From Chloranthus sessilifolius (lineage: Eukaryota > Streptophyta > Magnoliopsida > Chloranthales > Chloranthaceae), in the NCBI GenBank assembly GCA_021018995.1, contig CM037593.1, positions 3,128,088 to 3,192,087 of the forward strand: a stretch of DNA of 64,000 bases, read 5' to 3'. Position numbers and translations under genes: made by a program. Positions 1-64,000 of the stretch are shown here, piece after piece (within the stretch, counting starts at the first letter, position 1; the number at the start of each line of letters is the position of its first letter). A model generated the notes under the pieces. The model was not told the origin of the DNA. It made no database searches and saw nothing but the letters and a program-made list of their open reading frames with translations.

Positions 1-56
1 AGGGAGGTCCCCTCTCCCCCTTTCTCTACAATCTGATGGGTGAAGCTTTGGTGGGC

Positions 57-110
57 CTCATGTCTCGCACGAGACATTTAAACCTCATGTCTCATGCGAG
101 ACATTTAAAC
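57..110. repeat. 27-bp tandem duplication with internal palindrome
   Basis: Two head-to-tail copies start with cctcatgtctc and end with gagacatttaaa. Each contains a palindrome around TGTCTCGCACGAGACA. A flanking block, gggaggtcccctctccc, occurs at 2-18 and again at 118-134, and the second copy is part of an inverted repeat AGATGGGAG...CTCCCATCT. It lies in the gag-side leader of the LTR element. Confidence 0.7.
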
Positions 111-332
111 CTCAGATGGGAGGTCCCCTCTCCCATCTGCCACGACCAGCTCTACCTTAGCGAGCCGTGCATCCAAGTTGGCAATGACATCCCTCAATGA
201 AGAAGCATCGCAAGGCTTATCCCTCTTTGGCCTGTCACTCTGGTTGCCATGGCCTTCATGCACAACCTTCGACATAATGGCCTCCTTCTCGAACTTTGGT
301 CTCCTTTGGAAGTTAGCTTCCCCTTGAACCAA

Positions 333-349
333 CCTGGCTCTGATACCAA
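333..349 (-). other. Retrotransposon primer-binding site, initiator tRNA-Met type
   Basis: The minus strand reads TTGGTATCAGAGCCAGG, containing the TGGTATCAGAGC core complementary to the 3' end of plant initiator tRNA-Met. It begins one base after the LTR terminus ...TGACA, the expected spacing for the (-) strand primer site. This fixes the orientation of the retroelement as minus. Confidence 0.85.
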
Positions 350-350
350 C

Positions 351-689
351 TGTCACGGACTTAACATCTCACCTAGACAATCCGTGCGGCTCTTGCGCTT
401 ACTCTCTCCTTAGCATTGCAAGATCCGCCTTACTCTAAAAACTCACAAGAGACTAAGAGAGTAGAAGAAGAGATAACTTAAGAGAAGGAATGAAGGAATG
501 TCTTGTATTCACTCAAGAAAGCTTACAAGTTTTTGAGGTGCCTTGCAAATGAGGCCCTCTTGCCTATTTATAGGGCTGTTATGTACAATGAATGGTGAGA
601 GATTAGGGCGTGTAGTCATCCAACGGCTAGAAGTTTCGTACCTTTCCTAAGTTCTACACTTTTTCAAGTTCTCTCTCTACCTTTCTACA
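351..689 (-). repeat. 5' LTR of the minus-strand retrotransposon
   Basis: On the minus strand the proposed LTR begins TGTAGAAAGG at 689 and ends CCGTGACA at 351, giving the usual TG...CA ends. A TATAAATA promoter motif lies at about 572-580, followed downstream by a pyrimidine/purine-rich R-U5 stretch. The right end is chosen only by the TG dinucleotide, because the partner LTR is outside the window. The left end is firm because it adjoins the primer-binding site. Confidence 0.6.
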
Positions 690-1799
690 TTCCTCCACCA
701 GTCTAGATCCTTCTTGATCTAAAATTTTCCAAGGAGTTCCTTTTCACTGGTTTTCGGTTTTTCGATCTTTTTTCCACCCTGCTTTGGTTACCGGCAATGC
801 AATATAGAGCACTAAACTTCACAATGAGAGTTAAGTTTCCGACCCAAACATCTTCATAGAACCTGATTCATTCTCCCGAGCCCCATTCGAACTGAATGTA
901 TTGAGAAAATATATCCTTGACAATGCACTTCCCTCTCCAGTAGGCTGTTCCCCTATAACCTCTGCTGGTTGCAATCTTCCCTCTTGATGTGAGCTCCATA
1001 TTTTCCAAAACCTGAACCCACAGATTACCCGTCATTAACCCATATACCAAAGCCACTTCCCGTTCAAAGCCTTTTCTTATCTCTTTGTAACTCCAGATAC
1101 CAAGCCCTAGGGATGCCGATTCGGTTGACCGGACCTAATCGAAACCAAATTTTGCATGTTGCACTGGCACCTGATCCCAAAACAACACCCGTTTTGGGAT
1201 CACGTTCCATGTGGTATGTGATCTATAAAAAAAAAATTTGGTGGTCAGAACGTTGGTCAAAGTTTGGGTACCACCCCACACATCCTGGTGCATTAATTGT
1301 TTTCCCTTTGACCACATTTTTGACAGTGGATATCCACTTTTTTAATTTGTTTCTTTTTTTTAAATGGACCTGATCGTCCTTGGACAAGTTGTCGTGGCAC
1401 CTGATCCCCTGGATGGGTGCCACGTGGACCTTCTTGGTTCAAACACATTATACCCATCTCGAATGCATTCCCTCCTTAAAGTCCACCAAATTTTCTGCCT
1501 TGGCGCTCTTTCAAATACTCTACTGGCATATGCGCCCAACCGTTTTCCTGTTATAGTGTGTAACTTGAAATCTAACATTTGTAAACCTCGGGTGTTTATT
1601 ATGCTAAAAAATGCAATCTACCCAGGTATCCTTGTCACGGCCAGGGACAAGTCTTGTTATATTAAGTAATTTGAAAATATGAGAAATATATGTATCCATT
1701 TTTCCTTGTTCAACGAGCAACTAAATGTCCCCAAATAGCGGTCTCTCCTTTTTCTCCTGTTCTCTGCATCTATTGATCATGGGTAGTTTATATTTGCAG
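690..1799. other. Intron of the WDR26-like gene, unresolved repeats
   Basis: No further WD40 exon is visible here. On the minus strand 868-1056 is open for 62 codons and reads on from residues such as RKGFEREVALVYG, but I do not recognise it. Positions 1110-1450 contain short inverted motifs around gtgccacgtgg and cccaaaac...gttttggg. The 3' end is a pyrimidine-rich tract leading to the acceptor tatttgcag at 1791-1799. Confidence 0.5.
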
Positions 1800-2021
1800 G
1801 TCTACATATGGCATAGAGGCACAGGGGAGCTTTTAGAGGCATTGCCCGGGCATTCCGGCGCCATTAACTCAGTCAGCTGGAACCCAACAAATCCACACAT
1901 GTTGGCATCTGCCAGTGACGATCGGACCGTTCGTATATGGGGATTAAATCGGGTTGGCGTGAAACGCAAGGACACTTATAGCAATGGTATCTTGCCCTAT
2001 TGCAATGGAGGTACTAAATGA
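1800..2021 (+). CDS. WDR26: WD repeat protein WDR26-like, terminal exon (partial gene)
   Basis: The last coding exon of a WD40 protein. After acceptor tatttgcag the frame opens in phase 0 with [20 protein letters not shown], then the final blade [20 protein letters not shown] and [10 protein letters not shown], and a short polar tail ending in TGA at 2019-2021. The wording matches the C-terminus of plant WDR26 homologues, which in animals and plants act as subunits of the GID/CTLH E3 ubiquitin ligase. That role is family knowledge, not seen here. The preceding exon, ending the penultimate WD blade, must lie left of the window, so the last intron exceeds 1.8 kb and contains an antisense LTR element. 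The gene runs in the same direction as the SLC19-type gene beginning 5.5 kb downstream. A different WD40 subfamily is possible but less likely. Confidence 0.85.
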
Positions 2022-2031
2022 TTAGAAAGGA

Positions 2032-2053
2032 ATATATATATATATATATATAT
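2032..2053. repeat. (AT)n microsatellite
   Basis: About eleven AT dinucleotides just past the stop codon of the WD40 exon, in its probable 3' UTR. Confidence 0.95.
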
Positions 2054-3578
2054 GCATGGAGCATTCAGGTACTTATTTTCTTTTCCAGTGCTTCGTTATC
2101 AAATGTAATTTTTTTTTTCTTTTTTTTTTGTGCCTTGGCATCTATAGCAAACAGGTGTGTAAATTAAACGGCCGCTATTCGCCAATAAACATCTAATTGT
2201 GACCATTTTTTAGTTTTTTAAATTTATTTTCTTAATTGAAGTTGGATGGAGAATCCATGCTTTGGTTTCACTCCTTTGAAGTTGCACTTGACTCCATAAC
2301 CTATTTCTCATTACTGGTTATAGCTTTTTCATATTTTGAGAGAGAGAGAGAGGGTTTTAAAATGTCGGTTGTTATAGTTTGGGCATGTCCGAGAGAGTAT
2401 CAAAATAGACCAATATAATAACAGATGGAGAAGAGGAAGACCAATAAAGACTTGGAAACAATGTGAAGGACTGAGTAACACAATGGAAGGTTGACAATAT
2501 TGCAACCTCAAGGTCGCGGGTTCGAGCCCAGCTTCCCTATAAGAAAGAAAGGACCGAGTAACAAATAGTTTAGCTGTAAACAATATGATGATAACGGATG
2601 ATGATGATGATGATATATATATATACACCACACTATTATGTGGTAGGTTGTAATTTCCTCTAGAAAAATCAGTATAAAACAATAAGCTAAAAACCAGAGT
2701 TCTCTGAGTGTCATCACACCAAGCCTCTATCCCAAAATTCTCCCAATTGATCAAAATTTTGGAATTTTTTTCTAAATAGCTGATCTACTAAGCTTTTTGC
2801 TGAATAGTGGCTTGATTCATCAAATCTCTGAACTTTTCTTGAATTTGACAATTTTTTCTGAATTTTTATCATTTTGATGCATGCTTTAATCATTTTTCGG
2901 ATTGGCTTTTTATGTTCGTAAATTATTAATGCTTGCAGATTACGTAATACACTCATTGTATTACTTAAAGACACCATTTTTAATTTTTAATTGGGTAAAT
3001 ACATTTTAATGTATGTTAATAATTTACAGTTATTTTTTCTAATCCCTGATTTTCCAAATTCTTCACCGATTTCTCCAAATTTTGTAAGAATTAAACCGAT
3101 TTGACACCCTCCCCAATGATTGCCGTATCTGAACTTTGTTACCATGCGCCGCCCAACTCACTCATCTTGGGAGGGAAATAATTGATCTCAGCTTTTTCCT
3201 TGGACCGATGGAGCGTCTCTGGCATTCTAAGGCTGCGTTTGGGTTAGCTCTTTTGGATCAAAGAGCTGCTGCTCTTTCACTTTTTTGCTCTTGTAGAGAA
3301 TTATTTTTACATTTGGTAACACAGCTCTTTGCCTCAGTTGTTCTGGCGGGGAGCTATTTTAAGTGATGAAACTACACTATGCCTGCTCTATCCCAAAGCA
3401 GATTTTATCTGCTTTTGACAGAGAGTAGGCAAAGATGACCGTTTATTTTATAGGCTTTTGATGGCTTTTAATTACAAGAGAGTTTTATTTATTTTTATTT
3501 TTTAATTTTTTTTTGGAGGCAACTTGGACACTGTAGATCTTTCAAATGTGGTCTTCGCATGACATGGAACATTTGATG
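2054..3578. other. Intergenic stretch with a possible SINE remnant near 2480-2600
   Basis: Mostly AT-rich with no convincing gene. At 2514-2528 ggtcgcgggttcgagccc matches a pol III B box, followed by a (GAT)n/(AT)n tail at 2598-2626, suggesting a plus-strand tRNA-derived SINE remnant. I could not define its TSD. Positions 3229-3420 start aaggctgcgtttgggtt, a form common at MITE ends, with no partner found. Confidence 0.4.
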
Positions 3579-3594
3579 AAAAATAGTATCATGT

Positions 3595-3810
3595 ATTTTT
3601 ATTTTTTTTTGATAACCTGGGTATCCGGGCCTCTTACAGCACCCGCCTAATCCTAGGGGCACATGCGCACTCCAAATTTAGCACATGTTGGGTTAGTACG
3701 GGATATAAATCCCTAGGGTGGCCTCAAGGGAGGGAGGGGATTCGAACTCAGGTCTCCTGCTTTTGGAAGAAGGTATCTGGCCAGCTCACCTAACCCCTTG
3801 AGGTTAAAAA
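3595..3810 (-). mobile_element. tRNA-derived SINE (Au-like) with perfect 16-bp TSD
   Basis: Read on the minus strand, it begins with an A-box-like ggttaggtgagctggccag, then a B box gagttcgaatcccc. The body continues into gcgggtgctgtaagagg and cccggatacccag, and ends in a short A/T tail (tttttttttgata on the plus strand). Perfect direct repeats aaaaatagtatcatgt flank it at 3579-3594 and 3811-3826. The internal wording resembles the angiosperm Au SINE from memory. Confidence 0.85.
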
Positions 3811-3835
3811 AAAAATAGTATCATGTTTCTGAAAA

Positions 3836-4257
3836 GGGATCGACTCTCCTGACCGTCATTTAAGCACCACAATGGTGTTTGAATGATCTTACACCATCAA
3901 TGATTTAAGATGTGGGTGATCCGAGCCGTCAAAGTGATAGATCATAGATTGAAGTGCAACATGCCAAAAAAGAGTTGTTTGAAAATTTAAACCATCCGAT
4001 CCGTGGACTATAATATCAACCGTTGTTTTTAGTTTTAATGGATGATATTAAAGTTCATCAATTAGATGTTTCACATCTACTTATCAGCATATTTCATTAA
4101 GTGATTACTACTTGGGTAATTTAGATTGATCATAGATATGTGTCACATGACATAATGGTAAATCACACTTCGATGGTGTGAGTTAGAAAGTCTAATTTTA
4201 ATGGTGTCAGATCATTTAAACACCAAATGTTGGTCAAGAGCCATTATCTCTTCCGAA
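3836..4257. mobile_element. MITE with long imperfect terminal inverted repeats (family M1)
   Basis: The left end (ctgaccgtcatttaagcacc ... ggtgtttgaatgatcttaca) pairs with the reverse complement of the right end (ttgaccaacatttggtg, tttaaatgatctgacacca) over about 60 bp with mismatches. A relative of the right half lies at 52905-53135, sharing the blocks gatcatttaaacacca and aatttagattgatca. No coding capacity. Exact ends and TSD are uncertain. Confidence 0.7.
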
Positions 4258-4307
4258 AAAGAACAATGTGGATGACTCTTCTAAGCCTAATGCAAGTATG
4301 TTGCACG

Positions 4308-4580
4308 CATGTTTCAAACATCATATTTTTTGGTATCAGTTTGATTTCGGCATATTATTGGTCGATAATTTGAAATTATCGGCTGATACTTTGCTAATCA
4401 CCGAATTATCGGCCGATAATTTAGTGAGTGACAAAATATCGACCAATAATTTCAAATTATGGGCCGATAGTTTGCTTCTTTGGTAATTTGAATTTTTTAA
4501 AAAAAAGTGCACCGAAATTTTAAATTTTCAGTTTCGGGCAGGGACTGAAATCGAAATAAAACCCAAAATTTTGATCCTTG
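4308..4580. mobile_element. hAT-family MITE with ATCGGCCGAT-type motifs
   Basis: Ends read CATGTTTCAAACAT on the left and AAAATTTTGATCCTTG on the right, a degenerate CANGGNTCAAAAT terminal repeat. The interior is built from attatcggccgataat-like motifs. Flanks gttgcacg (4300-4307) and attgcgtg (4581-4588) agree at 5 of 8 bases, so the TSD is weak. Confidence 0.6.
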
Positions 4581-6901
4581 ATTGCGTGTACTTCTAATGG
4601 AAGTGTTTGTTAAGGCTCTGTTTGGTGTGACTCCACTTTCCGGCTTCCACTTAAAATAGATTCTTGCAAACACTAAAGTCACCCTCTTCAGCTATGTGGA
4701 AAGCTATTCTCAGTGAAATTGGGGTTGGAAGCTGTGTTAACCAAACAACATCTAAGACCGAAATTGGGGTTGGAAGCTTGCACTGTCGGAAGGGTGCAGT
4801 TTCTAAAAGCCATGCCAAAAGCGGTAAATCTGATGCAAGAAATAGTCAAATAGGACGAAGTGCACAACTATTTAGGAGCGTTCAAATCAGTGAAAGTACA
4901 AGTACGGCCACTTTAACATAAGGAGAATTATTCATTCATACTTTTTTTTTTTATTATCAGAATTTATTCATTTATACCACAGTGACAAATTTTCTTTTGG
5001 TACATTTCGAATTAATTTCGATACCTTTCCAAAAAAATTGGGAAAGATTTGGGGATTAAAAATATAAAAAATATGTTTTTAATATTATTTTAAAAAATTA
5101 TTATAATATATACTAAATTACTAACACATTAAAAATAAAATACTAAAATTCCAAAATTTCCAAAATTTCGCCAAAATATACTAACATTTTCCTGAAATTT
5201 CCTTTTCGGCGAAATTTGTCACTATCATTTATACTTGAGTTAATGGTTACCCTACACCAACTCAAACCTAATTGTATTAGTGCATATTTTTACAAGCTTG
5301 TATAGGGCAGACCCCTTCCTAATCTAGGTTGTGAATGTGTCATTTTTTTTGACACATGATGCTATCTTTCATCAAGTGGATCTCAAGATTTATGGTCTAA
5401 AAATCTACATCTAAGAATCTTTTTACCATGTAATTTAAAGTTGTCAAACACCTTTAAAATAAGGACAAGATATCCGTCCCTTAATTGAAAGACCCTCAAG
5501 CTTCCTCCGAGATTGGAATAAACCTCTAATTATTGACAGCATAACACTAAATTGATGACACACAGAGCACGAGTGCATTGCTTAGAATATATTTTTTAAA
5601 AAAATTTCGATAATTCATCCACATCATATATTTTTTAGCATTGAAATCTGAACCATCAAAATTAGTCAAACTTTGACGAAAGCTTTACAAAGGATAAAAA
5701 TTGAAATTTCTTTTTAAAAATTGATCTAACCAATCCCCCGTGATCCATGTGGCACCCAAACAGTGTTTTGGGTGCCCCGTGGAGTTCCTCCACATCTTGA
5801 AGGACACTTGCGTCCTCCCATTAAATTAAAGGGTTACTATTTAAATATATAAAATTAACTTTAGCTATATATTTTAAATGTATGACTATTTTGAACCACA
5901 CGATGAAAATATCTTTCCAATATAATTTTTGACCCACAAAATATCTTTTTAATTGTGTCACTTGTCCAAATTAATGACCCTTTCACATTCAAATATGGGT
6001 ACCAGTATTTATAACTTAAGATTCGGTCGATGTAGGGATTTAAAACGTGATAATTGTTAATTGGCTTGAATCAGATGATGTAGATTATTTTTCGGCTCAT
6101 TCTTAAATAATTTGATAAATTTTTATCATTGCGATATATGCTTTAATTATATTTAATATTTTTTTTTAATAAATATAAATTGTTAGTACATACAAATTAT
6201 GTAATGCACTTAAACTTATTTCATCAATTAAAAGTATCAATTTTAAGTACGTCAATATTATTAATTTATAATCCTCGACAGCCACATTTACATCTATTTT
6301 TGACATGATCATGTGATGGAGACTCAGAGATGGAAGCAGATAATTCAGACAGATAATTCAAATGAAATCCTTAAAAATCCACACTAATGGGCAAATAATT
6401 CAGACATGCCTCAGAGTTGGTTGTGATGAGATTTGGATGGAAGATGCTTCACCACAAATCTAGGATGTTATCTTTTCTGATATTTCATTTTTAATGAAAT
6501 TTCTCTTTTATAATAGGCAATTGACTAGTGCACGATCGATGGTACTTGTGCCAATCTTCGGGAGGGAGACAGTAACTAAGCTCGAATGCGACAATTTTTC
6601 GGGGGAGGTGTCAATTCAGTTTAATTCGGATAAACTTGGCTAAATTAACAAAACATGTTTCAAAATTTTGGGGATTATAAAATTTATAATAAAATATTAA
6701 AATATATAAAAATATATTTTCCTATAGTTAGCATTGATATATTTAAATAATAAAACAAGTGTACTATATAGCGGACATGCATTAAATCAATTACAATTCT
6801 ATAAAAAATAGTAGGAAGTATGATTAAAAAGTATATCACAATTATATAAATTTAAAATTAGAGAAATATTTGGGAATCAACTAAATTAATCAAGCGAATA
6901 T
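4581..6901. other. Intergenic, AT-rich, no gene seen
   Basis: A possible small MITE at 4612-4755 has ends ttaaggctctgtttggt and ttaaccaaacaacat in inverted orientation. At 5754-5780 ggcacccaaac..gttttgggtgcc forms a hairpin. Positions 5150-5215 carry a aatttcggcgaaatttg motif related to the hAT MITEs. Otherwise no recognisable element or coding sequence. Confidence 0.4.
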
Positions 6902-6909
6902 TTTGCAAA

Positions 6910-7282
6910 TAGGGATGCAAGTCTTGAACCGAACACCAAAATCGAGCCAAAAACCGAGGGAATTGAATCAGACTGAACCGAAACCCGACACAAATTGAAC
7001 AGAAGCGCAATTCAGTTCGGTTTCGATTTGGATGGCTTGAAATCAAAAACCGAGAGAATAGGTTGAGTAAACTGAAAAAAAATCCAAAAAATCGAAAAAA
7101 TATCTTAAAAATAGGTATTTTACCTAAACCGAACCGAACCGAATGGGTTTTGGTTTTAGAAAAAAAAATTGAACTGAACCAAATCGAATAGGTTTCGATT
7201 CAATTTTGGTTTGGGGTGTACCGAACCGAACACCGAAAAAATGGGGTTCGGTTCGGTTCAGTACATCGAACGAGCATCCTTA
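6910..7282. mobile_element. hAT-type MITE immediately upstream of the carrier gene
   Basis: The ends are TAGGGATGCAAG and the reverse complement of CGAGCATCCTTA. Candidate 8-bp TSDs tttgcaaa (6902-6909) and tttgcaga (7283-7290) agree at 7 of 8. The interior is dense in gaaccgaaccgaa motifs in both orientations. Its right end is 265 bp from the carrier ATG, so it forms part of the proximal upstream region. Confidence 0.8.
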
Positions 7283-7290
7283 TTTGCAGA

Positions 7291-7547
7291 CCACCTATTC
7301 GGCTAATTTTTTCACAATTTTGATTTGGGTCGGGTCAAGTGCGCAAAAGGACGAAAAAAGGAATATTCGGTTTCACATAAATTCCCAAAAGTCTGAATAA
7401 ACAAATCGATTGGTGCCGGGAACTCGAACCGTTCTCCCAATCCACTGAACGAAAACCACAAATATTCCGGTGATCTCGATTTTGAAGCATCTGTATCCAT
7501 TTTTTTTAAAAATTTTTTTATTGTTGGCTCGATCAAATCCGAAGAGA
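7291..7547 (+). promoter_or_regulatory. Presumed core promoter and 5' leader of the SLC19-type gene
   Basis: The unique-looking 257 bp between the MITE and the ATG must hold the 5' UTR and at least part of the promoter. I see no strong TATA box. The frame upstream of the ATG is open back to 7470 but has no other ATG, so translation is expected to start at 7548. A T-rich tract lies at 7500-7520. Confidence 0.4.
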
Positions 7548-7715
7548 ATGAAGAGATTTTGGGATAGATTAAGGTGTTTGTTGCCCCAAAACAGTTCGAT
7601 TTCGACGGCTCTGCTATTAATACTTATTGTCTACTCCTTCTCTTCTCAATTTCTCCCCATCGAACCCTATTTAGTCCCTTATCTCACTTCAATGAAGCAT
7701 TTCAGCAATTTTCAG
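7548..7715 (+). CDS. SLC19-type carrier exon 1 (residues 1-56)
   Basis: The first ATG in the open frame, context gagaATGaag. It encodes a basic amphipathic start (MKRFWDRLR), then TM1 ([15 protein letters not shown]) and a conserved-looking loop [10 protein letters not shown], ending FSNFQ. The donor is CAG|GTATGA in phase 0. Alignment by eye to the N-terminus of animal SLC19 proteins, where TM1 precedes a PYL segment and a ..NFT..Q exon-like end, supports the assignment. The upstream GTG at 7470 is not needed as a start. Confidence 0.85.
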
Positions 7716-10700
7716 GTATGATATGATATGAAAACCTCGTTTTAATTGCTAACGATTTGATTTCTCGTTGATGTTTAGTTTTTTTTTTTCGTTTGATGTA
7801 GGCTGTATGATTTTTTGATCTGGAGGTTTATTTATTATTTATTTGTTGTGGTAGGCCTATAAAATTGGACTACTAGTTAACTTTAGAGTCTGATACGTTC
7901 CTTCTTCTTTCTACCTATTTTTAGTTGAAAATAAAAGTTAAACTGGTTCACTTCGAGGAGAACTAGGGCTGTCAACAGTTGGATCGATCTGATACCCAAC
8001 CGGACCTGAAATTTTACCTGGTCGGCCACATGGTCAGACATCCCACGCAACCTTCGGGTCGGGTTGACCAAGAGGTCCCCGACCCTATTTTTTATATGTA
8101 AAAACTATAAAACTAGGGGTTTCTTACCTGGTCGGAACGGGTTGGTCGGCTTCAATGCACCATTGGGTCGGGGCGGGTCAGGAGTTTGTGATTTTCTTAT
8201 TGGGCAGCCAAATTTTTTACCTGACCCGCCCCGTTGACAGCTCTGAGGAGTCTGAGGAGAACCAACCCTCCTAAGCTTCAGAGAAGTTGAAATAAGCCAA
8301 CAATGCCCTGTTCTTTTTCATTCAGTCTTTATCAGTGTGTCAATATCAGTATCAGTATCGGGTATCGGTCCATCTTGAACTGATACATATCTGCCGATAT
8401 GGATACGGTATCGCCGATACCGTATCAATCGATATTTTTTTACAAAAAATTACAAAAAAGAGAGTAAAAAACTGGTTGCAGCAGTCAGTATCCCGATGCC
8501 AATACAGATACCGATACCGCCCCGATTCCTGTATCGGTTCTCGATGAAACCGATATAATCACCGATACATATCGGTATCGGCCGAGTTTTGATACCATGG
8601 TCCTTATATAACTTACATGGCGGAGAACATCCATCATAGGTAGCTTACAGTTACATAACTGAAAGTCTGAAACACATATTCCTAACTTAAAACACCTATC
8701 ACTCAAAAAATAACTCTTGCAACACTCATTACGAAACACCCATTATTGAACACGTCTACCACTAATACACAACCAACAATACTGGGTTCATAAACTAGTG
8801 CTTCACAACTACACAACCTCATAATATAAGACCCACTCAGGGTCAATAACTACTTTATTCTGATTTTCCCTACAGATTGGTACGGTACTTAAGCAGCAAC
8901 CATGGATTAAAATCTCAGTTTTCCGATATGTATTGTCCACCATCAATTCCGAAACGATACGTATCGGTATCGCTGATACATTCAATGAATCGGTGTCACA
9001 ATTATAAAAATGACATTTATTTGGTATGTATTGCCTATACATTGAATGAATCGGCAACACAATTATAAAAATGACATATATTTGGTATGTATCGCCAATA
9101 CATACTCAATGTATTGTGTACCGCTAGCCAGCAATACCGGTACATATCCGATGATACGTACCGGTATCATCCGAGATTTTTACCCATGGTAGCAACATAC
9201 ATCTTGGTGCAACTCCAGTGTACATGCCTCCGCCAAGTATGCTGTATATATCATCCCTCCCTATCGAGATCAATATTGTCCTCAAGGTTGAAGGGAGGGT
9301 ATTTTTCTTTGAGGTTCTTAAAGGTCATCCAAGTGGTGTCGTCCGGAGTAGTCCCTGCCCATTGACTGAGTAACTTAGTCACTGCTCTATTGTTCTGCTT
9401 CACCATTCTTCTATCGATAATCTTCTCAGGTTCAAGAGCTGTAGCATCCTCCATTGCACTAGGTGGGTCGGGACTTACAGACAGTTGTTCTTCAAGCTTC
9501 CGTTAAGTTGTGAAACATGGAAGACCATATGAATTTTGTAGGCAGAGGGGGAAGTAGTAATCGATAAGCCACCGGCCCTCTTATTTGTAATGTGAGATAA
9601 GGACCAAAATATTTTGAAGATAATTTCTCGGATTGTCTCCTTGCAATTGTGATTTGCTTATACGGTTGAAGACGAAGATAGACGCACTCCCCCACATCAT
9701 ATTCTCGTTCCACCCGTTGCCGGTCCGCAATTAGTTTCTTTCTGTTTTGTGCCTTGATCAATGGTCTTTAAGCTCCTTTAGAAGGATACGTCTTTCCTTC
9801 ATCACATGATCCACTGCCTGTTCTCTAGTTGTGTCCGGGACATAGTCCATGAGAGTCGGAGGAGGCCTTCCATAAATGGCCTCAAATGGTATGGCTCCGG
9901 TGGCCAAGTGACGGGTGGTGTTATACCACCATTCAGCCCATGGCAGTCATTGAATCCGCTCTTTGGGTCTTCCACTGATGAAACAACTCAAATAAGTTTC
10001 TAGACATCGATTAAGCACCTCACTTGGCCATTGGTTTGTGGGTGATATGAAGAGCTCATACGAAATTGGGTTCCCTGCAATTTGAATAATTCTTGCCAAA
10101 ATATGGTAGTAAGTGTAGGGTCTTGGTCACTTACAATAGACTTCGACATCCCATGAAGCTTGAATATAATTCTGCAAAAGCTTGAGCTACAGATTTGGCA
10201 GTGTACAGGTTACTGAGACCATTGAAATGCCCATATTTTCTTAACCTCTCTAACACCACCAAGATGACCGATTTACCATGTGAGAAGTGTAAACCTTCAA
10301 TAAAGTTCACGGCATTGTCACTTGGCATCTTTGTTGGGATTGGGAGACACTCCATGACTGGTTATGTCACCTTTCTTGGGGGATACTTGGACACTTGGAA
10401 GAGCAATAAACAACACATTGTAGCTAATTCAATTGCTGAAGCCAAGTTAGAGCGATGTCCCAAAGTGTCATGGAGGGAATGTTGTTAACGTTCATTCTGA
10501 CAGATCTTTGAATACAAGTCAGGCTTCCAATGACGTTGCATAATGGAGCCGCACTACACATTGCTGAGAATCCTGTGTTTCATGAGAGGACTAAGCATAT
10601 AGAGGTTGACTGCCACTTTATGAGAGAAAGACTTGAGTCAGAGGTGTTTTGCACACGACATGTTACTTCCGAAGATCAGTTAGCCGATATACTCACAAAA

Positions 10701-13700
10701 GCTGTTGGAAGAGTTTGGTTGAAGAACATTACTACCAAGTTGGGTATGATTGACATCTATGCGCCGACTTGAAGGGGAGTGTTAGAATATATTGGTGTGT
10801 ACTTCGATGTGTGTGTTGTAGTTGACTTAAATTTTACTAGTTTCCAGTGTCTCCATATACGTGTATTGTATACTAATAATAAAAGGGTTTGAGGACATCT
10901 TACTCAACCCTAATTTCCCTTCTCTCTTCTTCTCCTCCTCCTCCTTATTCTTCCTCCAAACCCCAGCATTAACCTAATCAAATCCAACTGTTTTAGTAAG
11001 GCCTGTAGAGGAATGGAGGAGATGGACTTACATGTTAAAATGTTTTATTTCCTGGGATTTGCAAGGATTAAGGTAAAGGCTGAGAAATAAGAGTTTATCC
11101 CTAAGATGATTGATCTTTTAACAGATGGGAGAAGATATTAAATACAATTTTGGAGATGGAGTTGGCTGCCGGAAACTTTACAAGGAAGAATACTATGAGG
11201 GCTTACTGCTGGAAATCAATGAACGCTAGTAATGCATAGGTGAATTCTCATAGCAAACCAAGTAAAAATTGTAATTTGGAATATTGTAACACATTTCATA
11301 TCTGGGTGGTAGAGGGAAGCTTACATACGGGGCTCACAGGGACAGGTGGCATGGAATCATTCTAGGGAATGCCATCCAGGAGAGCATTAATGTCATTTTG
11401 TCGAATCACGTGGCGATGAGAAAGGGTGAAGTAACAAAGAGTTGCTTGAACGTTATGGAGGCTGAATCATGCAACACATTGCATTGTAACTCAAATATCT
11501 TTGAAAAGGGTGAGTGGCGTGTCAATTCTTGCTCGAAGCAAAACCACGCTGAAAGGGTTAAACCCAAAGACATCAATTCAATTTGAGTGCGCTGACATTG
11601 TTTGAAGAGTTTGTGAAATCATAAAATCAGGTTTTCTTTTCTGAAATGGAAAAATAAAAGCCTAAAAGAGAACGATGAGCTAGGTATGCTTAATTCTTCC
11701 ATGGTTTGCGTGAAATAAACAGAATATCAAAGACTTGTAAATTAAAGGACTACTTTCCGAACATTTTTTATAGTTTTAACAACTGAAATAGGAATCAAGA
11801 ACAACAGGAAACAAAAAGCTTAAACAGATTGGCCAAACATAGCCCACAAGAGACAAAGCTCTTACTAGCTCTTGCATTTGCCACCATGATAAAGTTTGAC
11901 AGAGGATATCTTTCTTTTTAGAGCTTCAATATTGATGGTTTATGGTCATTATTTTATGGTTCTTATCTGACACTATCGTTGCAGAGGTTATCTTCAACTA
12001 GTAGGTTTCATATGGAGCATTCAAGATATTTTACATTATGTATGACTTTGAAAGATCTTGGGCAGAGTGACAAAATATGGGTACGGGCGACAAAGTCGGA
12101 AAAAACGGCAAAATAGGGAAAAAAGGGGAAAAATCAAAAGCTAAAAAAACTGTAAAATACGGAAGATGGAAAGAACAGGAAGATCGGGAAAATGAGATAT
12201 ATTAAAATTTTAAAACAATTTTTTTTTAAATGGGTAATATATGGGAAAAAATATATTAGTATGTGAAAAATGCATTTAATACTTGAAATATGCGTATTAT
12301 ACAAAACTACAGATTTGATTCAAAAATGCAGATATTTTATGTGTTTGGTACGTTGTGGCAAAAAAAATGTATTATATGCTTATTTTTTTTTAAAAGTCAT
12401 ATTTTGTCACAATGAATTGTTGGAAATTGACTTCTATTTGTAAAATAATTATTTAAAATTCTGTATGTCTGAAACAGTTCTTCTATGTGCAGGTTACAAT
12501 TGATATATATCCTTGTAGTGTGTATGCCCAACTTATATTTACATTGATCATGGCACCTGCTTGCTGTTATCTCTCGCATAAGGTGGTGATTACTCTAGGT
12601 AAGACGCCAACATGGAGGATACCTATGTAACTGTATATGCTTACTAAATTAAAAAATAATTCGAGAATGCAGTTTACTTGTATCCAGTAGTTTTAAGTTC
12701 ACTATTTTCTGAACCTAAAAAATATATTGTTAGTTTTGTCATAATTCGAGAATGCACTTTACTTGTATTCAGTAGTTTTAAGTTCACTATTTTCTGAACC
12801 TTAAAGTATATTGTTAGTTTTGTCATAACGTAATATAAGGGCATGCTACACAGAATCTTATTGCATTTCTAACATGATTTCAGGAATCTGAAAAATAGTA
12901 TGATTATAACACGGATTTCCATATTTATCCTGTACTGGATTTCGGGAAAGGTCGAGTGATGTCCAGCTCCATGTATCTGTATCTGGGCATCATAGGCCAC
13001 CGTTGGTGTTGGTTTTTTTTAGGTTCAGATCACTGTCTATATCTGCGGCAGCCTGTACAATGTTAGTTATGATAAGCAAGCTGAAAGATGGAAGTAGGGC
13101 TGTCAATGGGTCGGATCGGGTCAAAATCTTGGCTGCCCGATAAGAATGTCCAAATGTCCAACCCGACCAGACAGTGCACCCGACCCGACTCAGTGGTTGC
13201 ACAGTAGCCGACCCGACCCGACCCGTTGGTGCACAGAAGCCGACCAGACCTGACCTGAAAACTTGACCGACCCGGTGCCCGATCCGAAAACCCGACCCAT
13301 CTTGCTAAAAACCTTATTTTTCTAATGTTTAAGGACGGGTCAGGTTGACCGGATGCGGCAAAACATCTTGGTTGACCTGAACCGGCCCGACCGGAAGGTC
13401 GGGCAGGTTGTCTCATGCCTGACCCGACACAACAAGTCAACTTCATGTAGTCAGATGTTTCATGCCTCACCCGACACAACAAGTCAACGTTATGTAGTCG
13501 TTTCTCCATGTTCTCAGGGGGCTAATTTCACTGTGTATGGCCTTGCTAAAGAGGAAGTTTCCAGTTCTTGTATTTTGGAGATGACTTGATGTGTCTGTAG
13601 ATGTTATTTTTCACTAGTATACTTGTAGTTTGGTTTATGTTTTGCCCAACCAGCTATTGCTGTGCTTTTCGTTTGTTCTTTATCTTATGCCCTTTATCTA

Positions 13701-13711
13701 ATAAAAGTCCC

Positions 13712-13783
<72 letters not shown>

Positions 13784-14143
13784 GGACACCGCCATGGTCC
13801 AAACTCCACTTCACGCTCCACTCGGCACCCAAACATGGTTTTGGAGGCCACTTGGAGCAAGAGGGCATTTGCATAGATCAGTTCGAAAAATAAAATAAAT
13901 TTGAAAAGTCATCTCCATGGCAATAGTAAAAAAATTGACTATATTGAACAGTTCAAAATTCAAACAGTATAAATGACAGGGTGGAGACGAGATTTCATTT
14001 TTTTTTCTTTAAGTTGATCTATGCTATACTCCCATGGTCCAGGTGGTACTAAAACAAGGTTCTGTATGTTAACATAAATATACTACCTATCTAACAAGGA
14101 TAATAAACTAAAGAGATAAGAAATATCAATGTAGGGTTTATGG

Positions 14144-14198
<55 letters not shown>

Positions 14199-17100
14199 GT
14201 AAAATACTACATTGTTACTAATTGTTATGTGAATTACATGAGATGGTCTCTTTATATAGAGGAGTCACTTATATTGAGTTGGGACACACCACATATAACC
14301 AAAGACACCCACTTACATTTATGTGGACACTACTCACCATACTTAACACTAATACTTCCTACACCCTACACACTACTTCCTACACACCACACACAAACTA
14401 CTATCTCCAACACTCCTCAAGTTGTATCTTCCATGATGTGAAAGTCCAACTTGCCCACTAATACGTTAAAGGCTTTGCATCATCAATTCCCCTTACAGCA
14501 AATACGGTCTTAACTTGGTGCCCAAGATACAACAAGTGGCCATGTGGTACCTACTATGAACACCTAACGTCTTGGTACACCACCATACTCAAGCGATCAT
14601 GTGGTACTCACTATGGTCCAACTATAGGTTAGTTTCACCTTTTTTTGTGGTACTACACAGCACTCACGTGGCCATGGCCTCTCCCTATGATCCTCATAGG
14701 CTTACTACCTTTTACAATGGTTGTTCTTGGCACCATTACACGGCCGATATCATGACCTAAATATAATCTAGGGGTGTTACAAGATACACATGATCCTTTT
14801 ATAACACTTGTAGATAATTGGGGATTACAACGCACAAGAGTTCATTCATCTAGATCAAATTGGCAGCCATCCACATCTTCCTTAACAACACAGATTTATG
14901 GGCAGCATGGATTTCTGGGTAGCTAACAGCATGGATTCTGGGCAGCCAGCATTCTTCACGGATTTTAGGACAGCACACACTCACAAATTACTATCTCCAA
15001 CACTGTGCCACATAGAACCTTTCTAAGGAGCTCAGGACCACTGTGAAGGTGGTCCTTGGGATCACAAAACCTTTTTTCATATATATATATATATATCTTG
15101 GCAGGTTCGTGCATTATCAGAACTTGAACATCATAAGAGATTCGAATTTCACTGAATTTGGATGTTAGAGGATTCGTACATTATCAGAAATTGAACATCA
15201 TCAAATTTCAGTGCTCTATCATTACTGAAGAAAATCTTTCTAGTATCATCAATACTTTTACAGGGACTGAGAATTGTGGAGTGGTAGAGAGCTTCCCTGG
15301 AAAACACTTCGAAACTCCAGTTTTGATAGAAGCTCCACGTCCTCCCAATAAGACATCAGTATCAGTAGCTTTGAGGTGGAAGCTTGGCTTTCTGAGAATA
15401 GTTTGCCTACATGCTTAAGATGAATATAATTTTCTGGCCTAAATATGTCCTAGTGTAGCATTAACTATTCCAAATGTAGGCAATCGTCGAACTGTTAAAA
15501 TCTGTTGATTGTTATTCTGCTTGACATAATTTAAGGACTCATCAATCAACATTTTTTCAGTTACATTTGTATGCCAATATTTGTGATTGATCAATAAAAG
15601 CTCTTTGTACAATTATTTTCTTGATCATTAATAGAAGTTTGTTTGCGTGATTAAGAATTTTTTCTTATGTATACATTTCCAACGAGACATGTTCGAGCTG
15701 TTGTTGATTATTAAAATAGGATTACTATTGTGAAAATTTCCAAATAGACTAGTTAGAGCTTTGCATTATTATAAAATTGGATTATTGATGTTTGTAGGCA
15801 TTATATTGGAATCCTCTATTTCTGCAAGTACTAATATGATTCCAGTTTTCTTTCTCTCTTTTTTTCCCTGCTGTGGCCTGACTTTTTAAGTTTGAGATAA
15901 TTGGATTATAGATGTCTGTAGTTGTTTAATTGGAATCCTCTATTTCTGCAAGTGCTAATATGATTCTAGTTTTCTTTCTCTCTTTTTTTCCCTGCAGTAG
16001 CCTGACTTTTTAAGTTTGAGATTTTTCTTTTCCTTTCATATATTTCCTATATCAAGTTCTGTCACAAATCTAAAAAATTCATATGTTTGCTAATTTAGAG
16101 GAAGTTTAAAGGTGCTAATATATCAGCTTTTGTATTTAGTTTATTATATCTATCTACTACAGAGTGAAATATAAGGATAGTGTCAAACTTTTTTCCACTT
16201 TTAAAGAAGTTACTAATATGAGATATGTCTATTTTAGGGGCTTTTGGGATCCTTGCAACTTATTTGATCATTTGGTTTGGCCAATCTCTCCTTGAGATGC
16301 AGATTATGCAAGTAAGTAACTCACTTTTGCTTGTGAACTTCATGCAAAAGAGGTTTCTCTACCTTAATCATATTTAGTTTAGAATCATTCTTTTATGCAA
16401 GTCACAATCATGGTTCAAAATTTCAGCCGAAATTTCTGTTTCAGTTTCAGTCCCCACCAAAACCGAAACGAAAACTCAAATTTTCGTTTTTTTGTACTGT
16501 GTTGAAGATTTCGGCCGAAATTTCGGTTTCAGTGGGGACCGAAACCGAAACGAAATCCAATTTTTTTATCCTTGGTCACAATTTCTTAATTTAAATGCAT
16601 CTTTTGATGGTCCAATCATTGCGGAGGCACTTGTTTTTAGGGTTAGAGTTTGTAGGAGGAGAGAGAAAAGAGAGATAGAGAATAGAACGACTTGATTAGG
16701 GTTAGATGGAATAATAACATCTAAGTAGGAGATGGAGGAGTTTGTGAATACATAACAATAAATAACAATACACTATATAGGAGATGGAGGAGTTTGTGAA
16801 TGTCTGGAATGGAATGTGAGTACTCGGAGAAATCTCAGGGAATGGGAGATGAAGGAGTTTGCGAATTTAATGGCGGTCATCTGGGGGATGACTCCCAACA
16901 TCACCAATAGGGACCAAAGAATTTGGGAAAATACCACAAAGGGTGTCTTCTCGATCAAGGAAAATTTTGAACCGAAATTTCAGCTGAAATCTTCAACACA
17001 GTACAAAAACCCGAAAATTTGAGTTTTTGTTTCGGTTTCGGTCCCCACCGAAACCAAAACATTTCGATCAAAATCTGAAGATTTCGGTCGAAATTTTGAA

Positions 17101-20100
17101 CCATATTCTCGATGAAATCTTTCTATGATTCTCTTCTGCGTAATGAAGGGAACCACAATCCTCACAGATGGTGGTTGGGTTTTTGGAAGGTGAGAATGCC
17201 TCCGAAGGTGAAGTTTTTCTCTTGGTTGGTGGTTTGAGGTCGAATCTTGACTAGGGACCAGTTGGTGAGAAGAAATATCCCGGTCCTTAACTAATGCCAT
17301 TTTTGCACGAGGGAGAGGGAATCTGTGTCGCATACTCTGTTGCATTGCTTGTTCTCACGAACCATATGGAAATAGATTTTCTCTTTATTCCATATTTAGT
17401 GGGTTCTTCCCTGCTGGCCGGTTTAGATGATGGAAATGTGGAAGGAGATTCCTGTCGAGGGTCATAAAAGGGAGTTGTGGCCTCTCATAGTATATGCGGT
17501 GTTTTGGGCTATTTGGTTGGAGAAAAATAATAGAGTTTTCAGACAAAAGGCCAAACCGTTCAAGTTTGTCATCCAAGATATTAGGGATTTAGTGACCAGT
17601 TGGAATGCGGCTAAGGTGGCTGATTTTACTGATGGCTTTCTATGGGATTGTTTTATCCCGTAGTCTCTTTTGGGCTCCGTTTGGATGATGGGGTTTGTTG
17701 TTTTGCTCTGCGATCCTGTTTTGCTTCCTGGGTGAGTTTCTTTGGGGGGGTTCTCTTTACTTGGGTAGTTTCTTACTACCCACCAAGGTATGTATTCCGT
17801 CTTTTATTTTTTAATATATTTGCTTTGTTATCGTCTAAAAAAACACAATACACTAGATAATGAAGGATCGTGGGAATTTGTTGATCCTTCACTAGACACA
17901 CATGTCGTTGGGTGCCGATGGGTATTTGCTTTGAAATATCGTGATGATGGGACTATTGACAGATATAAGGCTCGATTGGTTGCAAAGAGGTTTACTGAGG
18001 TTCATGGCATGGATTATACAACTACATTTGCTCCTGTTGCGAAACTTACATCTGTTCGCATTCTCATTTCTCTTGTTACACGTCTTCATCGACTTCTCTA
18101 TCAGCTAGATGTGAGGAACACATTTCTTCACGGGCACTTGGAAGAGGAGATCTACATGTTACCCTCTCCTGGCCATTTAAGGGGAATTATGAGGGAAAAG
18201 TTTTTCGGTGTCTCAAATCGATTTATAAATTGAAGCAATCCCCCAGGGCTTAGGTCCATCGCTTTAGTACCGTGTTCTCACCATGGGATTTACGGGGTGT
18301 CACTTTGATCACACATGCTTCATTCACACTAGTACTGCTAAGCTGCGAACTATCTTGATTGTTTATGTTGATGACATCATCATCGTAGGAGATGATGTTG
18401 CATTTATCTCACATGTAAAGGTTTGTTTGCGCAAAGCCTTTGATGTGAAATATTTAGGTCTTCTTTGATTCTTCTTGGGCACTGAGGTTGTTAGATTTTC
18501 TCAGGTATTTCTTTCTCCCACAGAAGGGCTATTAAGGGATACCTGTATGCTTGGACGTAAGCTAGCTAAGTCTCCTATGGATCCTAAGCAATATCTATAT
18601 GGATGTTGGAGAACTTCTACCTAATCCTTATGAGTATCACTTGTTGAAAGGCTTGTTTACCTTACCGACACCTGACCTAATTGACATTTGCAGTTTCTTT
18701 GGTGGCTCGGTTCATGCATGCACCCAAGACTCCTCATATGGCTGTTGTTCATAGGATCCTCCGCAATATTAGGGCCTCTCCTGACCATGACCTCTTTTAT
18801 GGTGATGTCCTTAATTGCTATACTGATGCTGATTATGTTGGGCTCCTACTAATCGTCGATCTACTTCTGGATATTGTACATTTCTGGGTAGTAATCTCGT
18901 GGTATGGAAAAGTAAAAAGCATGATTCCGTATCTAAGTCTACTGCTGAATCTCGTTATCAATTGATGTCCCATGGGACTCGTGAGCTTCTTTGGCTACTT
19001 TCTCTACTTACTGAGCTTGATTTTCCCCCATCTCTTCCTATGTCACTCAATTGTGACAACCAAACAACTATTGATATTGCCAAAGATTCGGTTCTTCATG
19101 AGCGAACTAGACATGTTGAAGTTGATATTCATTTTATTCGAGAGAAGATTTATGCTGGAGTCATAGAAACTCCCAAGGTCATATCCTCACAACAACTAGC
19201 AGATGTTTTCACGAAAGCCTTGGCCCTTCTTGTCCTTAGAATATTATTGTCAAGCTAGGCATGATAGATATCTATGCACCAACTTGAGGGTTAGTATTGG
19301 TGTGTGTTGGTACTGGGTAGACATATTGCCCGGTGTACCACTTATGGTGTGTGTGTTAATATGTGGAGTCTATATAATGTATTGTTATTATTAGTATAAA
19401 GGCTAGTTGGGTTCCATCTAACCCTAATCAAGCCATTCTAACGGATCAAGTTCCCTGAGTAGTGTGTTTTGAGGGTTTTCGACCGTCCCATCAGTAATAA
19501 GGGTTTCTTGACTGATGAGCTTTTCTCCTTCGAACAATGGGTCAATCCCATCTAGTGATTCATCCATGTCCATTTTTCCCCGGCTTAGATTTATCAGATC
19601 AGCGAATGCTTCCGCCATCTGCTCAACTTCAGCAAGTTGAGTTAATCATGATTCAGTACCGATTCCCTCTCCCTTGACCCATTGGCTACCTCAGTGGTTC
19701 CATATACAAAGTGATCGTATAGAGACCAAGTGAGAGGAATGATTTCGATATTGTTTTCTCCTTCGTCTAGTTGATAGCCAAGCCCGATGAGCTTACAAGT
19801 TTTGATCGGTAGAATGAGTTTGGAGGTTGACTAGTCGACGGTCTTTGATTTTCATGTAGGTTGATGGGGAAATTTGGTGGGTCGATTTGGGTTGATGGTA
19901 GATGGGTGAGCAGTAGTTCGGCTAGGGAGGTTTACGGTATGGGACACGGGAGCATGGTTTTGGTTGGTATGATTGGGCATGGGGTTGTTAAAAATACCTA
20001 AATTTGGTGGAGGCTGGGCATTGTCTCGGTTGATAATTTTTGTGATCTTCCCAATTAATTAGTTACGATCGTTCATGTCACGTAGTACCCAACATTGCTC

Positions 20101-23100
20101 TAGGGTGTGCCCTGCGTATCGATGGAATGAGCAGTACTTGGTGTAATCTAAGTGTGTTGGCCAAGGTCGTGGTCGTTCAGGGCGGAACATGATGAGGTTT
20201 TGGTTGCTAAGGGCTTGGAAGATGTTGGAATGGTGTCGGATAAAGGTGGATAATGTTCTCTCTTAGGTTGGTAACCGTTTCTAGTTCTAGGAGGTTGATT
20301 GAGGTTCTGGGGTGGTTGACCATTGTTATAGTTTACTAGAGGATTTGTTTGATTCTAGATTGTGTTTTGGTTTCGGTTCTGGTTTTGGTATTGGTTGGGG
20401 TAGGCGTTTCTATTGGGGTATTGGTTTTTGTTGTGATATTGGTTTTGAAGTTGGTTTTGGTTAAGGTATTGGGTTTGGTTTTGGTTTTGGCTCGGATACT
20501 GGGTTTGCTTGTGGTATTGGCTATTCTGATTCTGATATCGTGGGCAAAAGTTTTTGCTTCCCAAATTTTGCCCTGAATTTACAACTGCATTGACCTGTTC
20601 GGAACCTGTAGTTTTCTTTTTGTTCTAGAGTCGTTAGAGTAGGCTCCCTCTAATGCTATTGTTGAGAAGGAGAAGTCTCCATTCTTAATGTGTCGCTGTA
20701 TGCGTGAGGTACGTAAATGGAGGCTAGAAAAATCAAGATAATCGCTTAAAATAAGAGCACTTTGAAGAGGCTCGTGAATATTGTCAATGATGACATCGAC
20801 TGCGTCCGTTTCTTTCATTTGACTCCGAGTTTGAGCTGCGAGCATTCTCCAACGACTAACAAAGATTGCGAAGTCTACTTCAGGCTCTTGTTTCGTGGTC
20901 ATTAAATCACCGAGACTAACGGCCAATCAATTTATAAACCAATATAAACATTTGGAAACTTTCGAAAATATTTCGGGGATTAAAAAATAAATATAAAAAA
21001 ATATTTAAACATCAAAGAATGCTGAAGCAATTTGAGTAATGGAAAATCTTTGCTTTATAAAATGAGATTAATTAAAACTAGTCTCATATTTGTAGCTTAA
21101 GACTTATAAAAAGTAATATGAGATTCATAAAAATCCTCTTTTCCAAATTTCTGCCCACTCAAATTTCACAGATTTAATAAACCCTCTCTTCTAAATTTAT
21201 AAAAAATATTAATTATCATAAAAAAATGACAGAAAAAAAAGTTTAGAAGTTTGTATCACCAACCAAGCTTTTGGCATGTGAAAACCTTTGACTGCCTTTA
21301 ATAGTACAAATGGAGATCGTTTTTGTGACAACGTAGACCCACAAGTCACAATATTGTCCGGTTTTGGGCTTAGGTCCCTGCCCTGGTTTTGTTTCTTGCA
21401 TGGGCTTAAGTCCCCATCCAAAGCACGTCATGACATATAACTTCCGCAATCACATATAGCCCATGGTCAGGACTTTTCCCTTTCTGATGTGGGACTATCA
21501 TAATTTTTCATCCCAATCTTCCACGTGAAAGATCTTTAAATCATGGTGAACCTATCAAATGATTAGATGTTGATTCCACATGACACACATTTCCAAAAAT
21601 GATTGTAATCACGGGCATACCATTTAAAAGGAATTCAGGGATTACGTTTAGAGATGCTGACGGGGACATCAAATTCAAGTAGCCGCCAGTAACATATCAG
21701 AGGCGGAAGAAGAACGTCAAAATCAGTAAGAAGAATGCCCAAATTCGAAGGACTGAAAAACTGCTTTAGTCGATCGATCAACCTCAGCCTTCGATCGATC
21801 GATGGTGGACAAATGACACATATTCTAAGTGCATTTATGTTTCTTAGGTGATCGATTGATCCAGAATTTTCGATCGATCGATTGTAGTCAGTGGCTTCGG
21901 GTAATTTAATTATTTCCCAGTCGATCGATCGACTCCGGAATCGATCAATCGACCGATCACGCGAGTTTTGACGGGATTTGATTATTTCGGTCAAAACTTC
22001 TGTTTTAGTGTTTTAGTTGCTTTAGGACTTTTCTAATTTCGTATTAGGGTTTGGTTAACCTATTTAAAGCCTTGTAAAAGAACATTATTATTATTATTGG
22101 TGAATGAAAATTGCTTTTGCAAACTTTGAGAGTTCTAAACTTTCGTGAGGGTGTGATTCTCTCAAAATTGAAGAGCGATTCTTCGTCCCGCGTGCAGTTT
22201 GGTGCGAGACCAACTCGTCCTCCTCTTTTATCTTATGATCTACGAGTTGCATAAGTAGCGTAACCCAAGGATCAAAATTTTCTATTTTCGTTTCGGTTTC
22301 GGAGGGGACCGAAACCGAAATTTCGGCCGATAATTTGAACGCCATATATTTTATGACCGAAATTTAGATCCCAAATTATCGTTTCGGTGGGGACCGAAAC
22401 TGATAATTTCGGCCGAAATTTCGGTCATTTCGGCCGAAATTTTGATCCTTGGTGTAACCCTAGCCTATCTATTTCAATATTAAATCCCAGTTTAACCTAT
22501 TTATTTTATTAAAAATCCAGAATCAACCTATCTCTTCATTGTTAAATCATTGTTAGCCTTTTATTTTCGTATGGTATCGAAAGAACTTGCTTGCGAGTTC
22601 GTTCGACGCCCTATAACTGTCGGAGATCTAGCCGTTCACTAAGAATCCTAGTCTTCTAGATCCGATAGGGAACATACGCGCGAAGTAACACTGTTTTGGG
22701 CCGTAATCAAATTATTCAATTGAATCTCTTGAATATTTATGTCATAATTTGTTAAGAAGGATTGTTATTTAATTTGTTTAAATTAATTTTAATCTTAATC
22801 TCAACCTTAGCATTGCATGTGTTAGTTTCCGCATCAGATGCGGGCCACATGAAATCAACATCTGGCCGTTTGATGGATGCATCATGGTCTCCATATCTCT
22901 GTGTGAAAGATTGGGCCAAAAAAAAGATTTTCATCGTCTAATTTTATGTAGTCAACGATTTTCAGGTACGAAAACCTTGGTTGTCGTTATAAAATATCCA
23001 ATTGCAAATAATGGTACCATATAATAGGCTCTGTCTTCAAATGGTGTCCAAGGAAATCAACTACATTCTTAAAAATAAAAAATATGTTTGCAAATGCACT

Positions 23101-23666
23101 TATGTAGTGGTTTGAAATTTTATTTATTTAAGCATCTATGTATTCAGACCCGCCTTTGGCAGTTCGGTAATTTTTTAATGCGAAAATTAGGTCCAAATAT
23201 GGATTTGATAGAAATCCGGGTTGGGCTTGGCCTGGGTCTTTTTAGGCTCGGGCTTCACAACGTGGTAGTCAAGGCGTCGCCATGGCGAATGGCGACGAAT
23301 TTTGCCATATGAACTGATATGGCTAAATTTTTGAAATGGCGTCTCCATGGAGGTATGGCGCCATGGCGCCGCCATATTCGCAATATATAAAATTATATAT
23401 ATATAAAACTTATATTTTAATAAATTATATAATTATAAGTTATGTATGCAATTTTAATAAATTTATTATAATTATATAATTATAATACTTATAAGCTATA
23501 TATTATAAGTTATATAATTATAAGTTATAATTTAATAATTTATAATCTTATATATAAAAAGGAATTCTAGGGTTTGGACAACACTCATCTCTCGACTCTC
23601 TCCTCAGCACGCGATCTCTCCTCAGCGAAAAAAAGGTACGTAATTTTTTTTTTCTCTCAGTCTCTC

Positions 23667-23704
<38 letters not shown>

Positions 23705-26700
23705 TCTCTTTCTCCCTCAACTTCTGTTTTTTTTTCCTGTGTATTTTTCTATTTTCTGTTTTTTTTGTCATAATTTATTCTATATACATATTTCTGTTTT
23801 TATATTATTATTATTTTTATTTTTTTGTCTGTTTTTTTAAATCTTTTTTTTTTTTGTTGGGGCTTGATTCTTGAAACTAAGTACAGCTGAACGCGTTGAC
23901 TGCTTTGAGGGGACAACAAAGATCATTTTTTGCTCCAATCTTTCCCATAATTGATCTTGAGATCATTACAACATTATCATTTTCATCAGATGGTCAGTTT
24001 TTCATCCCAAAAATTAATCTGTGAGCATGTGTGCCACATGGAGTAAAAAACTGACCACATAACAGTATTGCGATTTTCGAATTTAATGAGGTTTCATATT
24101 TCATAATTAATATTTGCTCTCTATCTATTGATATTTGTCTATGCCTGATTAATTAGTTGAATTTTTTTCTTTCTCTAGAAAAAATATATGAATTAAAAAA
24201 TAGTAAAAAACTAAAATAAATAAATATTAATGATTAATAAATAATAAAAAATTGTAAATGGTCTTGCCATGACATGGCGAACCTCTTTGCCATGACCTCG
24301 CCACAACACCTTAACTACCTTGCTTCACAAAGCTAACGAGGTTTCTGACTTATTAGCAAAAGAACAGGTTGAAGAACTTTCTTTTATTCTAGAGATGTAA
24401 CTCACTTTTATTGAAATAATATCCTTTCCTTTTCTAGGGCTCTCGCTTTGGCATTTAGCTTTCAGCTTTTTGTTTTTATTTTCCTTTAATAAAACTATCC
24501 GTGATATGTGTGTTTCTAAACATCTGAATTGATAATGATAAGATGTTTCCGCTTAAATGCAGTTGAACAAGAAATAAGTTGCACTACATGGTTAACCAAC
24601 ACATCTTTTTGTGACTGTGCCTTGTATTCTGTTAATGGTACTGATCGACAGTTTGGACTGTACACACAGTAGCAATTGTGTAACTTTTAACAACACATCT
24701 CATGTCTTATTTCTTAATCCTACCCTAGGGACTTTTAAGTCTTTGTGTAGAATATATAACCATGTCTCGGGTTAGGTTTCCACAGGGGAAGCTCAATTCT
24801 TTGGGGAAGATGAGGTTGGGAGATTGTAACCCTAATTTTCCCAAGAAAATAGTGGAAGGACCTCATCATTGCCAGTGGAAGGTGGCAAACTGCTGAACCA
24901 CATAAGTCTATTCGTGTTCGTTACTTTCTTTGGTTGCCAATTTTTTACTTCTCAAATGATTTAGGAAATTGCCAATTAGTGTAACATGAAAATTTATCCG
25001 CTTTTAATACAAAAGATCACAAATTTAAATCATAGAAATGCATGGGCATGCTGATTTATCAAGAAAGCCCGGATAGTAATGCAATTTTGGAACAATATCA
25101 GAAGTCATCGGAAGTGCATTGGGTATAATTGATTTTGTCAATACGTTGCCAATAATGCAGTTTTGGAACAAATTCAATGGGTATTGCCAACTGATGTTGA
25201 AAGGCACAATCATGCCTATAAGTAATAAAAAATGACAAGATTATGGTTCACAATCATGCCTAACCTGGGGTGAGGCATTGTTGTTGGATCTGAATTACAG
25301 TGCAAAGTCTTTTTCTTTATTAGCAAATCGAAAACGAAATTCATTGATAAAAGAAATTACAATCAATGCGGTAGTGAGACACTACTACAACAAAAAGAGA
25401 CAACCCCTAGAAAGCAAAATCCCTAAAAGATATTTCCCCTTGAAAAAAGCTCAGGGAGGGTCCCATGCTTTGAAAAGGTCTAGAATGTCCGATTGAGAGA
25501 GATGGGGCGCCATAGAAGCCCAGCTCAGCAAAAAATCTTTGGCTGAGTCACCCACAAGATCCATAGGTCTCGCTATACGGTTGAAAACTTTATTATTCCT
25601 TTCAAGCCAAATCGCCCACCCGCAAATGGCGTGAGGTCCCACAGGTTAACAGAAATATTCCCATTATCCAGCCCCCCTTCCCATTGATGAAGGAAAAGGT
25701 CAAAAGAGCTTGGGAACACCCATTGCATGTTAAACTTAGCAAGAACCTCTCCCCATACTTTAGCTGAGAAAGAACAATGGATGAAAACGTGAGAGGGGGA
25801 TTCCCTTTCCTTCATACAGAAAAGGCAAGTATTTCTAACCGCAATCCTTCTCTTACAGAGCTGATTCTTGGTGAGAATGCTACCCTATGTAGCCGACCAG
25901 GCGAAGAACCGACCTTTCGAAGGAATCTTAGCTTTCTAGAAACTCAAGTGAGTAGGCTTATCGCAGTGTAAAATCTTGTACCCATTAATAACGTGGTAAA
26001 AAGAAGAAACCGAGAAAGTGTCTTTCGCGTTTTTGTCTCAAATTCTCCTATCAACTCCCGAACTGTTAGGCGAAATCGAATGAAGAAAGATGAAAAGTTT
26101 GATGTATTCATCAATTTCTTCGTCTTTAAGCATCCTTCTGGTACTAATGTTCCAAACCTAGGTACAACCGTTGTGCACCACAAATTCTCTGATGACCCCA
26201 CTTTTGTTCATTGCAATCCAGACAATAGAAGGGAACTCCTCCCTGAGACTACGGTTCACGGCCCATCTGTCCCTCAAGAAGTCTATCTTTTCCCCATCTC
26301 CCCAACTGAATCTAATACTCGAGCGGTACTGATCCATGACTGCTACCACCCCTTTATACCAATCCAAACCCTGTCTGTGTGCTAACACTAGGTCCGACAC
26401 CGGTATTTTTCTTTTACTAAATCCCTCCACAGAGGGTCATGGTTGTCAGCTGCTCCCACCCTCTAAAGCCATTTACCCAGGAGAGCTTGATTCATTAACT
26501 TAAGGTTGCGGATGTCCAAACCTCCCTCTTTTTTACTCGTACAACAGTCCTGCCAATTAACTAGGTGAATTTTGGAGTTGTTGTTACTCCCTTCCCAAAG
26601 GAAATCCCTGATGATCTTGTGAATGGACGAGATAACCGTTGTCGGAGCAAGAAAAAGGGACATAAAGAAAATAGGGAGTGTCGAGAGTGTGGATTTAACC

Positions 26701-29700
26701 AGAATAAGGCAACCTTCATTGCTCAACATTTTACTTTCCCAAGTAGTAAGTCTCTTTCGGTATCGGTTAACAATCGGATCCTAGTGATGAATTTTGGGCT
26801 TACCAAGGTACCAACCACTTGACTTCAATAGGTTCATTTTTGCCTTGACACAGCTTCAAAAACCGATAGCGCCCCAAGCATATTTCGGATTTCTGAGAGG
26901 GATGGGTTACAAAAGATAATGGTATCATCCGCAAATTGGAGGTGAGTGATGGATAGTTGGTCAAAGATATGGAAACCCTTAAAAAGATTAATGGTGGATG
27001 CTTTTAGGAGGAGTTTATGCAGAGCCTCACCCACAATGTTAAAAAGAAGCGGAGAAAGGGGGTCTCCTTGCCGTAAACCTCTCGTTCCTTGGAAAAAGCC
27101 TTTAGGACTTCCATTGATGAGGATCGAAAAAAAGGGGATTCGTAGCAAGCACGAACCCACGAAATCCATCTGTTGGGGAATCCCATTCTGGAAAGAAGAT
27201 TACGCAAAAAATTCCAGCTAACCCGTTCGTAATCCTTTTCCATATCGACCTTCAAGATGAGTCCTTCCTGTCCACTCCTTTTGACGTTGTCAATGGCTTC
27301 GTGCACTAAGAGAGCTGTCTAGGAGATGTTTTCCCGGAATGAACACCCCTTGCTTGGGAGAAGTAATAGAATTCAAGATTCCTTTGAGGCGAATAGCTAA
27401 AACTTTAGCAATAACCTTATAGGTGTTGTTTAGGAGACTGATGGGTCTAAAATCCTTGATATCGACCGCGCCCTCGATTTTAGGTATTAAGGCGACAAAC
27501 GTGGAGTTGAAACCTACTGGTAACTTGGCCTCGAGTAAAAACTCGTTGAAAAAAGTAAGGATGCCAGGTTTAACCATATCCTAGCATGTTTGGAAGAATT
27601 CCAAAGTGAATCCATCTGGCCCTGGTGCTTTATTTCTGGCGCTCTGGAAGACAACTTTCCTAACTTCTTCGTCGAGCGCTCTGATAAGGTGTATGCTGGC
27701 GTCAATTGTAAAAGATCCGAAATCTAGACCTTGCAGCATCGGCATGCAAGTCTGTGGTTCGGAGTCGTGCTGCTGATAGAAACTCAATATCTGGTTTTGA
27801 ACATCCCCAGGAGTATAAAAAACCGTGTTGTCCACCTCGATTCTGACATTTGAGTTTTTATTTCTCCTCCCGTTTACGTACGGATGAAAAAACTTCGTAT
27901 TGTTGTCCCCGTTTTTAAGCCAATGAATTTTCGATTTTTGCCTTCAAATTTCCTCTTCCTGAACATTTGTGATTGTATGTGATTTTTAGAGCAAGTCTAG
28001 CGTCCTTTTCCCCTTCGCTTAATCTTCTGGACTCCTCAATCCTCATACCCGTCGAAAGTCTTGATTTTCGTGAGAAGTCGCTCTTTTGCCATATGGACAT
28101 TCCCGAAAACTTCCCTATTCCATGTTTTAATTTTACCTTTGAGGGCCTTGAGCTTAGCAACCAAAGCACATGAAGCGCTTACAGGATTAGCGCTGAGATG
28201 ATCGTCGTTCAACACTCTAGGACTTTGCCCATAAAACCCTTACTCTTCAACTAAATATTTTCGAACCGAAACGGGCGAGGCCCAGAGTCGTAGGAGACCG
28301 AAGTGTAGAGGACAATGGGTTTGTGATCAGAAATTGTGGTGGGCCAAATATCCACGACTGTGTTTGGATATTCGTCAATCCAAGAGGAAGAGCAGAGAAA
28401 ACGGAGGCCCAGATGGTGACCCACGGTATGGAGGGGGGGACCCGTCTCTCCCTTTCAAATTTTAGGATGAGGACGACGGGGGCGTGCTACCAGAGGAAGC
28501 TAGGGGTCTTGTTATGGAACAACGTCACCGATAAGGGTGCCGACACGTGCTAGGAGGTGGTGAGTGAGTCGGGTTCTGATGATCTAGGATTGGAGATCCA
28601 TCGAACGTGCTGGCCCGATACGACCGAAGGTGGGATGAGTAACTTAAGCCGGTTGGAGCAAGAGGAGATGCAGGTGCAGCTTTGCCCAGATCCCCCTGGA
28701 GGTGCCCTGGAGGTCGAATTACATGTGGAAATAGACCGGTTGATAGAAGTGGGGCGAAATCTGGGGATGTCATTTAAGGGCTCTCAGGATGAACTGCGTG
28801 AGGTATTCAGGTCGGTTATTACGGGCCGTCAGACTACCACGAGAAAGCGGCGAGGCGGGTCGCGGGAACTAGCGCGGCTGCGATGGGACATGTCGGATGG
28901 GAGGAGGGCGGGGGGGCTATAGTTGGTCTCCTTTCGGTTGGGCGGGCATCATCTGGTTACAATGAAGGTCTTATCTTGGAATGTAAGAGGAGGCGGGGCT
29001 AAGCTAAGCGGTGATTGATTTAATCTGTGATTGTCACACTCAAGAAACTAAGTGACTGTGTGATGTGCGAAGGGTCGCCTCGGTTTTGGGGGGGAACAAC
29101 TGGGACTGGGTTGGAGTCGACTCCGTGGGTGCTTCTGGAGGGATTCTTGTGGCCTGGTCGACAGTTCTGTTTGACAAGGTTGATGAGGAACTTGGTTCGT
29201 ACTCGGCTTCTGTGGTGCTACGGGACAAAGTCAAGGGGAAATCATGGAGTTTTGTAGGTATTTATGGCCCAGCGGCTGATCGGGTGAGGGAAGAGTTCTG
29301 GTTAGAACTACATGCTCTGGCTGCTCGATGGGATTTGCCGATTTGCCTCGCTGGGGACTTCAATGCTATCCGATGGGATTCCGAGAAGCAGGGTGGTCCC
29401 GCTAATCAGGGGGTTATGAGGGATTTCAACTCCTCGGGCTTGTTCGATATTTTCACGTGGTCGAGTCTGCAGTGCCCTAGCGCAGAGATGATTCCTGTGC
29501 TCACTGGATTGGCTTGACATATTCCAAGGGGCTCACTTGGAAGCTTTCGCACGGGCCATTTCTGACCACCGCCCTATTGGGCTTACCTGCGAGTCTCGCG
29601 GAAAGGGTCCGTCCCCTTTTCGGTTCGAAAACATGTGGTTAATGGATGAGAAGTTCCGGCAGAAGGTTCGGGGATGGTGGTCGGAGCACTTGCCCAATGG

Positions 29701-32700
29701 GACGGCTGCCTTCAGGTTCATTTCTAAGCTTCGGCAGTTAAAGGATAATATCAAGGCCTGGAACAGAGACGAGTATGGAAGGGTGCAAGTTAGGAAAGAC
29801 ACCCTACTTTCTAAGCTGAGATTGCTTGACAATTTGGAGGAAACTAGAAACTTGTCGGGGGAGGCTAAGGTGGAGGTCAGAGAGGTATGTAGGGCCGAGG
29901 AAGTGCTGTGGATGCAGAAGGCGAAGGCCAAATGGTTTAAAGAGGGGGATGCCAATACGAAGTATTTTCATGCGGTTGCTAATGCTCGTAATAAGCAAAA
30001 GTATCTGGGGAGCATTACGGTCGATGGGGTGACGTACTTGGGACATGATCAGGTGCGGGACAGCATTGTTGGCTTCTACGAGCGATTGTATTCAGATGAC
30101 GGCCTCCCAAGGCCGGGTTTGGATGAGATAGTTTTTCCCGCTCTCTCGGAGGAGATCAGCACGTGGTTGGAGAGTGTTTTTACGGAGGAAGAAGTATGGA
30201 CATCGATCGATTCAAGGCGAAACAAAGCGCACGGACGGGTTTACTGGAAATTTACCACACTTTACGGGAGGTCATTAAGGCGGATCGATGGGCGTTTTCG
30301 CGAAGTTCCATTCGACGGGTTTTGTCGAGAGCTCTAAATTCTACCTTTATTACCCTCATCCCAAAGAAGCGAGTGAGGATATTTCGACTATCGACCTATC
30401 AACTTGACTAATTGCCTGTATAAAATTATATCAAGGGTGCTGGCCAACAGGATGAAGTGGGTGATGGGCTCATCATTTGAACATCGGGGGCTTTAGGTAG
30501 GCGTGGTGGGATTTAGTGGCGCTAACAAGACTATTCATTGACATTTGTTCTAGAAGGTCGGTGGTTTGGAAGGTAGATATGGAGAAAGCTTATGATCGGG
30601 TGAGCTGGGTGAATTTGGATTACATGTTGCAAAGGGCGGGTTTTGGGGCTACTTGGAGGAAGTGGATGCGTGGCTGTTATTCTTCTCCGTGGTTTTCGGT
30701 TTTGGTGAATGGTACGTCTGCTGGGTATTTCAAGAGCTCTAGGGGCCTTAGGCAGGGGGACCCTCTTTCCCCTTTTCTTTTCAACTTGGTTGGGGAGGCT
30801 TTATCCGGGCTGATTGGCCATGCTAAGGAACTGGGCAGGCTTGTTGGAGTTCAGGTTGGAGAGCAGGGCAGAGCCATCACGCACCTGGAATATGCGGATG
30901 ATACTATTACTATGGTGATGTGCTTTGGTGTCGAGGTCGTGCCGGAAATGAATAAATCTCAAAAATCTCATCTCTGGCATTGGGGTGGATGAGGAGTCCA
31001 TGGGGCTTCTCGCGGAGTCAGTGGGGTGTGGTATTGAGAGGCTGCCTATTAGATACCTTGGATTGCCGCTTGGGATTAGAAAGCCGTCGAGCCGAGCTTG
31101 GCAGCCGGTTGTGTAGAGGTTTGAGCAGCGACTGTCTTCTTGGAAAGGAAGGCTTCTGAGTATTGGGGGGAGGCTAATATTGGTTAAAGCGGTGTTATCT
31201 TCAGCACCGATCTTCTTCATGTCTATATTCAGATGTCCTACCAAGATCATCGGTCGTCTCGAGAGTATCCAAAGGTCTTTTCTCTGGGAGGGGGCTGGCT
31301 TAAATAGGCGATATCACTTAGTCAATTGGGATACTTGTCAGTTGCCGATTGCTTGCGGTGGGTTGGGGATCCGGAACCTTAAAAGAACCAATCTGGCGCT
31401 TCTTGGTAAATGGATTTGGAGAGCAGGGAGGGAGGAGGAAAGGGGAAGTTTGTGGTGGCGGGTTCTTAGCGAGAAGTATGGGATGTCCTGGGGAGGTTGG
31501 GGGATTGAGCTCTCTATCCACATGAGCACCTCACGATGGTAGAGAGAGATCTCGCGTGCATGGGAGTTTATGGCAAAAGGAATTAGATATAGCTGGGGTT
31601 GTGGTTCTCGGATTCGATTTTGGAAGGATAACTGGATGGAGGTGGGGCTGCTTAAAGATTTATGCCTTATCGATGAACCCGGACGGACGGGTTGACGAGT
31701 TTGTGTCGACCATTGGCGGGAGGTGTGTTTGGGAGGTTGTTATCAGAAGGCGCCTCAGGGATTGCGAGGAGGAGCTTTATCTGGATCTGCTAAGTAGGTC
31801 ATGTGAGGCAAAAGCAAAACAGCTCACGGTGACGGAGGATTTGGGTCATAAACCGACGGAAGTTCAATGCCAAATCGCTATACCTTTGGTTGTCACGTCG
31901 TCCGCTTATCAAGTTTGAGGGTAGGTGGTTGTGGAAAGTGCCCATCCCGCTAAAAATCAGGTTCTTTGTTTGGGCGCTATGCAAGAACAGAATTCTTACC
32001 GGGGACCAGCTGCTTCGGCGAGGAAAGGATGTCCAGAGTTCGTGTGTTATGTGCTTTGAAGGGGAGGAGTCTGTGTCTCACCTCTTCATAATGAGGTGTG
32101 GGGAGCTGTCATAAAAGTTTTTGGTATGTCCTGGTCTATGCCGCAGTCGCCGTATTTGCTATTGCTCAGCTGGAATGAAGTGAAGCTGATGGGGGATGAT
32201 AGGCTCGCTTGGAGGGCGGCAATGTTTGCCGTTTTCTAGTGCCTATGGCGTGAGAGAAATCTCAGAATTTTTGAAGAGATATCTAAACCTGTCGGCATGG
32301 TCATTAGGTCGGTTCTAGACTTGCTCAGGTTTTGGGCAGGGTGGGGGACGCTTGGGGACAGCTGCTGCCAATTCCTGTGGGACCCGGACTAAGAGGCCTC
32401 GTTTCCTTTTCCATTCCATGGTCTTTGGCTGCTTGCGGTTCTTCTTACCTTGTTTATTCTTTCTTTGTGTAGCCTCTCTTTCTTTTTTCCCTTTTTCTTC
32501 TTTTGATTGTGTGTCTTGATTGTATTGGGTTTCAGCGCCTTGCTGGTTATTAATACAATTCTCATTACTGATCAAAAAAAAAAAAGAGCAGAGAAAACGG
32601 TTGAGTCAGCAAAGCGCCGGGAATTCTTGGCCATTGGTCCAAGTGAATCCCTCATTTTTTGCCGACATCTCCCTAATAACATTAAAATCACCACCCACAC

Positions 32701-35700
32701 ACCAACTGTGATCCCATCTAGATGAAGTAGCACTGAGCTCTAGGAGCATTTCTTCGCGTAGAACGACATCATTAGGACCATAAACCCCCGAGTACACGGA
32801 GACGTAATCAATAGACTTTCTCTTGAGAACTGCCGAGACAGAGAAATCTGCAATTTCTCCATCGATTTTAAGCATCTCAGAGGCTTTCCAAGCTAGGAGA
32901 ATACCCCCTGCAGTATCGTCCGCCGGACGAAAATCCCACTCCCAGTCCCCTCTCCCCAAAACTGAACGAATCCTCGTCAAATTTACATCTTCCCATTTAG
33001 TTTCTTGAAGGGATAAGACTGAAGGCTTGATCGTCTTAATGGTAGATTTCACAATAGCACACTTACCCTTATCTCCCAGCCCTCTGACGTTCCAAGAGAG
33101 AAATGACATCGTCACCACAAGCAAACTGACCAGGAAAAGATCCCAGATCATGGGGACCCTTTTTCCTCCCCCACCATTGTTCTCTTCTTACTCCTTGTTT
33201 GTTTCCGCAGAGCAGACCGAGTGTATTTGAAACCCCATTTGAATTTCTTATTGTCCCTCTTTCCTTTAATTTTGAAATCCTCCGTAACTAATCTGCGTTT
33301 GGTTTGTATCTGTTTGAAGATATCGATTATTTTATCATTCGAACCTAAAAAGTCATCCCCAGGGATCGTCCAATCTCAAAATCCTCTACAGCTAATAGAT
33401 GATTTGTCGACAACACCCCCACAGGTGTAGCAGAAGATAGAAAGTCCGGATTAGAGAGAACAGATGGGCCGGGTGGAGCCAGGTTAAAAGGGCCAAGAGT
33501 AGGGTCTTCGACCCAAACTGTTGAAAGGTCCAAAACGGCTGGTGTGACCTGTAGTCCCGAGTTTTCACCCACGTGTGTATCGAGTGTGTCAATAGAAGCA
33601 GTAGAGTTGTTTCCCTTGAAGCCAGCTGGCGAGTCGCATTCCCTTCCGTTTACAAAATGGACGTTCAGGTTTAGAGTTCCAGTCGAGTTCCTGCCCTGGT
33701 CTGACGTAGAGTCTTGTAGATGGAATGACGGTAAGAAAGCATACTTCCCAAGCCTCAAGGAAGGGTGATGTGGCTCACAAAGTTTCTTAAGAAGTTACGT
33801 GAGCCCCCAAGTGGACTCAAACTCGATAGAGACACTCTGCGCCGTAACTTGAGATTCACATCGGACCACGCACGCCTCCCTCGGGGACTTAATTTAGGAT
33901 CTGAAAAGGTTTTTCTTGTCGCAGAGGATAAAGATAACTGATCGTGCGACGTATTGGAAACACGTGGTGGGAGATTAGAGGAAGTAGGGGTCATATCGCC
34001 CACGAGGTCATCATTAACCGGAGCGTTCATCACATGCGAAAGTGACACTTCCCTTTCAGCTTGAGTAAACGTGCCAACCGTCAAATCCGCTTCACTAATT
34101 TCCGCATGCATCATCTCAGCCATCCAAAAAGTAGAAGCCTCCTTATAAATTACGTCCTTCCCCTTTGTTTGAAATTCAAAATTGTTATTGTTGTGTCCCA
34201 CCTGCTGCAAGTCTCCCATCGTGTTCGATTTTCCCGCCGAAACTCCCTGAGAATGGACCATCATCTGCCCCCCTACTGTTGGCAGGCCGTCTGCCAGCCT
34301 GGTTGGCGTCCTTACACTAACGAAGTGATGTCTCCCCTTGTTGAGTATTGGGAGCTTTGTCGATTCCGCCGTCCGTGGTATCCGATCAACGTTCCCCTCG
34401 TCACCGAGCAGTACTTCCCCACTCATTGTCGTATTTTGTGCATAGCTGGGCCTGACTATACCGGTTTGTACTTTGCCGTGATCTCTGATAATTATCTTTT
34501 CCGTCCAATCCACTTCCATACTGCACCGGTACCGACTCCGGCCAATTGCGATATCTCCCCACCTTGGTATAATCCTCCTTGCGTCCCCCATTACTCCGAT
34601 TCTGGCGCATATAGCGTCCGAGAGGTCAACAGTCCTGTCAACCTCCAGCAGGCCCCCACAGGCGCTGCCGATCCTCTGGAGGATCAGTGAGGTCCAGAGG
34701 TGAGGGGGGAGGCTGTAGATGTTGATCCAAGTGTCATGGTTGTCACTGTGAAAGTTTATTTTGGCATCTATAGCTTCCCAATTTTGATGAAACGAAGAGT
34801 GTGGCTTGTCCAGCTGTAGAGGCCCATTGCTAAAATCTCTTCCATTCTTCTTTCGTCACCCTCACCGAAACGTCTCAGCAAGTGTTTTTTGTTAAGCTCG
34901 GAAATAGCTGGTTGGGAAAAAAGTTGTACTTTTTGTTGTTTGTTCTTATTTCTTTTGTGGCATCTTGCGGAGGCGAGGTCAGTTCACCGGTCTCCTATAA
35001 AAACTTTAGGATTTCCGAATGAGAAGGTTTACGTTTAAGGATCTCTGCAACTACCCATCTATTAGTAGGAAGCATAAGAGGAGTCGGACATAAACTCAAA
35101 AGAGAAAGGGCATCAATGATTGAGAAAAGCATGTCTCTCTCGGGACCCTTGGTAGCTACCTCAAGAAGAGTACCACTTCGGTGATGGTTAGGGTTGAAGG
35201 TGCCTTGCACTGAAGGGGTAAAGGTTGGCGATGGCTCATATCAAAAGGTTTGGGCTGTCGCTGATATCTTACTCTCTTATGCTCCTCTTGCAGATAAGGA
35301 AACCTGACCTCTGGGTGGAAACTAACCTGAGAAACCCCTTTATATTTCTTACATGCGATAGACCACCCCTTCTTAACGTCGATAGCTTGTTGTTTGGACA
35401 GGAGGGGTTGGGAAGATGATCCCCAAGAGGGATAGGGGACGTTAACATAGTTTGTAATGGTGGTCCCCGACTTCCAATGATCGTCACACCCCTCTTTGTG
35501 ACAAACCATGCGTCTTCGAAAGTTAAGGTTGTTGCAGGCGCCCTACACACCCATTCGCCAGCCTGAATGACCAGAGGTTTGGGCAAACTCCCTGCACTCG
35601 CGACAGCCCCTCTCCTTCGCGGCTCCATCTTATCTCTCCCTAATCCAAGTTACAGTGCAAATTTTTAATGGCGGATAATATCATGTTTATTTGATTTTAC

Positions 35701-38700
35701 TGCTTCCAATGTTATTTAATTGGAGCTTAGAATCGCCGATAGTCAGTCTCGAAAGCAACTTTTAATCTATCTTTTGTCTGAGAAAAATAAACAGGAGTTA
35801 ATTCACGAGCATTATAGATTAGAATCACCCGAACGCAGAAGTCAGAAGTAACTCAAAAGTACTTATATCACCCAAACTATGCCGCACAACTATTTAATGT
35901 TCTTGTAGGAGATGTCTCTTCCAAATTTCCTCCATGCCCATATTTTTTCATTCATGAAAGAAATGAATGGTTTTTCATTTTGATAGTAATGGTTATATAT
36001 TTTATGTAGTGGTGTACTCATTTCGTTCTTTTTTATTTTATAGATCACATATGGATTCGGAATGGCAACACGCTTGGTATTCTCTTCGTATATTTTTCTT
36101 CTTGTACCGGAAGAAGAATATCAAAGCATGGTACTTTCATATTTATTTCTTCTCTTTATCTGGGTATTACTTGTTCTTAAATGAATTCAAAATTGTACTT
36201 TCATAAGCCAAATGATGTTTTCATTTTAAGGGGTTTATGTGGATAGCTCAGTAGTTAAGGAAAGGATGTAGTTGGTGTTTCTTTGTTGGGTTCCCTTTTA
36301 CGTAACCCTAATTTTTTTATGTGCCTAGCTCTCCTTCTTGCTTCTTTGCATGTTTTTTGTTTTCGTAGAGGTTAGTACTTGAAAGTACATAGGTTTCAGA
36401 TGTTCAAAAAGAAAAAAATTCAATTGAAATAATAATGTTTACAGGTTATTTTACATTTCTTCCTACATTTTTTCCCATCGATGATATGTGATCATAATTA
36501 TCATGTATGCCCTTCAAAAAGATAAGTGTCCTTCAAAAATAAAAGTGGCCATTTGCCCCAAACATCTTTTTGTGGAGCAAGTGAATTGTGCTCTACCAGC
36601 AAAGTTGCCTAGGAATACTATATGTCCCATTATCTTATTACTCTCGTTCAAGCTCATGCTTGAGGTTGTTGGGCACTTGGGCTTAAATTGCAGTTGTGGC
36701 ATTATTGATAAATGCAAGTAGTTGGTCAAAATTTCAATAATGGATAACTGCTATTGTATGAAATCGGTATATTTATTGTTCTTACATGTGTTCTTCTAAT
36801 AGAGATATTGTCTATATTACACAAATGGACTATCTATACTACCCAGCTGAGATTTGGTGCATGAAGAGTTTGCTACCAAGATTTCTGTAAAGATGATGAT
36901 AATACTGAAAACCTTGTGCAGATAATATGTAAGAAACAAAAAGAAAAAGGAGAAAGAGTGATTTTTTTCTGAACATATAAATTTTTATCAAAATAGGATT
37001 AAGAAAAGTACAAAGAATCCCAAACTAGGAAACTACACTGCATATGTAAACTGAGCCAAAAATCATAGACAAAAAATCTTGGTATTCTTCTCGGAACTGT
37101 TAGGTCTTGAAACTGAGATGTCTCACATATTGGTGAGACATTGCTTAGACGATGGGAATTGTTGGAATAAGTTTCAATTTTATTTTATATATTATTTAAA
37201 AAATTTAAAATATATAAAATTAGAAAAATAAGGAAAATTAATAATATCAGAAAAATAAGGAAATCATAAAAAATTATTGAAAAATTAAAAAAAATAGTAT
37301 TTTGATATATATTAGCTAATAGTATATGGCAGTATGCCATTATAGAAAAATACCATGAAGTCAACTCTCGACAAATATCAATACCTATTGGTTTAGGCCT
37401 CGCCCGATGTTAATACGAATAATGGTATCAGTATCTGATAGGTATTGGTCGACACCTACTGGTGTGGATCGTATTGATCAGTATGCCCGATAGGTATGAT
37501 ATGTATCGGTGATAAATCTTTGGTATCCTTTGGTATTGATCGTATCGATAGGTATCAACCACTACGAATGGGTATTGGCAGATGTTCTCCGGTATATATC
37601 AGCCAACCAAGAAATTTAATATCTCTTGATATTGACTGGTAGATATTAGTATCAGCATTCAGCAATTTGTATTGGCCTGGAGGTTGGCCAGTACCACCAC
37701 TGGTACCAATTTAAATACCTCAATGGGAACATATTATGTGCAATTTAATAATCCAGAAAAATAATTGAACTATTATTATGTCAAGAATGCTTTAAAAGAA
37801 GGATGTTTTATTCTTCACATCCATGAAACCAGAAATTCCCATTCTTTGGTCCAAAGTGATTTCCACAATATGGAAGTACGAAACAACTTGAACTTTCCAA
37901 GACATCGCGCCTATACTTTATGAAAATGTCCCTATCATTGAATAAAATCATACTCCCTCAAAACTTAATAATGCCAATCTGAAAGCGCAACACATGAGGG
38001 ACAACACATCCAAATGCAAAGTGTCTTTGGTTTTTCGATCAGTTGGAGGCTAATTAAATAAGTGACAATTGCAATGTATAAGCACATAATTCATAAGCAA
38101 CCTGTAGAGTGTAGATTAACAGTCTGGCATAGCTAGGAGTAGTGTAATCTACTCCATAATGGATGATTTTTTCTCCCTTCTATATGAATATGGGATTTAT
38201 TATGATTGATAATGTTGGAGAAAATATGTGTTTTATTCAATTTGAGAGGAATCACCAAGTCGAGAGCTCCACATTAGGTAATAGATGATATAGCATGAGA
38301 GCACTTGATTCATAAGTTTTAACATGCAAACCTTGCTAACTCATTGCCACTCAGATTTGTTAGAAAGCCGACTATTCAAATCGACTTTGATGCTCAGTCT
38401 AACTTGAGATTTTAGGTAAAGACTATAATGCTGGATTGGAATGTCTTAGGCCCTTAGGTACCCAACTCACCCGTCAGACAATCTTGACTAGGAAGCCTTA
38501 GGCAAGTTTTAAAAAACAAGTAGCTTTTTCCCAAAGGAAATTTTATCATTTACAGAGCTATTATCCTCCCACACTTCGGAAGAATAATGGCTTAATAGAT
38601 GTATGATTTAGAGAAATTGAAATGACTCTTCCCCTTGCTATGGCACAACAAGGATAAAAGCATAAAAGAAATGAAGTATAAATAATGAGATAAGTAACAT

Positions 38701-39544
38701 GGAAATATGGCAGATCCTTTGTTGGAAGTGCTAATACAAATATCCATGAGGCCATAGGTTTTGATCAAATGACGAAAAGGTAATATTGGAAATCCTACAA
38801 CTATTTTGTAGGTTTTGTCCAGATTAGAGGATAATTGGAAAATGTGATTTTCTCAGAGTTTTGGCTGTGAGTTTCAACCATTTAATTGAACTTGACAAGT
38901 ATCAAGCATCCAATGGGATTCTAGGTATAGGAGGATTCCAGAATTATCCATTACAATTAAGGTCTGCCCAAGAGGTTGGGACACTAGATGAGTGTCATTT
39001 GTCTCTCATCCAAGGTGTTTTAAGAAGAAGGTTGCCAAGGAACAATGGAAGGACTTGGTTGAAACGGCTGAGAGGTAAATTGGAGAATTCTAGAGGTTTC
39101 TAGGATTTAGAGGGAGGATTTAGTATAATTAGGCAGTTGTGCTAATTAAATTTGCTTCAAAAATTTACTTGAGTTCCAGGTAAAAAGGTAGGTTTGATCT
39201 TGAAATATAGGCCAGTTGCATTAACTTGGAGATTTTTAAAACCTGAAAGAGGCATAAAATCTTCATTTTGACTCCAAAAATTTGAAATTATTAATGCCTG
39301 GAAGAACTTTTTTAATGTTACAAGATATGGTGCACCCGTTGTCTCTAAATTGAGATCAAGAGAAGGAAATTCTAAAGCAAACTAACAATCTAATCCATGG
39401 TTCAAAATCTCGGTTTACTATATGTATCGGTCATCTTCAAATCCGATTGTATCAGGGTACCGGCCCTATGTATCAATTATAGGCCGATACATTGATCAAT
39501 ATATCGGTTTTACGATACATTGATTTAAACTTTTTAAAAAATTA

Positions 39545-39596
<52 letters not shown>

Positions 39597-42500
39597 AAAT
39601 TATTTATTCTTTTCTTTTTAATTTTTTATTAATATTAACTTTTTTTATGCAATATCCTATGGTTTTTAAATCCTCTCGATAGAATAAGTGTGAATGGAGA
39701 AATCGGATAGAAGATAAAGAAGACTAAAAAATGAAGATGTAACAAATGTATAGCTCAGGCTTGGGTAGCGGAAGGGAGACAAAAAGGTGAATAGTAAAAG
39801 TAAGTGCATAGTGTAAGATACGATACTTAAAATTTTTGGGCAAACAATAATTTGTTTGTATCGTTCAATAATTTGGACAATATAGGGGCAGATTGATACA
39901 TATGAATGTTTCGACCTGCCCCTCTCTAAAACCAGTACATACAGGACGATACATATTGCTATCAGTCGAGATTTTGAACCATGAGCTAACCGATCCCAAT
40001 ATCTTTCTTTGTAAAATTCCCATTTGATGTGGAGCTTTGAACTGCCCACTGCATTCGAAACCTCTTTTGAGAACTCATATGACTGGTCATTCAACCCATA
40101 TACACGGGTATGGTTTGGAAAGGTTTTAGCAAGGGCTCATATTCTAGACCCTTCTAGGGATGGGGGATTCTGGATAATTGCAACTCAAGCAAGTGGACGC
40201 CTTAGATAAATCAAGCAAAGTGAACTAAGTCCCCTATGAGAAGTGGGTGTCTACAATAAGGTTGTTGTCTCAACTCTCAAGCTCCAAAAGCAGTTGAATT
40301 AATTCAATGGAGCCAATACCAAGAGTTTTTGGGGTTCCATCAAATCCAATGTAAGAAGTGATCATCTTCTTCTCATTGTTTGAAAACTTAGAGGAAGCCC
40401 CTTGATCTTTACTCAATCAGACAAGAGAAGAAGGCTCTTGTAGACGCCCACTTTATCCTCTACAAGTTGTACTTCATGATCAACATTGAATACTGGTGGA
40501 TGCTCATTGAGTTTCTTGTTATAGCTTAACAGATAAGATTATTATGTGCTCAGTCTAAATTGAGGAAACTTAAATCTTGATATATATTGAAAGTTGAAAC
40601 CTTTACTATCATAAATTTTTTTTTTTTTTCTTATCAGTAAAAAACATATATATATTGAAAAGCCAGCAAGATGCTGGAAACAACAATACAATGGAACGGC
40701 CAAAACAGTTGGGCCACGAAGCCAATCAACAAAAGAGAACACAACAGAAATGGCAAAACAAACTAAACCCCCTCGCCACAATTCTCAGGATCGCACAATG
40801 AGGTTACCCCGGTTCCTAAGGTTCCGAAATCAAGTCGGCTCATGCTAATAACCAGAGCGTGACTAGGTCCTTGGCCGCCTTCACAATACACTTCACAGAT
40901 TTCTTCTTCTGTTCAAAAATCCGCAAGTTTTTGTCTTTCCAGATACTCCAGATTACAGCAAAGAAAGATACTATCCAATTGTTCCTAATCCTGTTGTCCA
41001 TGTCGGCAACGGACCAGGAAAGGTACAGGTCATAAGGCATAGCAGTCATGGCCCATTTCATCTGGAATAGATTTAAAACTATACTCCAGATTTCGGAAGC
41101 AACCTCACAATGGATGAATAAATGCGCCGCTGATTCCTCTTCCCTAGAACACATGGCGCATCGATTCGTGATATTCTTTCCCCTACGAATGAGCACATCC
41201 ATCGTGAGCACTCTCTTTGAATAAGGACCAGGTGAAGAACTTAATTTTAGAAGGGATTCTCGTCTTCCACAGCATAGCACCTTTACTATCATAAATATTT
41301 CTTAATAATCCCCCCCTTTTTCTTATTATAGCTCTACTGACATGTCACACCCACAAATCTGTGTTATTTACTGAGCCTGCAGAGATTTCTGTTAGAATGT
41401 AAGGGTTATGGAATTCAATATTTTTGTTACGCTTGTTTTGCTTTGACACGGTATGATTTGATTATTATAATATCATGCCTTGTAAATGAAAATGATTGTG
41501 ATATGCATCTTTTCATTACTTTTTATATGCCTTGCAGCAGTGTTACATTTTTGTTTGGGCAAATATCTCATATTTCATTTCATTTAGGATGTCATCCTAG
41601 TAGTAAAATCGATGCAGACAGTTTTGAATATTGACTTGTTACGTTGCATCTATATTGATATTTTTTGTTTAGGATTCATTGGGCAGCATAAATCTTGTTC
41701 AGATGACTTCAGTGATTTCCTTTTATTTTGCAGACTAGTTTAACCACAACGACTTCACTCTTATCCTTCATGTTGGCATCCGAATTGAGTATGTAGATTT
41801 ATCTTTCTTCCTCACCCTATCTTCATCTAAAATGTTTAGTGCCAATATTTTTTCTATTGCTTGCCATGATAAAGAATAAATTTTCCTTGGATTTCAATTG
41901 TTGGCAAATTTGAAATTTGGCCATTTATACGTTATAGAGAATTGGCTCAGATAACTTGTTATCAGAACCCATTCTGATGTATCCGTTATATTCAGAGCAA
42001 ACATGTGACATTATAATTTATATGATTCTAATCCATCATGTTTTTACTTTGAATTATTTTTTGTCATCTGTAGAACAACATCACATTTAACGGATAATTT
42101 GTTGCTATAATATTTTCAGAAGTAGTGACAACTGGAAAGTGTATCTTCAGTGCTACATTAATTTGTTACAATTATTTCTACTTATTATAATAGATTATCC
42201 AAGATTTCGAATAAATGAATAATATAAGAAAAATAACAAATGATGATAAAAATGTGATTATATATGCATTAAGTATTAACCATTCTGTAAAATTGTACGT
42301 TGATAGAGTAAAGGAACGACTAACATCTAATTAACAACAATTAACAAATTAAACAGATATGAAAAGTTGTTTTGGAGTCCTTGGATTTTAAGGGCTTCTA
42401 TTGATTGATAATAATCAAATCTAAAGTTAATTGGCACATTTGAAAAAAAATTAGAAATTCTTTTTAGACAATAATTTAATCCAATTTCATTCTAATTGAT

Positions 42501-45500
42501 CTATAAAAGAATGAACAAATAGATTCCTTAAGGCATTGAGAAGTGGCCTTGCCTTCAAGTATGTAGTTTGATTTCATGGGTTTAAATCATACCTTTGCCA
42601 ATATCTATTTCAAAATTTCAAGGATAATTTTTTTTACGAGAGCTATGGTTTCTTTTTCTTAGAAAGGGAAAATGAACCATTTGTAAAGCTTAGGAGCGAT
42701 ATTTTCTATCTCACTTAATACTATTGTGGCTCCCTAAGTAGATCCACATAAATTCCCTCCAAGAAATTTGACAAATCTATCGTTACGATGCTCGAGGCAA
42801 GCAAAGTTTGAGTGGGTTATGCCTAGGCAGCAAAGCGAGGGCTTAGGCACAGCTTTTGACAACAGAGTCTTAAAGTATCTCAAGACATCTCCTCTCTATA
42901 TGGGGCTCATGGTCATCTCTTTATCACAACCTACTCTAATGTATTGTTGACTAGGTTCTCCTACAAATGCACGTGCTATTTTTGGATATTTTACTTGTAT
43001 TACTGAATATTTTGTACGCGAAGTAAGAAACAAAATATTATTGCTTGATCTAGTGCTGAAGTGAAGTACAGGGTTATGGCGCACATGGTGTCTGAGTTGA
43101 TTTAGCTAAGAACGCTGTCAATCAAAATGGGATTGGCATTACTCTTCCCATGAAGATGCATTATGGAAATCAACTGGCTCTCCCCATCTCAACGCGGTGA
43201 TTGATTACGATTTTTTCTAGCAAAGTTTGTAGGGAAAGAGAACAGCACGAGGTACACCAAGTCAGAAAATTTACCGGAGATGTTCACGAAGGCTCCTAGT
43301 TAAGATAGGCTGCTCTCATTCTTGACAAGGTACGAGTGTCAGTGGCTTAAAATGATCATGTGAAGCCCTGCATGGGAGAACTCCAAGCAAAATGAGAGGT
43401 TGACTTTTTACTGTGCATGAGAGAGAGTTATTCTTGTGTGATCATGTGAAGCTCTCTCTCTCTCTCTCTATCTCATTTTTTTATCTCAGCGTCTATTAGG
43501 TCCCATCTGGTCCTTTCTTTTACATGCATATGTACTTTCGAAAACTGAGAATAGCAATGTACTTCTTTAGCAACATGCTCTTTTTCTCCCTTCTTCACAT
43601 TAAATATGGAGTATGCTATGTTGCATTTTTTTCCATCATTGTGCTAAGTGTGAACAGATTTCAGTGTGGGATTAAGGCAAAGATGTCAGAAATTTAGGTA
43701 GCAGGAACACTGATGAACAACTTGCATATAATATTATTAAAGATTTGCATAAATATATATGAAATACTAGAAGCATCATGTAATTGGAATATAGATATTT
43801 ACACAGTCTCTAGGTTCTAAGTGATTAAAAAGTTGCATACATTGTACACGTTCAACTCCAAAATTGATTGAGTGAAACACATCTTGACGAAATTATAGTA
43901 GTGGTAGCGGTGTTATAAATATTTTGATGTCTGAAATGGAAACAGCAGTGGTAGAGGCCACCTTAAGGAAAACTTCCAGCTAGTAAGAGCCCATCCAATA
44001 GTGAAACATCCAAGAACTCCTCTTATGAATTTCACTTGTTATGTTTCAGTTGATGAAAATCCATGATAACCAGCATCTGTACTAGATTTTGGTATGATGT
44101 ATTTTTGTTTGCGATGCTGCAAAGATGAGGCTGTTCTGGTGAAACCACAAAACCTGTTACTTAACCTTTTCGCATTGTTGTACATTGTAATCCTAAAGCA
44201 ATCTGCACCAAGAAATTATCAGTCTTTGAACATCTGAAATAATTGACAATAGAATATCTACCGTTCAATCTAGTGACTTCTAAGAATTCTCTGTGGAGTA
44301 TCAAAGTTTATAGTCCTGAATGCCATCTTAAGCAAGCTAACAAAACCTGGTAGTGAACCATTTTCCATTGTTGTACATTGTAACCCTAAAGCAATCTGCA
44401 CCAAGAACCTATCAGTCTTTGAACATCTGAAATAAATGACATTAGAAAATCTACTCTACATATCTAGTGACATCTAAGAATTCTTTGTGGAGTATCACAG
44501 TATGTAGTCCTAAATGCCATCTTAATCAAGCTAATTTTTATATATGGATAAAACATAAATGGCTAATTGGATATATAATGTCATGCTTAGATAAAGGAAG
44601 ATACTGGTATCTTTAAGCTGACGAATTCGCTAGTTTTAAATAAAAAACTAAAAGATTTTTTAATAAATTTTAATCTGTTATTAATAATATGTGTGAAGTT
44701 TTAATTGTACAATATAAAAAAATGAATACACTTGTGATACACAAGTAGCAATGGTGTACAGTTGGTTTGCATGTGACGCTCCAAAAGGAGAACTCGGTTT
44801 TGAGTCTTCTTAGCGTCATGTCTTGCTAGCATGTGATGCTCCAAGGAATAAGTGGGCTCGTCAGATCGCTGAGGATGAGCGCAACGGAGCAAATTAAACC
44901 GCGAACCGCTTTGCAGTTCACAGGGTAACATACTGAATTAGGTAACCCTATTTAGGCGTTGGGGTTTTGCAACCTGTGTTTGGTACGGGGCCATGATTTG
45001 GATCTGATATGGGCGTGTGAATGTTTTGTAGTCTGATGTCTTCTCAGTTCTTGTTGTTTTCCTTTTGTTTTTTGGTTTTCTTTCCTAGCCTTTGGTTAGG
45101 GTTTTTAAATGTAATTTTATTATTTTAATAAAACTATATTGTAGTCTGTCCAAAAAAAAAGTATATGATTAGAATTCTGATTAAAGTGCTAAAAGAGAAG
45201 AAATAACTAGGAAGGAGCAAAGAAGAAATAAATTTAGATAGAAGCGAACATCTATTGATTTTTATTTTTATTTTACTTATTGTACTGTATTCCCTTGGTG
45301 TGGCTCTGATGCTATGGATTACAATTACTCAATTAGGTTCTCTGAAAGTTATTCTAATAAATTTTCCTACATGCTATAATCCTTTGTGTCTTCCACTGCA
45401 TAGATCTATTGACATCTAACAGTTCGTTTCCCAGCCGATAATTCAGTAAGCTCCCATGTATTATTTTGCTTGACTGCAGCCATTTCCTCTTCTATTGTTT

Positions 45501-48500
45501 TTTGCCAATCAGGGTTAGAAAGTGCTTCCTGGTAAAACTTAGGTATGGACACCAATGAAAACTTCATATAATTGAATCAAATATTGATAGAGGATCCATG
45601 TTTTTTTTTCTACAAAGCTTCTATTTTACCGAGGGTGGACCAACAACTAAAGCAAGAGCTTGAGCTAATAGAATACCCATGGGAATGATAAACGAGGTCT
45701 CCATCAAGGTGGGTGTGCTTCGATGGGTTGGTACTCGGAATTGAAGCTGAATCCGCATTTTGGAATCCTAAACTCATCTCTTTCCTTCCTTTGCATATCT
45801 TCATCATCATCACAACCTTATTCCATCTATTTGGGGTCAGCTTTGTGAGTCATATTTCTCCACTCGTTTCTGATCAACACTAAGCTCTCTGTAACTTCGC
45901 AATCTTTCATGTCCTTTGTCACTACTTCTCCAGGTCTATATGTATTCCATCTGGTCGTAATGTTTCTTCTCTTCATCTTTTCTAAAGTTGCTTTTACCTC
46001 AACTTTCGATATTTTGTTCATCATCCCTTGATTTGGCTCATCTTTTTTATCTTCTTCGCATATTATATGTTTAATAGATCTTTAAAGTGTTTTTGCCATC
46101 TATTTTTTTTCTTATCCTCTTTGATCCTCATCTCTAATATACCTTAACTGATCGAGATCTCTAGTTTCCATTTCTCTAATCTTGGCAAGTTTATAAATTC
46201 TTTTTGTCTTTTCATTCCTAGCCTGATGTATAAATTGTCATACGATTCATACTTGACCTAACTTACAACTTTCTTAGATTCTTTTTCAAGACCATCTGTA
46301 GGCTTGTTCTTTGTCATTTCTTAAGCACTTCTTGACAATTGACTTTTGAATGTCTGCATGATACCACCATGTTTCTTTTTGTATACCTTTTCTTCCTTTA
46401 GATTCCCTGAACACCTCCTTAGAAACTCATTTAAGATATTGCACCATTTGTTCCCACATCTCATTTGGACCCCCTTCACATAACCATACTTTTCAATCCT
46501 TCATTTACTTTAAAGTTTATTATTTTGTTTCCTTTTGATTCCCACCATTTTTTTTTTCGAGTGATCCATTGTCATCTTTTTAGTCACTTGGCTCTTGATA
46601 AAAAAGATCTAACACGATTAATCTATGTTGAGTTGCAAGGTAGTTAAGGCGGTGGGGTGAGGTCCAAGGGTCAAAATACCGGAAATCCGGTACGTATCGT
46701 CCTGACCTCCAGGACGATACGTACCGGGTATCGTCCGATACATTCAATGTATCGGCGATACATTGAATGTATCGGTTTGATACATTCAAAAAACCGGTTT
46801 TTTGAAAAAAAATCCCAAAAAAATCCCAGAAATTCCCAAACAATCTGAAAAATTATATTTATTTATTTTGTATTTATTTCAACTATTTTTGCTTTTATTT
46901 TTGACTTATTTGATGCATTATTTAGATGAATATATAAGTAAGATGCCTATTTTGTAACTTAACCCAAGTCACATGCCTATTTTGTAACTTATTTTTGACT
47001 TAAGATCACATTTTTGACTTAATGTAATAGATCTTCTAATATTATGTTCGACCAGCTGATCACATGCCTATTTTATTAACAATATTTCATAATTTGATCA
47101 ACGCAGACACGCAGTCACGCATAAACTAAATTACAATGTATATTGACAAAAATAAATTATATATTGTAAAAAATAATAGCTATGTTGATAAAAATAAATT
47201 TAATTGTATATGGAAAACTTACTTTAGAGCCACATTGAATTTCGTGGTGGTTCTTGGCCCTCATGATCATCGTCATCATCGGTGCGCGAGCTTTCCGGCC
47301 TTTGCCTATAATGTTGCCCATATTGATACTCATGATTATATGTGCCCCCTTGAAACTGAGGCTGTAGCAACGAATATGGCTCAGTGTAGTACGTAAAGGC
47401 CGGTCCTCCAAAAATCTGACCAACGAAGTCATATGGCACCAGGTAAGTTTGTTGTGTCTGGTAGTATGGGTTACTAGTTGCTGAATCTTCGGTATTTTGC
47501 AAACTGAATCCCCCGAAGCTAGAAGTCATATAACTCATATCCGTATCATCTTGTGGTGGTGGTGGTGGTGGTGTTTGATATGATCCCGACGCTCCTCTTC
47601 CTTCAACCCCTCCCATTCTAAATGTAGGAGTGTCGAATCAGTCATCATCCCATGCCGCCATATCTCTATAAGGATCAGAGGTACCAGCATCCTCCCCTCC
47701 ACCACTAGTGCCAACGTCCCCTCCACCATCATGCCCTCCACCATCATCCTCACCACTCCCATCATCAGATCCAACCACTGAATGACGATTCAATCTTCTT
47801 TTCCGCCTCGGTGGTTGGGAAGCCTGCTACTCCGCTACTCTTTCAGCATTGTCCAGCCATTCAGTGCTCTCAGTATTCAAGACTGACTCTTCTCTCTCTT
47901 CGATCCATTCATTCAAAGGGTCATCCTCCTCGAATATATAATCCAATTGGATGGGATCAAAATAATCATCGTCTGCAAGGTAGAATATGATAGATGAATT
48001 AGTATAATATGTAAGTAAGACTTCATATAATTGAGGATCTAAGACTTCATGTAATTGCTTACCACGGTTGGTCCTCTGTATATTCCTGACCCTTAATCGC
48101 ATGTTGTAGTGGCAGTAGACTAACTTTTCCAATCGGTCCATAGTTAGTCTATTCCTTGTCTTAGTATGAATGAGAGAGAAAGTGCTCCAATTCCGCTCGC
48201 AGTTGGACGAGGAACACGTTTGCGACAATACCCTCATTGCTACCCGCCTCAATATCGGACCATCACCTCCATAATGCATCCACCAATCAGCGGGTTTGTC
48301 GTGTTTAATTTGGGATTATTGCGCCAAAGGGTCCCAAATGACCCATGTCTATTGCGAAACATGTCAATCTATAAAGATGAAATACAGTAAGGCACATATC
48401 AATAAATAGATGATAATATCACATGACATTTGACTTATTACTTATAAGGTATGATACTATGATCACTCACATCTCTTATGGCTTGGCCTTGGTCCGCCAA

Positions 48501-51500
48501 CTCAGGGAGCATTCTTTGGATTACATTGAGCAAACCGGTATACACTTCATCAGTGTCACTCAGCTCGAAGCGTCGCGTATACTGGAAGGCTGGATTCAAG
48601 TAGTGTGCTACACATCAAATATGAGCAATTTCATCAGTATATGAAAATAATGAATAAATAAATAAAAATCACTACATAATTGTGCAACATGTTATACCTG
48701 CTGCATGCAAGTACTGGTGAAATTGTGCATCCCACCTCTTGTCGATAATCGCCTAGTATCGTTTATATTTTGTAAGGCATTTGGTTTTTATAGCCAATTT
48801 TGCCTTATCCATTGACTCATAAACGTACCCCATCGTTGGTTTGTCATCACCATCAACCAATCTCAACACTTGCACACCCGGGGTAGTGACGGCGATCAGG
48901 TGGTCGACATCTCAAAGCTGCGTCTTTGTAGATCGGTCGACAACAAGCTAGTCTCTTCATGTTGATTCCATTCTTCCGACGACACCATGCTCTTCAGCTC
49001 ACGCCTATATCGAGCCAAACTTTGTAGGGCTAAGAACTGTGTTGCAAAACGTGTAATCGCAGGTCGGAGCAACTCATTGTTCGTGAAGGCTCTCATTAAA
49101 TTGACCAAATTGTATCCTTGTTATGTAGGAAGTAATTGTTCTTCCCTTTTGAATAGTTGCCTGTGCCTTGCTTCTCTTTCCTAAATCCTCAAGAATGAGA
49201 TCCACGCAATGTGCGGCATACGGGTCCAAAGATGGTGGCGTCTCTTCGCCATTAGTTTTAATCCGGTGCTTTGTAGTTTGCCGCATTATGCGTTACCACA
49301 CTGCATAACCCGCTCTCCAACCTCATGAACTACCATATCCATTAGTTGAAAGAGGTAGTCGGCCAGCCTTTACGTGTCTCAAGCATCAATCGATTTCAAA
49401 AATATGCTCAAGATCGTCAAACCAAATAGTTTATCAAACTCTTCTTTGTGGGATCAGTCCATCCATCGCACATAATTGTGCAACCTCTCTCATCCCATAC
49501 ATCCTCAAAGCTTTGTACATAGGCAGTTATCTCATCGTACTCATTTGTTAGTAAGGGCCCAGATATCTCGTATGGAGAAGGCTTTTTAACTCCTGGACCA
49601 ACGTCTGCACTTGTATCAATCATGCTTTTGAAGTACGGCGAGTCTGCTACTTGGCTCGGAATGTGGTTGTATATAAAAAACTTGGCAATGAATTTTCCAA
49701 GCTTCTTCCCCATTTTTGTAAGTGAGATTACACTCAATTTGGTTTGTTTGGAGCTTTCAGTGCGATACATGAATGGATCCATGGGGGCTATAGTACGGCC
49801 TCTAGTAGACGGCATATAATCCCTCCCAGATGCTGACCATTTCATCATCCTCAACATGTGGCCTATGACTAGATCCACCACCGGAAGCAGGCATGGATGG
49901 GCCCCTCAACCTGGACCGAAACCGATAATCGGCTTCTTCCTGATCTCGCCGCTGTTGTGCTTCTCTGGCACTCTCTCTCATAGCTCTCGCTATCTGCTCA
50001 TCCTCATCCTCATCCTCATTATCCTCAGGTGCAGCTGATGTAAACTCTGGATCTGGCCTCCTGATTCTCTCATACATTTCCCTATCACGATCGGCTTCAT
50101 CTTTTTTCTTTCCCTTTGCCGCTTGTAAACTAGCTCTGATATTTTCTTTTACCTCTCTGGGTACACTGGGACACCCTCTTGTCTCTCCCTTTACATGAGC
50201 CAGATGCTCCTTTGACCGTGTGATACCTCCTCCCAGCAGTTTTTTTCCACAAAGCTTACATTGTATTTGGAGTCTATTACCATCTATTCATTGTCATCAG
50301 ACAATACGATCTAGAGAACGTACCATATTTATTTATTTCACCTGCATGAATGAGCAAACGATTGCATTAAAGTAAACATCTAATTCACACTTGAAAATAA
50401 AATTTATTTTTTAATTATTTCTATTTTAAAAATATTAGATTATATTTTATTAAATTTATTTGATATTATTCTAATTTTTATAAAATTTAGATTACATTTG
50501 AATTTTTATTTTATATTATTCTAATTTTTAAAAGATTAGATTATATTTTATCAAATTTATTTGATATTATTATAATTTTTGAATATTTATTTGATATTAT
50601 TATAATTTATGAATGTTTATTTGATATTATTTTAATTTATGAATATTTATTTGATATTATTATAATTTTTGAATGTTTATTTGATATTATTATAATTTTT
50701 GAATATTTATTTGATATTATTTTAATTTATGAATATTTATTTGAAATTTATTCCATATTATTCTAATATTTTATGGGACATATCCCATAATATTAATTAT
50801 TTTAATTATATGTGATGGTCACATATAATCAATATGGGTCACATATAATTAAATTTATTATTAAAATTAATATGGGTCACATATAATTTAATATGTGACC
50901 CATAAATTTAATTATATGTGACCCATATTAATTTTAAGTTTAAATTATATGTGATCCATATTGACCCCATTATTTTATTAATTATATGTGACCCATATTG
51001 ATTACATGTGACCCTTAATTATAATTATTTATATTATTTTTGTCCCATCAATTTAAATATTTTAAATGGGGTCACATATAATTGTTTTTGACCCATCATA
51101 TTATTTTTGACCCATTATTTATATTATTTTTAATTAATTTAAATATTTTAAATATTTTAAATTATTTTTCCCCTCTTCTTAATTTATATAATTTATTTAT
51201 ATAATTTAAATAATTTATTATTTTAAATAATTTAAATAATTATAATAATTAATATTATAGGTAAATGATAAAATTTAAAGGTAGATCTATCTAATTTAAG
51301 GGTAGATCTACACTTATATAAGGTAGATCTACCCTTAAATAAGGTAGATCTATACTTATTTAAGATAAATCTACACTTATTTAAAGTAGATCTACCCTTA
51401 AATAAGATAGATCTACACTTATTTAAGGTAGATCTACACTTATTTAAGATAGATCTACCCTTAAATTAGGTAGATCTACCTTATTTTAGTATTTAAAATG

Positions 51501-52374
51501 AAATAAAATGACGGTAAAATGATAAACACGTACCTTCCACGTTGATCCCGTTATTTTTTGTGCGATTTGGCGCCGATTTAGGGTGCAAATAACCCAAAAA
51601 TGAGAGAGGAAGAAGGAAGAAGAGAGGAAGAAGAAAGGAGGAAAATGGGGAAAAAAAAAGGGAAACCCGACCCTTTAGTCGGGTCAAAGGGTGGGGCCCA
51701 CCGATATTTTGAAATTATCGTCCGATACGAATGATAATTTCAAATTATCGTTCGTATCGGACGATAATTTCGTCCTTTTTTTAATTTTATACTTTTAACC
51801 AAATTATCGTCCGATAATTTCAAATTATTGTCCGATACGGACGATATTTTGTCCGTATCGGACGATAATTTATCTATTTTATATAGGGTACGATACATAT
51901 CCTATGTATCGTACCGCTGACCTCCAAAACCGATACGTATCGGTATCGGACGATATTTTGACCCATGGTGAGGTCATAGCGAAGAGGCTCGCTACGCCAT
52001 GGCGTAGCCATAGCGAAGCCATGACGAGGTTATTTATTATTGTAATTTAAAAAAAAAATTATTTTATCTATTAATTAATAATATTTTTTAAAATATTTTT
52101 TATATAACAAAAAAAAATATAGGAAGAAAAAATTTCAACTACTAAAGCATCATACTTTGATTCTAATATTGATGATTTCATTTTCTAAGAATAAACAAAT
52201 ATCAATAAATACAAATCAAATATGGAACATCAACAAATTTGCAACATAGTAAGTATAAATAAATAAAAATGAAATATCAACAAATATAAAATATTAAAAA
52301 TGTGAAATATTAAGTACACATGGTAGTGTCGTCGACGCTGAAGTTTTGGCGACACTGGTGTTGGTAGCTGCTGT

Positions 52375-52417
<43 letters not shown>

Positions 52418-52765
52418 ATAATTTTGTAACTTATAAGTTGAGGTTTTATGACTTGTAAGTTAACTTTTGTAACTTATATAGTATAAAAATGTCATAACTT
52501 ATAAGTATTATATGTTATTATCCAAAAAATAAAATAGAGTGCATAGCGACGTTATAATGCAATTTTGCCATAGTGATGCTATGACGTTGCTATTTAGCCA
52601 TCACAACTATTTGGTTATATATGACGTTTCTCATCGCCATTCGCCATGGCGTGACCTTGACAACCATGTTAAGTTGTAAGCAATGTTCTTAAAGTCAAGG
52701 TTCAAGTGGTCTAATGAATGTTCGGCTAAGTCGTCAAAGTTGGCACCCTAAGATCCATGCCCTAA

Positions 52766-52844
<79 letters not shown>

Positions 52845-55800
52845 GATATACATACTTTATTTCAACATAAACGTATATAACATTCAGATCCACTTATAGG
52901 CTCATTAATCGTATGATTCAAATTCATTTATAGGCATGTTTCTTTGGGCTAAGATATGTTTCAATGATATATTACCACTTGGACAATTTAGATTGATCAC
53001 AGATGTTCACCACGTGGCATAATGATAATCACACATCAACAGTGTGAGATTAAAAGTCTTAACTTTAGTGGTATAAGATCATTTAAACACCATTCCGGTG
53101 TTTAAATGTCAGTAAGGAGCCATTATCCCTAGGCAATAAGGGTTTTAAAGTTTAAGGGCCGTCGATGGGTGGTGTCCAGTAAAAAATTGGCATATGCCCA
53201 ACCTTTTGATAACTTGACCAGACCCGGTATAAGCTCGTTAACTTATAAATTGCCCAGCCTCGAAACGCTTAGGCTGCCGCCCTAGACCTGGCCTGCCCGA
53301 GAAGCCGCCCATGACTAAATCGGGGCGCCCTAGGGCCCGAACCTCGGGGGGGGGTGTCCCCCCCCCCCCGGCCGCCTTTAAGAACACTGATTGTAAGGTT
53401 CACCTAGGATGACCTTGCAATCCTTGCAGTTTGCCCACTCTCTTCCCCTTAAAAAAATTAATCTATTTGAGTTTTATTTGCTCCACTCTTGAAATTTATA
53501 GGAATTTTTCTCTCTTCTTAAAAAAAATATCTGCTCTTGTCAAGTCAAAAGATACTGCAAAATCAAGGAGAGCTTCCCCCATCTAATTTCATTCGCCAAA
53601 CGATATCCTCCACATATCCTTTCATCTTCATTTATTAGTTTCCCTATATGTTCATTTAAGTCACCACCAATCACTACGCTTTCACTATTGGGTATGCTTT
53701 GTACCAATCATCTATTGATTGCCCAGTTCCTATTTCATATTTTTATATAGCTCAAGTTGGGATGCATGGACACTAGTTTTTTTTTTAACTAAAATAATTT
53801 CAACCATCATAATCATATCATTCTTTCCCTTGACCTCCACAATATTGTCCTTCAAATCTATGTTCACTACAATACCTACTCTATTTCCCTTGGGTACTAA
53901 AGCTTGAACCCATCTCCAGGTCCTTTTCCTTCTCTTCTGTCCACTTTGTCTTTTGCAAGTATGTTGTATTAATCGTCCTTCTCATAATGTCTATCAACTC
54001 GGCGCTCTTCCTAGTTGGTGTACCTACATCTCAATAAGTCGTGCATAGCTTCTGGACCACCTTTGCACACTCATATCCATATTGATGTGGGATCTAGCCT
54101 ACTATTTGCAACAAATTTGACATCCTCATTGATCGTCGTTTACAGGGCTAATAGGGATCACCCTAGCCGACCCTTGCCTTCTTCTCACTACAATCAGGTT
54201 TTGTTGTAACGCATTGCTTACAGGGGATCCCCAAGCCAACCCTTGCCTATTTCTTACTACAACCAAGATCCTTTGTAGTCGCTTAAAACAATGAATGCCT
54301 TAGCTTACCCTTGCCTACTTCTCATTACAATTGGATTTCATTGCAGCGCGTCCCTAGTAGGGGACTCCGCAAATTTTTTTGTTGGTAGTAGGTCGCATCA
54401 TAGGGATTTAACAGGCTTTTCTAAAGTTGGATGTCAACCTAATGCTAACCCTCCTCCTCTCTCAACCGGGCTTTAAACTGACAATAACTATCATGTTCCT
54501 TTGCATATTCATATCACTAGCTACTACAAGTTCAGCTCTTCCTACATGCCTTGAAGAGCATGATATTATTCACTCACACTCTTATCACCTTGTTGTTAGG
54601 AAAGATTTTCATACAGTTCATACATCCTAGAGATGTTTTTGTCTAACGAATATTTTTCTTGTACAGTTTCAAAGATATCTTTAACAATTTTAAGAAACAT
54701 TAGATTTGCACTTATATAATTGTGCCATACCCCAACTAGTGAACATCAAATTTGACATATCTTCGTTTGACCTCCAACTTGCACTTACATAGCCTCACTT
54801 GAGAACATCAAATTTGACATATCTTCGTTTGACCCCCCATCTTGCACAATATTAGGTTTGATGGAAAGCTAATTTGATTAAAAAATTTAATGACATGAAC
54901 TCACTTTAGATTCATCATGGACAAAAGATACGTTGTCCCAATGTTGGATCTATTTCAGGAGACGTGAAAAACTAGTCTACATTGCGTAGGGGTTTAGGCC
55001 ATAATTTTGAACCTCATATCACCTAGGTGTTTTGGTCAATGTGGATGTTGTTTTATCTTTGTTTTCCACTTCTTTCTAAGGTATCAATATAGATACACGT
55101 TTAAGACGACAATGGAAATAAGTCGGAAAATGGCAAAAACCGAAAAATCGGGGAAAAAAGAGAAAATATCAGAAGCTATAAAAAAAATAAAAAACATAAA
55201 ATTACTAAGGTATCTTCTTCTCCCTCTTCTTATTCTTAAAACTCTTTTTCTTCTTCGACTTCTTATATTCTTTTCTTTTTTCTCTTAAGTTTCATCAAGA
55301 AGAGGGACTCTTAGGTTTAGGGATTCTGTTTTGGCAAGAGGGGCTCGTGAACTTCAATTTTTGAACGAGAGAGGGCTTTTTACTTCAAAGGGTTTAAAAA
55401 TGTAAATGATTTTAAAAAATTAAAAAAAAGCTTTAAAAAGATTTTTTAATGTCTTTTTAACTATTTTCTATAAAGATTTTTGAAAAAACATGAAAAAGAC
55501 TGGAAAAATAATTAAAATGTGTTTTGGTGTTTTTGAAACATGAAAAATGCATTCTAGGGAAAACCCATGGTTTTGAAAAAGATGAGTTTAATATGGGATT
55601 TCAAATGTTGTAGTAAAATAACACATCTTAAACGTGTCTTTGAAAAAAGATGTCGTTTTTTGTCACACTGGGCGATACTTACAGGTATGATAATGATAAC
55701 TTTACCTGCATCGGGTATGGTATCGGCTGATGCTCTCCTATCTTTTTTTATTTAAAAAATAAAATAAAATCCTAATATCGATCGTATTAGTTGAAATGGT

Positions 55801-58800
55801 ACCATTCTAATGAGTGGCCGATACCGGATCTGATATCGGGATTTAATCCCTTGCTTGTTATCATACTTTTTATACCTAATTAGTATTTTTAGCACTTAAT
55901 GCAACTCAATTTGGAAAGTGTAGTTCTGCATTCTATTGGCGTTTATTTATGTTTTCTATATTAGCAGTTAGTGGGCTAAGATTGTCTATTTTCCATTTAT
56001 GCAGGTCAGTTTCTAGCTCTCAAGAAGGTTTCTTATGCTATATTTTTGGTTATCACTATTACTTCAGTATGTATTATATGACACAACGTGGTCCATCTGT
56101 AGTAAATAAGTAGTTTGAGTTGTGTAGGTTTTTCTTGCTTTTCCGTTGACTTATCTACTTATAGCTCACTGGTTCTTTATCTACTCAGTTGGGAATCTGT
56201 TGTGCCATGACGTTTTTGTTGCCCAAGGATCATCCTTCGAGTTCCTTGTACCCCCAGTTAATAACTTTTTGGGGCAAGAAGGAGGTGATCTTCTGTAGCT
56301 ACTCTAAAAATTCTTTTACTTATTTTATAGGTACTCTAAAAAATACCTTTTTTCCATTGCATCGATGATATAACTGCTGATAACAATTTGTTTTCAAATT
56401 CATACTGTTTGGAAAGACTGAAAACTTAGCCGAATATTTTACCAAGTTTGTTGGTTATAATTTGTTTATTATTTTAAAAATATAAAAACAAAATCTAGAA
56501 GTAGAGAAAAGCAAAAGCCTAGTTACACACCAAGAAAGTGAAAATAACACCAGATATTTAGTTAGTTGCTCGTCAAATTTGGGGAGTTGGTGACAAACAA
56601 TTTCTTATCACAAGACATCATGATGAATGCACATGGGAAAACAACTCTCGCTAATAATAATGCCCAAAAAGCATCTTGCTGCAACCAGTATTTGGTGTGT
56701 TTGCTATGCTGTGATTTGCTAGAAGTTTGACGACCACTCTTTTGAATCCATCTTCGGGTAATCTCTAACACTAAGATAGGTTTGGCATCTTTTTCCTTCT
56801 GTTGAGTTTGGAATTTTCCACAAATGATAAGAGCTTAGGAGTAATTGAACATAATCCTCCCCTTCTAATTGCTATAAAAAATGTAGGAGTTAATTGGTAT
56901 TTACCTCTAGATGATTGTGTAAAACTAAATATGGATGGTTTCAGTGGAATAAGTCTAGTAATAATTGTTAGGGTGGTCTAATTTGCGATACTATTTGGGG
57001 TTTTGTGGGTGTAATGCCAACATAGAAGGATGAGAAATAATATGACAAAATGCTCTTATGCTAAGACTTGATAATGACTCCTAATCTATCAATCATGTTC
57101 ACTAAAATTTATGTGGATTGTGGAATGTGACTCATCCTTGGTTGTTATTCGTCAAGACTAATACTAAAGATCCAAGCCTCATTGGCTCATAGACGGTGAT
57201 ACATCTATAATTTGTCCATAGACAATACTATCCTCATCTAACCCTACCTTCTCCCTAACCAACTTGCGAGAGTTAGAGTAACGTCTACAAGGAGAAATAG
57301 AGAGGAAATTAGGTAATGAGTTCTAACTCTCACCCCTTTTCATTAATATATCTTTCACTTACGACAGGATCTCATATTAACCATTAATGTATTTGTATAC
57401 ACTATACATGTATATGGCTACTGGAGATACCCTAAATTAATCCCAGTGGCACCCCAGCACTCGCCCTCAAGTTGGTGCATAGATATCTATCATGCCCAAC
57501 TTGGAAAGAATATCATATAATCTTTTTTTTTCCTTTACGAGCATCCTGGGATATGGCTCTGTACTCAGCCTTGGCACTGGAATTAGATTTTACATGTTTC
57601 TTGCTCTTCCATGCGACAGGTTATCTCCAACAAAGGCACAAGACCCGATTGGTGGACCTTCTGTCAATTAGTGATCCAACCCAATCAACGTTAGTGAAGA
57701 TCTCTACTTCATAGTGCCCATGATCACTATACAATAGGCATTTTCTTAGTCTTGATTTCAAATATCTCAGAATCTTGTACATAACATTTAGGTGAGTACT
57801 TAGAGGTTAGTGCATATACTGGCAGACTACGCTTAGAACCTAGGCAATATCAGGCTGAGTTAGGGTATATGAACTTTCCTACAACCCTCTCGTACGTTCC
57901 AATATTTTCAAGAGCCTCACCATAATTTTGATCCATAGGGGAGTCAATCGGCTGGTAACCCAATATGCTTGTATACCCATGGATCAAAATTTCAGACGAA
58001 ATCGATACATATCGGTTTCGGATGTCACCGGGTCTATACATTGAATGTATCAGCCCATATATTTTATTATGTATCAGCTGATACATACCAATGTATCGTT
58101 AAAGACCATTACGCATCGTCCGATATGTAGCTGTTTTGGAGCTGACCGATACGTACCAGAAAGCTGAGATTTTGATCCTTGGATATACCTGAGGAGATGA
58201 AGCATATACTTTCGTTGTCAAATGACAATCCCCTTCTTGGATCTGGCAACCTCGATCCTAAAGAAGTATTTCAGTGGGCCAAGGTCCTTTTTATAAAATA
58301 CTTGACCCATAGTGTTTAAGTCTCATGATCTCCTTATCATCATCACTAGTAACCATGATGTCATCCACTTAGACAATAAGAGCAGTAAGATGTGCTCCTC
58401 TTTTAACAAAGAGGTGTGGTCATAGTCATTGCTCAAAATTCCGGCCGATGCCAATACATATCATCCGATATGTATCGTCTTTCAAGGGACCAAGTCGATA
58501 TGTTGAAATGTATCCCACCCCCATTCTATCGTCCATAGTGGCAAACACTACTTTTAAAAAAAAAAATAGCCGTATAATATGCGTCTTTTTGCCACAACGT
58601 ACTAAACCCATATAATACCCGTCTTATTGAGTAATCCATGTACTTTTCGTATAATAGGCGTATTTCGCATATTAAATGTTTTATTCCTGTATTTTATCAT
58701 ATTTCAATAAATAACAGTTAAATTTTTTTTAAAGAAAAATACAGTAAAACTTAAACTTAAAACATATTAAACGTTTTATTCTCCACTTTTTCCATTTTTT

Positions 58801-61800
58801 CCATCTTCTGTATTTTACAATTTTTAGCTTCCAATTTTTCCCCCTTTTTTCTGTATTTTACCCTTTTTTCTCGTATTAAAACTTGACCCACGCCCACTTG
58901 CACGCATTAGATGGGGCACTCAAATTATTGGACAGTACATTCAAAGTAACTAATGTATTGACTAATAATTTGAAAATATCAAAATTATCAGTGATAATTT
59001 CGATATTTGTAGCGATAAGTGCTAAGTGTACTTTTTTTTTACTGTAACTACTTTATTCCACTTAAGTCTTACCCAAGCCCTTTTTTCCCACTTGCAATAC
59101 TCTTCTTTCTTAAGTCTTCTCTCTTCCCTTCCCTTAACCCTATCTCCCCAATTCTTAAGCCTCTTTTTACTCTATTACAACCACTCGAAATCATCAAATA
59201 ACTTACGGATTCTTCATACTATATATAAGGGTCAGTGTATTTTTAATTTTTTTAAGCATTTCTATCCATTTTGTGTATGAAAATGCTTAGATCTGTGAAT
59301 CTAACCATAGACAATTATGAATCATGCAATATATTTATTATATATCACTTAAGTACTAAATATGGGTGGTAATTTTACTTGTTTCTATGATTAATTAGGA
59401 GTTTTATTATATTGGGAATTCGGAATTTTACTTATTTATATGATTAATTAGGAATTTTCGTTCTATTATGTGACCAGTTTAGATATTTCCCATTCAAATA
59501 TGGTATATAGGCACAATTGTTTCATACAACTCATGGCCTTGTCCACCTTACAAAGGTATAATGAATAAATGCTTGTAGAAGGGAATTAGGCTATCTACAC
59601 ATTTTGCTAGGTTTTAAAGGTTTAAAGGGGAGAGGGACTGTTTTTAAAGTTACCTTTTATACTCTTTAACAGAATTTATGGTGAGGCGCCATCAAAGGGT
59701 AGACACCTCCAAGGTATCCTATTCTTGTGTCATTTCTCTCTCTAGTTTGCCTTTTTTTCATGAACATTGATAGAATGAAACCACATTAAGTGTAAAATCT
59801 ATTCAATTGTAGACTATCTTTAAACATTGATAAAAGATTCTAATAAGATTTTGAAGGAATCAAGGAATATTGCTTCTATAATATTATGATCAGAATTTGC
59901 TCAACTACTTCGTAATAAGATGATTTCATGTTTGACCTCTCATAATAAATTAACATGAAAACTCACTCTAAATTATTTAACAGGGTTGGAGTAGGGTTTT
60001 GAAGGAAACATGGCATGGGAGGAATTTACAGATCCTCTCTCTGTGGTTAGTTTTTTTCATGTTCCATAATCATATGATACTGTATACTATATTTAATGAA
60101 CCTGCTTAATTCAAAACTCTTTTCCATCCCTCATGCATTGTGATGATTGTAAGCAGCTACTGAAATTGAACCTTCATTGAAAGCCATGGATTTGTTGCTT
60201 GAAATCTCAATTCTGTGGGGAAATATATGGTACTGGCAAGGAAATCAAACCTTGACATATCTCAGATTCCCGGTTGAGAATGCCCAAAACTGGAGGGACC
60301 TGCATGGTATATAGCATAGTGACCAAGTTGGGGTTCGGGAATAAATCGGCTTGGAAAAAAATCGGAAAAATCCTGCAAAAATCGTCAAATTCTGAAAAAA
60401 TATGGTCAAAATTCAGGAAAAAATAAAATAAATAAATAAATATATTAATTAAAAACTATTATAAATAAATTTTGACCAAAATCGGAAAAAATCCAGGAAA
60501 AATCATAAAATTCGCATATAATACGGGAAATTCACAAATTATTCTAAATTTTGGATTTTTTCGGAAATTCGGGAATAATTCGGATTTTATTCGTTTTTTT
60601 CAAAAAATCCAGAATTATTCGCGACTTTTTTCAAACAATTCTACGAATTTGGTCACTATGGTATGGAGTGACTTTTTTCTTTAAAGTGTTGCGTGTTGGA
60701 CCTAAAAGCCAAGTTTGTTGCCTTCTTATGTTACAATATAATACTATCTTGTTCATGCATCTTTACTATGTACCTACATATAAGCACATATGCACCTACT
60801 TTTAATCAAAAACTCATTTTTGCAAAATTTGTTGGATTGAAGTCCACATCCTCAACGACACAGGTATACAGACACATGTACCTACATATAAGCACATACT
60901 ATATGTAGAGATGTCCTTATCGTATATGGGTGTGTGAGTAGTATATTTTGGGGTATCGGGTGTAAGTAGATTTACTTACATCTACTTTGTTATCCGTGAC
61001 ACTGTATTCCGTCCCATGAAAGATCGTATAAATACTTAATGCATTGGGAAGAGTGTTAATTTAGTCAATCCTAATTTTTTCCTAAACTCTTATCCTTCTT
61101 CTCCTAACTTTAACCCTAACCCTAATTAACTATATATAGGGACCAAAATACATGTGTGATTGATGCAAATTCTATGCTTGCAGGTGGGCAGTGGCATACG
61201 CAGGCTTCTCTTTAGTACAAAATTACGGGACAAATCTCTTTGATGCCATTGACCCAGAATCAAAATATAATGGCCATACTCTGGCTGCATCTCAGGCCGT
61301 TGGAAGCATTGGATCATTCTGTGCTATTTATATCGAGAACATCGCCATTAAATCTGGCCTTTTGATTTACGTGCTTGGATCAGCAGTCATGGCCAGTGTG
61401 TGTTTGTGGATGGGCTTATCTATCAAAATTTGGGTTGCGTACTCATTGTATGTGATTATTTCTGGTATCTACCAGACTCTGGCTTGCCTCATAAGCGTTC
61501 GGTGTGGCCGCTTACTACCTAATCAACAGTTCATACTCCTCTTTTCCATCAACAATTTTGTGGGGCTTCTCCTCGAGACTTTACTTCAGGCAGCTCTTGT
61601 GAGTACATCTTCTGGTTTAACTTTTTGACAAGCCAAACTGCAATGATTTTGTTGTCAGATTACGTAGCCATGCCCATATCTTTTAAGGGGATTTCTGCGA
61701 TTCCTTCTACTTGTTGGTAAATATTTTGAAACCATGCAAAATTTCACTCCTCAAAGCAGAAAAATAAAGTTCAGTAAGTGCTGTATTGTAGATATTTCTA

Positions 61801-63196
61801 TCATAAAATATGAAACTGTGAGTGCGTGATCGATCAAAAAATTAATAAAAATTGTGCATGTGTGTGTTTTCCATGGTTCAAAATTTTGGACGAAACCAAT
61901 ATGTGTCGGTTTCAGAGGTCACCGGCACTATACTTTGAATGTATCATACCAGAGCATATGCGTATATATTGGTATGTATCAGACGGTAGATACCAACGTT
62001 TCGTCTGGAGATACATATCGGTTTGGAGCTGGACGTTATGGAGCAGAAAACCGGCATTTTAAACCATGGTGTTTTCCAATTTTTGGTGTATATCCATCAT
62101 TGTTGAAATCACATTCGATTTCCATTGTCTTGTCCAAGGGGGTTGCACTATAGAGCTTGTTCATGCAGCAATTTTTTTTATAACAATTTTGAGACAAGAA
62201 AAAAAGTTGTAAAACTCGTCTAGAACTGCTAAATGCACCGTGTCTTCCCACTCAATGCTCACCAAAGCGTACTTCAAACCAACCAAGTAACATGGAAGAT
62301 TGGAAAATACCCTGTGTCTTGCTAGAGTGAATTGTTTGAACTGCAATGATTTTGTTAAAAGAGTTCTGTGTTAACATTTTCAAACAGTCTTTTATCCGGA
62401 AAAACGAACCCGCTACCTGTATTCTTATTAAACGGGCAAAATTTCAATTCTTGCAGAAAACAGAGATTGTCTTACTGTTTAATAGAAATGTCTTACTGTT
62501 TATAGCAGTTGTGGCATATATTATTGAACTCTATTCGTGCCAACAGGTTTACTGAAAGCACCAACGTCCGAAACCCCTTGAAATCCATCGACTGCTTGGA
62601 ATCAGGATGATGGAGATCATTTTTCGCCCTTATCTTTTACACGATGGATCTTGAGACCATAAGTGTACCATCTAACGGTCAGTTTTTTTATTCCACGTGG
62701 CACAGCTACCCAAAATGTGATTTTAGAGCCATTTTTGGGGTTCTGTGACATGTGGAATAAAAAGCTTACCGTTGGATGGTAAGATCATGGTCTCAAGATT
62801 CATTGTGTGAAAGACCGGGGTGATAAACAATCTCCATCATCTGATTTCAAGCAGTCAATGGGTTACAGGGGGTTGCACATGTTGGTGCAGAAAATTTGTT
62901 GGCGCGAATAGAGGTACCCTATATTATTATGGATAAAATGTTGCCCATCAACAATTATCTCGTTGGATAGCTGCACTAAATCAATAATTCGTTTGACTTT
63001 GCAGGAAACTCTCGGGCTATCTGTATCTGTCCAATTCATCGCATTCGCTGGATTTTTCTTCTTGGCAACAGCAGTCTTTGCTGGACTCTGCTTTATTGAT
63101 GATGGAACAAGTAGCAAAACTTTTTTGTCGACGAGTGAAACCGAACCTGAACCTCTGATCCCCGAACACACTTGCGATACCATACAAAACATGTGA
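7548..63196 (+). CDS. SLC19 / reduced-folate-carrier-type transporter, complete 10-exon gene spanning 55.6 kb
   Basis: Exons: 7548-7715, 12493-12598, 16238-16311, 36044-36130, 41734-41788, 56005-56066, 56189-56284, 59984-60045, 61184-61598, 63005-63196. Together 1317 bp, 438 residues, all GT-AG introns, and every phase matches its neighbour. Exon order and spacing follow animal SLC19 carriers: TM1 (about 19-36) before a PYL motif, TM2 after IYP, TM3 with [11 protein letters not shown]4 before EEEYQSM, TM5-6, a short cytosolic loop (about 194-228), then [10 protein letters not shown] with NYG, the TM7-11 block, and TM12 before an acidic tail. Animal members move folates or thiamine across the plasma membrane, and the substrate here is unknown. 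It is shorter than animal members, mainly in the central loop. Large introns hold transposons, yet no exon is broken. I do not know how widely plants keep this family. Confidence 0.85.
7963..8253. mobile_element. hAT-type MITE with TAGGGCTGTCAAC ends (intron 1)
   Basis: Left end CTAGGGCTGTCAAC pairs with right end GTTGACAGCTCTG. The interior is rich in gggtcggg / cccgacc. The left flank gaggagaa (7955-7962) recurs as gaggagtc directly at 8245 and as gaggagaac at 8254-8262, so the exact right boundary is 8244 or 8253. The TAGGGCTGTCAA terminus is a form I know from plant hAT MITEs. Confidence 0.8.
8333..8599. mobile_element. hAT-family MITE, ATCGGTATCG motifs (intron 1)
   Basis: Starts CAGTGTGTCAATATCAG and ends CCGAGTTTTGATACCATG, an inverted pair of the CANGGNTCAAAAT type. 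The interior repeats tatcggtatcgg and ccgatac. TSD gtctttat (8325-8332) / gtccttat (8600-8607), 7 of 8. Confidence 0.8.
8901..9188. mobile_element. hAT-family MITE (intron 1)
   Basis: Starts CATGGATTAAAATCTCAG and ends CCGAGATTTTTACCCATG. Interior motifs are atacgtatcggtatcg and attcaatgaatcgg, the latter shared with the long hAT copy at 46665. TSD gcagcaac (8893-8900) / gtagcaac (9189-9196), 7 of 8. Confidence 0.85.
9197..10345 (-). mobile_element. Ty3-gypsy chromovirus pol fragment (integrase to chromodomain), degenerate
   Basis: Minus-strand pieces in gene order. 10131-10345 is integrase core with [18 protein letters not shown] and [11 protein letters not shown]. 9492-9761 is the integrase C-terminal region ([12 protein letters not shown] and LLPPLPTKF). 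9251-9454 is the chromodomain tail ([32 protein letters not shown]). Frames are interrupted and reverse transcriptase, gag and LTRs are missing. It is a truncated copy inside intron 1, joined abruptly to a copia fragment of opposite orientation at about 10345. Confidence 0.85.
10346..10779 (+). mobile_element. Ty1-copia RNase H 3' end, degenerate
   Basis: Starts at a copia RNase H segment ([18 protein letters not shown], then NSIAEAKLE). After a frameshifted stretch it resumes with [34 protein letters not shown] and [10 protein letters not shown] before the stop. A polypurine tract gaaggggag at about 10771-10779 follows. Upstream pol is missing. Confidence 0.9.
10780..10990 (+). repeat. Copia 3' LTR (partial or full)
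   Basis: Begins TGTTAGAATATATTGG directly after the polypurine tract. It contains aataataaaagggtttgagg, then a pyrimidine-rich tract (ttctcttcttctcctcctcc). The 3' end near 10968-10990 is not defined because the 5' LTR is absent. Confidence 0.65.
10991..12054. other. Intron 1, nothing recognised
   Basis: Roughly 1 kb without a repeat or coding region I can name. A 62-codon open frame at 11398-11586 has no family resemblance. Confidence 0.4.
12063..12414. mobile_element. MITE with GTGACAAAATATG ends (family M2)
   Basis: Left CAGAGTGACAAAATATGG pairs with right CATATTTTGTCACAATG. The interior carries aatacgggaaaa-type and gtacgttgtggcaaa motifs. Reverse-oriented relatives of the interior occur at 58549-58890, and the ends resemble the element at 60315. 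The flanks do not give a clear TSD, so the precise ends are uncertain. Confidence 0.6.
12493..12598 (+). CDS. SLC19-type carrier exon 2 (residues 57-92)
   Basis: Acceptor ttctatgtgcag, phase 0, donor CTAG|GTAAGA leaving one base. Encodes [14 protein letters not shown] and TM2 ([13 protein letters not shown]), then SHKVVITLG. The match to the animal family is the pattern Q-VT-x-E/D-I-x-P-x(3)-Y after exon 1 and a short basic turn before the VL-x-L-x-G that opens TM3. Only 78 bp past the MITE at 12063-12414. Confidence 0.85.
12658..12827. repeat. 84-bp tandem duplication (intron 2)
   Basis: Two nearly identical units start ataattcgagaatgca and include ttttaagttcactattttct and attgttagttttgtca. 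They differ at a few bases. Confidence 0.9.
13085..13500. repeat. GGGTCGG-rich MITE remnant plus about 51-bp tandem duplication
   Basis: Starts gtagggctgtcaatgggtcgg, like the hAT MITE at 7963, followed by about 330 bp dense in cccgacc/gggtcgg. No inverted right end is found. At 13410-13500 the block tcatgcctgacccgacac...aagtcaac...atgtagtc occurs twice. Confidence 0.55.
13715..13780. repeat. (AT)n microsatellite, about 66 bp
   Basis: Uninterrupted AT repeat in intron 2. It produces artificial IYIYIY open frames on both strands. Confidence 0.97.
14132..14412 (-). repeat. Probable copia-type LTR, minus strand
   Basis: On the minus strand it begins TGTTGGAGATAGTAG right after a polypurine-like CAACTTGAGGAG. 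It has a TATATAAAG box near 14250 and ends near ...AACCCTACA at 14132. A (GA)n tract (about 14148-14197) lies inside. Sequence right of it (14413-14460) reads like the last codons before a copia polypurine tract. A second scrap of its end, actatctccaacac, recurs at 14990-15003. Confidence 0.55.
14413..15778. other. Intron 2, degenerate LTR-element debris
   Basis: No intact coding sequence. An 86-codon frame at 15158-15418 matches no family I know. At 15110-15200 a half-degenerate repeat of gcattatcagaa.ttgaacatcat occurs twice. A (AT)n run is at 15081-15097. Confidence 0.4.
15779..16027. repeat. About 124-bp tandem duplication (intron 2)
   Basis: Two copies share ggaatcctctatttctgcaag, gattcyagttttctttctc and ctgactttttaagtttgaga with only scattered differences. 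It ends about 210 bp before exon 3. Confidence 0.9.
16238..16311 (+). CDS. SLC19-type carrier exon 3 (residues 92-116)
   Basis: Acceptor tgtctattttag, two bases complete the split Gly codon, donor CAA|GTAAGT in phase 0. Encodes [20 protein letters not shown] then QIMQ, which is TM3. The FGQ-x(4)-MQ-x-M pattern is one of the clearest family matches. At 74 bp it was too short to stand out as an open frame. It is followed by the 19.7-kb intron 3. Confidence 0.88.
16409..16574. mobile_element. hAT-family MITE with perfect 8-bp TSD (intron 3)
   Basis: Starts CATGGTTCAAAATTTCAGCC and ends ATTTTTTTATCCTTG. The interior is ttcggccgaaatttcgg and ggggaccgaaaccgaaac. TSD GTCACAAT at 16401-16408 and 16575-16582, perfect. 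Confidence 0.9.
16610..16775 (-). repeat. Inverted copia LTR fragment
   Basis: The minus strand reads tagtgtattgttatttattg ... ttattccatctaaccctaat, closely matching the plus-strand copia LTR at about 19370-19435 (ataatgtattgttattatta ... ttccatctaaccctaatcaa). A piece reading ggagatggaggagtttgtga is embedded at 16727 and is repeated at the start of the neighbouring LINE at 16780. Confidence 0.6.
16776..17839 (+). mobile_element. 5'-truncated L1-type LINE, 3' end with zf-RVT domain
   Basis: Encodes the region after reverse transcriptase: [17 protein letters not shown], then the zinc-binding zf-RVT core ([48 protein letters not shown]) and [18 protein letters not shown]. There are several stops. 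It ends in a short A-run tctaaaaaaacac. Possible 11-bp TSD acaatacacta at 16765-16775 and 17840-17850. A MITE at 16956-17105 interrupts it. Confidence 0.85.
16956..17105. mobile_element. hAT-family MITE inserted in the LINE, perfect 8-bp TSD
   Basis: Starts CAAGGAAAATTTTGAACCG and ends GAAATTTTGAACCATA. The interior is tttcggtttcggtccccacc. TSD TTCTCGAT at 16948-16955 and 17106-17113. Because it splits the LINE reading frame (SIKE / [10 protein letters not shown]), it is younger than the LINE. Confidence 0.9.
17840..19294 (+). mobile_element. Ty1-copia pol fragment (reverse transcriptase and RNase H), degenerate
   Basis: Plus-strand copia pieces in order: RT start ([38 protein letters not shown]), [17 protein letters not shown], the catalytic region [14 protein letters not shown] at about 18358, a broken connector, RNase H ([40 protein letters not shown]) and the tail [10 protein letters not shown]. 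Multiple frameshifts and stops occur, and gag, protease and most of integrase are absent. A polypurine-like ttgagggttag precedes the LTR. Confidence 0.9.
19295..19445 (+). repeat. Copia 3' LTR fragment
   Basis: Follows the polypurine-like tract, with tattggtgtgtgttggtact as a decayed start, and includes gtctatataatgtattg and ttccatctaaccctaatcaa. It is truncated at the junction with gypsy gag sequence. An inverted relative lies at 16610-16775. Confidence 0.6.
19430..20930 (-). mobile_element. LTR-retrotransposon gag region (Ty3-gypsy-like), degenerate
   Basis: Minus-strand gag blocks. 20579-20926 contains [20 protein letters not shown], typical of the retrotrans_gag domain. 20355-20564 is a Gln/Asn/Tyr-rich low-complexity linker. 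About 20040-20200 encodes [20 protein letters not shown] with C.LR, the Cys/His segment before protease in plant gypsy gag-pol. 19430-19800 holds acidic spacer-like pieces. Frames are broken by several stops. Confidence 0.7.
20355..20564 (-). repeat. Gln/Asn-rich minisatellite within gag
   Basis: About 210 bp of degenerate ttggttttggtattgg repeats on the plus strand, encoding YQNQN-like repeats on the minus strand. It is low-complexity coding DNA inside the gag remnant. Confidence 0.85.
20931..21644. other. Intron 3, no feature recognised
   Basis: AT-rich; probably leader sequence of the minus-strand gag element at its left end. Nothing else identified. Confidence 0.35.
21645..22575 (+). repeat. 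LTR-like region with PBS-like end, interrupted by a MITE
   Basis: It has an LTR-like layout on the plus strand. A U3-like region carries CGATCGATCGA clusters (21768-21960). Then come cctatttaaagccttgtaa and attattattattattggtga, a transcription-start and R-like area near 22050-22110. It ends in ttattttcgtatggtatcga, which resembles a tRNA-Met primer-site start (TGGTATC). No second LTR is seen. The MITE at 22266-22451 interrupts it. Confidence 0.45.
22266..22451. mobile_element. hAT-family MITE (intron 3)
   Basis: Starts CAAGGATCAAAATTTTC and ends GAAATTTTGATCCTTG. The interior is made of gggaccgaaaccgaaattt and ttcggccgaaatttcggtc. TSD gcgtaacc (22258-22265) / gtgtaacc (22452-22459), 7 of 8. 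Confidence 0.9.
22576..23252. other. Intron 3, fragments only
   Basis: 22858-22975 resembles one arm of the MULE-type MITE at 62526 (ccgtttgatgg, catggtctc, tgtgtgaaagattgggcc). The rest is unassigned. Sequence just before 23253 continues across the 1.06-kb element at 23261 into 24331. Confidence 0.4.
23261..24322. mobile_element. 1.06-kb hAT-like non-autonomous element, perfect 8-bp TSD
   Basis: Left end CGTGGTAGTCAAGGCGTCGC, right end reverse complement CAAGGTAGTTAAGGTGTTG. Subterminal regions hold gccatggcg motifs. TSD CTTCACAA at 23253-23260 and 24323-24330, perfect. The interior is AT-rich with a (TC)n tract at 23672-23698 and no transposase. The older element at 46636-52668 has matching ends. 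Confidence 0.85.
24331..25294. other. Intron 3, possible LINE RNase H scrap and unassigned sequence
   Basis: Removing the element at 23261-24322 and one TSD copy, the plus strand reads [18 protein letters not shown], similar to the RNase H tail of plant LINEs. The frame ends at 24399 and an aataaaactat motif lies at about 24490. 24540-25290 shows nothing I recognise. Confidence 0.4.
25450..28387 (-). pseudogene. LINE-A ORF2, reverse transcriptase to C-terminus (broken)
   Basis: In order on the minus strand. 27581-27835 has [18 protein letters not shown]. 27290-27577 has [20 protein letters not shown] then [19 protein letters not shown]. 27004-27306 has [17 protein letters not shown]. 26834-27169 has [18 protein letters not shown] and the catalytic FADDTIIF. 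26463-26729 has [20 protein letters not shown]. 25573-25815 has a remnant of the Cys/His domain ([16 protein letters not shown]). The frame changes several times. Confidence 0.9.
28557..28922 (+). pseudogene. LINE-B ORF1 C-terminal part
   Basis: A 121-codon open frame ending just before ORF2, polar and Arg/Glu-rich, with [13 protein letters not shown] near its middle. That is similar in style to the end of LINE-A ORF1, which has [10 protein letters not shown] at the corresponding place (33345-33375). No zinc knuckle or DUF4283 block is present because the element is 5'-truncated. Confidence 0.7.
28962..32395 (+). pseudogene. LINE-B ORF2 (endonuclease, reverse transcriptase, zf-RVT), broken
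   Basis: Endonuclease blocks: [12 protein letters not shown] at 28962, then [25 protein letters not shown] and [10 protein letters not shown] (29065-29517). 29537-30337 begins [12 protein letters not shown] and contains [17 protein letters not shown] at 30516-30992 has [35 protein letters not shown] and the YADDT catalytic motif. 31180-31542 has [19 protein letters not shown]. 31890-32114 is the zf-RVT region ([27 protein letters not shown]). At least four frameshifts or stops separate these blocks. Confidence 0.92.
32606..33109 (-). pseudogene. LINE-A ORF2 endonuclease domain
   Basis: A minus-strand open frame with ATG at 33109 encoding an exonuclease-endonuclease-phosphatase fold. It starts [15 protein letters not shown], then SLQETKWED, a [10 protein letters not shown] block, [10 protein letters not shown] and [15 protein letters not shown]. 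It runs to the LINE-B insertion point at 32600; the remainder of the ORF continues left of 28388. Confidence 0.92.
33140..35628 (-). pseudogene. LINE-A ORF1 (broken)
   Basis: Minus-strand ORF1 begins near 35628 ([20 protein letters not shown]). Its next open pieces are 35156-35509, 33755-34591 (278 codons, Ser/Thr-rich, includes [13 protein letters not shown]) and 33345-33758 (ending near [10 protein letters not shown]). The pieces are in shifting frames. It is probably the RNA-binding ORF1 of a plant L1; no zinc knuckle is seen. Confidence 0.7.
35662..36043. other. End of intron 3, unique-looking
   Basis: About 380 bp between LINE-A and exon 4, ending in a T-rich tract and acceptor ttttattttatag. 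No repeat recognised. Confidence 0.5.
36044..36130 (+). CDS. SLC19-type carrier exon 4 (residues 117-145)
   Basis: Acceptor ttttattttatag, phase 0 at both ends (29 codons), donor ATG|GTACTT. Encodes [20 protein letters not shown] as TM4, then VPEEEYQSM. The MAT-x-(6)-SYIF-x(2)-VP-x(3)-YQ pattern is a strong family match in sequence and position. The donor is weaker than the others but a plain GT. Flanked by the 19.7-kb intron 3 and the 5.6-kb intron 4. Confidence 0.88.
36131..39395. other. Intron 4, first part
   Basis: Positions 37360-37720 are rich in ggtattgg/gatcgtatcgat motifs like the hAT MITE interiors, but without clear ends. 36900-37020 has an A-rich tract that may be a LINE tail. 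38100-39390 shows nothing I recognise, although 38861-39103 is open for 80 codons. Confidence 0.4.
39396..39983. mobile_element. hAT-family MITE, 588 bp, with (AT)n core (intron 4)
   Basis: Starts CATGGTTCAAAATCTCGG and ends TCGAGATTTTGAACCATG. Subterminal gtatcgg / cgatac motifs. A 45-bp (AT)n tract lies at 39547-39591. TSD atctaatc (39388-39395) / agctaacc (39984-39991), 6 of 8. Confidence 0.85.
39984..40598. other. Intron 4, unassigned
   Basis: Sequence either side of the 39396 MITE could be one older element. A 60-codon plus-strand frame at 40024-40209 is unrecognised. No terminal repeats found. Confidence 0.35.
40617..41278 (-). mobile_element. 5'-truncated L1-type LINE with 18-bp TSD (intron 4)
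   Basis: The minus strand encodes the zf-RVT end: [56 protein letters not shown]. The poly(A) tail appears as a T-run at 40617-40630. TSD acctttactatcataaat at 40599-40616 and 41279-41296, perfect. The 150-codon frame is nearly intact, so this is a fairly recent insertion. Confidence 0.93.
41297..41733. other. End of intron 4
   Basis: No repeat recognised. It contains decoy splice-like sites at 41537-41600, and the true acceptor tttccttttattttgcag is at 41716-41733. Confidence 0.5.
41734..41788 (+). CDS. SLC19-type carrier exon 5 (residues 146-164)
   Basis: A 55-bp exon with acceptor ttttattttgcag and donor TTGA|GTATGT. Only one frame is open: [18 protein letters not shown] plus a split Ser codon. 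It enters in phase 0 and leaves one base, exactly what exons 4 and 6 require. By eye it aligns to TM5 of animal carriers (T-x(4)-S/T-x-LL-x-F...S-x-LSQ), with the last S-Q spanning the next junction. The weakest exon by sequence, but strongly supported by phase and length. Confidence 0.78.
41789..42759. other. Intron 5, first 1 kb, nothing recognised
   Basis: AT-rich, with no repeat ends or coding sequence that I can support. Confidence 0.4.
42760..43345 (+). mobile_element. Ty1-copia RNase H fragment, heavily decayed
   Basis: The plus strand shows, across several frames, [43 protein letters not shown] in place of the SKKQ..ARSSAE motif, MAHMVSEL-like sequence, [10 protein letters not shown] and a final sequence like [11 protein letters not shown]. 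It is older than the other copia pieces judging from the number of stops. Confidence 0.7.
43346..44147. other. Intron 5, unassigned
   Basis: A (CT)n run at 43451-43470; otherwise nothing recognised. Confidence 0.4.
44148..44536. repeat. About 192-bp tandem duplication (intron 5)
   Basis: Two head-to-tail units share caaaacctg.ta, ttgttgtacattgtaa, cctaaagcaatctgcacc, tcagtctttgaacatctgaa and atgccatcttaa.caagcta. Single-base differences are scattered, so the duplication is not fresh. Confidence 0.92.
44540..45615. other. Intron 5, with a possible LINE 3' tail at 44930-45160
   Basis: The plus strand near 45110-45160 reads ttttaataaaactatattg then gtctgtccaaaaaaaaa, like the tail of a plant L1. 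No coding sequence is left. The remainder is unassigned. Confidence 0.4.
45620..46560 (-). mobile_element. RTE-type LINE reverse transcriptase remnant
   Basis: Minus-strand blocks in order: [15 protein letters not shown] (about 46110-46180), [11 protein letters not shown]-like sequence (about 46080), then [16 protein letters not shown] and [14 protein letters not shown] (45827-46024). This matches the RDLDQ..CI.DE and E-V..AL..MK pattern of plant RTE LINEs. Frames are broken. Confidence 0.7.
47224..50290 (-). pseudogene. hAT transposase (BED zinc finger, DUF659, dimerisation domain), broken
   Basis: On the minus strand the BED-type finger lies at about 50290-50160: [30 protein letters not shown]. 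It is followed by an acidic/basic linker ([20 protein letters not shown], 49802-50077). A DUF659-like block is at 49417-49881 ([39 protein letters not shown]). Middle pieces are 48896-49286. The hAT C-terminal dimerisation motif is at 47827-48279 ([39 protein letters not shown]). After an in-frame TAG a Gly/Asp-rich then Tyr/Gln-rich tail runs to 47224. Frameshifts and at least two stops indicate loss of function. Confidence 0.9.
50556..50752. repeat. About 30-bp AT-rich tandem array in the hAT leader
   Basis: Roughly six units of tttatttgatattattataa followed by ttttgaata variants. Confidence 0.9.
50760..51125. repeat. Cluster of ATATGTGACCCAT motifs in both orientations
   Basis: Atatgtgacccat or its complement atgggtcacatat recurs about eight times with mixed polarity, within AT-rich DNA in the hAT leader. 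Confidence 0.8.
51280..51488. repeat. 21-bp tandem array with TAGATCTA cores
   Basis: About ten units of the type ggtagatctacacttatttaa, each centred on the palindrome TAGATCTA; neighbouring units alternate cacttattt and cccttaaat. It lies between the transposase start and the right terminus of the hAT element. Confidence 0.92.
52681..53389. mobile_element. hAT-type MITE with CAGTGTTCTTAAAG ends, abutting the previous nest
   Basis: Left CAATGTTCTTAAAGTC pairs with right GCCTTTAAGAACACTG. TSD gttgtaag (52673-52680) / attgtaag (53390-53397), 7 of 8. Contains a (TG)n(TA)n tract (52767-52842), a nested M1 MITE (about 52905-53135) and a G-run/C-run palindrome at 53345-53370. Confidence 0.85.
52905..53135. 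mobile_element. M1-family MITE fragment nested in the 52681 element
   Basis: Shares with 3836-4257 the ordered blocks acttggacaatttagattga, gtggcataatgataatcaca, gtgtgagattaaaagtct, gatcatttaaacacca and gagccattatc. The left inverted arm appears reduced. Confidence 0.75.
53440..54130 (-). mobile_element. RTE-type LINE endonuclease remnant
   Basis: The minus strand reads [20 protein letters not shown] at about 53830-53880. It then reads [20 protein letters not shown] (about 53610-53690), [11 protein letters not shown], and after a frameshift [18 protein letters not shown] near 53530-53580. The ..GDLN.H.G....GYG/R....N..G...LDFA pattern is the RTE endonuclease. RT is absent; the scrap at 45620-46560 is a separate piece of the same class. 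Confidence 0.8.
54135..54370. repeat. Degenerate tandem repeat, about three units of 80-90 bp
   Basis: The block cc.acccttgcct.cttctcactacaat occurs near 54166, 54235 and 54306, each followed by a ttgtagc or ttgcagcgc segment and a ggggat/ggggac junction. Confidence 0.7.
54742..54835. repeat. 61-bp tandem duplication
   Basis: The segment gaacatcaaatttgacatat plus cttcgtttgacc is repeated head to tail, with cttgcac following each copy. Confidence 0.85.
54836..56004. other. End of intron 5, MITE-like debris
   Basis: 55105-55300 has cggaaaaatcggggaaaa motifs of the M2 type, and 55560-55850 holds gatatcggg/accggat motifs, without defined ends. The acceptor ttttccatttatgcag closes the intron at 56004. 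Confidence 0.4.
56005..56066 (+). CDS. SLC19-type carrier exon 6 (residues 164-184)
   Basis: Acceptor ttttccatttatgcag; two bases complete the Ser codon from exon 5; 20 codons; donor TCA|GTATGT in phase 0. Encodes [20 protein letters not shown], matching the end of TM5, a short loop and TM6 of the animal family (S-Q-x-L-x(5)-SY). Only 122 bp from exon 7, the single short intron of the gene. Confidence 0.85.
56189..56284 (+). CDS. SLC19-type carrier exon 7 (residues 185-216)
   Basis: Acceptor ttctttatctactcag, phase 0, 32 codons, donor GAG|GTGATC. Encodes [20 protein letters not shown], the end of TM6 and the LP-K turn that opens the central cytosolic loop, then [12 protein letters not shown]. 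In animal members this loop is much longer; here it is cut to about 35 residues. Confidence 0.85.
56285..57179. other. Intron 7, first part
   Basis: No repeat or gene recognised; a 69-codon minus-strand frame at 56562-56771 is unassigned. Confidence 0.4.
57180..57459 (-). repeat. Copia 3' LTR, minus strand (inner end firm)
   Basis: On the minus strand, TGCTGGGGTGCCACTGGG begins directly after the polypurine-like CAACTTGAGGGCGAG. The far end near 57180 is estimated. It includes a gtatacaaatacattaatgg region and ctctctatttctccttgtag. Confidence 0.6.
57460..58430 (-). mobile_element. Ty1-copia RT/RNase H fragment, split by a MITE
   Basis: Minus-strand order: [16 protein letters not shown]-like sequence, a [14 protein letters not shown] catalytic region (about 58330-58370), [20 protein letters not shown], then after the [20 protein letters not shown] and [15 protein letters not shown]. 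It continues with [20 protein letters not shown] and the terminal [10 protein letters not shown]. The part of RNase H between AISQDA and the tail is missing (deletion near 57530). Confidence 0.88.
57978..58181. mobile_element. hAT-family MITE inserted in copia (intron 7)
   Basis: Starts CATGGATCAAAATTTCAG and ends CTGAGATTTTGATCCTTG. The interior has cattgaatgtatcag and gcatcgtccgatatgt. TSD tgtatacc (57970-57977) / gatatacc (58182-58189), 6 of 8. It splits the copia frame, so it is younger than the copia fragment. Confidence 0.88.
58430..58900. mobile_element. Composite of a hAT-family MITE end and an M2-type MITE
   Basis: 58430-58530 begins cattgctcaaaattccggcc and holds tatcatccgatatgtatcgt. 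From about 58534 (catagtggcaaacactac) an M2-like interior in reverse orientation runs to about 58890, with gtacgttgtggcaaa-type and cagaagatgg-type motifs shared with 12063-12414. I cannot place the right ends of either with confidence. Confidence 0.5.
58901..59983. other. Intron 7, last part
   Basis: 58930-59000 carries attattgg/ataatttc motifs like the MITE interiors. Nothing else is recognised up to the acceptor aattatttaacag. Confidence 0.4.
59984..60045 (+). CDS. SLC19-type carrier exon 8 (residues 217-237)
   Basis: A 62-bp exon with acceptor aattatttaacag, phase 0, donor CTGTG|GTTAGT leaving two bases. Encodes [20 protein letters not shown] and the first two bases of a Trp codon, so the junction reads SLWWAV. 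The segment matches the end of the central loop in animal carriers, where an amphipathic helix and a Trp-rich SLWWA opens TM7. Confidence 0.85.
60315..60660. mobile_element. hAT-type MITE with CATAGTGACCAA ends (intron 8)
   Basis: Left CATAGTGACCAAGTTGG pairs with right GAATTTGGTCACTATG. The interior is dense in gggaataattcgga / aaaatcggaaaaa. TSD gtatatag (60307-60314) / gtatggag (60661-60668), 6 of 8. Confidence 0.85.
60669..61183. other. Intron 8, last part
   Basis: A degenerate repeat of tacctacatataagcacata occurs at 60771 and 60880. A short ctttaaccctaaccctaatt run at 61109-61128 is not a telomere. No gene seen. Confidence 0.5.
61184..61598 (+). CDS. SLC19-type carrier exon 9 (residues 237-375), TM7-TM11
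   Basis: The largest exon. Acceptor aattctatgcttgcag, one base finishes the Trp codon, donor CTT|GTGAGT in phase 0. It encodes [20 protein letters not shown], a loop with [15 protein letters not shown]8 ([12 protein letters not shown]), TM9 ([20 protein letters not shown]), TM10 ([20 protein letters not shown]), [13 protein letters not shown] and TM11 ([20 protein letters not shown]). YNG, the ..SYY/IYQT.. helix and the loop before ..LLFSINN.. are hallmarks I know from animal SLC19 members. This exon drove the family call. Confidence 0.9.
61872..62068. mobile_element. hAT-family MITE, perfect 8-bp TSD (intron 9)
   Basis: Starts CATGGTTCAAAATTTTGG and ends CCGGCATTTTAAACCATG. Its interior is parallel to the 57978 MITE (ggtcaccggcactatacttt). 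TSD GTGTTTTC at 61864-61871 and 62069-62076. Confidence 0.92.
62526..62919. mobile_element. Mutator-type (MULE) MITE with long TIRs and perfect 9-bp TSD
   Basis: Nearly the whole 394 bp folds back. Left gaactctattcgtgccaaca, gactgcttggaatcaggatg and cttgagaccat match the reverse complement of the right end (tctattcgcgccaaca, gactgcttgaaatcagatga, cttgagaccatg). TSD TATATTATT at 62517-62525 and 62920-62928. The 9-bp TSD and long TIR indicate MULE. It ends 85 bp before exon 10. A degenerate arm of the same family is at 22858-22975. Confidence 0.9.
63005..63196 (+). CDS. SLC19-type carrier exon 10 (residues 376-438, stop)
   Basis: Acceptor gtttgactttgcag, phase 0. Encodes [20 protein letters not shown] and [13 protein letters not shown] (TM12), then a Ser/Thr- and Glu-rich cytosolic tail ([20 protein letters not shown]) and TGA at 63194-63196. 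The L-x-V/L-S/P-V-S/I-QF opening of TM12 matches animal family members. Confidence 0.88.
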   Translation, partial: ETLGLSVSVQFIAFAGFFFLATAVFAGLCFIDDGTSSKTFLSTSETEPEPLIPEHTCDTIQNM

Positions 63197-64000
63197 GGCA
63201 TTGAACCAGATCACTGAAATTATTAAAAAAATATAAATACAAATTAAAAAATAATAATAATAAATGGAAGATAAAGGATTACATTTTGTTTGATTTACAT
63301 ATGCTATTGGAAAAGGGTGTTCTTGAAGATGTGCTTGTTGTGGGGAAAAACAGAAAGGACATGGCTAAATTTGGATATGCCACATTCAGCTCTTTTCTAC
63401 ATCAGATGGGAGAAAAATAGCGATCCTGTGTGCAGTGTGCTTATGCATTTAGAAGCTGTATAATGTAAATATAACCATTTTTTAGACTAGAGATAGAGTC
63501 CACCACAAGGTCAGCACACCATGTTTATCTCCTTGATAAAACGTTTCAAAGCCTTTTTAATTTTACGAAAGGTTATAGTATGATTTTTACACTGTTGAAT
63601 CTTGTCAAGATCTTACTTCACTGATTTCCAGGTTTTTGAATGACACCACTAACGTTGGAAGTGAGCACCATCGTTGCTACAAACTGGTGCATGTGCTCGT
63701 TGGTGGGGGTTCGATCAATTTGGCCCTCTTTCATTGACCAAAAACTGGAACATACAGAAAGATGCTTAATTGTGTGATTAATGGATATTTATTCTAATTC
63801 GTATTGCTTGTTACTTTAAATTCCAAACTGACGAGGTTAATCGGATATTTGGGATGACTTAATCAATGCAATGTTTGAGCTATCTTAAATGCAGACTTGG
63901 GGTGCACCGATAGCAATTCTTTGTAGAGCCAGAAAGTGACACCATCGGCGGTGCCAAAGCATCAGAGTATATGCCAGGCGTGATTGGCCAATCGCTGAAT
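63197..64000 (+). other. 3' UTR and downstream sequence of the SLC19-type gene
   Basis: A candidate poly(A) signal AATAAA is at 63259-63264, 63 bp after the stop. Further AT-rich sequence includes tgtaaatataacc at 63465. No other gene or repeat recognised to the window end. Confidence 0.45.

Follow-up and report, generated by a model that had tools for sequence, protein, structure and literature searches.

An apparently single-copy SLC19-type carrier gene with a putative hybrid substrate site in Chloranthus sessilifolius

Among the closest known systems to the gene reported here are the human SLC19 carriers, in which a key glutamate (Glu123 in SLC19A1, Glu110 in SLC19A3) is described as binding pterin or thiamine. 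In SLC19A1, Arg133 and Gln377 are said to be the residues that select folate, and replacement of Glu123 or Arg373 with alanine abolished transport (PMC9794768). In SLC19A3, affinity fell from 12.7 to 85 µM with the change E110Q and about 20-fold with E320Q (PMC11447181). The passage of B vitamins across plant membranes is only partly known. As of 2020, according to PMC7200797, the protein that moves thiamine diphosphate across plastid membranes was still to be identified, and a 2025 paper states that before it no plasma-membrane folate transporter of Arabidopsis was known (PMC12687453). OPT transporters of fungi and Arabidopsis move folate and belong, in the words of its authors, to another family; SLC19 appears once in its main text, as the human carrier (PMC12687453). 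Folate uptake across the plant plasma membrane is one of the roles considered here for the SLC19 protein. A search of the open-licence literature turned up no functional work on any SLC19 protein of plants.

We analyzed a window of 64,000 nucleotides (C10:3128088-3192087) from the Chloranthus sessilifolius genome, an assembly of 2.17 Gb in 32 contigs; coordinates of the gene are window positions on the + strand. An SLC19-type gene extends from an ATG at 7548 to a TGA ending at 63196, and its ten exons join into a product of 438 residues without internal stop or frame shift. Exon 1 (7548..7715, 168 bp) encodes residues 1-56 and TM1, with 44 of the 56 residues identical to the Tasmannia relative P0001. 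It is followed by exon 2 (12493..12598, 106 bp, ending in phase 1), exon 3 (16238..16311, 74 bp, phase 0), exon 4 (36044..36130, 87 bp), which encodes TM4 and residues 117-145 including Tyr119 and Arg126, exon 5 (41734..41788, 55 bp, phase 1), which has 18 of 19 residues in common with Tasmannia, exon 6 (56005..56066, 62 bp, phase 0), exon 7 (56189..56284, 96 bp, phase 0) and exon 8 (59984..60045, 62 bp, phase 2). Exon 9 (61184..61598, 415 bp) carries residues 237-375 with TM7 to TM11, and exon 10 (63005..63196, 192 bp including the stop) carries residues 376-438 with TM12 and the C-terminal tail. All nine introns (4777, 3639, 19732, 5603, 14216, 122, 3699, 1138 and 1406 bp) have GT-AG borders, with phases 0,1,0,0,1,0,0,2,0. 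The 30 codons upstream of the ATG contain no in-frame stop, and this ATG was taken as the start because the relatives P0001 and P0003 start at the same point.

The start, end, splice borders, phases and product length all reproduce the ten-exon chain of the original prediction, which had also placed exons up to 19.7 kb apart among transposons; intron 3 (16312..36043) does measure 19,732 bp and holds transposon remnants. The exon size of 55-106 bp given there describes exons 2-8 but not exons 1, 9 and 10. Its claim that no single open frame reveals the gene did not hold, as the frame 61164-61628 alone, around exon 9, scores 77.6 bits against the Pfam family PF01770 (cut-off 27). We conclude that the gene is real, intact-looking and was correctly modelled, and it is presumably transcribed in C. 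sessilifolius. Its interest lies in a hybrid site, a patchy plant distribution and a recurring loss of exon 4, and not in its being hidden.

A tblastn search of the window with P0001 as query returned ten hits of at least 30 bits. Each exon received one of them, and all lay on the + strand in the order of the exons; the top minus-strand hit had 26.2 bits. Across 31 controls, consisting of 30 first-order Markov resamples and the window in reverse, a single hit reached this threshold, at 30.0 bits in the reversed window. Exon 6, which has the lowest similarity of all exons (30.4 bits), is by itself at about the level of this lone control hit, and its acceptance therefore rests on its place in the chain. 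This is the point that speaks for a chance series of open frames. For the gene as a whole that reading is already refuted, with a practically negligible probability, by the contrast between ten ordered hits and one in 31 controls and by exon borders that agree with those of other species.

The acceptors of exons 2-10 ranked in the top 0.0-4.4% among all + strand AG and the donors of exons 1-3 and 7-9 in the top 0.4-4.5% among all GT, and weak donors were found at exon 4 (11.8% of all GT), exon 5 (21.4%) and exon 6 (22.3%); these ranks are only rough because the scoring matrix was built from a general plant consensus. Together with a coding share of 2.4% (1317 bp of a 55,649 bp gene span) and the probable copying of exon 1 by mobile elements, the weak donors at exons 4-6 could point to a decaying gene, with introns swollen by transposons and a full product that is no longer made. 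We regard such a pseudogene as very improbable, given the ten exons without stop or frame shift, the nine GT-AG introns, the 74% identity to relatives and the retention, judged by eye, of the majority of the residues that do not vary among 26 relatives.

Isoforms and gene models of relatives, which are mostly predictions, match six of the nine junctions (2/3, 3/4, 4/5, 5/6, 6/7 and 7/8). Exactly residues 117-145, corresponding to exon 4, are absent from Tasmannia X2 and Zingiber X2, and two short contigs (P0035 and P0036) also lack precisely this exon. A Musa troglodytarum model (P0041) is without precisely exons 4 and 7, and additionally without residues 292-378, which are not an exon. A stretch of 39 residues (146-184, exons 5 and 6) present in Amborella X3 is missing from Amborella X2, giving a breakpoint at the 6/7 border. 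Magnolia X2 departs from the common sequence past residue 91, at the exon 2/3 border, and Macadamia X2 does so at about 91-94; the two return to it at residue 164 (exon 6), at the 5/6 border. Phoenix X3 departs at residue 86, within exon 2, rejoins at 117 at the 3/4 border, and has one residue more at the 216/217 border, between exons 7 and 8. Telopea X2 shows a late start only and is uninformative on the junctions. For junctions 1/2, 8/9 and 9/10 the evidence consists of the splice sites, the reading frame and the alignment. Six relatives whose source label is lgn derive from contigs of 1519-2349 bases with frames of 394-443 residues; these contigs are too short for such large introns and are thus probably transcripts.

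The assignment to SLC19 and PF01770 was confirmed. The 438-residue protein scored 206 bits against PF01770 (Folate_carrier, cut-off 27) and 37.4 bits against MFS_1 (cut-off 33.4), and PF01770 was matched by all 26 members of an alignment of the family (A1). In a sequence search of the PDB, all 12 distinct matches were SLC19A1, A2 or A3, with Thiamine transporter 2 (SLC19A3) at the top (E=4.1e-41). Smoothed hydropathy gave 12 maxima, but two of these fall in TM11 and TM2 is fused with TM3, so that the profile is consistent with 12 helices without counting 12 alone. A PF01770 profile search of the genome found one locus. The whole-genome protein search, in which the best candidates only were scored, gave 23 matches, namely nine in the window, 13 copies of exon 1, and one at E=2.47 that we take as noise. 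The gene thus appears to be single-copy, for which this evidence is strong if not absolute.

The protein had been described as following animal folate and thiamine carriers. The likeness is true, but proteins of other plants stand closer to it, with identities reaching 74%, and the residues that set folate or thiamine specificity in the human carriers are changed in a pattern peculiar to it. Full-length, collinear orthologues at 70-74% identity occur in Tasmannia lanceolata (LOC143854621; 74.0% over 431 aligned residues), Magnolia sinica (LOC131220824; 73.8%), Telopea and Macadamia, and the isoform breakpoints of plant orthologues fall at the same borders as the Chloranthus exons. This is a plant gene with orthologues that are already deposited and uncharacterised; those of Telopea and Macadamia carry the database name 'thiamine transporter 1-like'. 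Besides these relatives, the retroelement and hAT remnants in the window also point to plant DNA. The original prediction also feared that standard annotation could miss most of the gene. Other relatives are indeed partial, but all ten exons are represented in 18 of 46 clusters (an exon being counted as present at 35% identity or more, which is strict for the divergent exon 10), so that several related genomes have the gene annotated in full. Repeat masking could strip exon 1 from annotations, since its sequence recurs in the genome.

Each search of approximately 5.8 billion proteins recovered one and the same family, in 42, 46 and 46 clusters; in both 46-cluster searches the 7998 best candidates by shared words were scored. 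The named members are the liverworts Riccia and Marchantia, Amborella, the magnoliids Tasmannia, Magnolia, Asimina, Persea, Cinnamomum and Aristolochia, the Proteaceae Telopea, Macadamia and Protea, and the monocots Elaeis, Phoenix, Dioscorea, Iris, Musa, Ensete, Zingiber, Curcuma, Canna, Vanilla, Wolffia and Anthurium. Of the 46 clusters, six are nameless and none bears the name of a core eudicot or grass; each name stands for a 90% cluster. Since a liverwort relative was recovered at 46% identity, a core-eudicot orthologue would be expected to have surfaced too. One of the two 46-cluster searches was a profile search meant to reach algae or animals, and it gave the same 46 clusters as the other. 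In an SLC19 tree of 29 rows, the liverworts are followed by a four-row clade, perhaps gymnosperms, then Amborella and the remainder, with no resolution of the place of the Chloranthus protein among mesangiosperm rows. This order matches plant phylogeny and agrees with inheritance within land plants followed by losses. An SLC19 carrier that occurs in liverworts and many angiosperms, and was not found here in core eudicots or grasses, may have escaped notice in the standard model species. A relative exists in Marchantia, which makes the role directly testable by gene removal.

To compare substrate-site residues, positions were transferred from the SLC19A3 alignment together with PMC11447181 and PMC9794768, with SLC19A1 Arg373 paired to SLC19A3 Lys380 according to its distance from Gln377/Met384, a pair that is stated. 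Counts refer to 34 rows (31 non-liverwort and 3 liverwort), comprising the window protein and 33 of the 46 relatives after removal of 13 isoforms or fragments; a few fragments remain. Glu39 (SLC19A3 Glu32) is conserved in 32 of 34 rows, and so is Tyr119 (SLC19A3 Tyr113), with gaps in the other two in each case. The key glutamate is replaced by glutamine (Gln116) in 32 of 34 rows, with Ser and Pro in the rest. Arg126, at the position of SLC19A1 Arg133 and SLC19A3 Glu120, is present in 28/31 non-liverwort rows, and all three liverworts have Asp. Gln334 (SLC19A1 Gln377) is found in 25 of these 31, with Arg in four, and Asn250 (SLC19A3 Asn297) in 27. The basic Arg373/Lys380 is replaced (Ser330 in the window protein), with 22 Ser, 6 Cys and 1 Gly among the 31 non-liverwort rows, and the position of SLC19A3 Glu320 holds Leu or Ile in 30/31 (Leu270 in the window protein).

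The human SLC19A1 is in the same Pfam family, and the plant protein keeps the positions of Arg133 and Gln377, the folate-specificity residues, as Arg126 and Gln334. This would suit a true reduced-folate carrier for 5-methyltetrahydrofolate. However, Glu123 and Arg373, at which a change to alanine abolished transport (PMC9794768), correspond to Gln116 and Ser330 here, leaving two of the four residues of the SLC19A1 set, and the score against TIGR00806 (reduced folate carrier equivalog, rfc) is 175.3 bits, below the cut-off of 227.4. We therefore consider an SLC19A1-like folate carrier unlikely. A thiamine transporter of the SLC19A2/A3 type would be in line with several database names and with SLC19A3, also of the same Pfam family, being first in the PDB search; Glu39, Tyr/Phe62, Tyr119 and Asn250 agree with SLC19A3 Glu32, Phe56, Tyr113 and Asn297. 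In contrast, the positions of Glu110, Glu120, Trp59 and Glu320 differ, so that three of the five residues in the set Glu32, Glu110, Tyr113, Asn297 and Glu320 are kept. Glu110 and Glu320 are the residues whose change to glutamine lowered the affinity of the human transporter (PMC11447181), and Glu120 is replaced by arginine. We consider a thiamine transporter of this type equally unlikely. Judged from its residues, the putative site is a hybrid, because Arg126 and Gln334, the folate-selecting pair, are kept while the positions of Glu123, Arg373, Glu110 and Glu320 are changed.

We think it likely that the locus encodes an intact, apparently single-copy plant SLC19 carrier of the 12-helix major-facilitator type. 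Ten exons would be spliced from large, partly transposon-filled introns to give the 438-residue carrier, which would most likely work by alternating access as SLC19A1-3 do. The putative site would be formed by Glu39, Tyr62, Gln116, Tyr119 and Arg126 in the N-terminal half and Asn250 and Gln334 in the C-terminal half. The cargo would most likely be a vitamin-like heteroaromatic compound, with an anionic one (folate or a thiamine phosphate) more likely than plain cationic thiamine.

The exact loss of exon 4 recurs in five of the 46 clusters (P0002, P0030, P0035, P0036 and P0041). Named isoforms account for P0002 and P0030 and a gene model for P0041; among these losses only P0035 and P0036, which are near-identical and represent one lineage, resemble RNA evidence. 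Exon 4 covers the hydrophobic peak at residues 120-138 (TM4). Skipping it would keep the frame and remove one helix, and the product should not transport. The recurrence of this exact loss suggests a conserved splice switch. A more speculative extension of the carrier reading, to which we give a low probability, is that the family is a third functional SLC19 class in land plants, distinct from both the folate and the thiamine transporters of animals, with the hybrid site (Gln116, Arg126, Ser330, Gln334) serving an anionic vitamin form such as a thiamine phosphate. Such a class may have been lost in the Arabidopsis and rice lineages, and hence gone unstudied, and could be switched off post-transcriptionally by the conserved exon 4 skip, which would delete TM4 and Arg126.

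Several introns contain transposon remnants with Pfam matches. In intron 3 these are RVT_2 (17769-18233, + strand), zf-RVT (25573-25884, − strand), a sub-threshold RVT_1 (27004-27318, −), a second RVT_1 (30501-30992, +), an endonuclease (32606-33187, −) and DUF4283 (33755-34855, −). Intron 4 holds a zf-RVT fragment, the remnant of a reverse transcriptase (40840..41301, −). A hAT-type transposase remnant (47827..50287, −) lies in intron 5, with Dimer_Tnp_hAT at 47827-48315 and DUF659 at 49417-49905; its frame 49802-50287 has no Pfam match. Adjoining this remnant, at 50400-51509, A+T-rich tandem repeats with periods of 21, 30 and about 51 are stacked. Rfam found nothing in the window at gathering scores.

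Exon 1 belongs to a segment that is repeated in the genome. The segment, 7567..7975 on the + strand, comprises exon 1 from codon 7 and the first 260 bases of intron 1, and occurs whole or in part at 13 other places (L002-L014) with 90.1-94.7% identity to the window DNA. The copies start at 7567 (seven loci), 7572 (four, namely three on C3 and L014), 7608 (one) or 7614 (one); seven of them extend to 7789-7797 and six to 7975. L006, L007 and L008 (C3:91.83-91.86 Mb) are nearly identical copies approximately 12.6 kb apart in a small tandem array. About 118 bases upstream of the captured piece are common to 11 of the 13 copies and are absent from the window; this stretch is broken by an insertion in L011 and was not seen in L012. 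The sequence CACTACAAGAAAAA, which we take to be the CACTA terminal motif, is found in four copies at a distance of 236-311 bases upstream of the captured exon 1 segment (L008, L009, L010 and L014).

Pack-type CACTA elements are transposons known to pick up fragments of genes, and a CACTA element is expected to show its terminal motif at each end, together with a 3-bp target duplication. The exon 1 copies resemble them in that an exon with flanking intron has been copied to 13 places, four of them near CACTACAAGAAAAA. They differ in that the other end, a target duplication and a transposase were not found at the copies; one end was seen, in 4 of 13. We read the copies as probable capture of the exon 1 fragment by CACTA-type transposons. 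The 5' splice site GTATGA is retained in 10 of the 13 copies. Residue 49 is Val in all 13 copies as well as in Tasmannia and Magnolia, and Met in the window, which suggests that the capture is probably older than the change from Val to Met.

A match at C7:52.19 Mb (residues 25-173, 39%) had been a candidate for a processed pseudogene that would prove splicing; DNA alignment showed it to be only another copy of exon 1 with intron 1, and it no longer counts as support for the junctions. The insertion in L011 starts with CACTACAAAAAAT and looks by eye like a nested CACTA-like piece. Three frames near the exon 1 copies gave no Pfam matches. At L009, a frame located some 3.9 kb upstream of the exon 1 fragment resembles part of a chaperonin-60 by eye (no Pfam hit) and may be either another captured gene fragment or a gene of the host.
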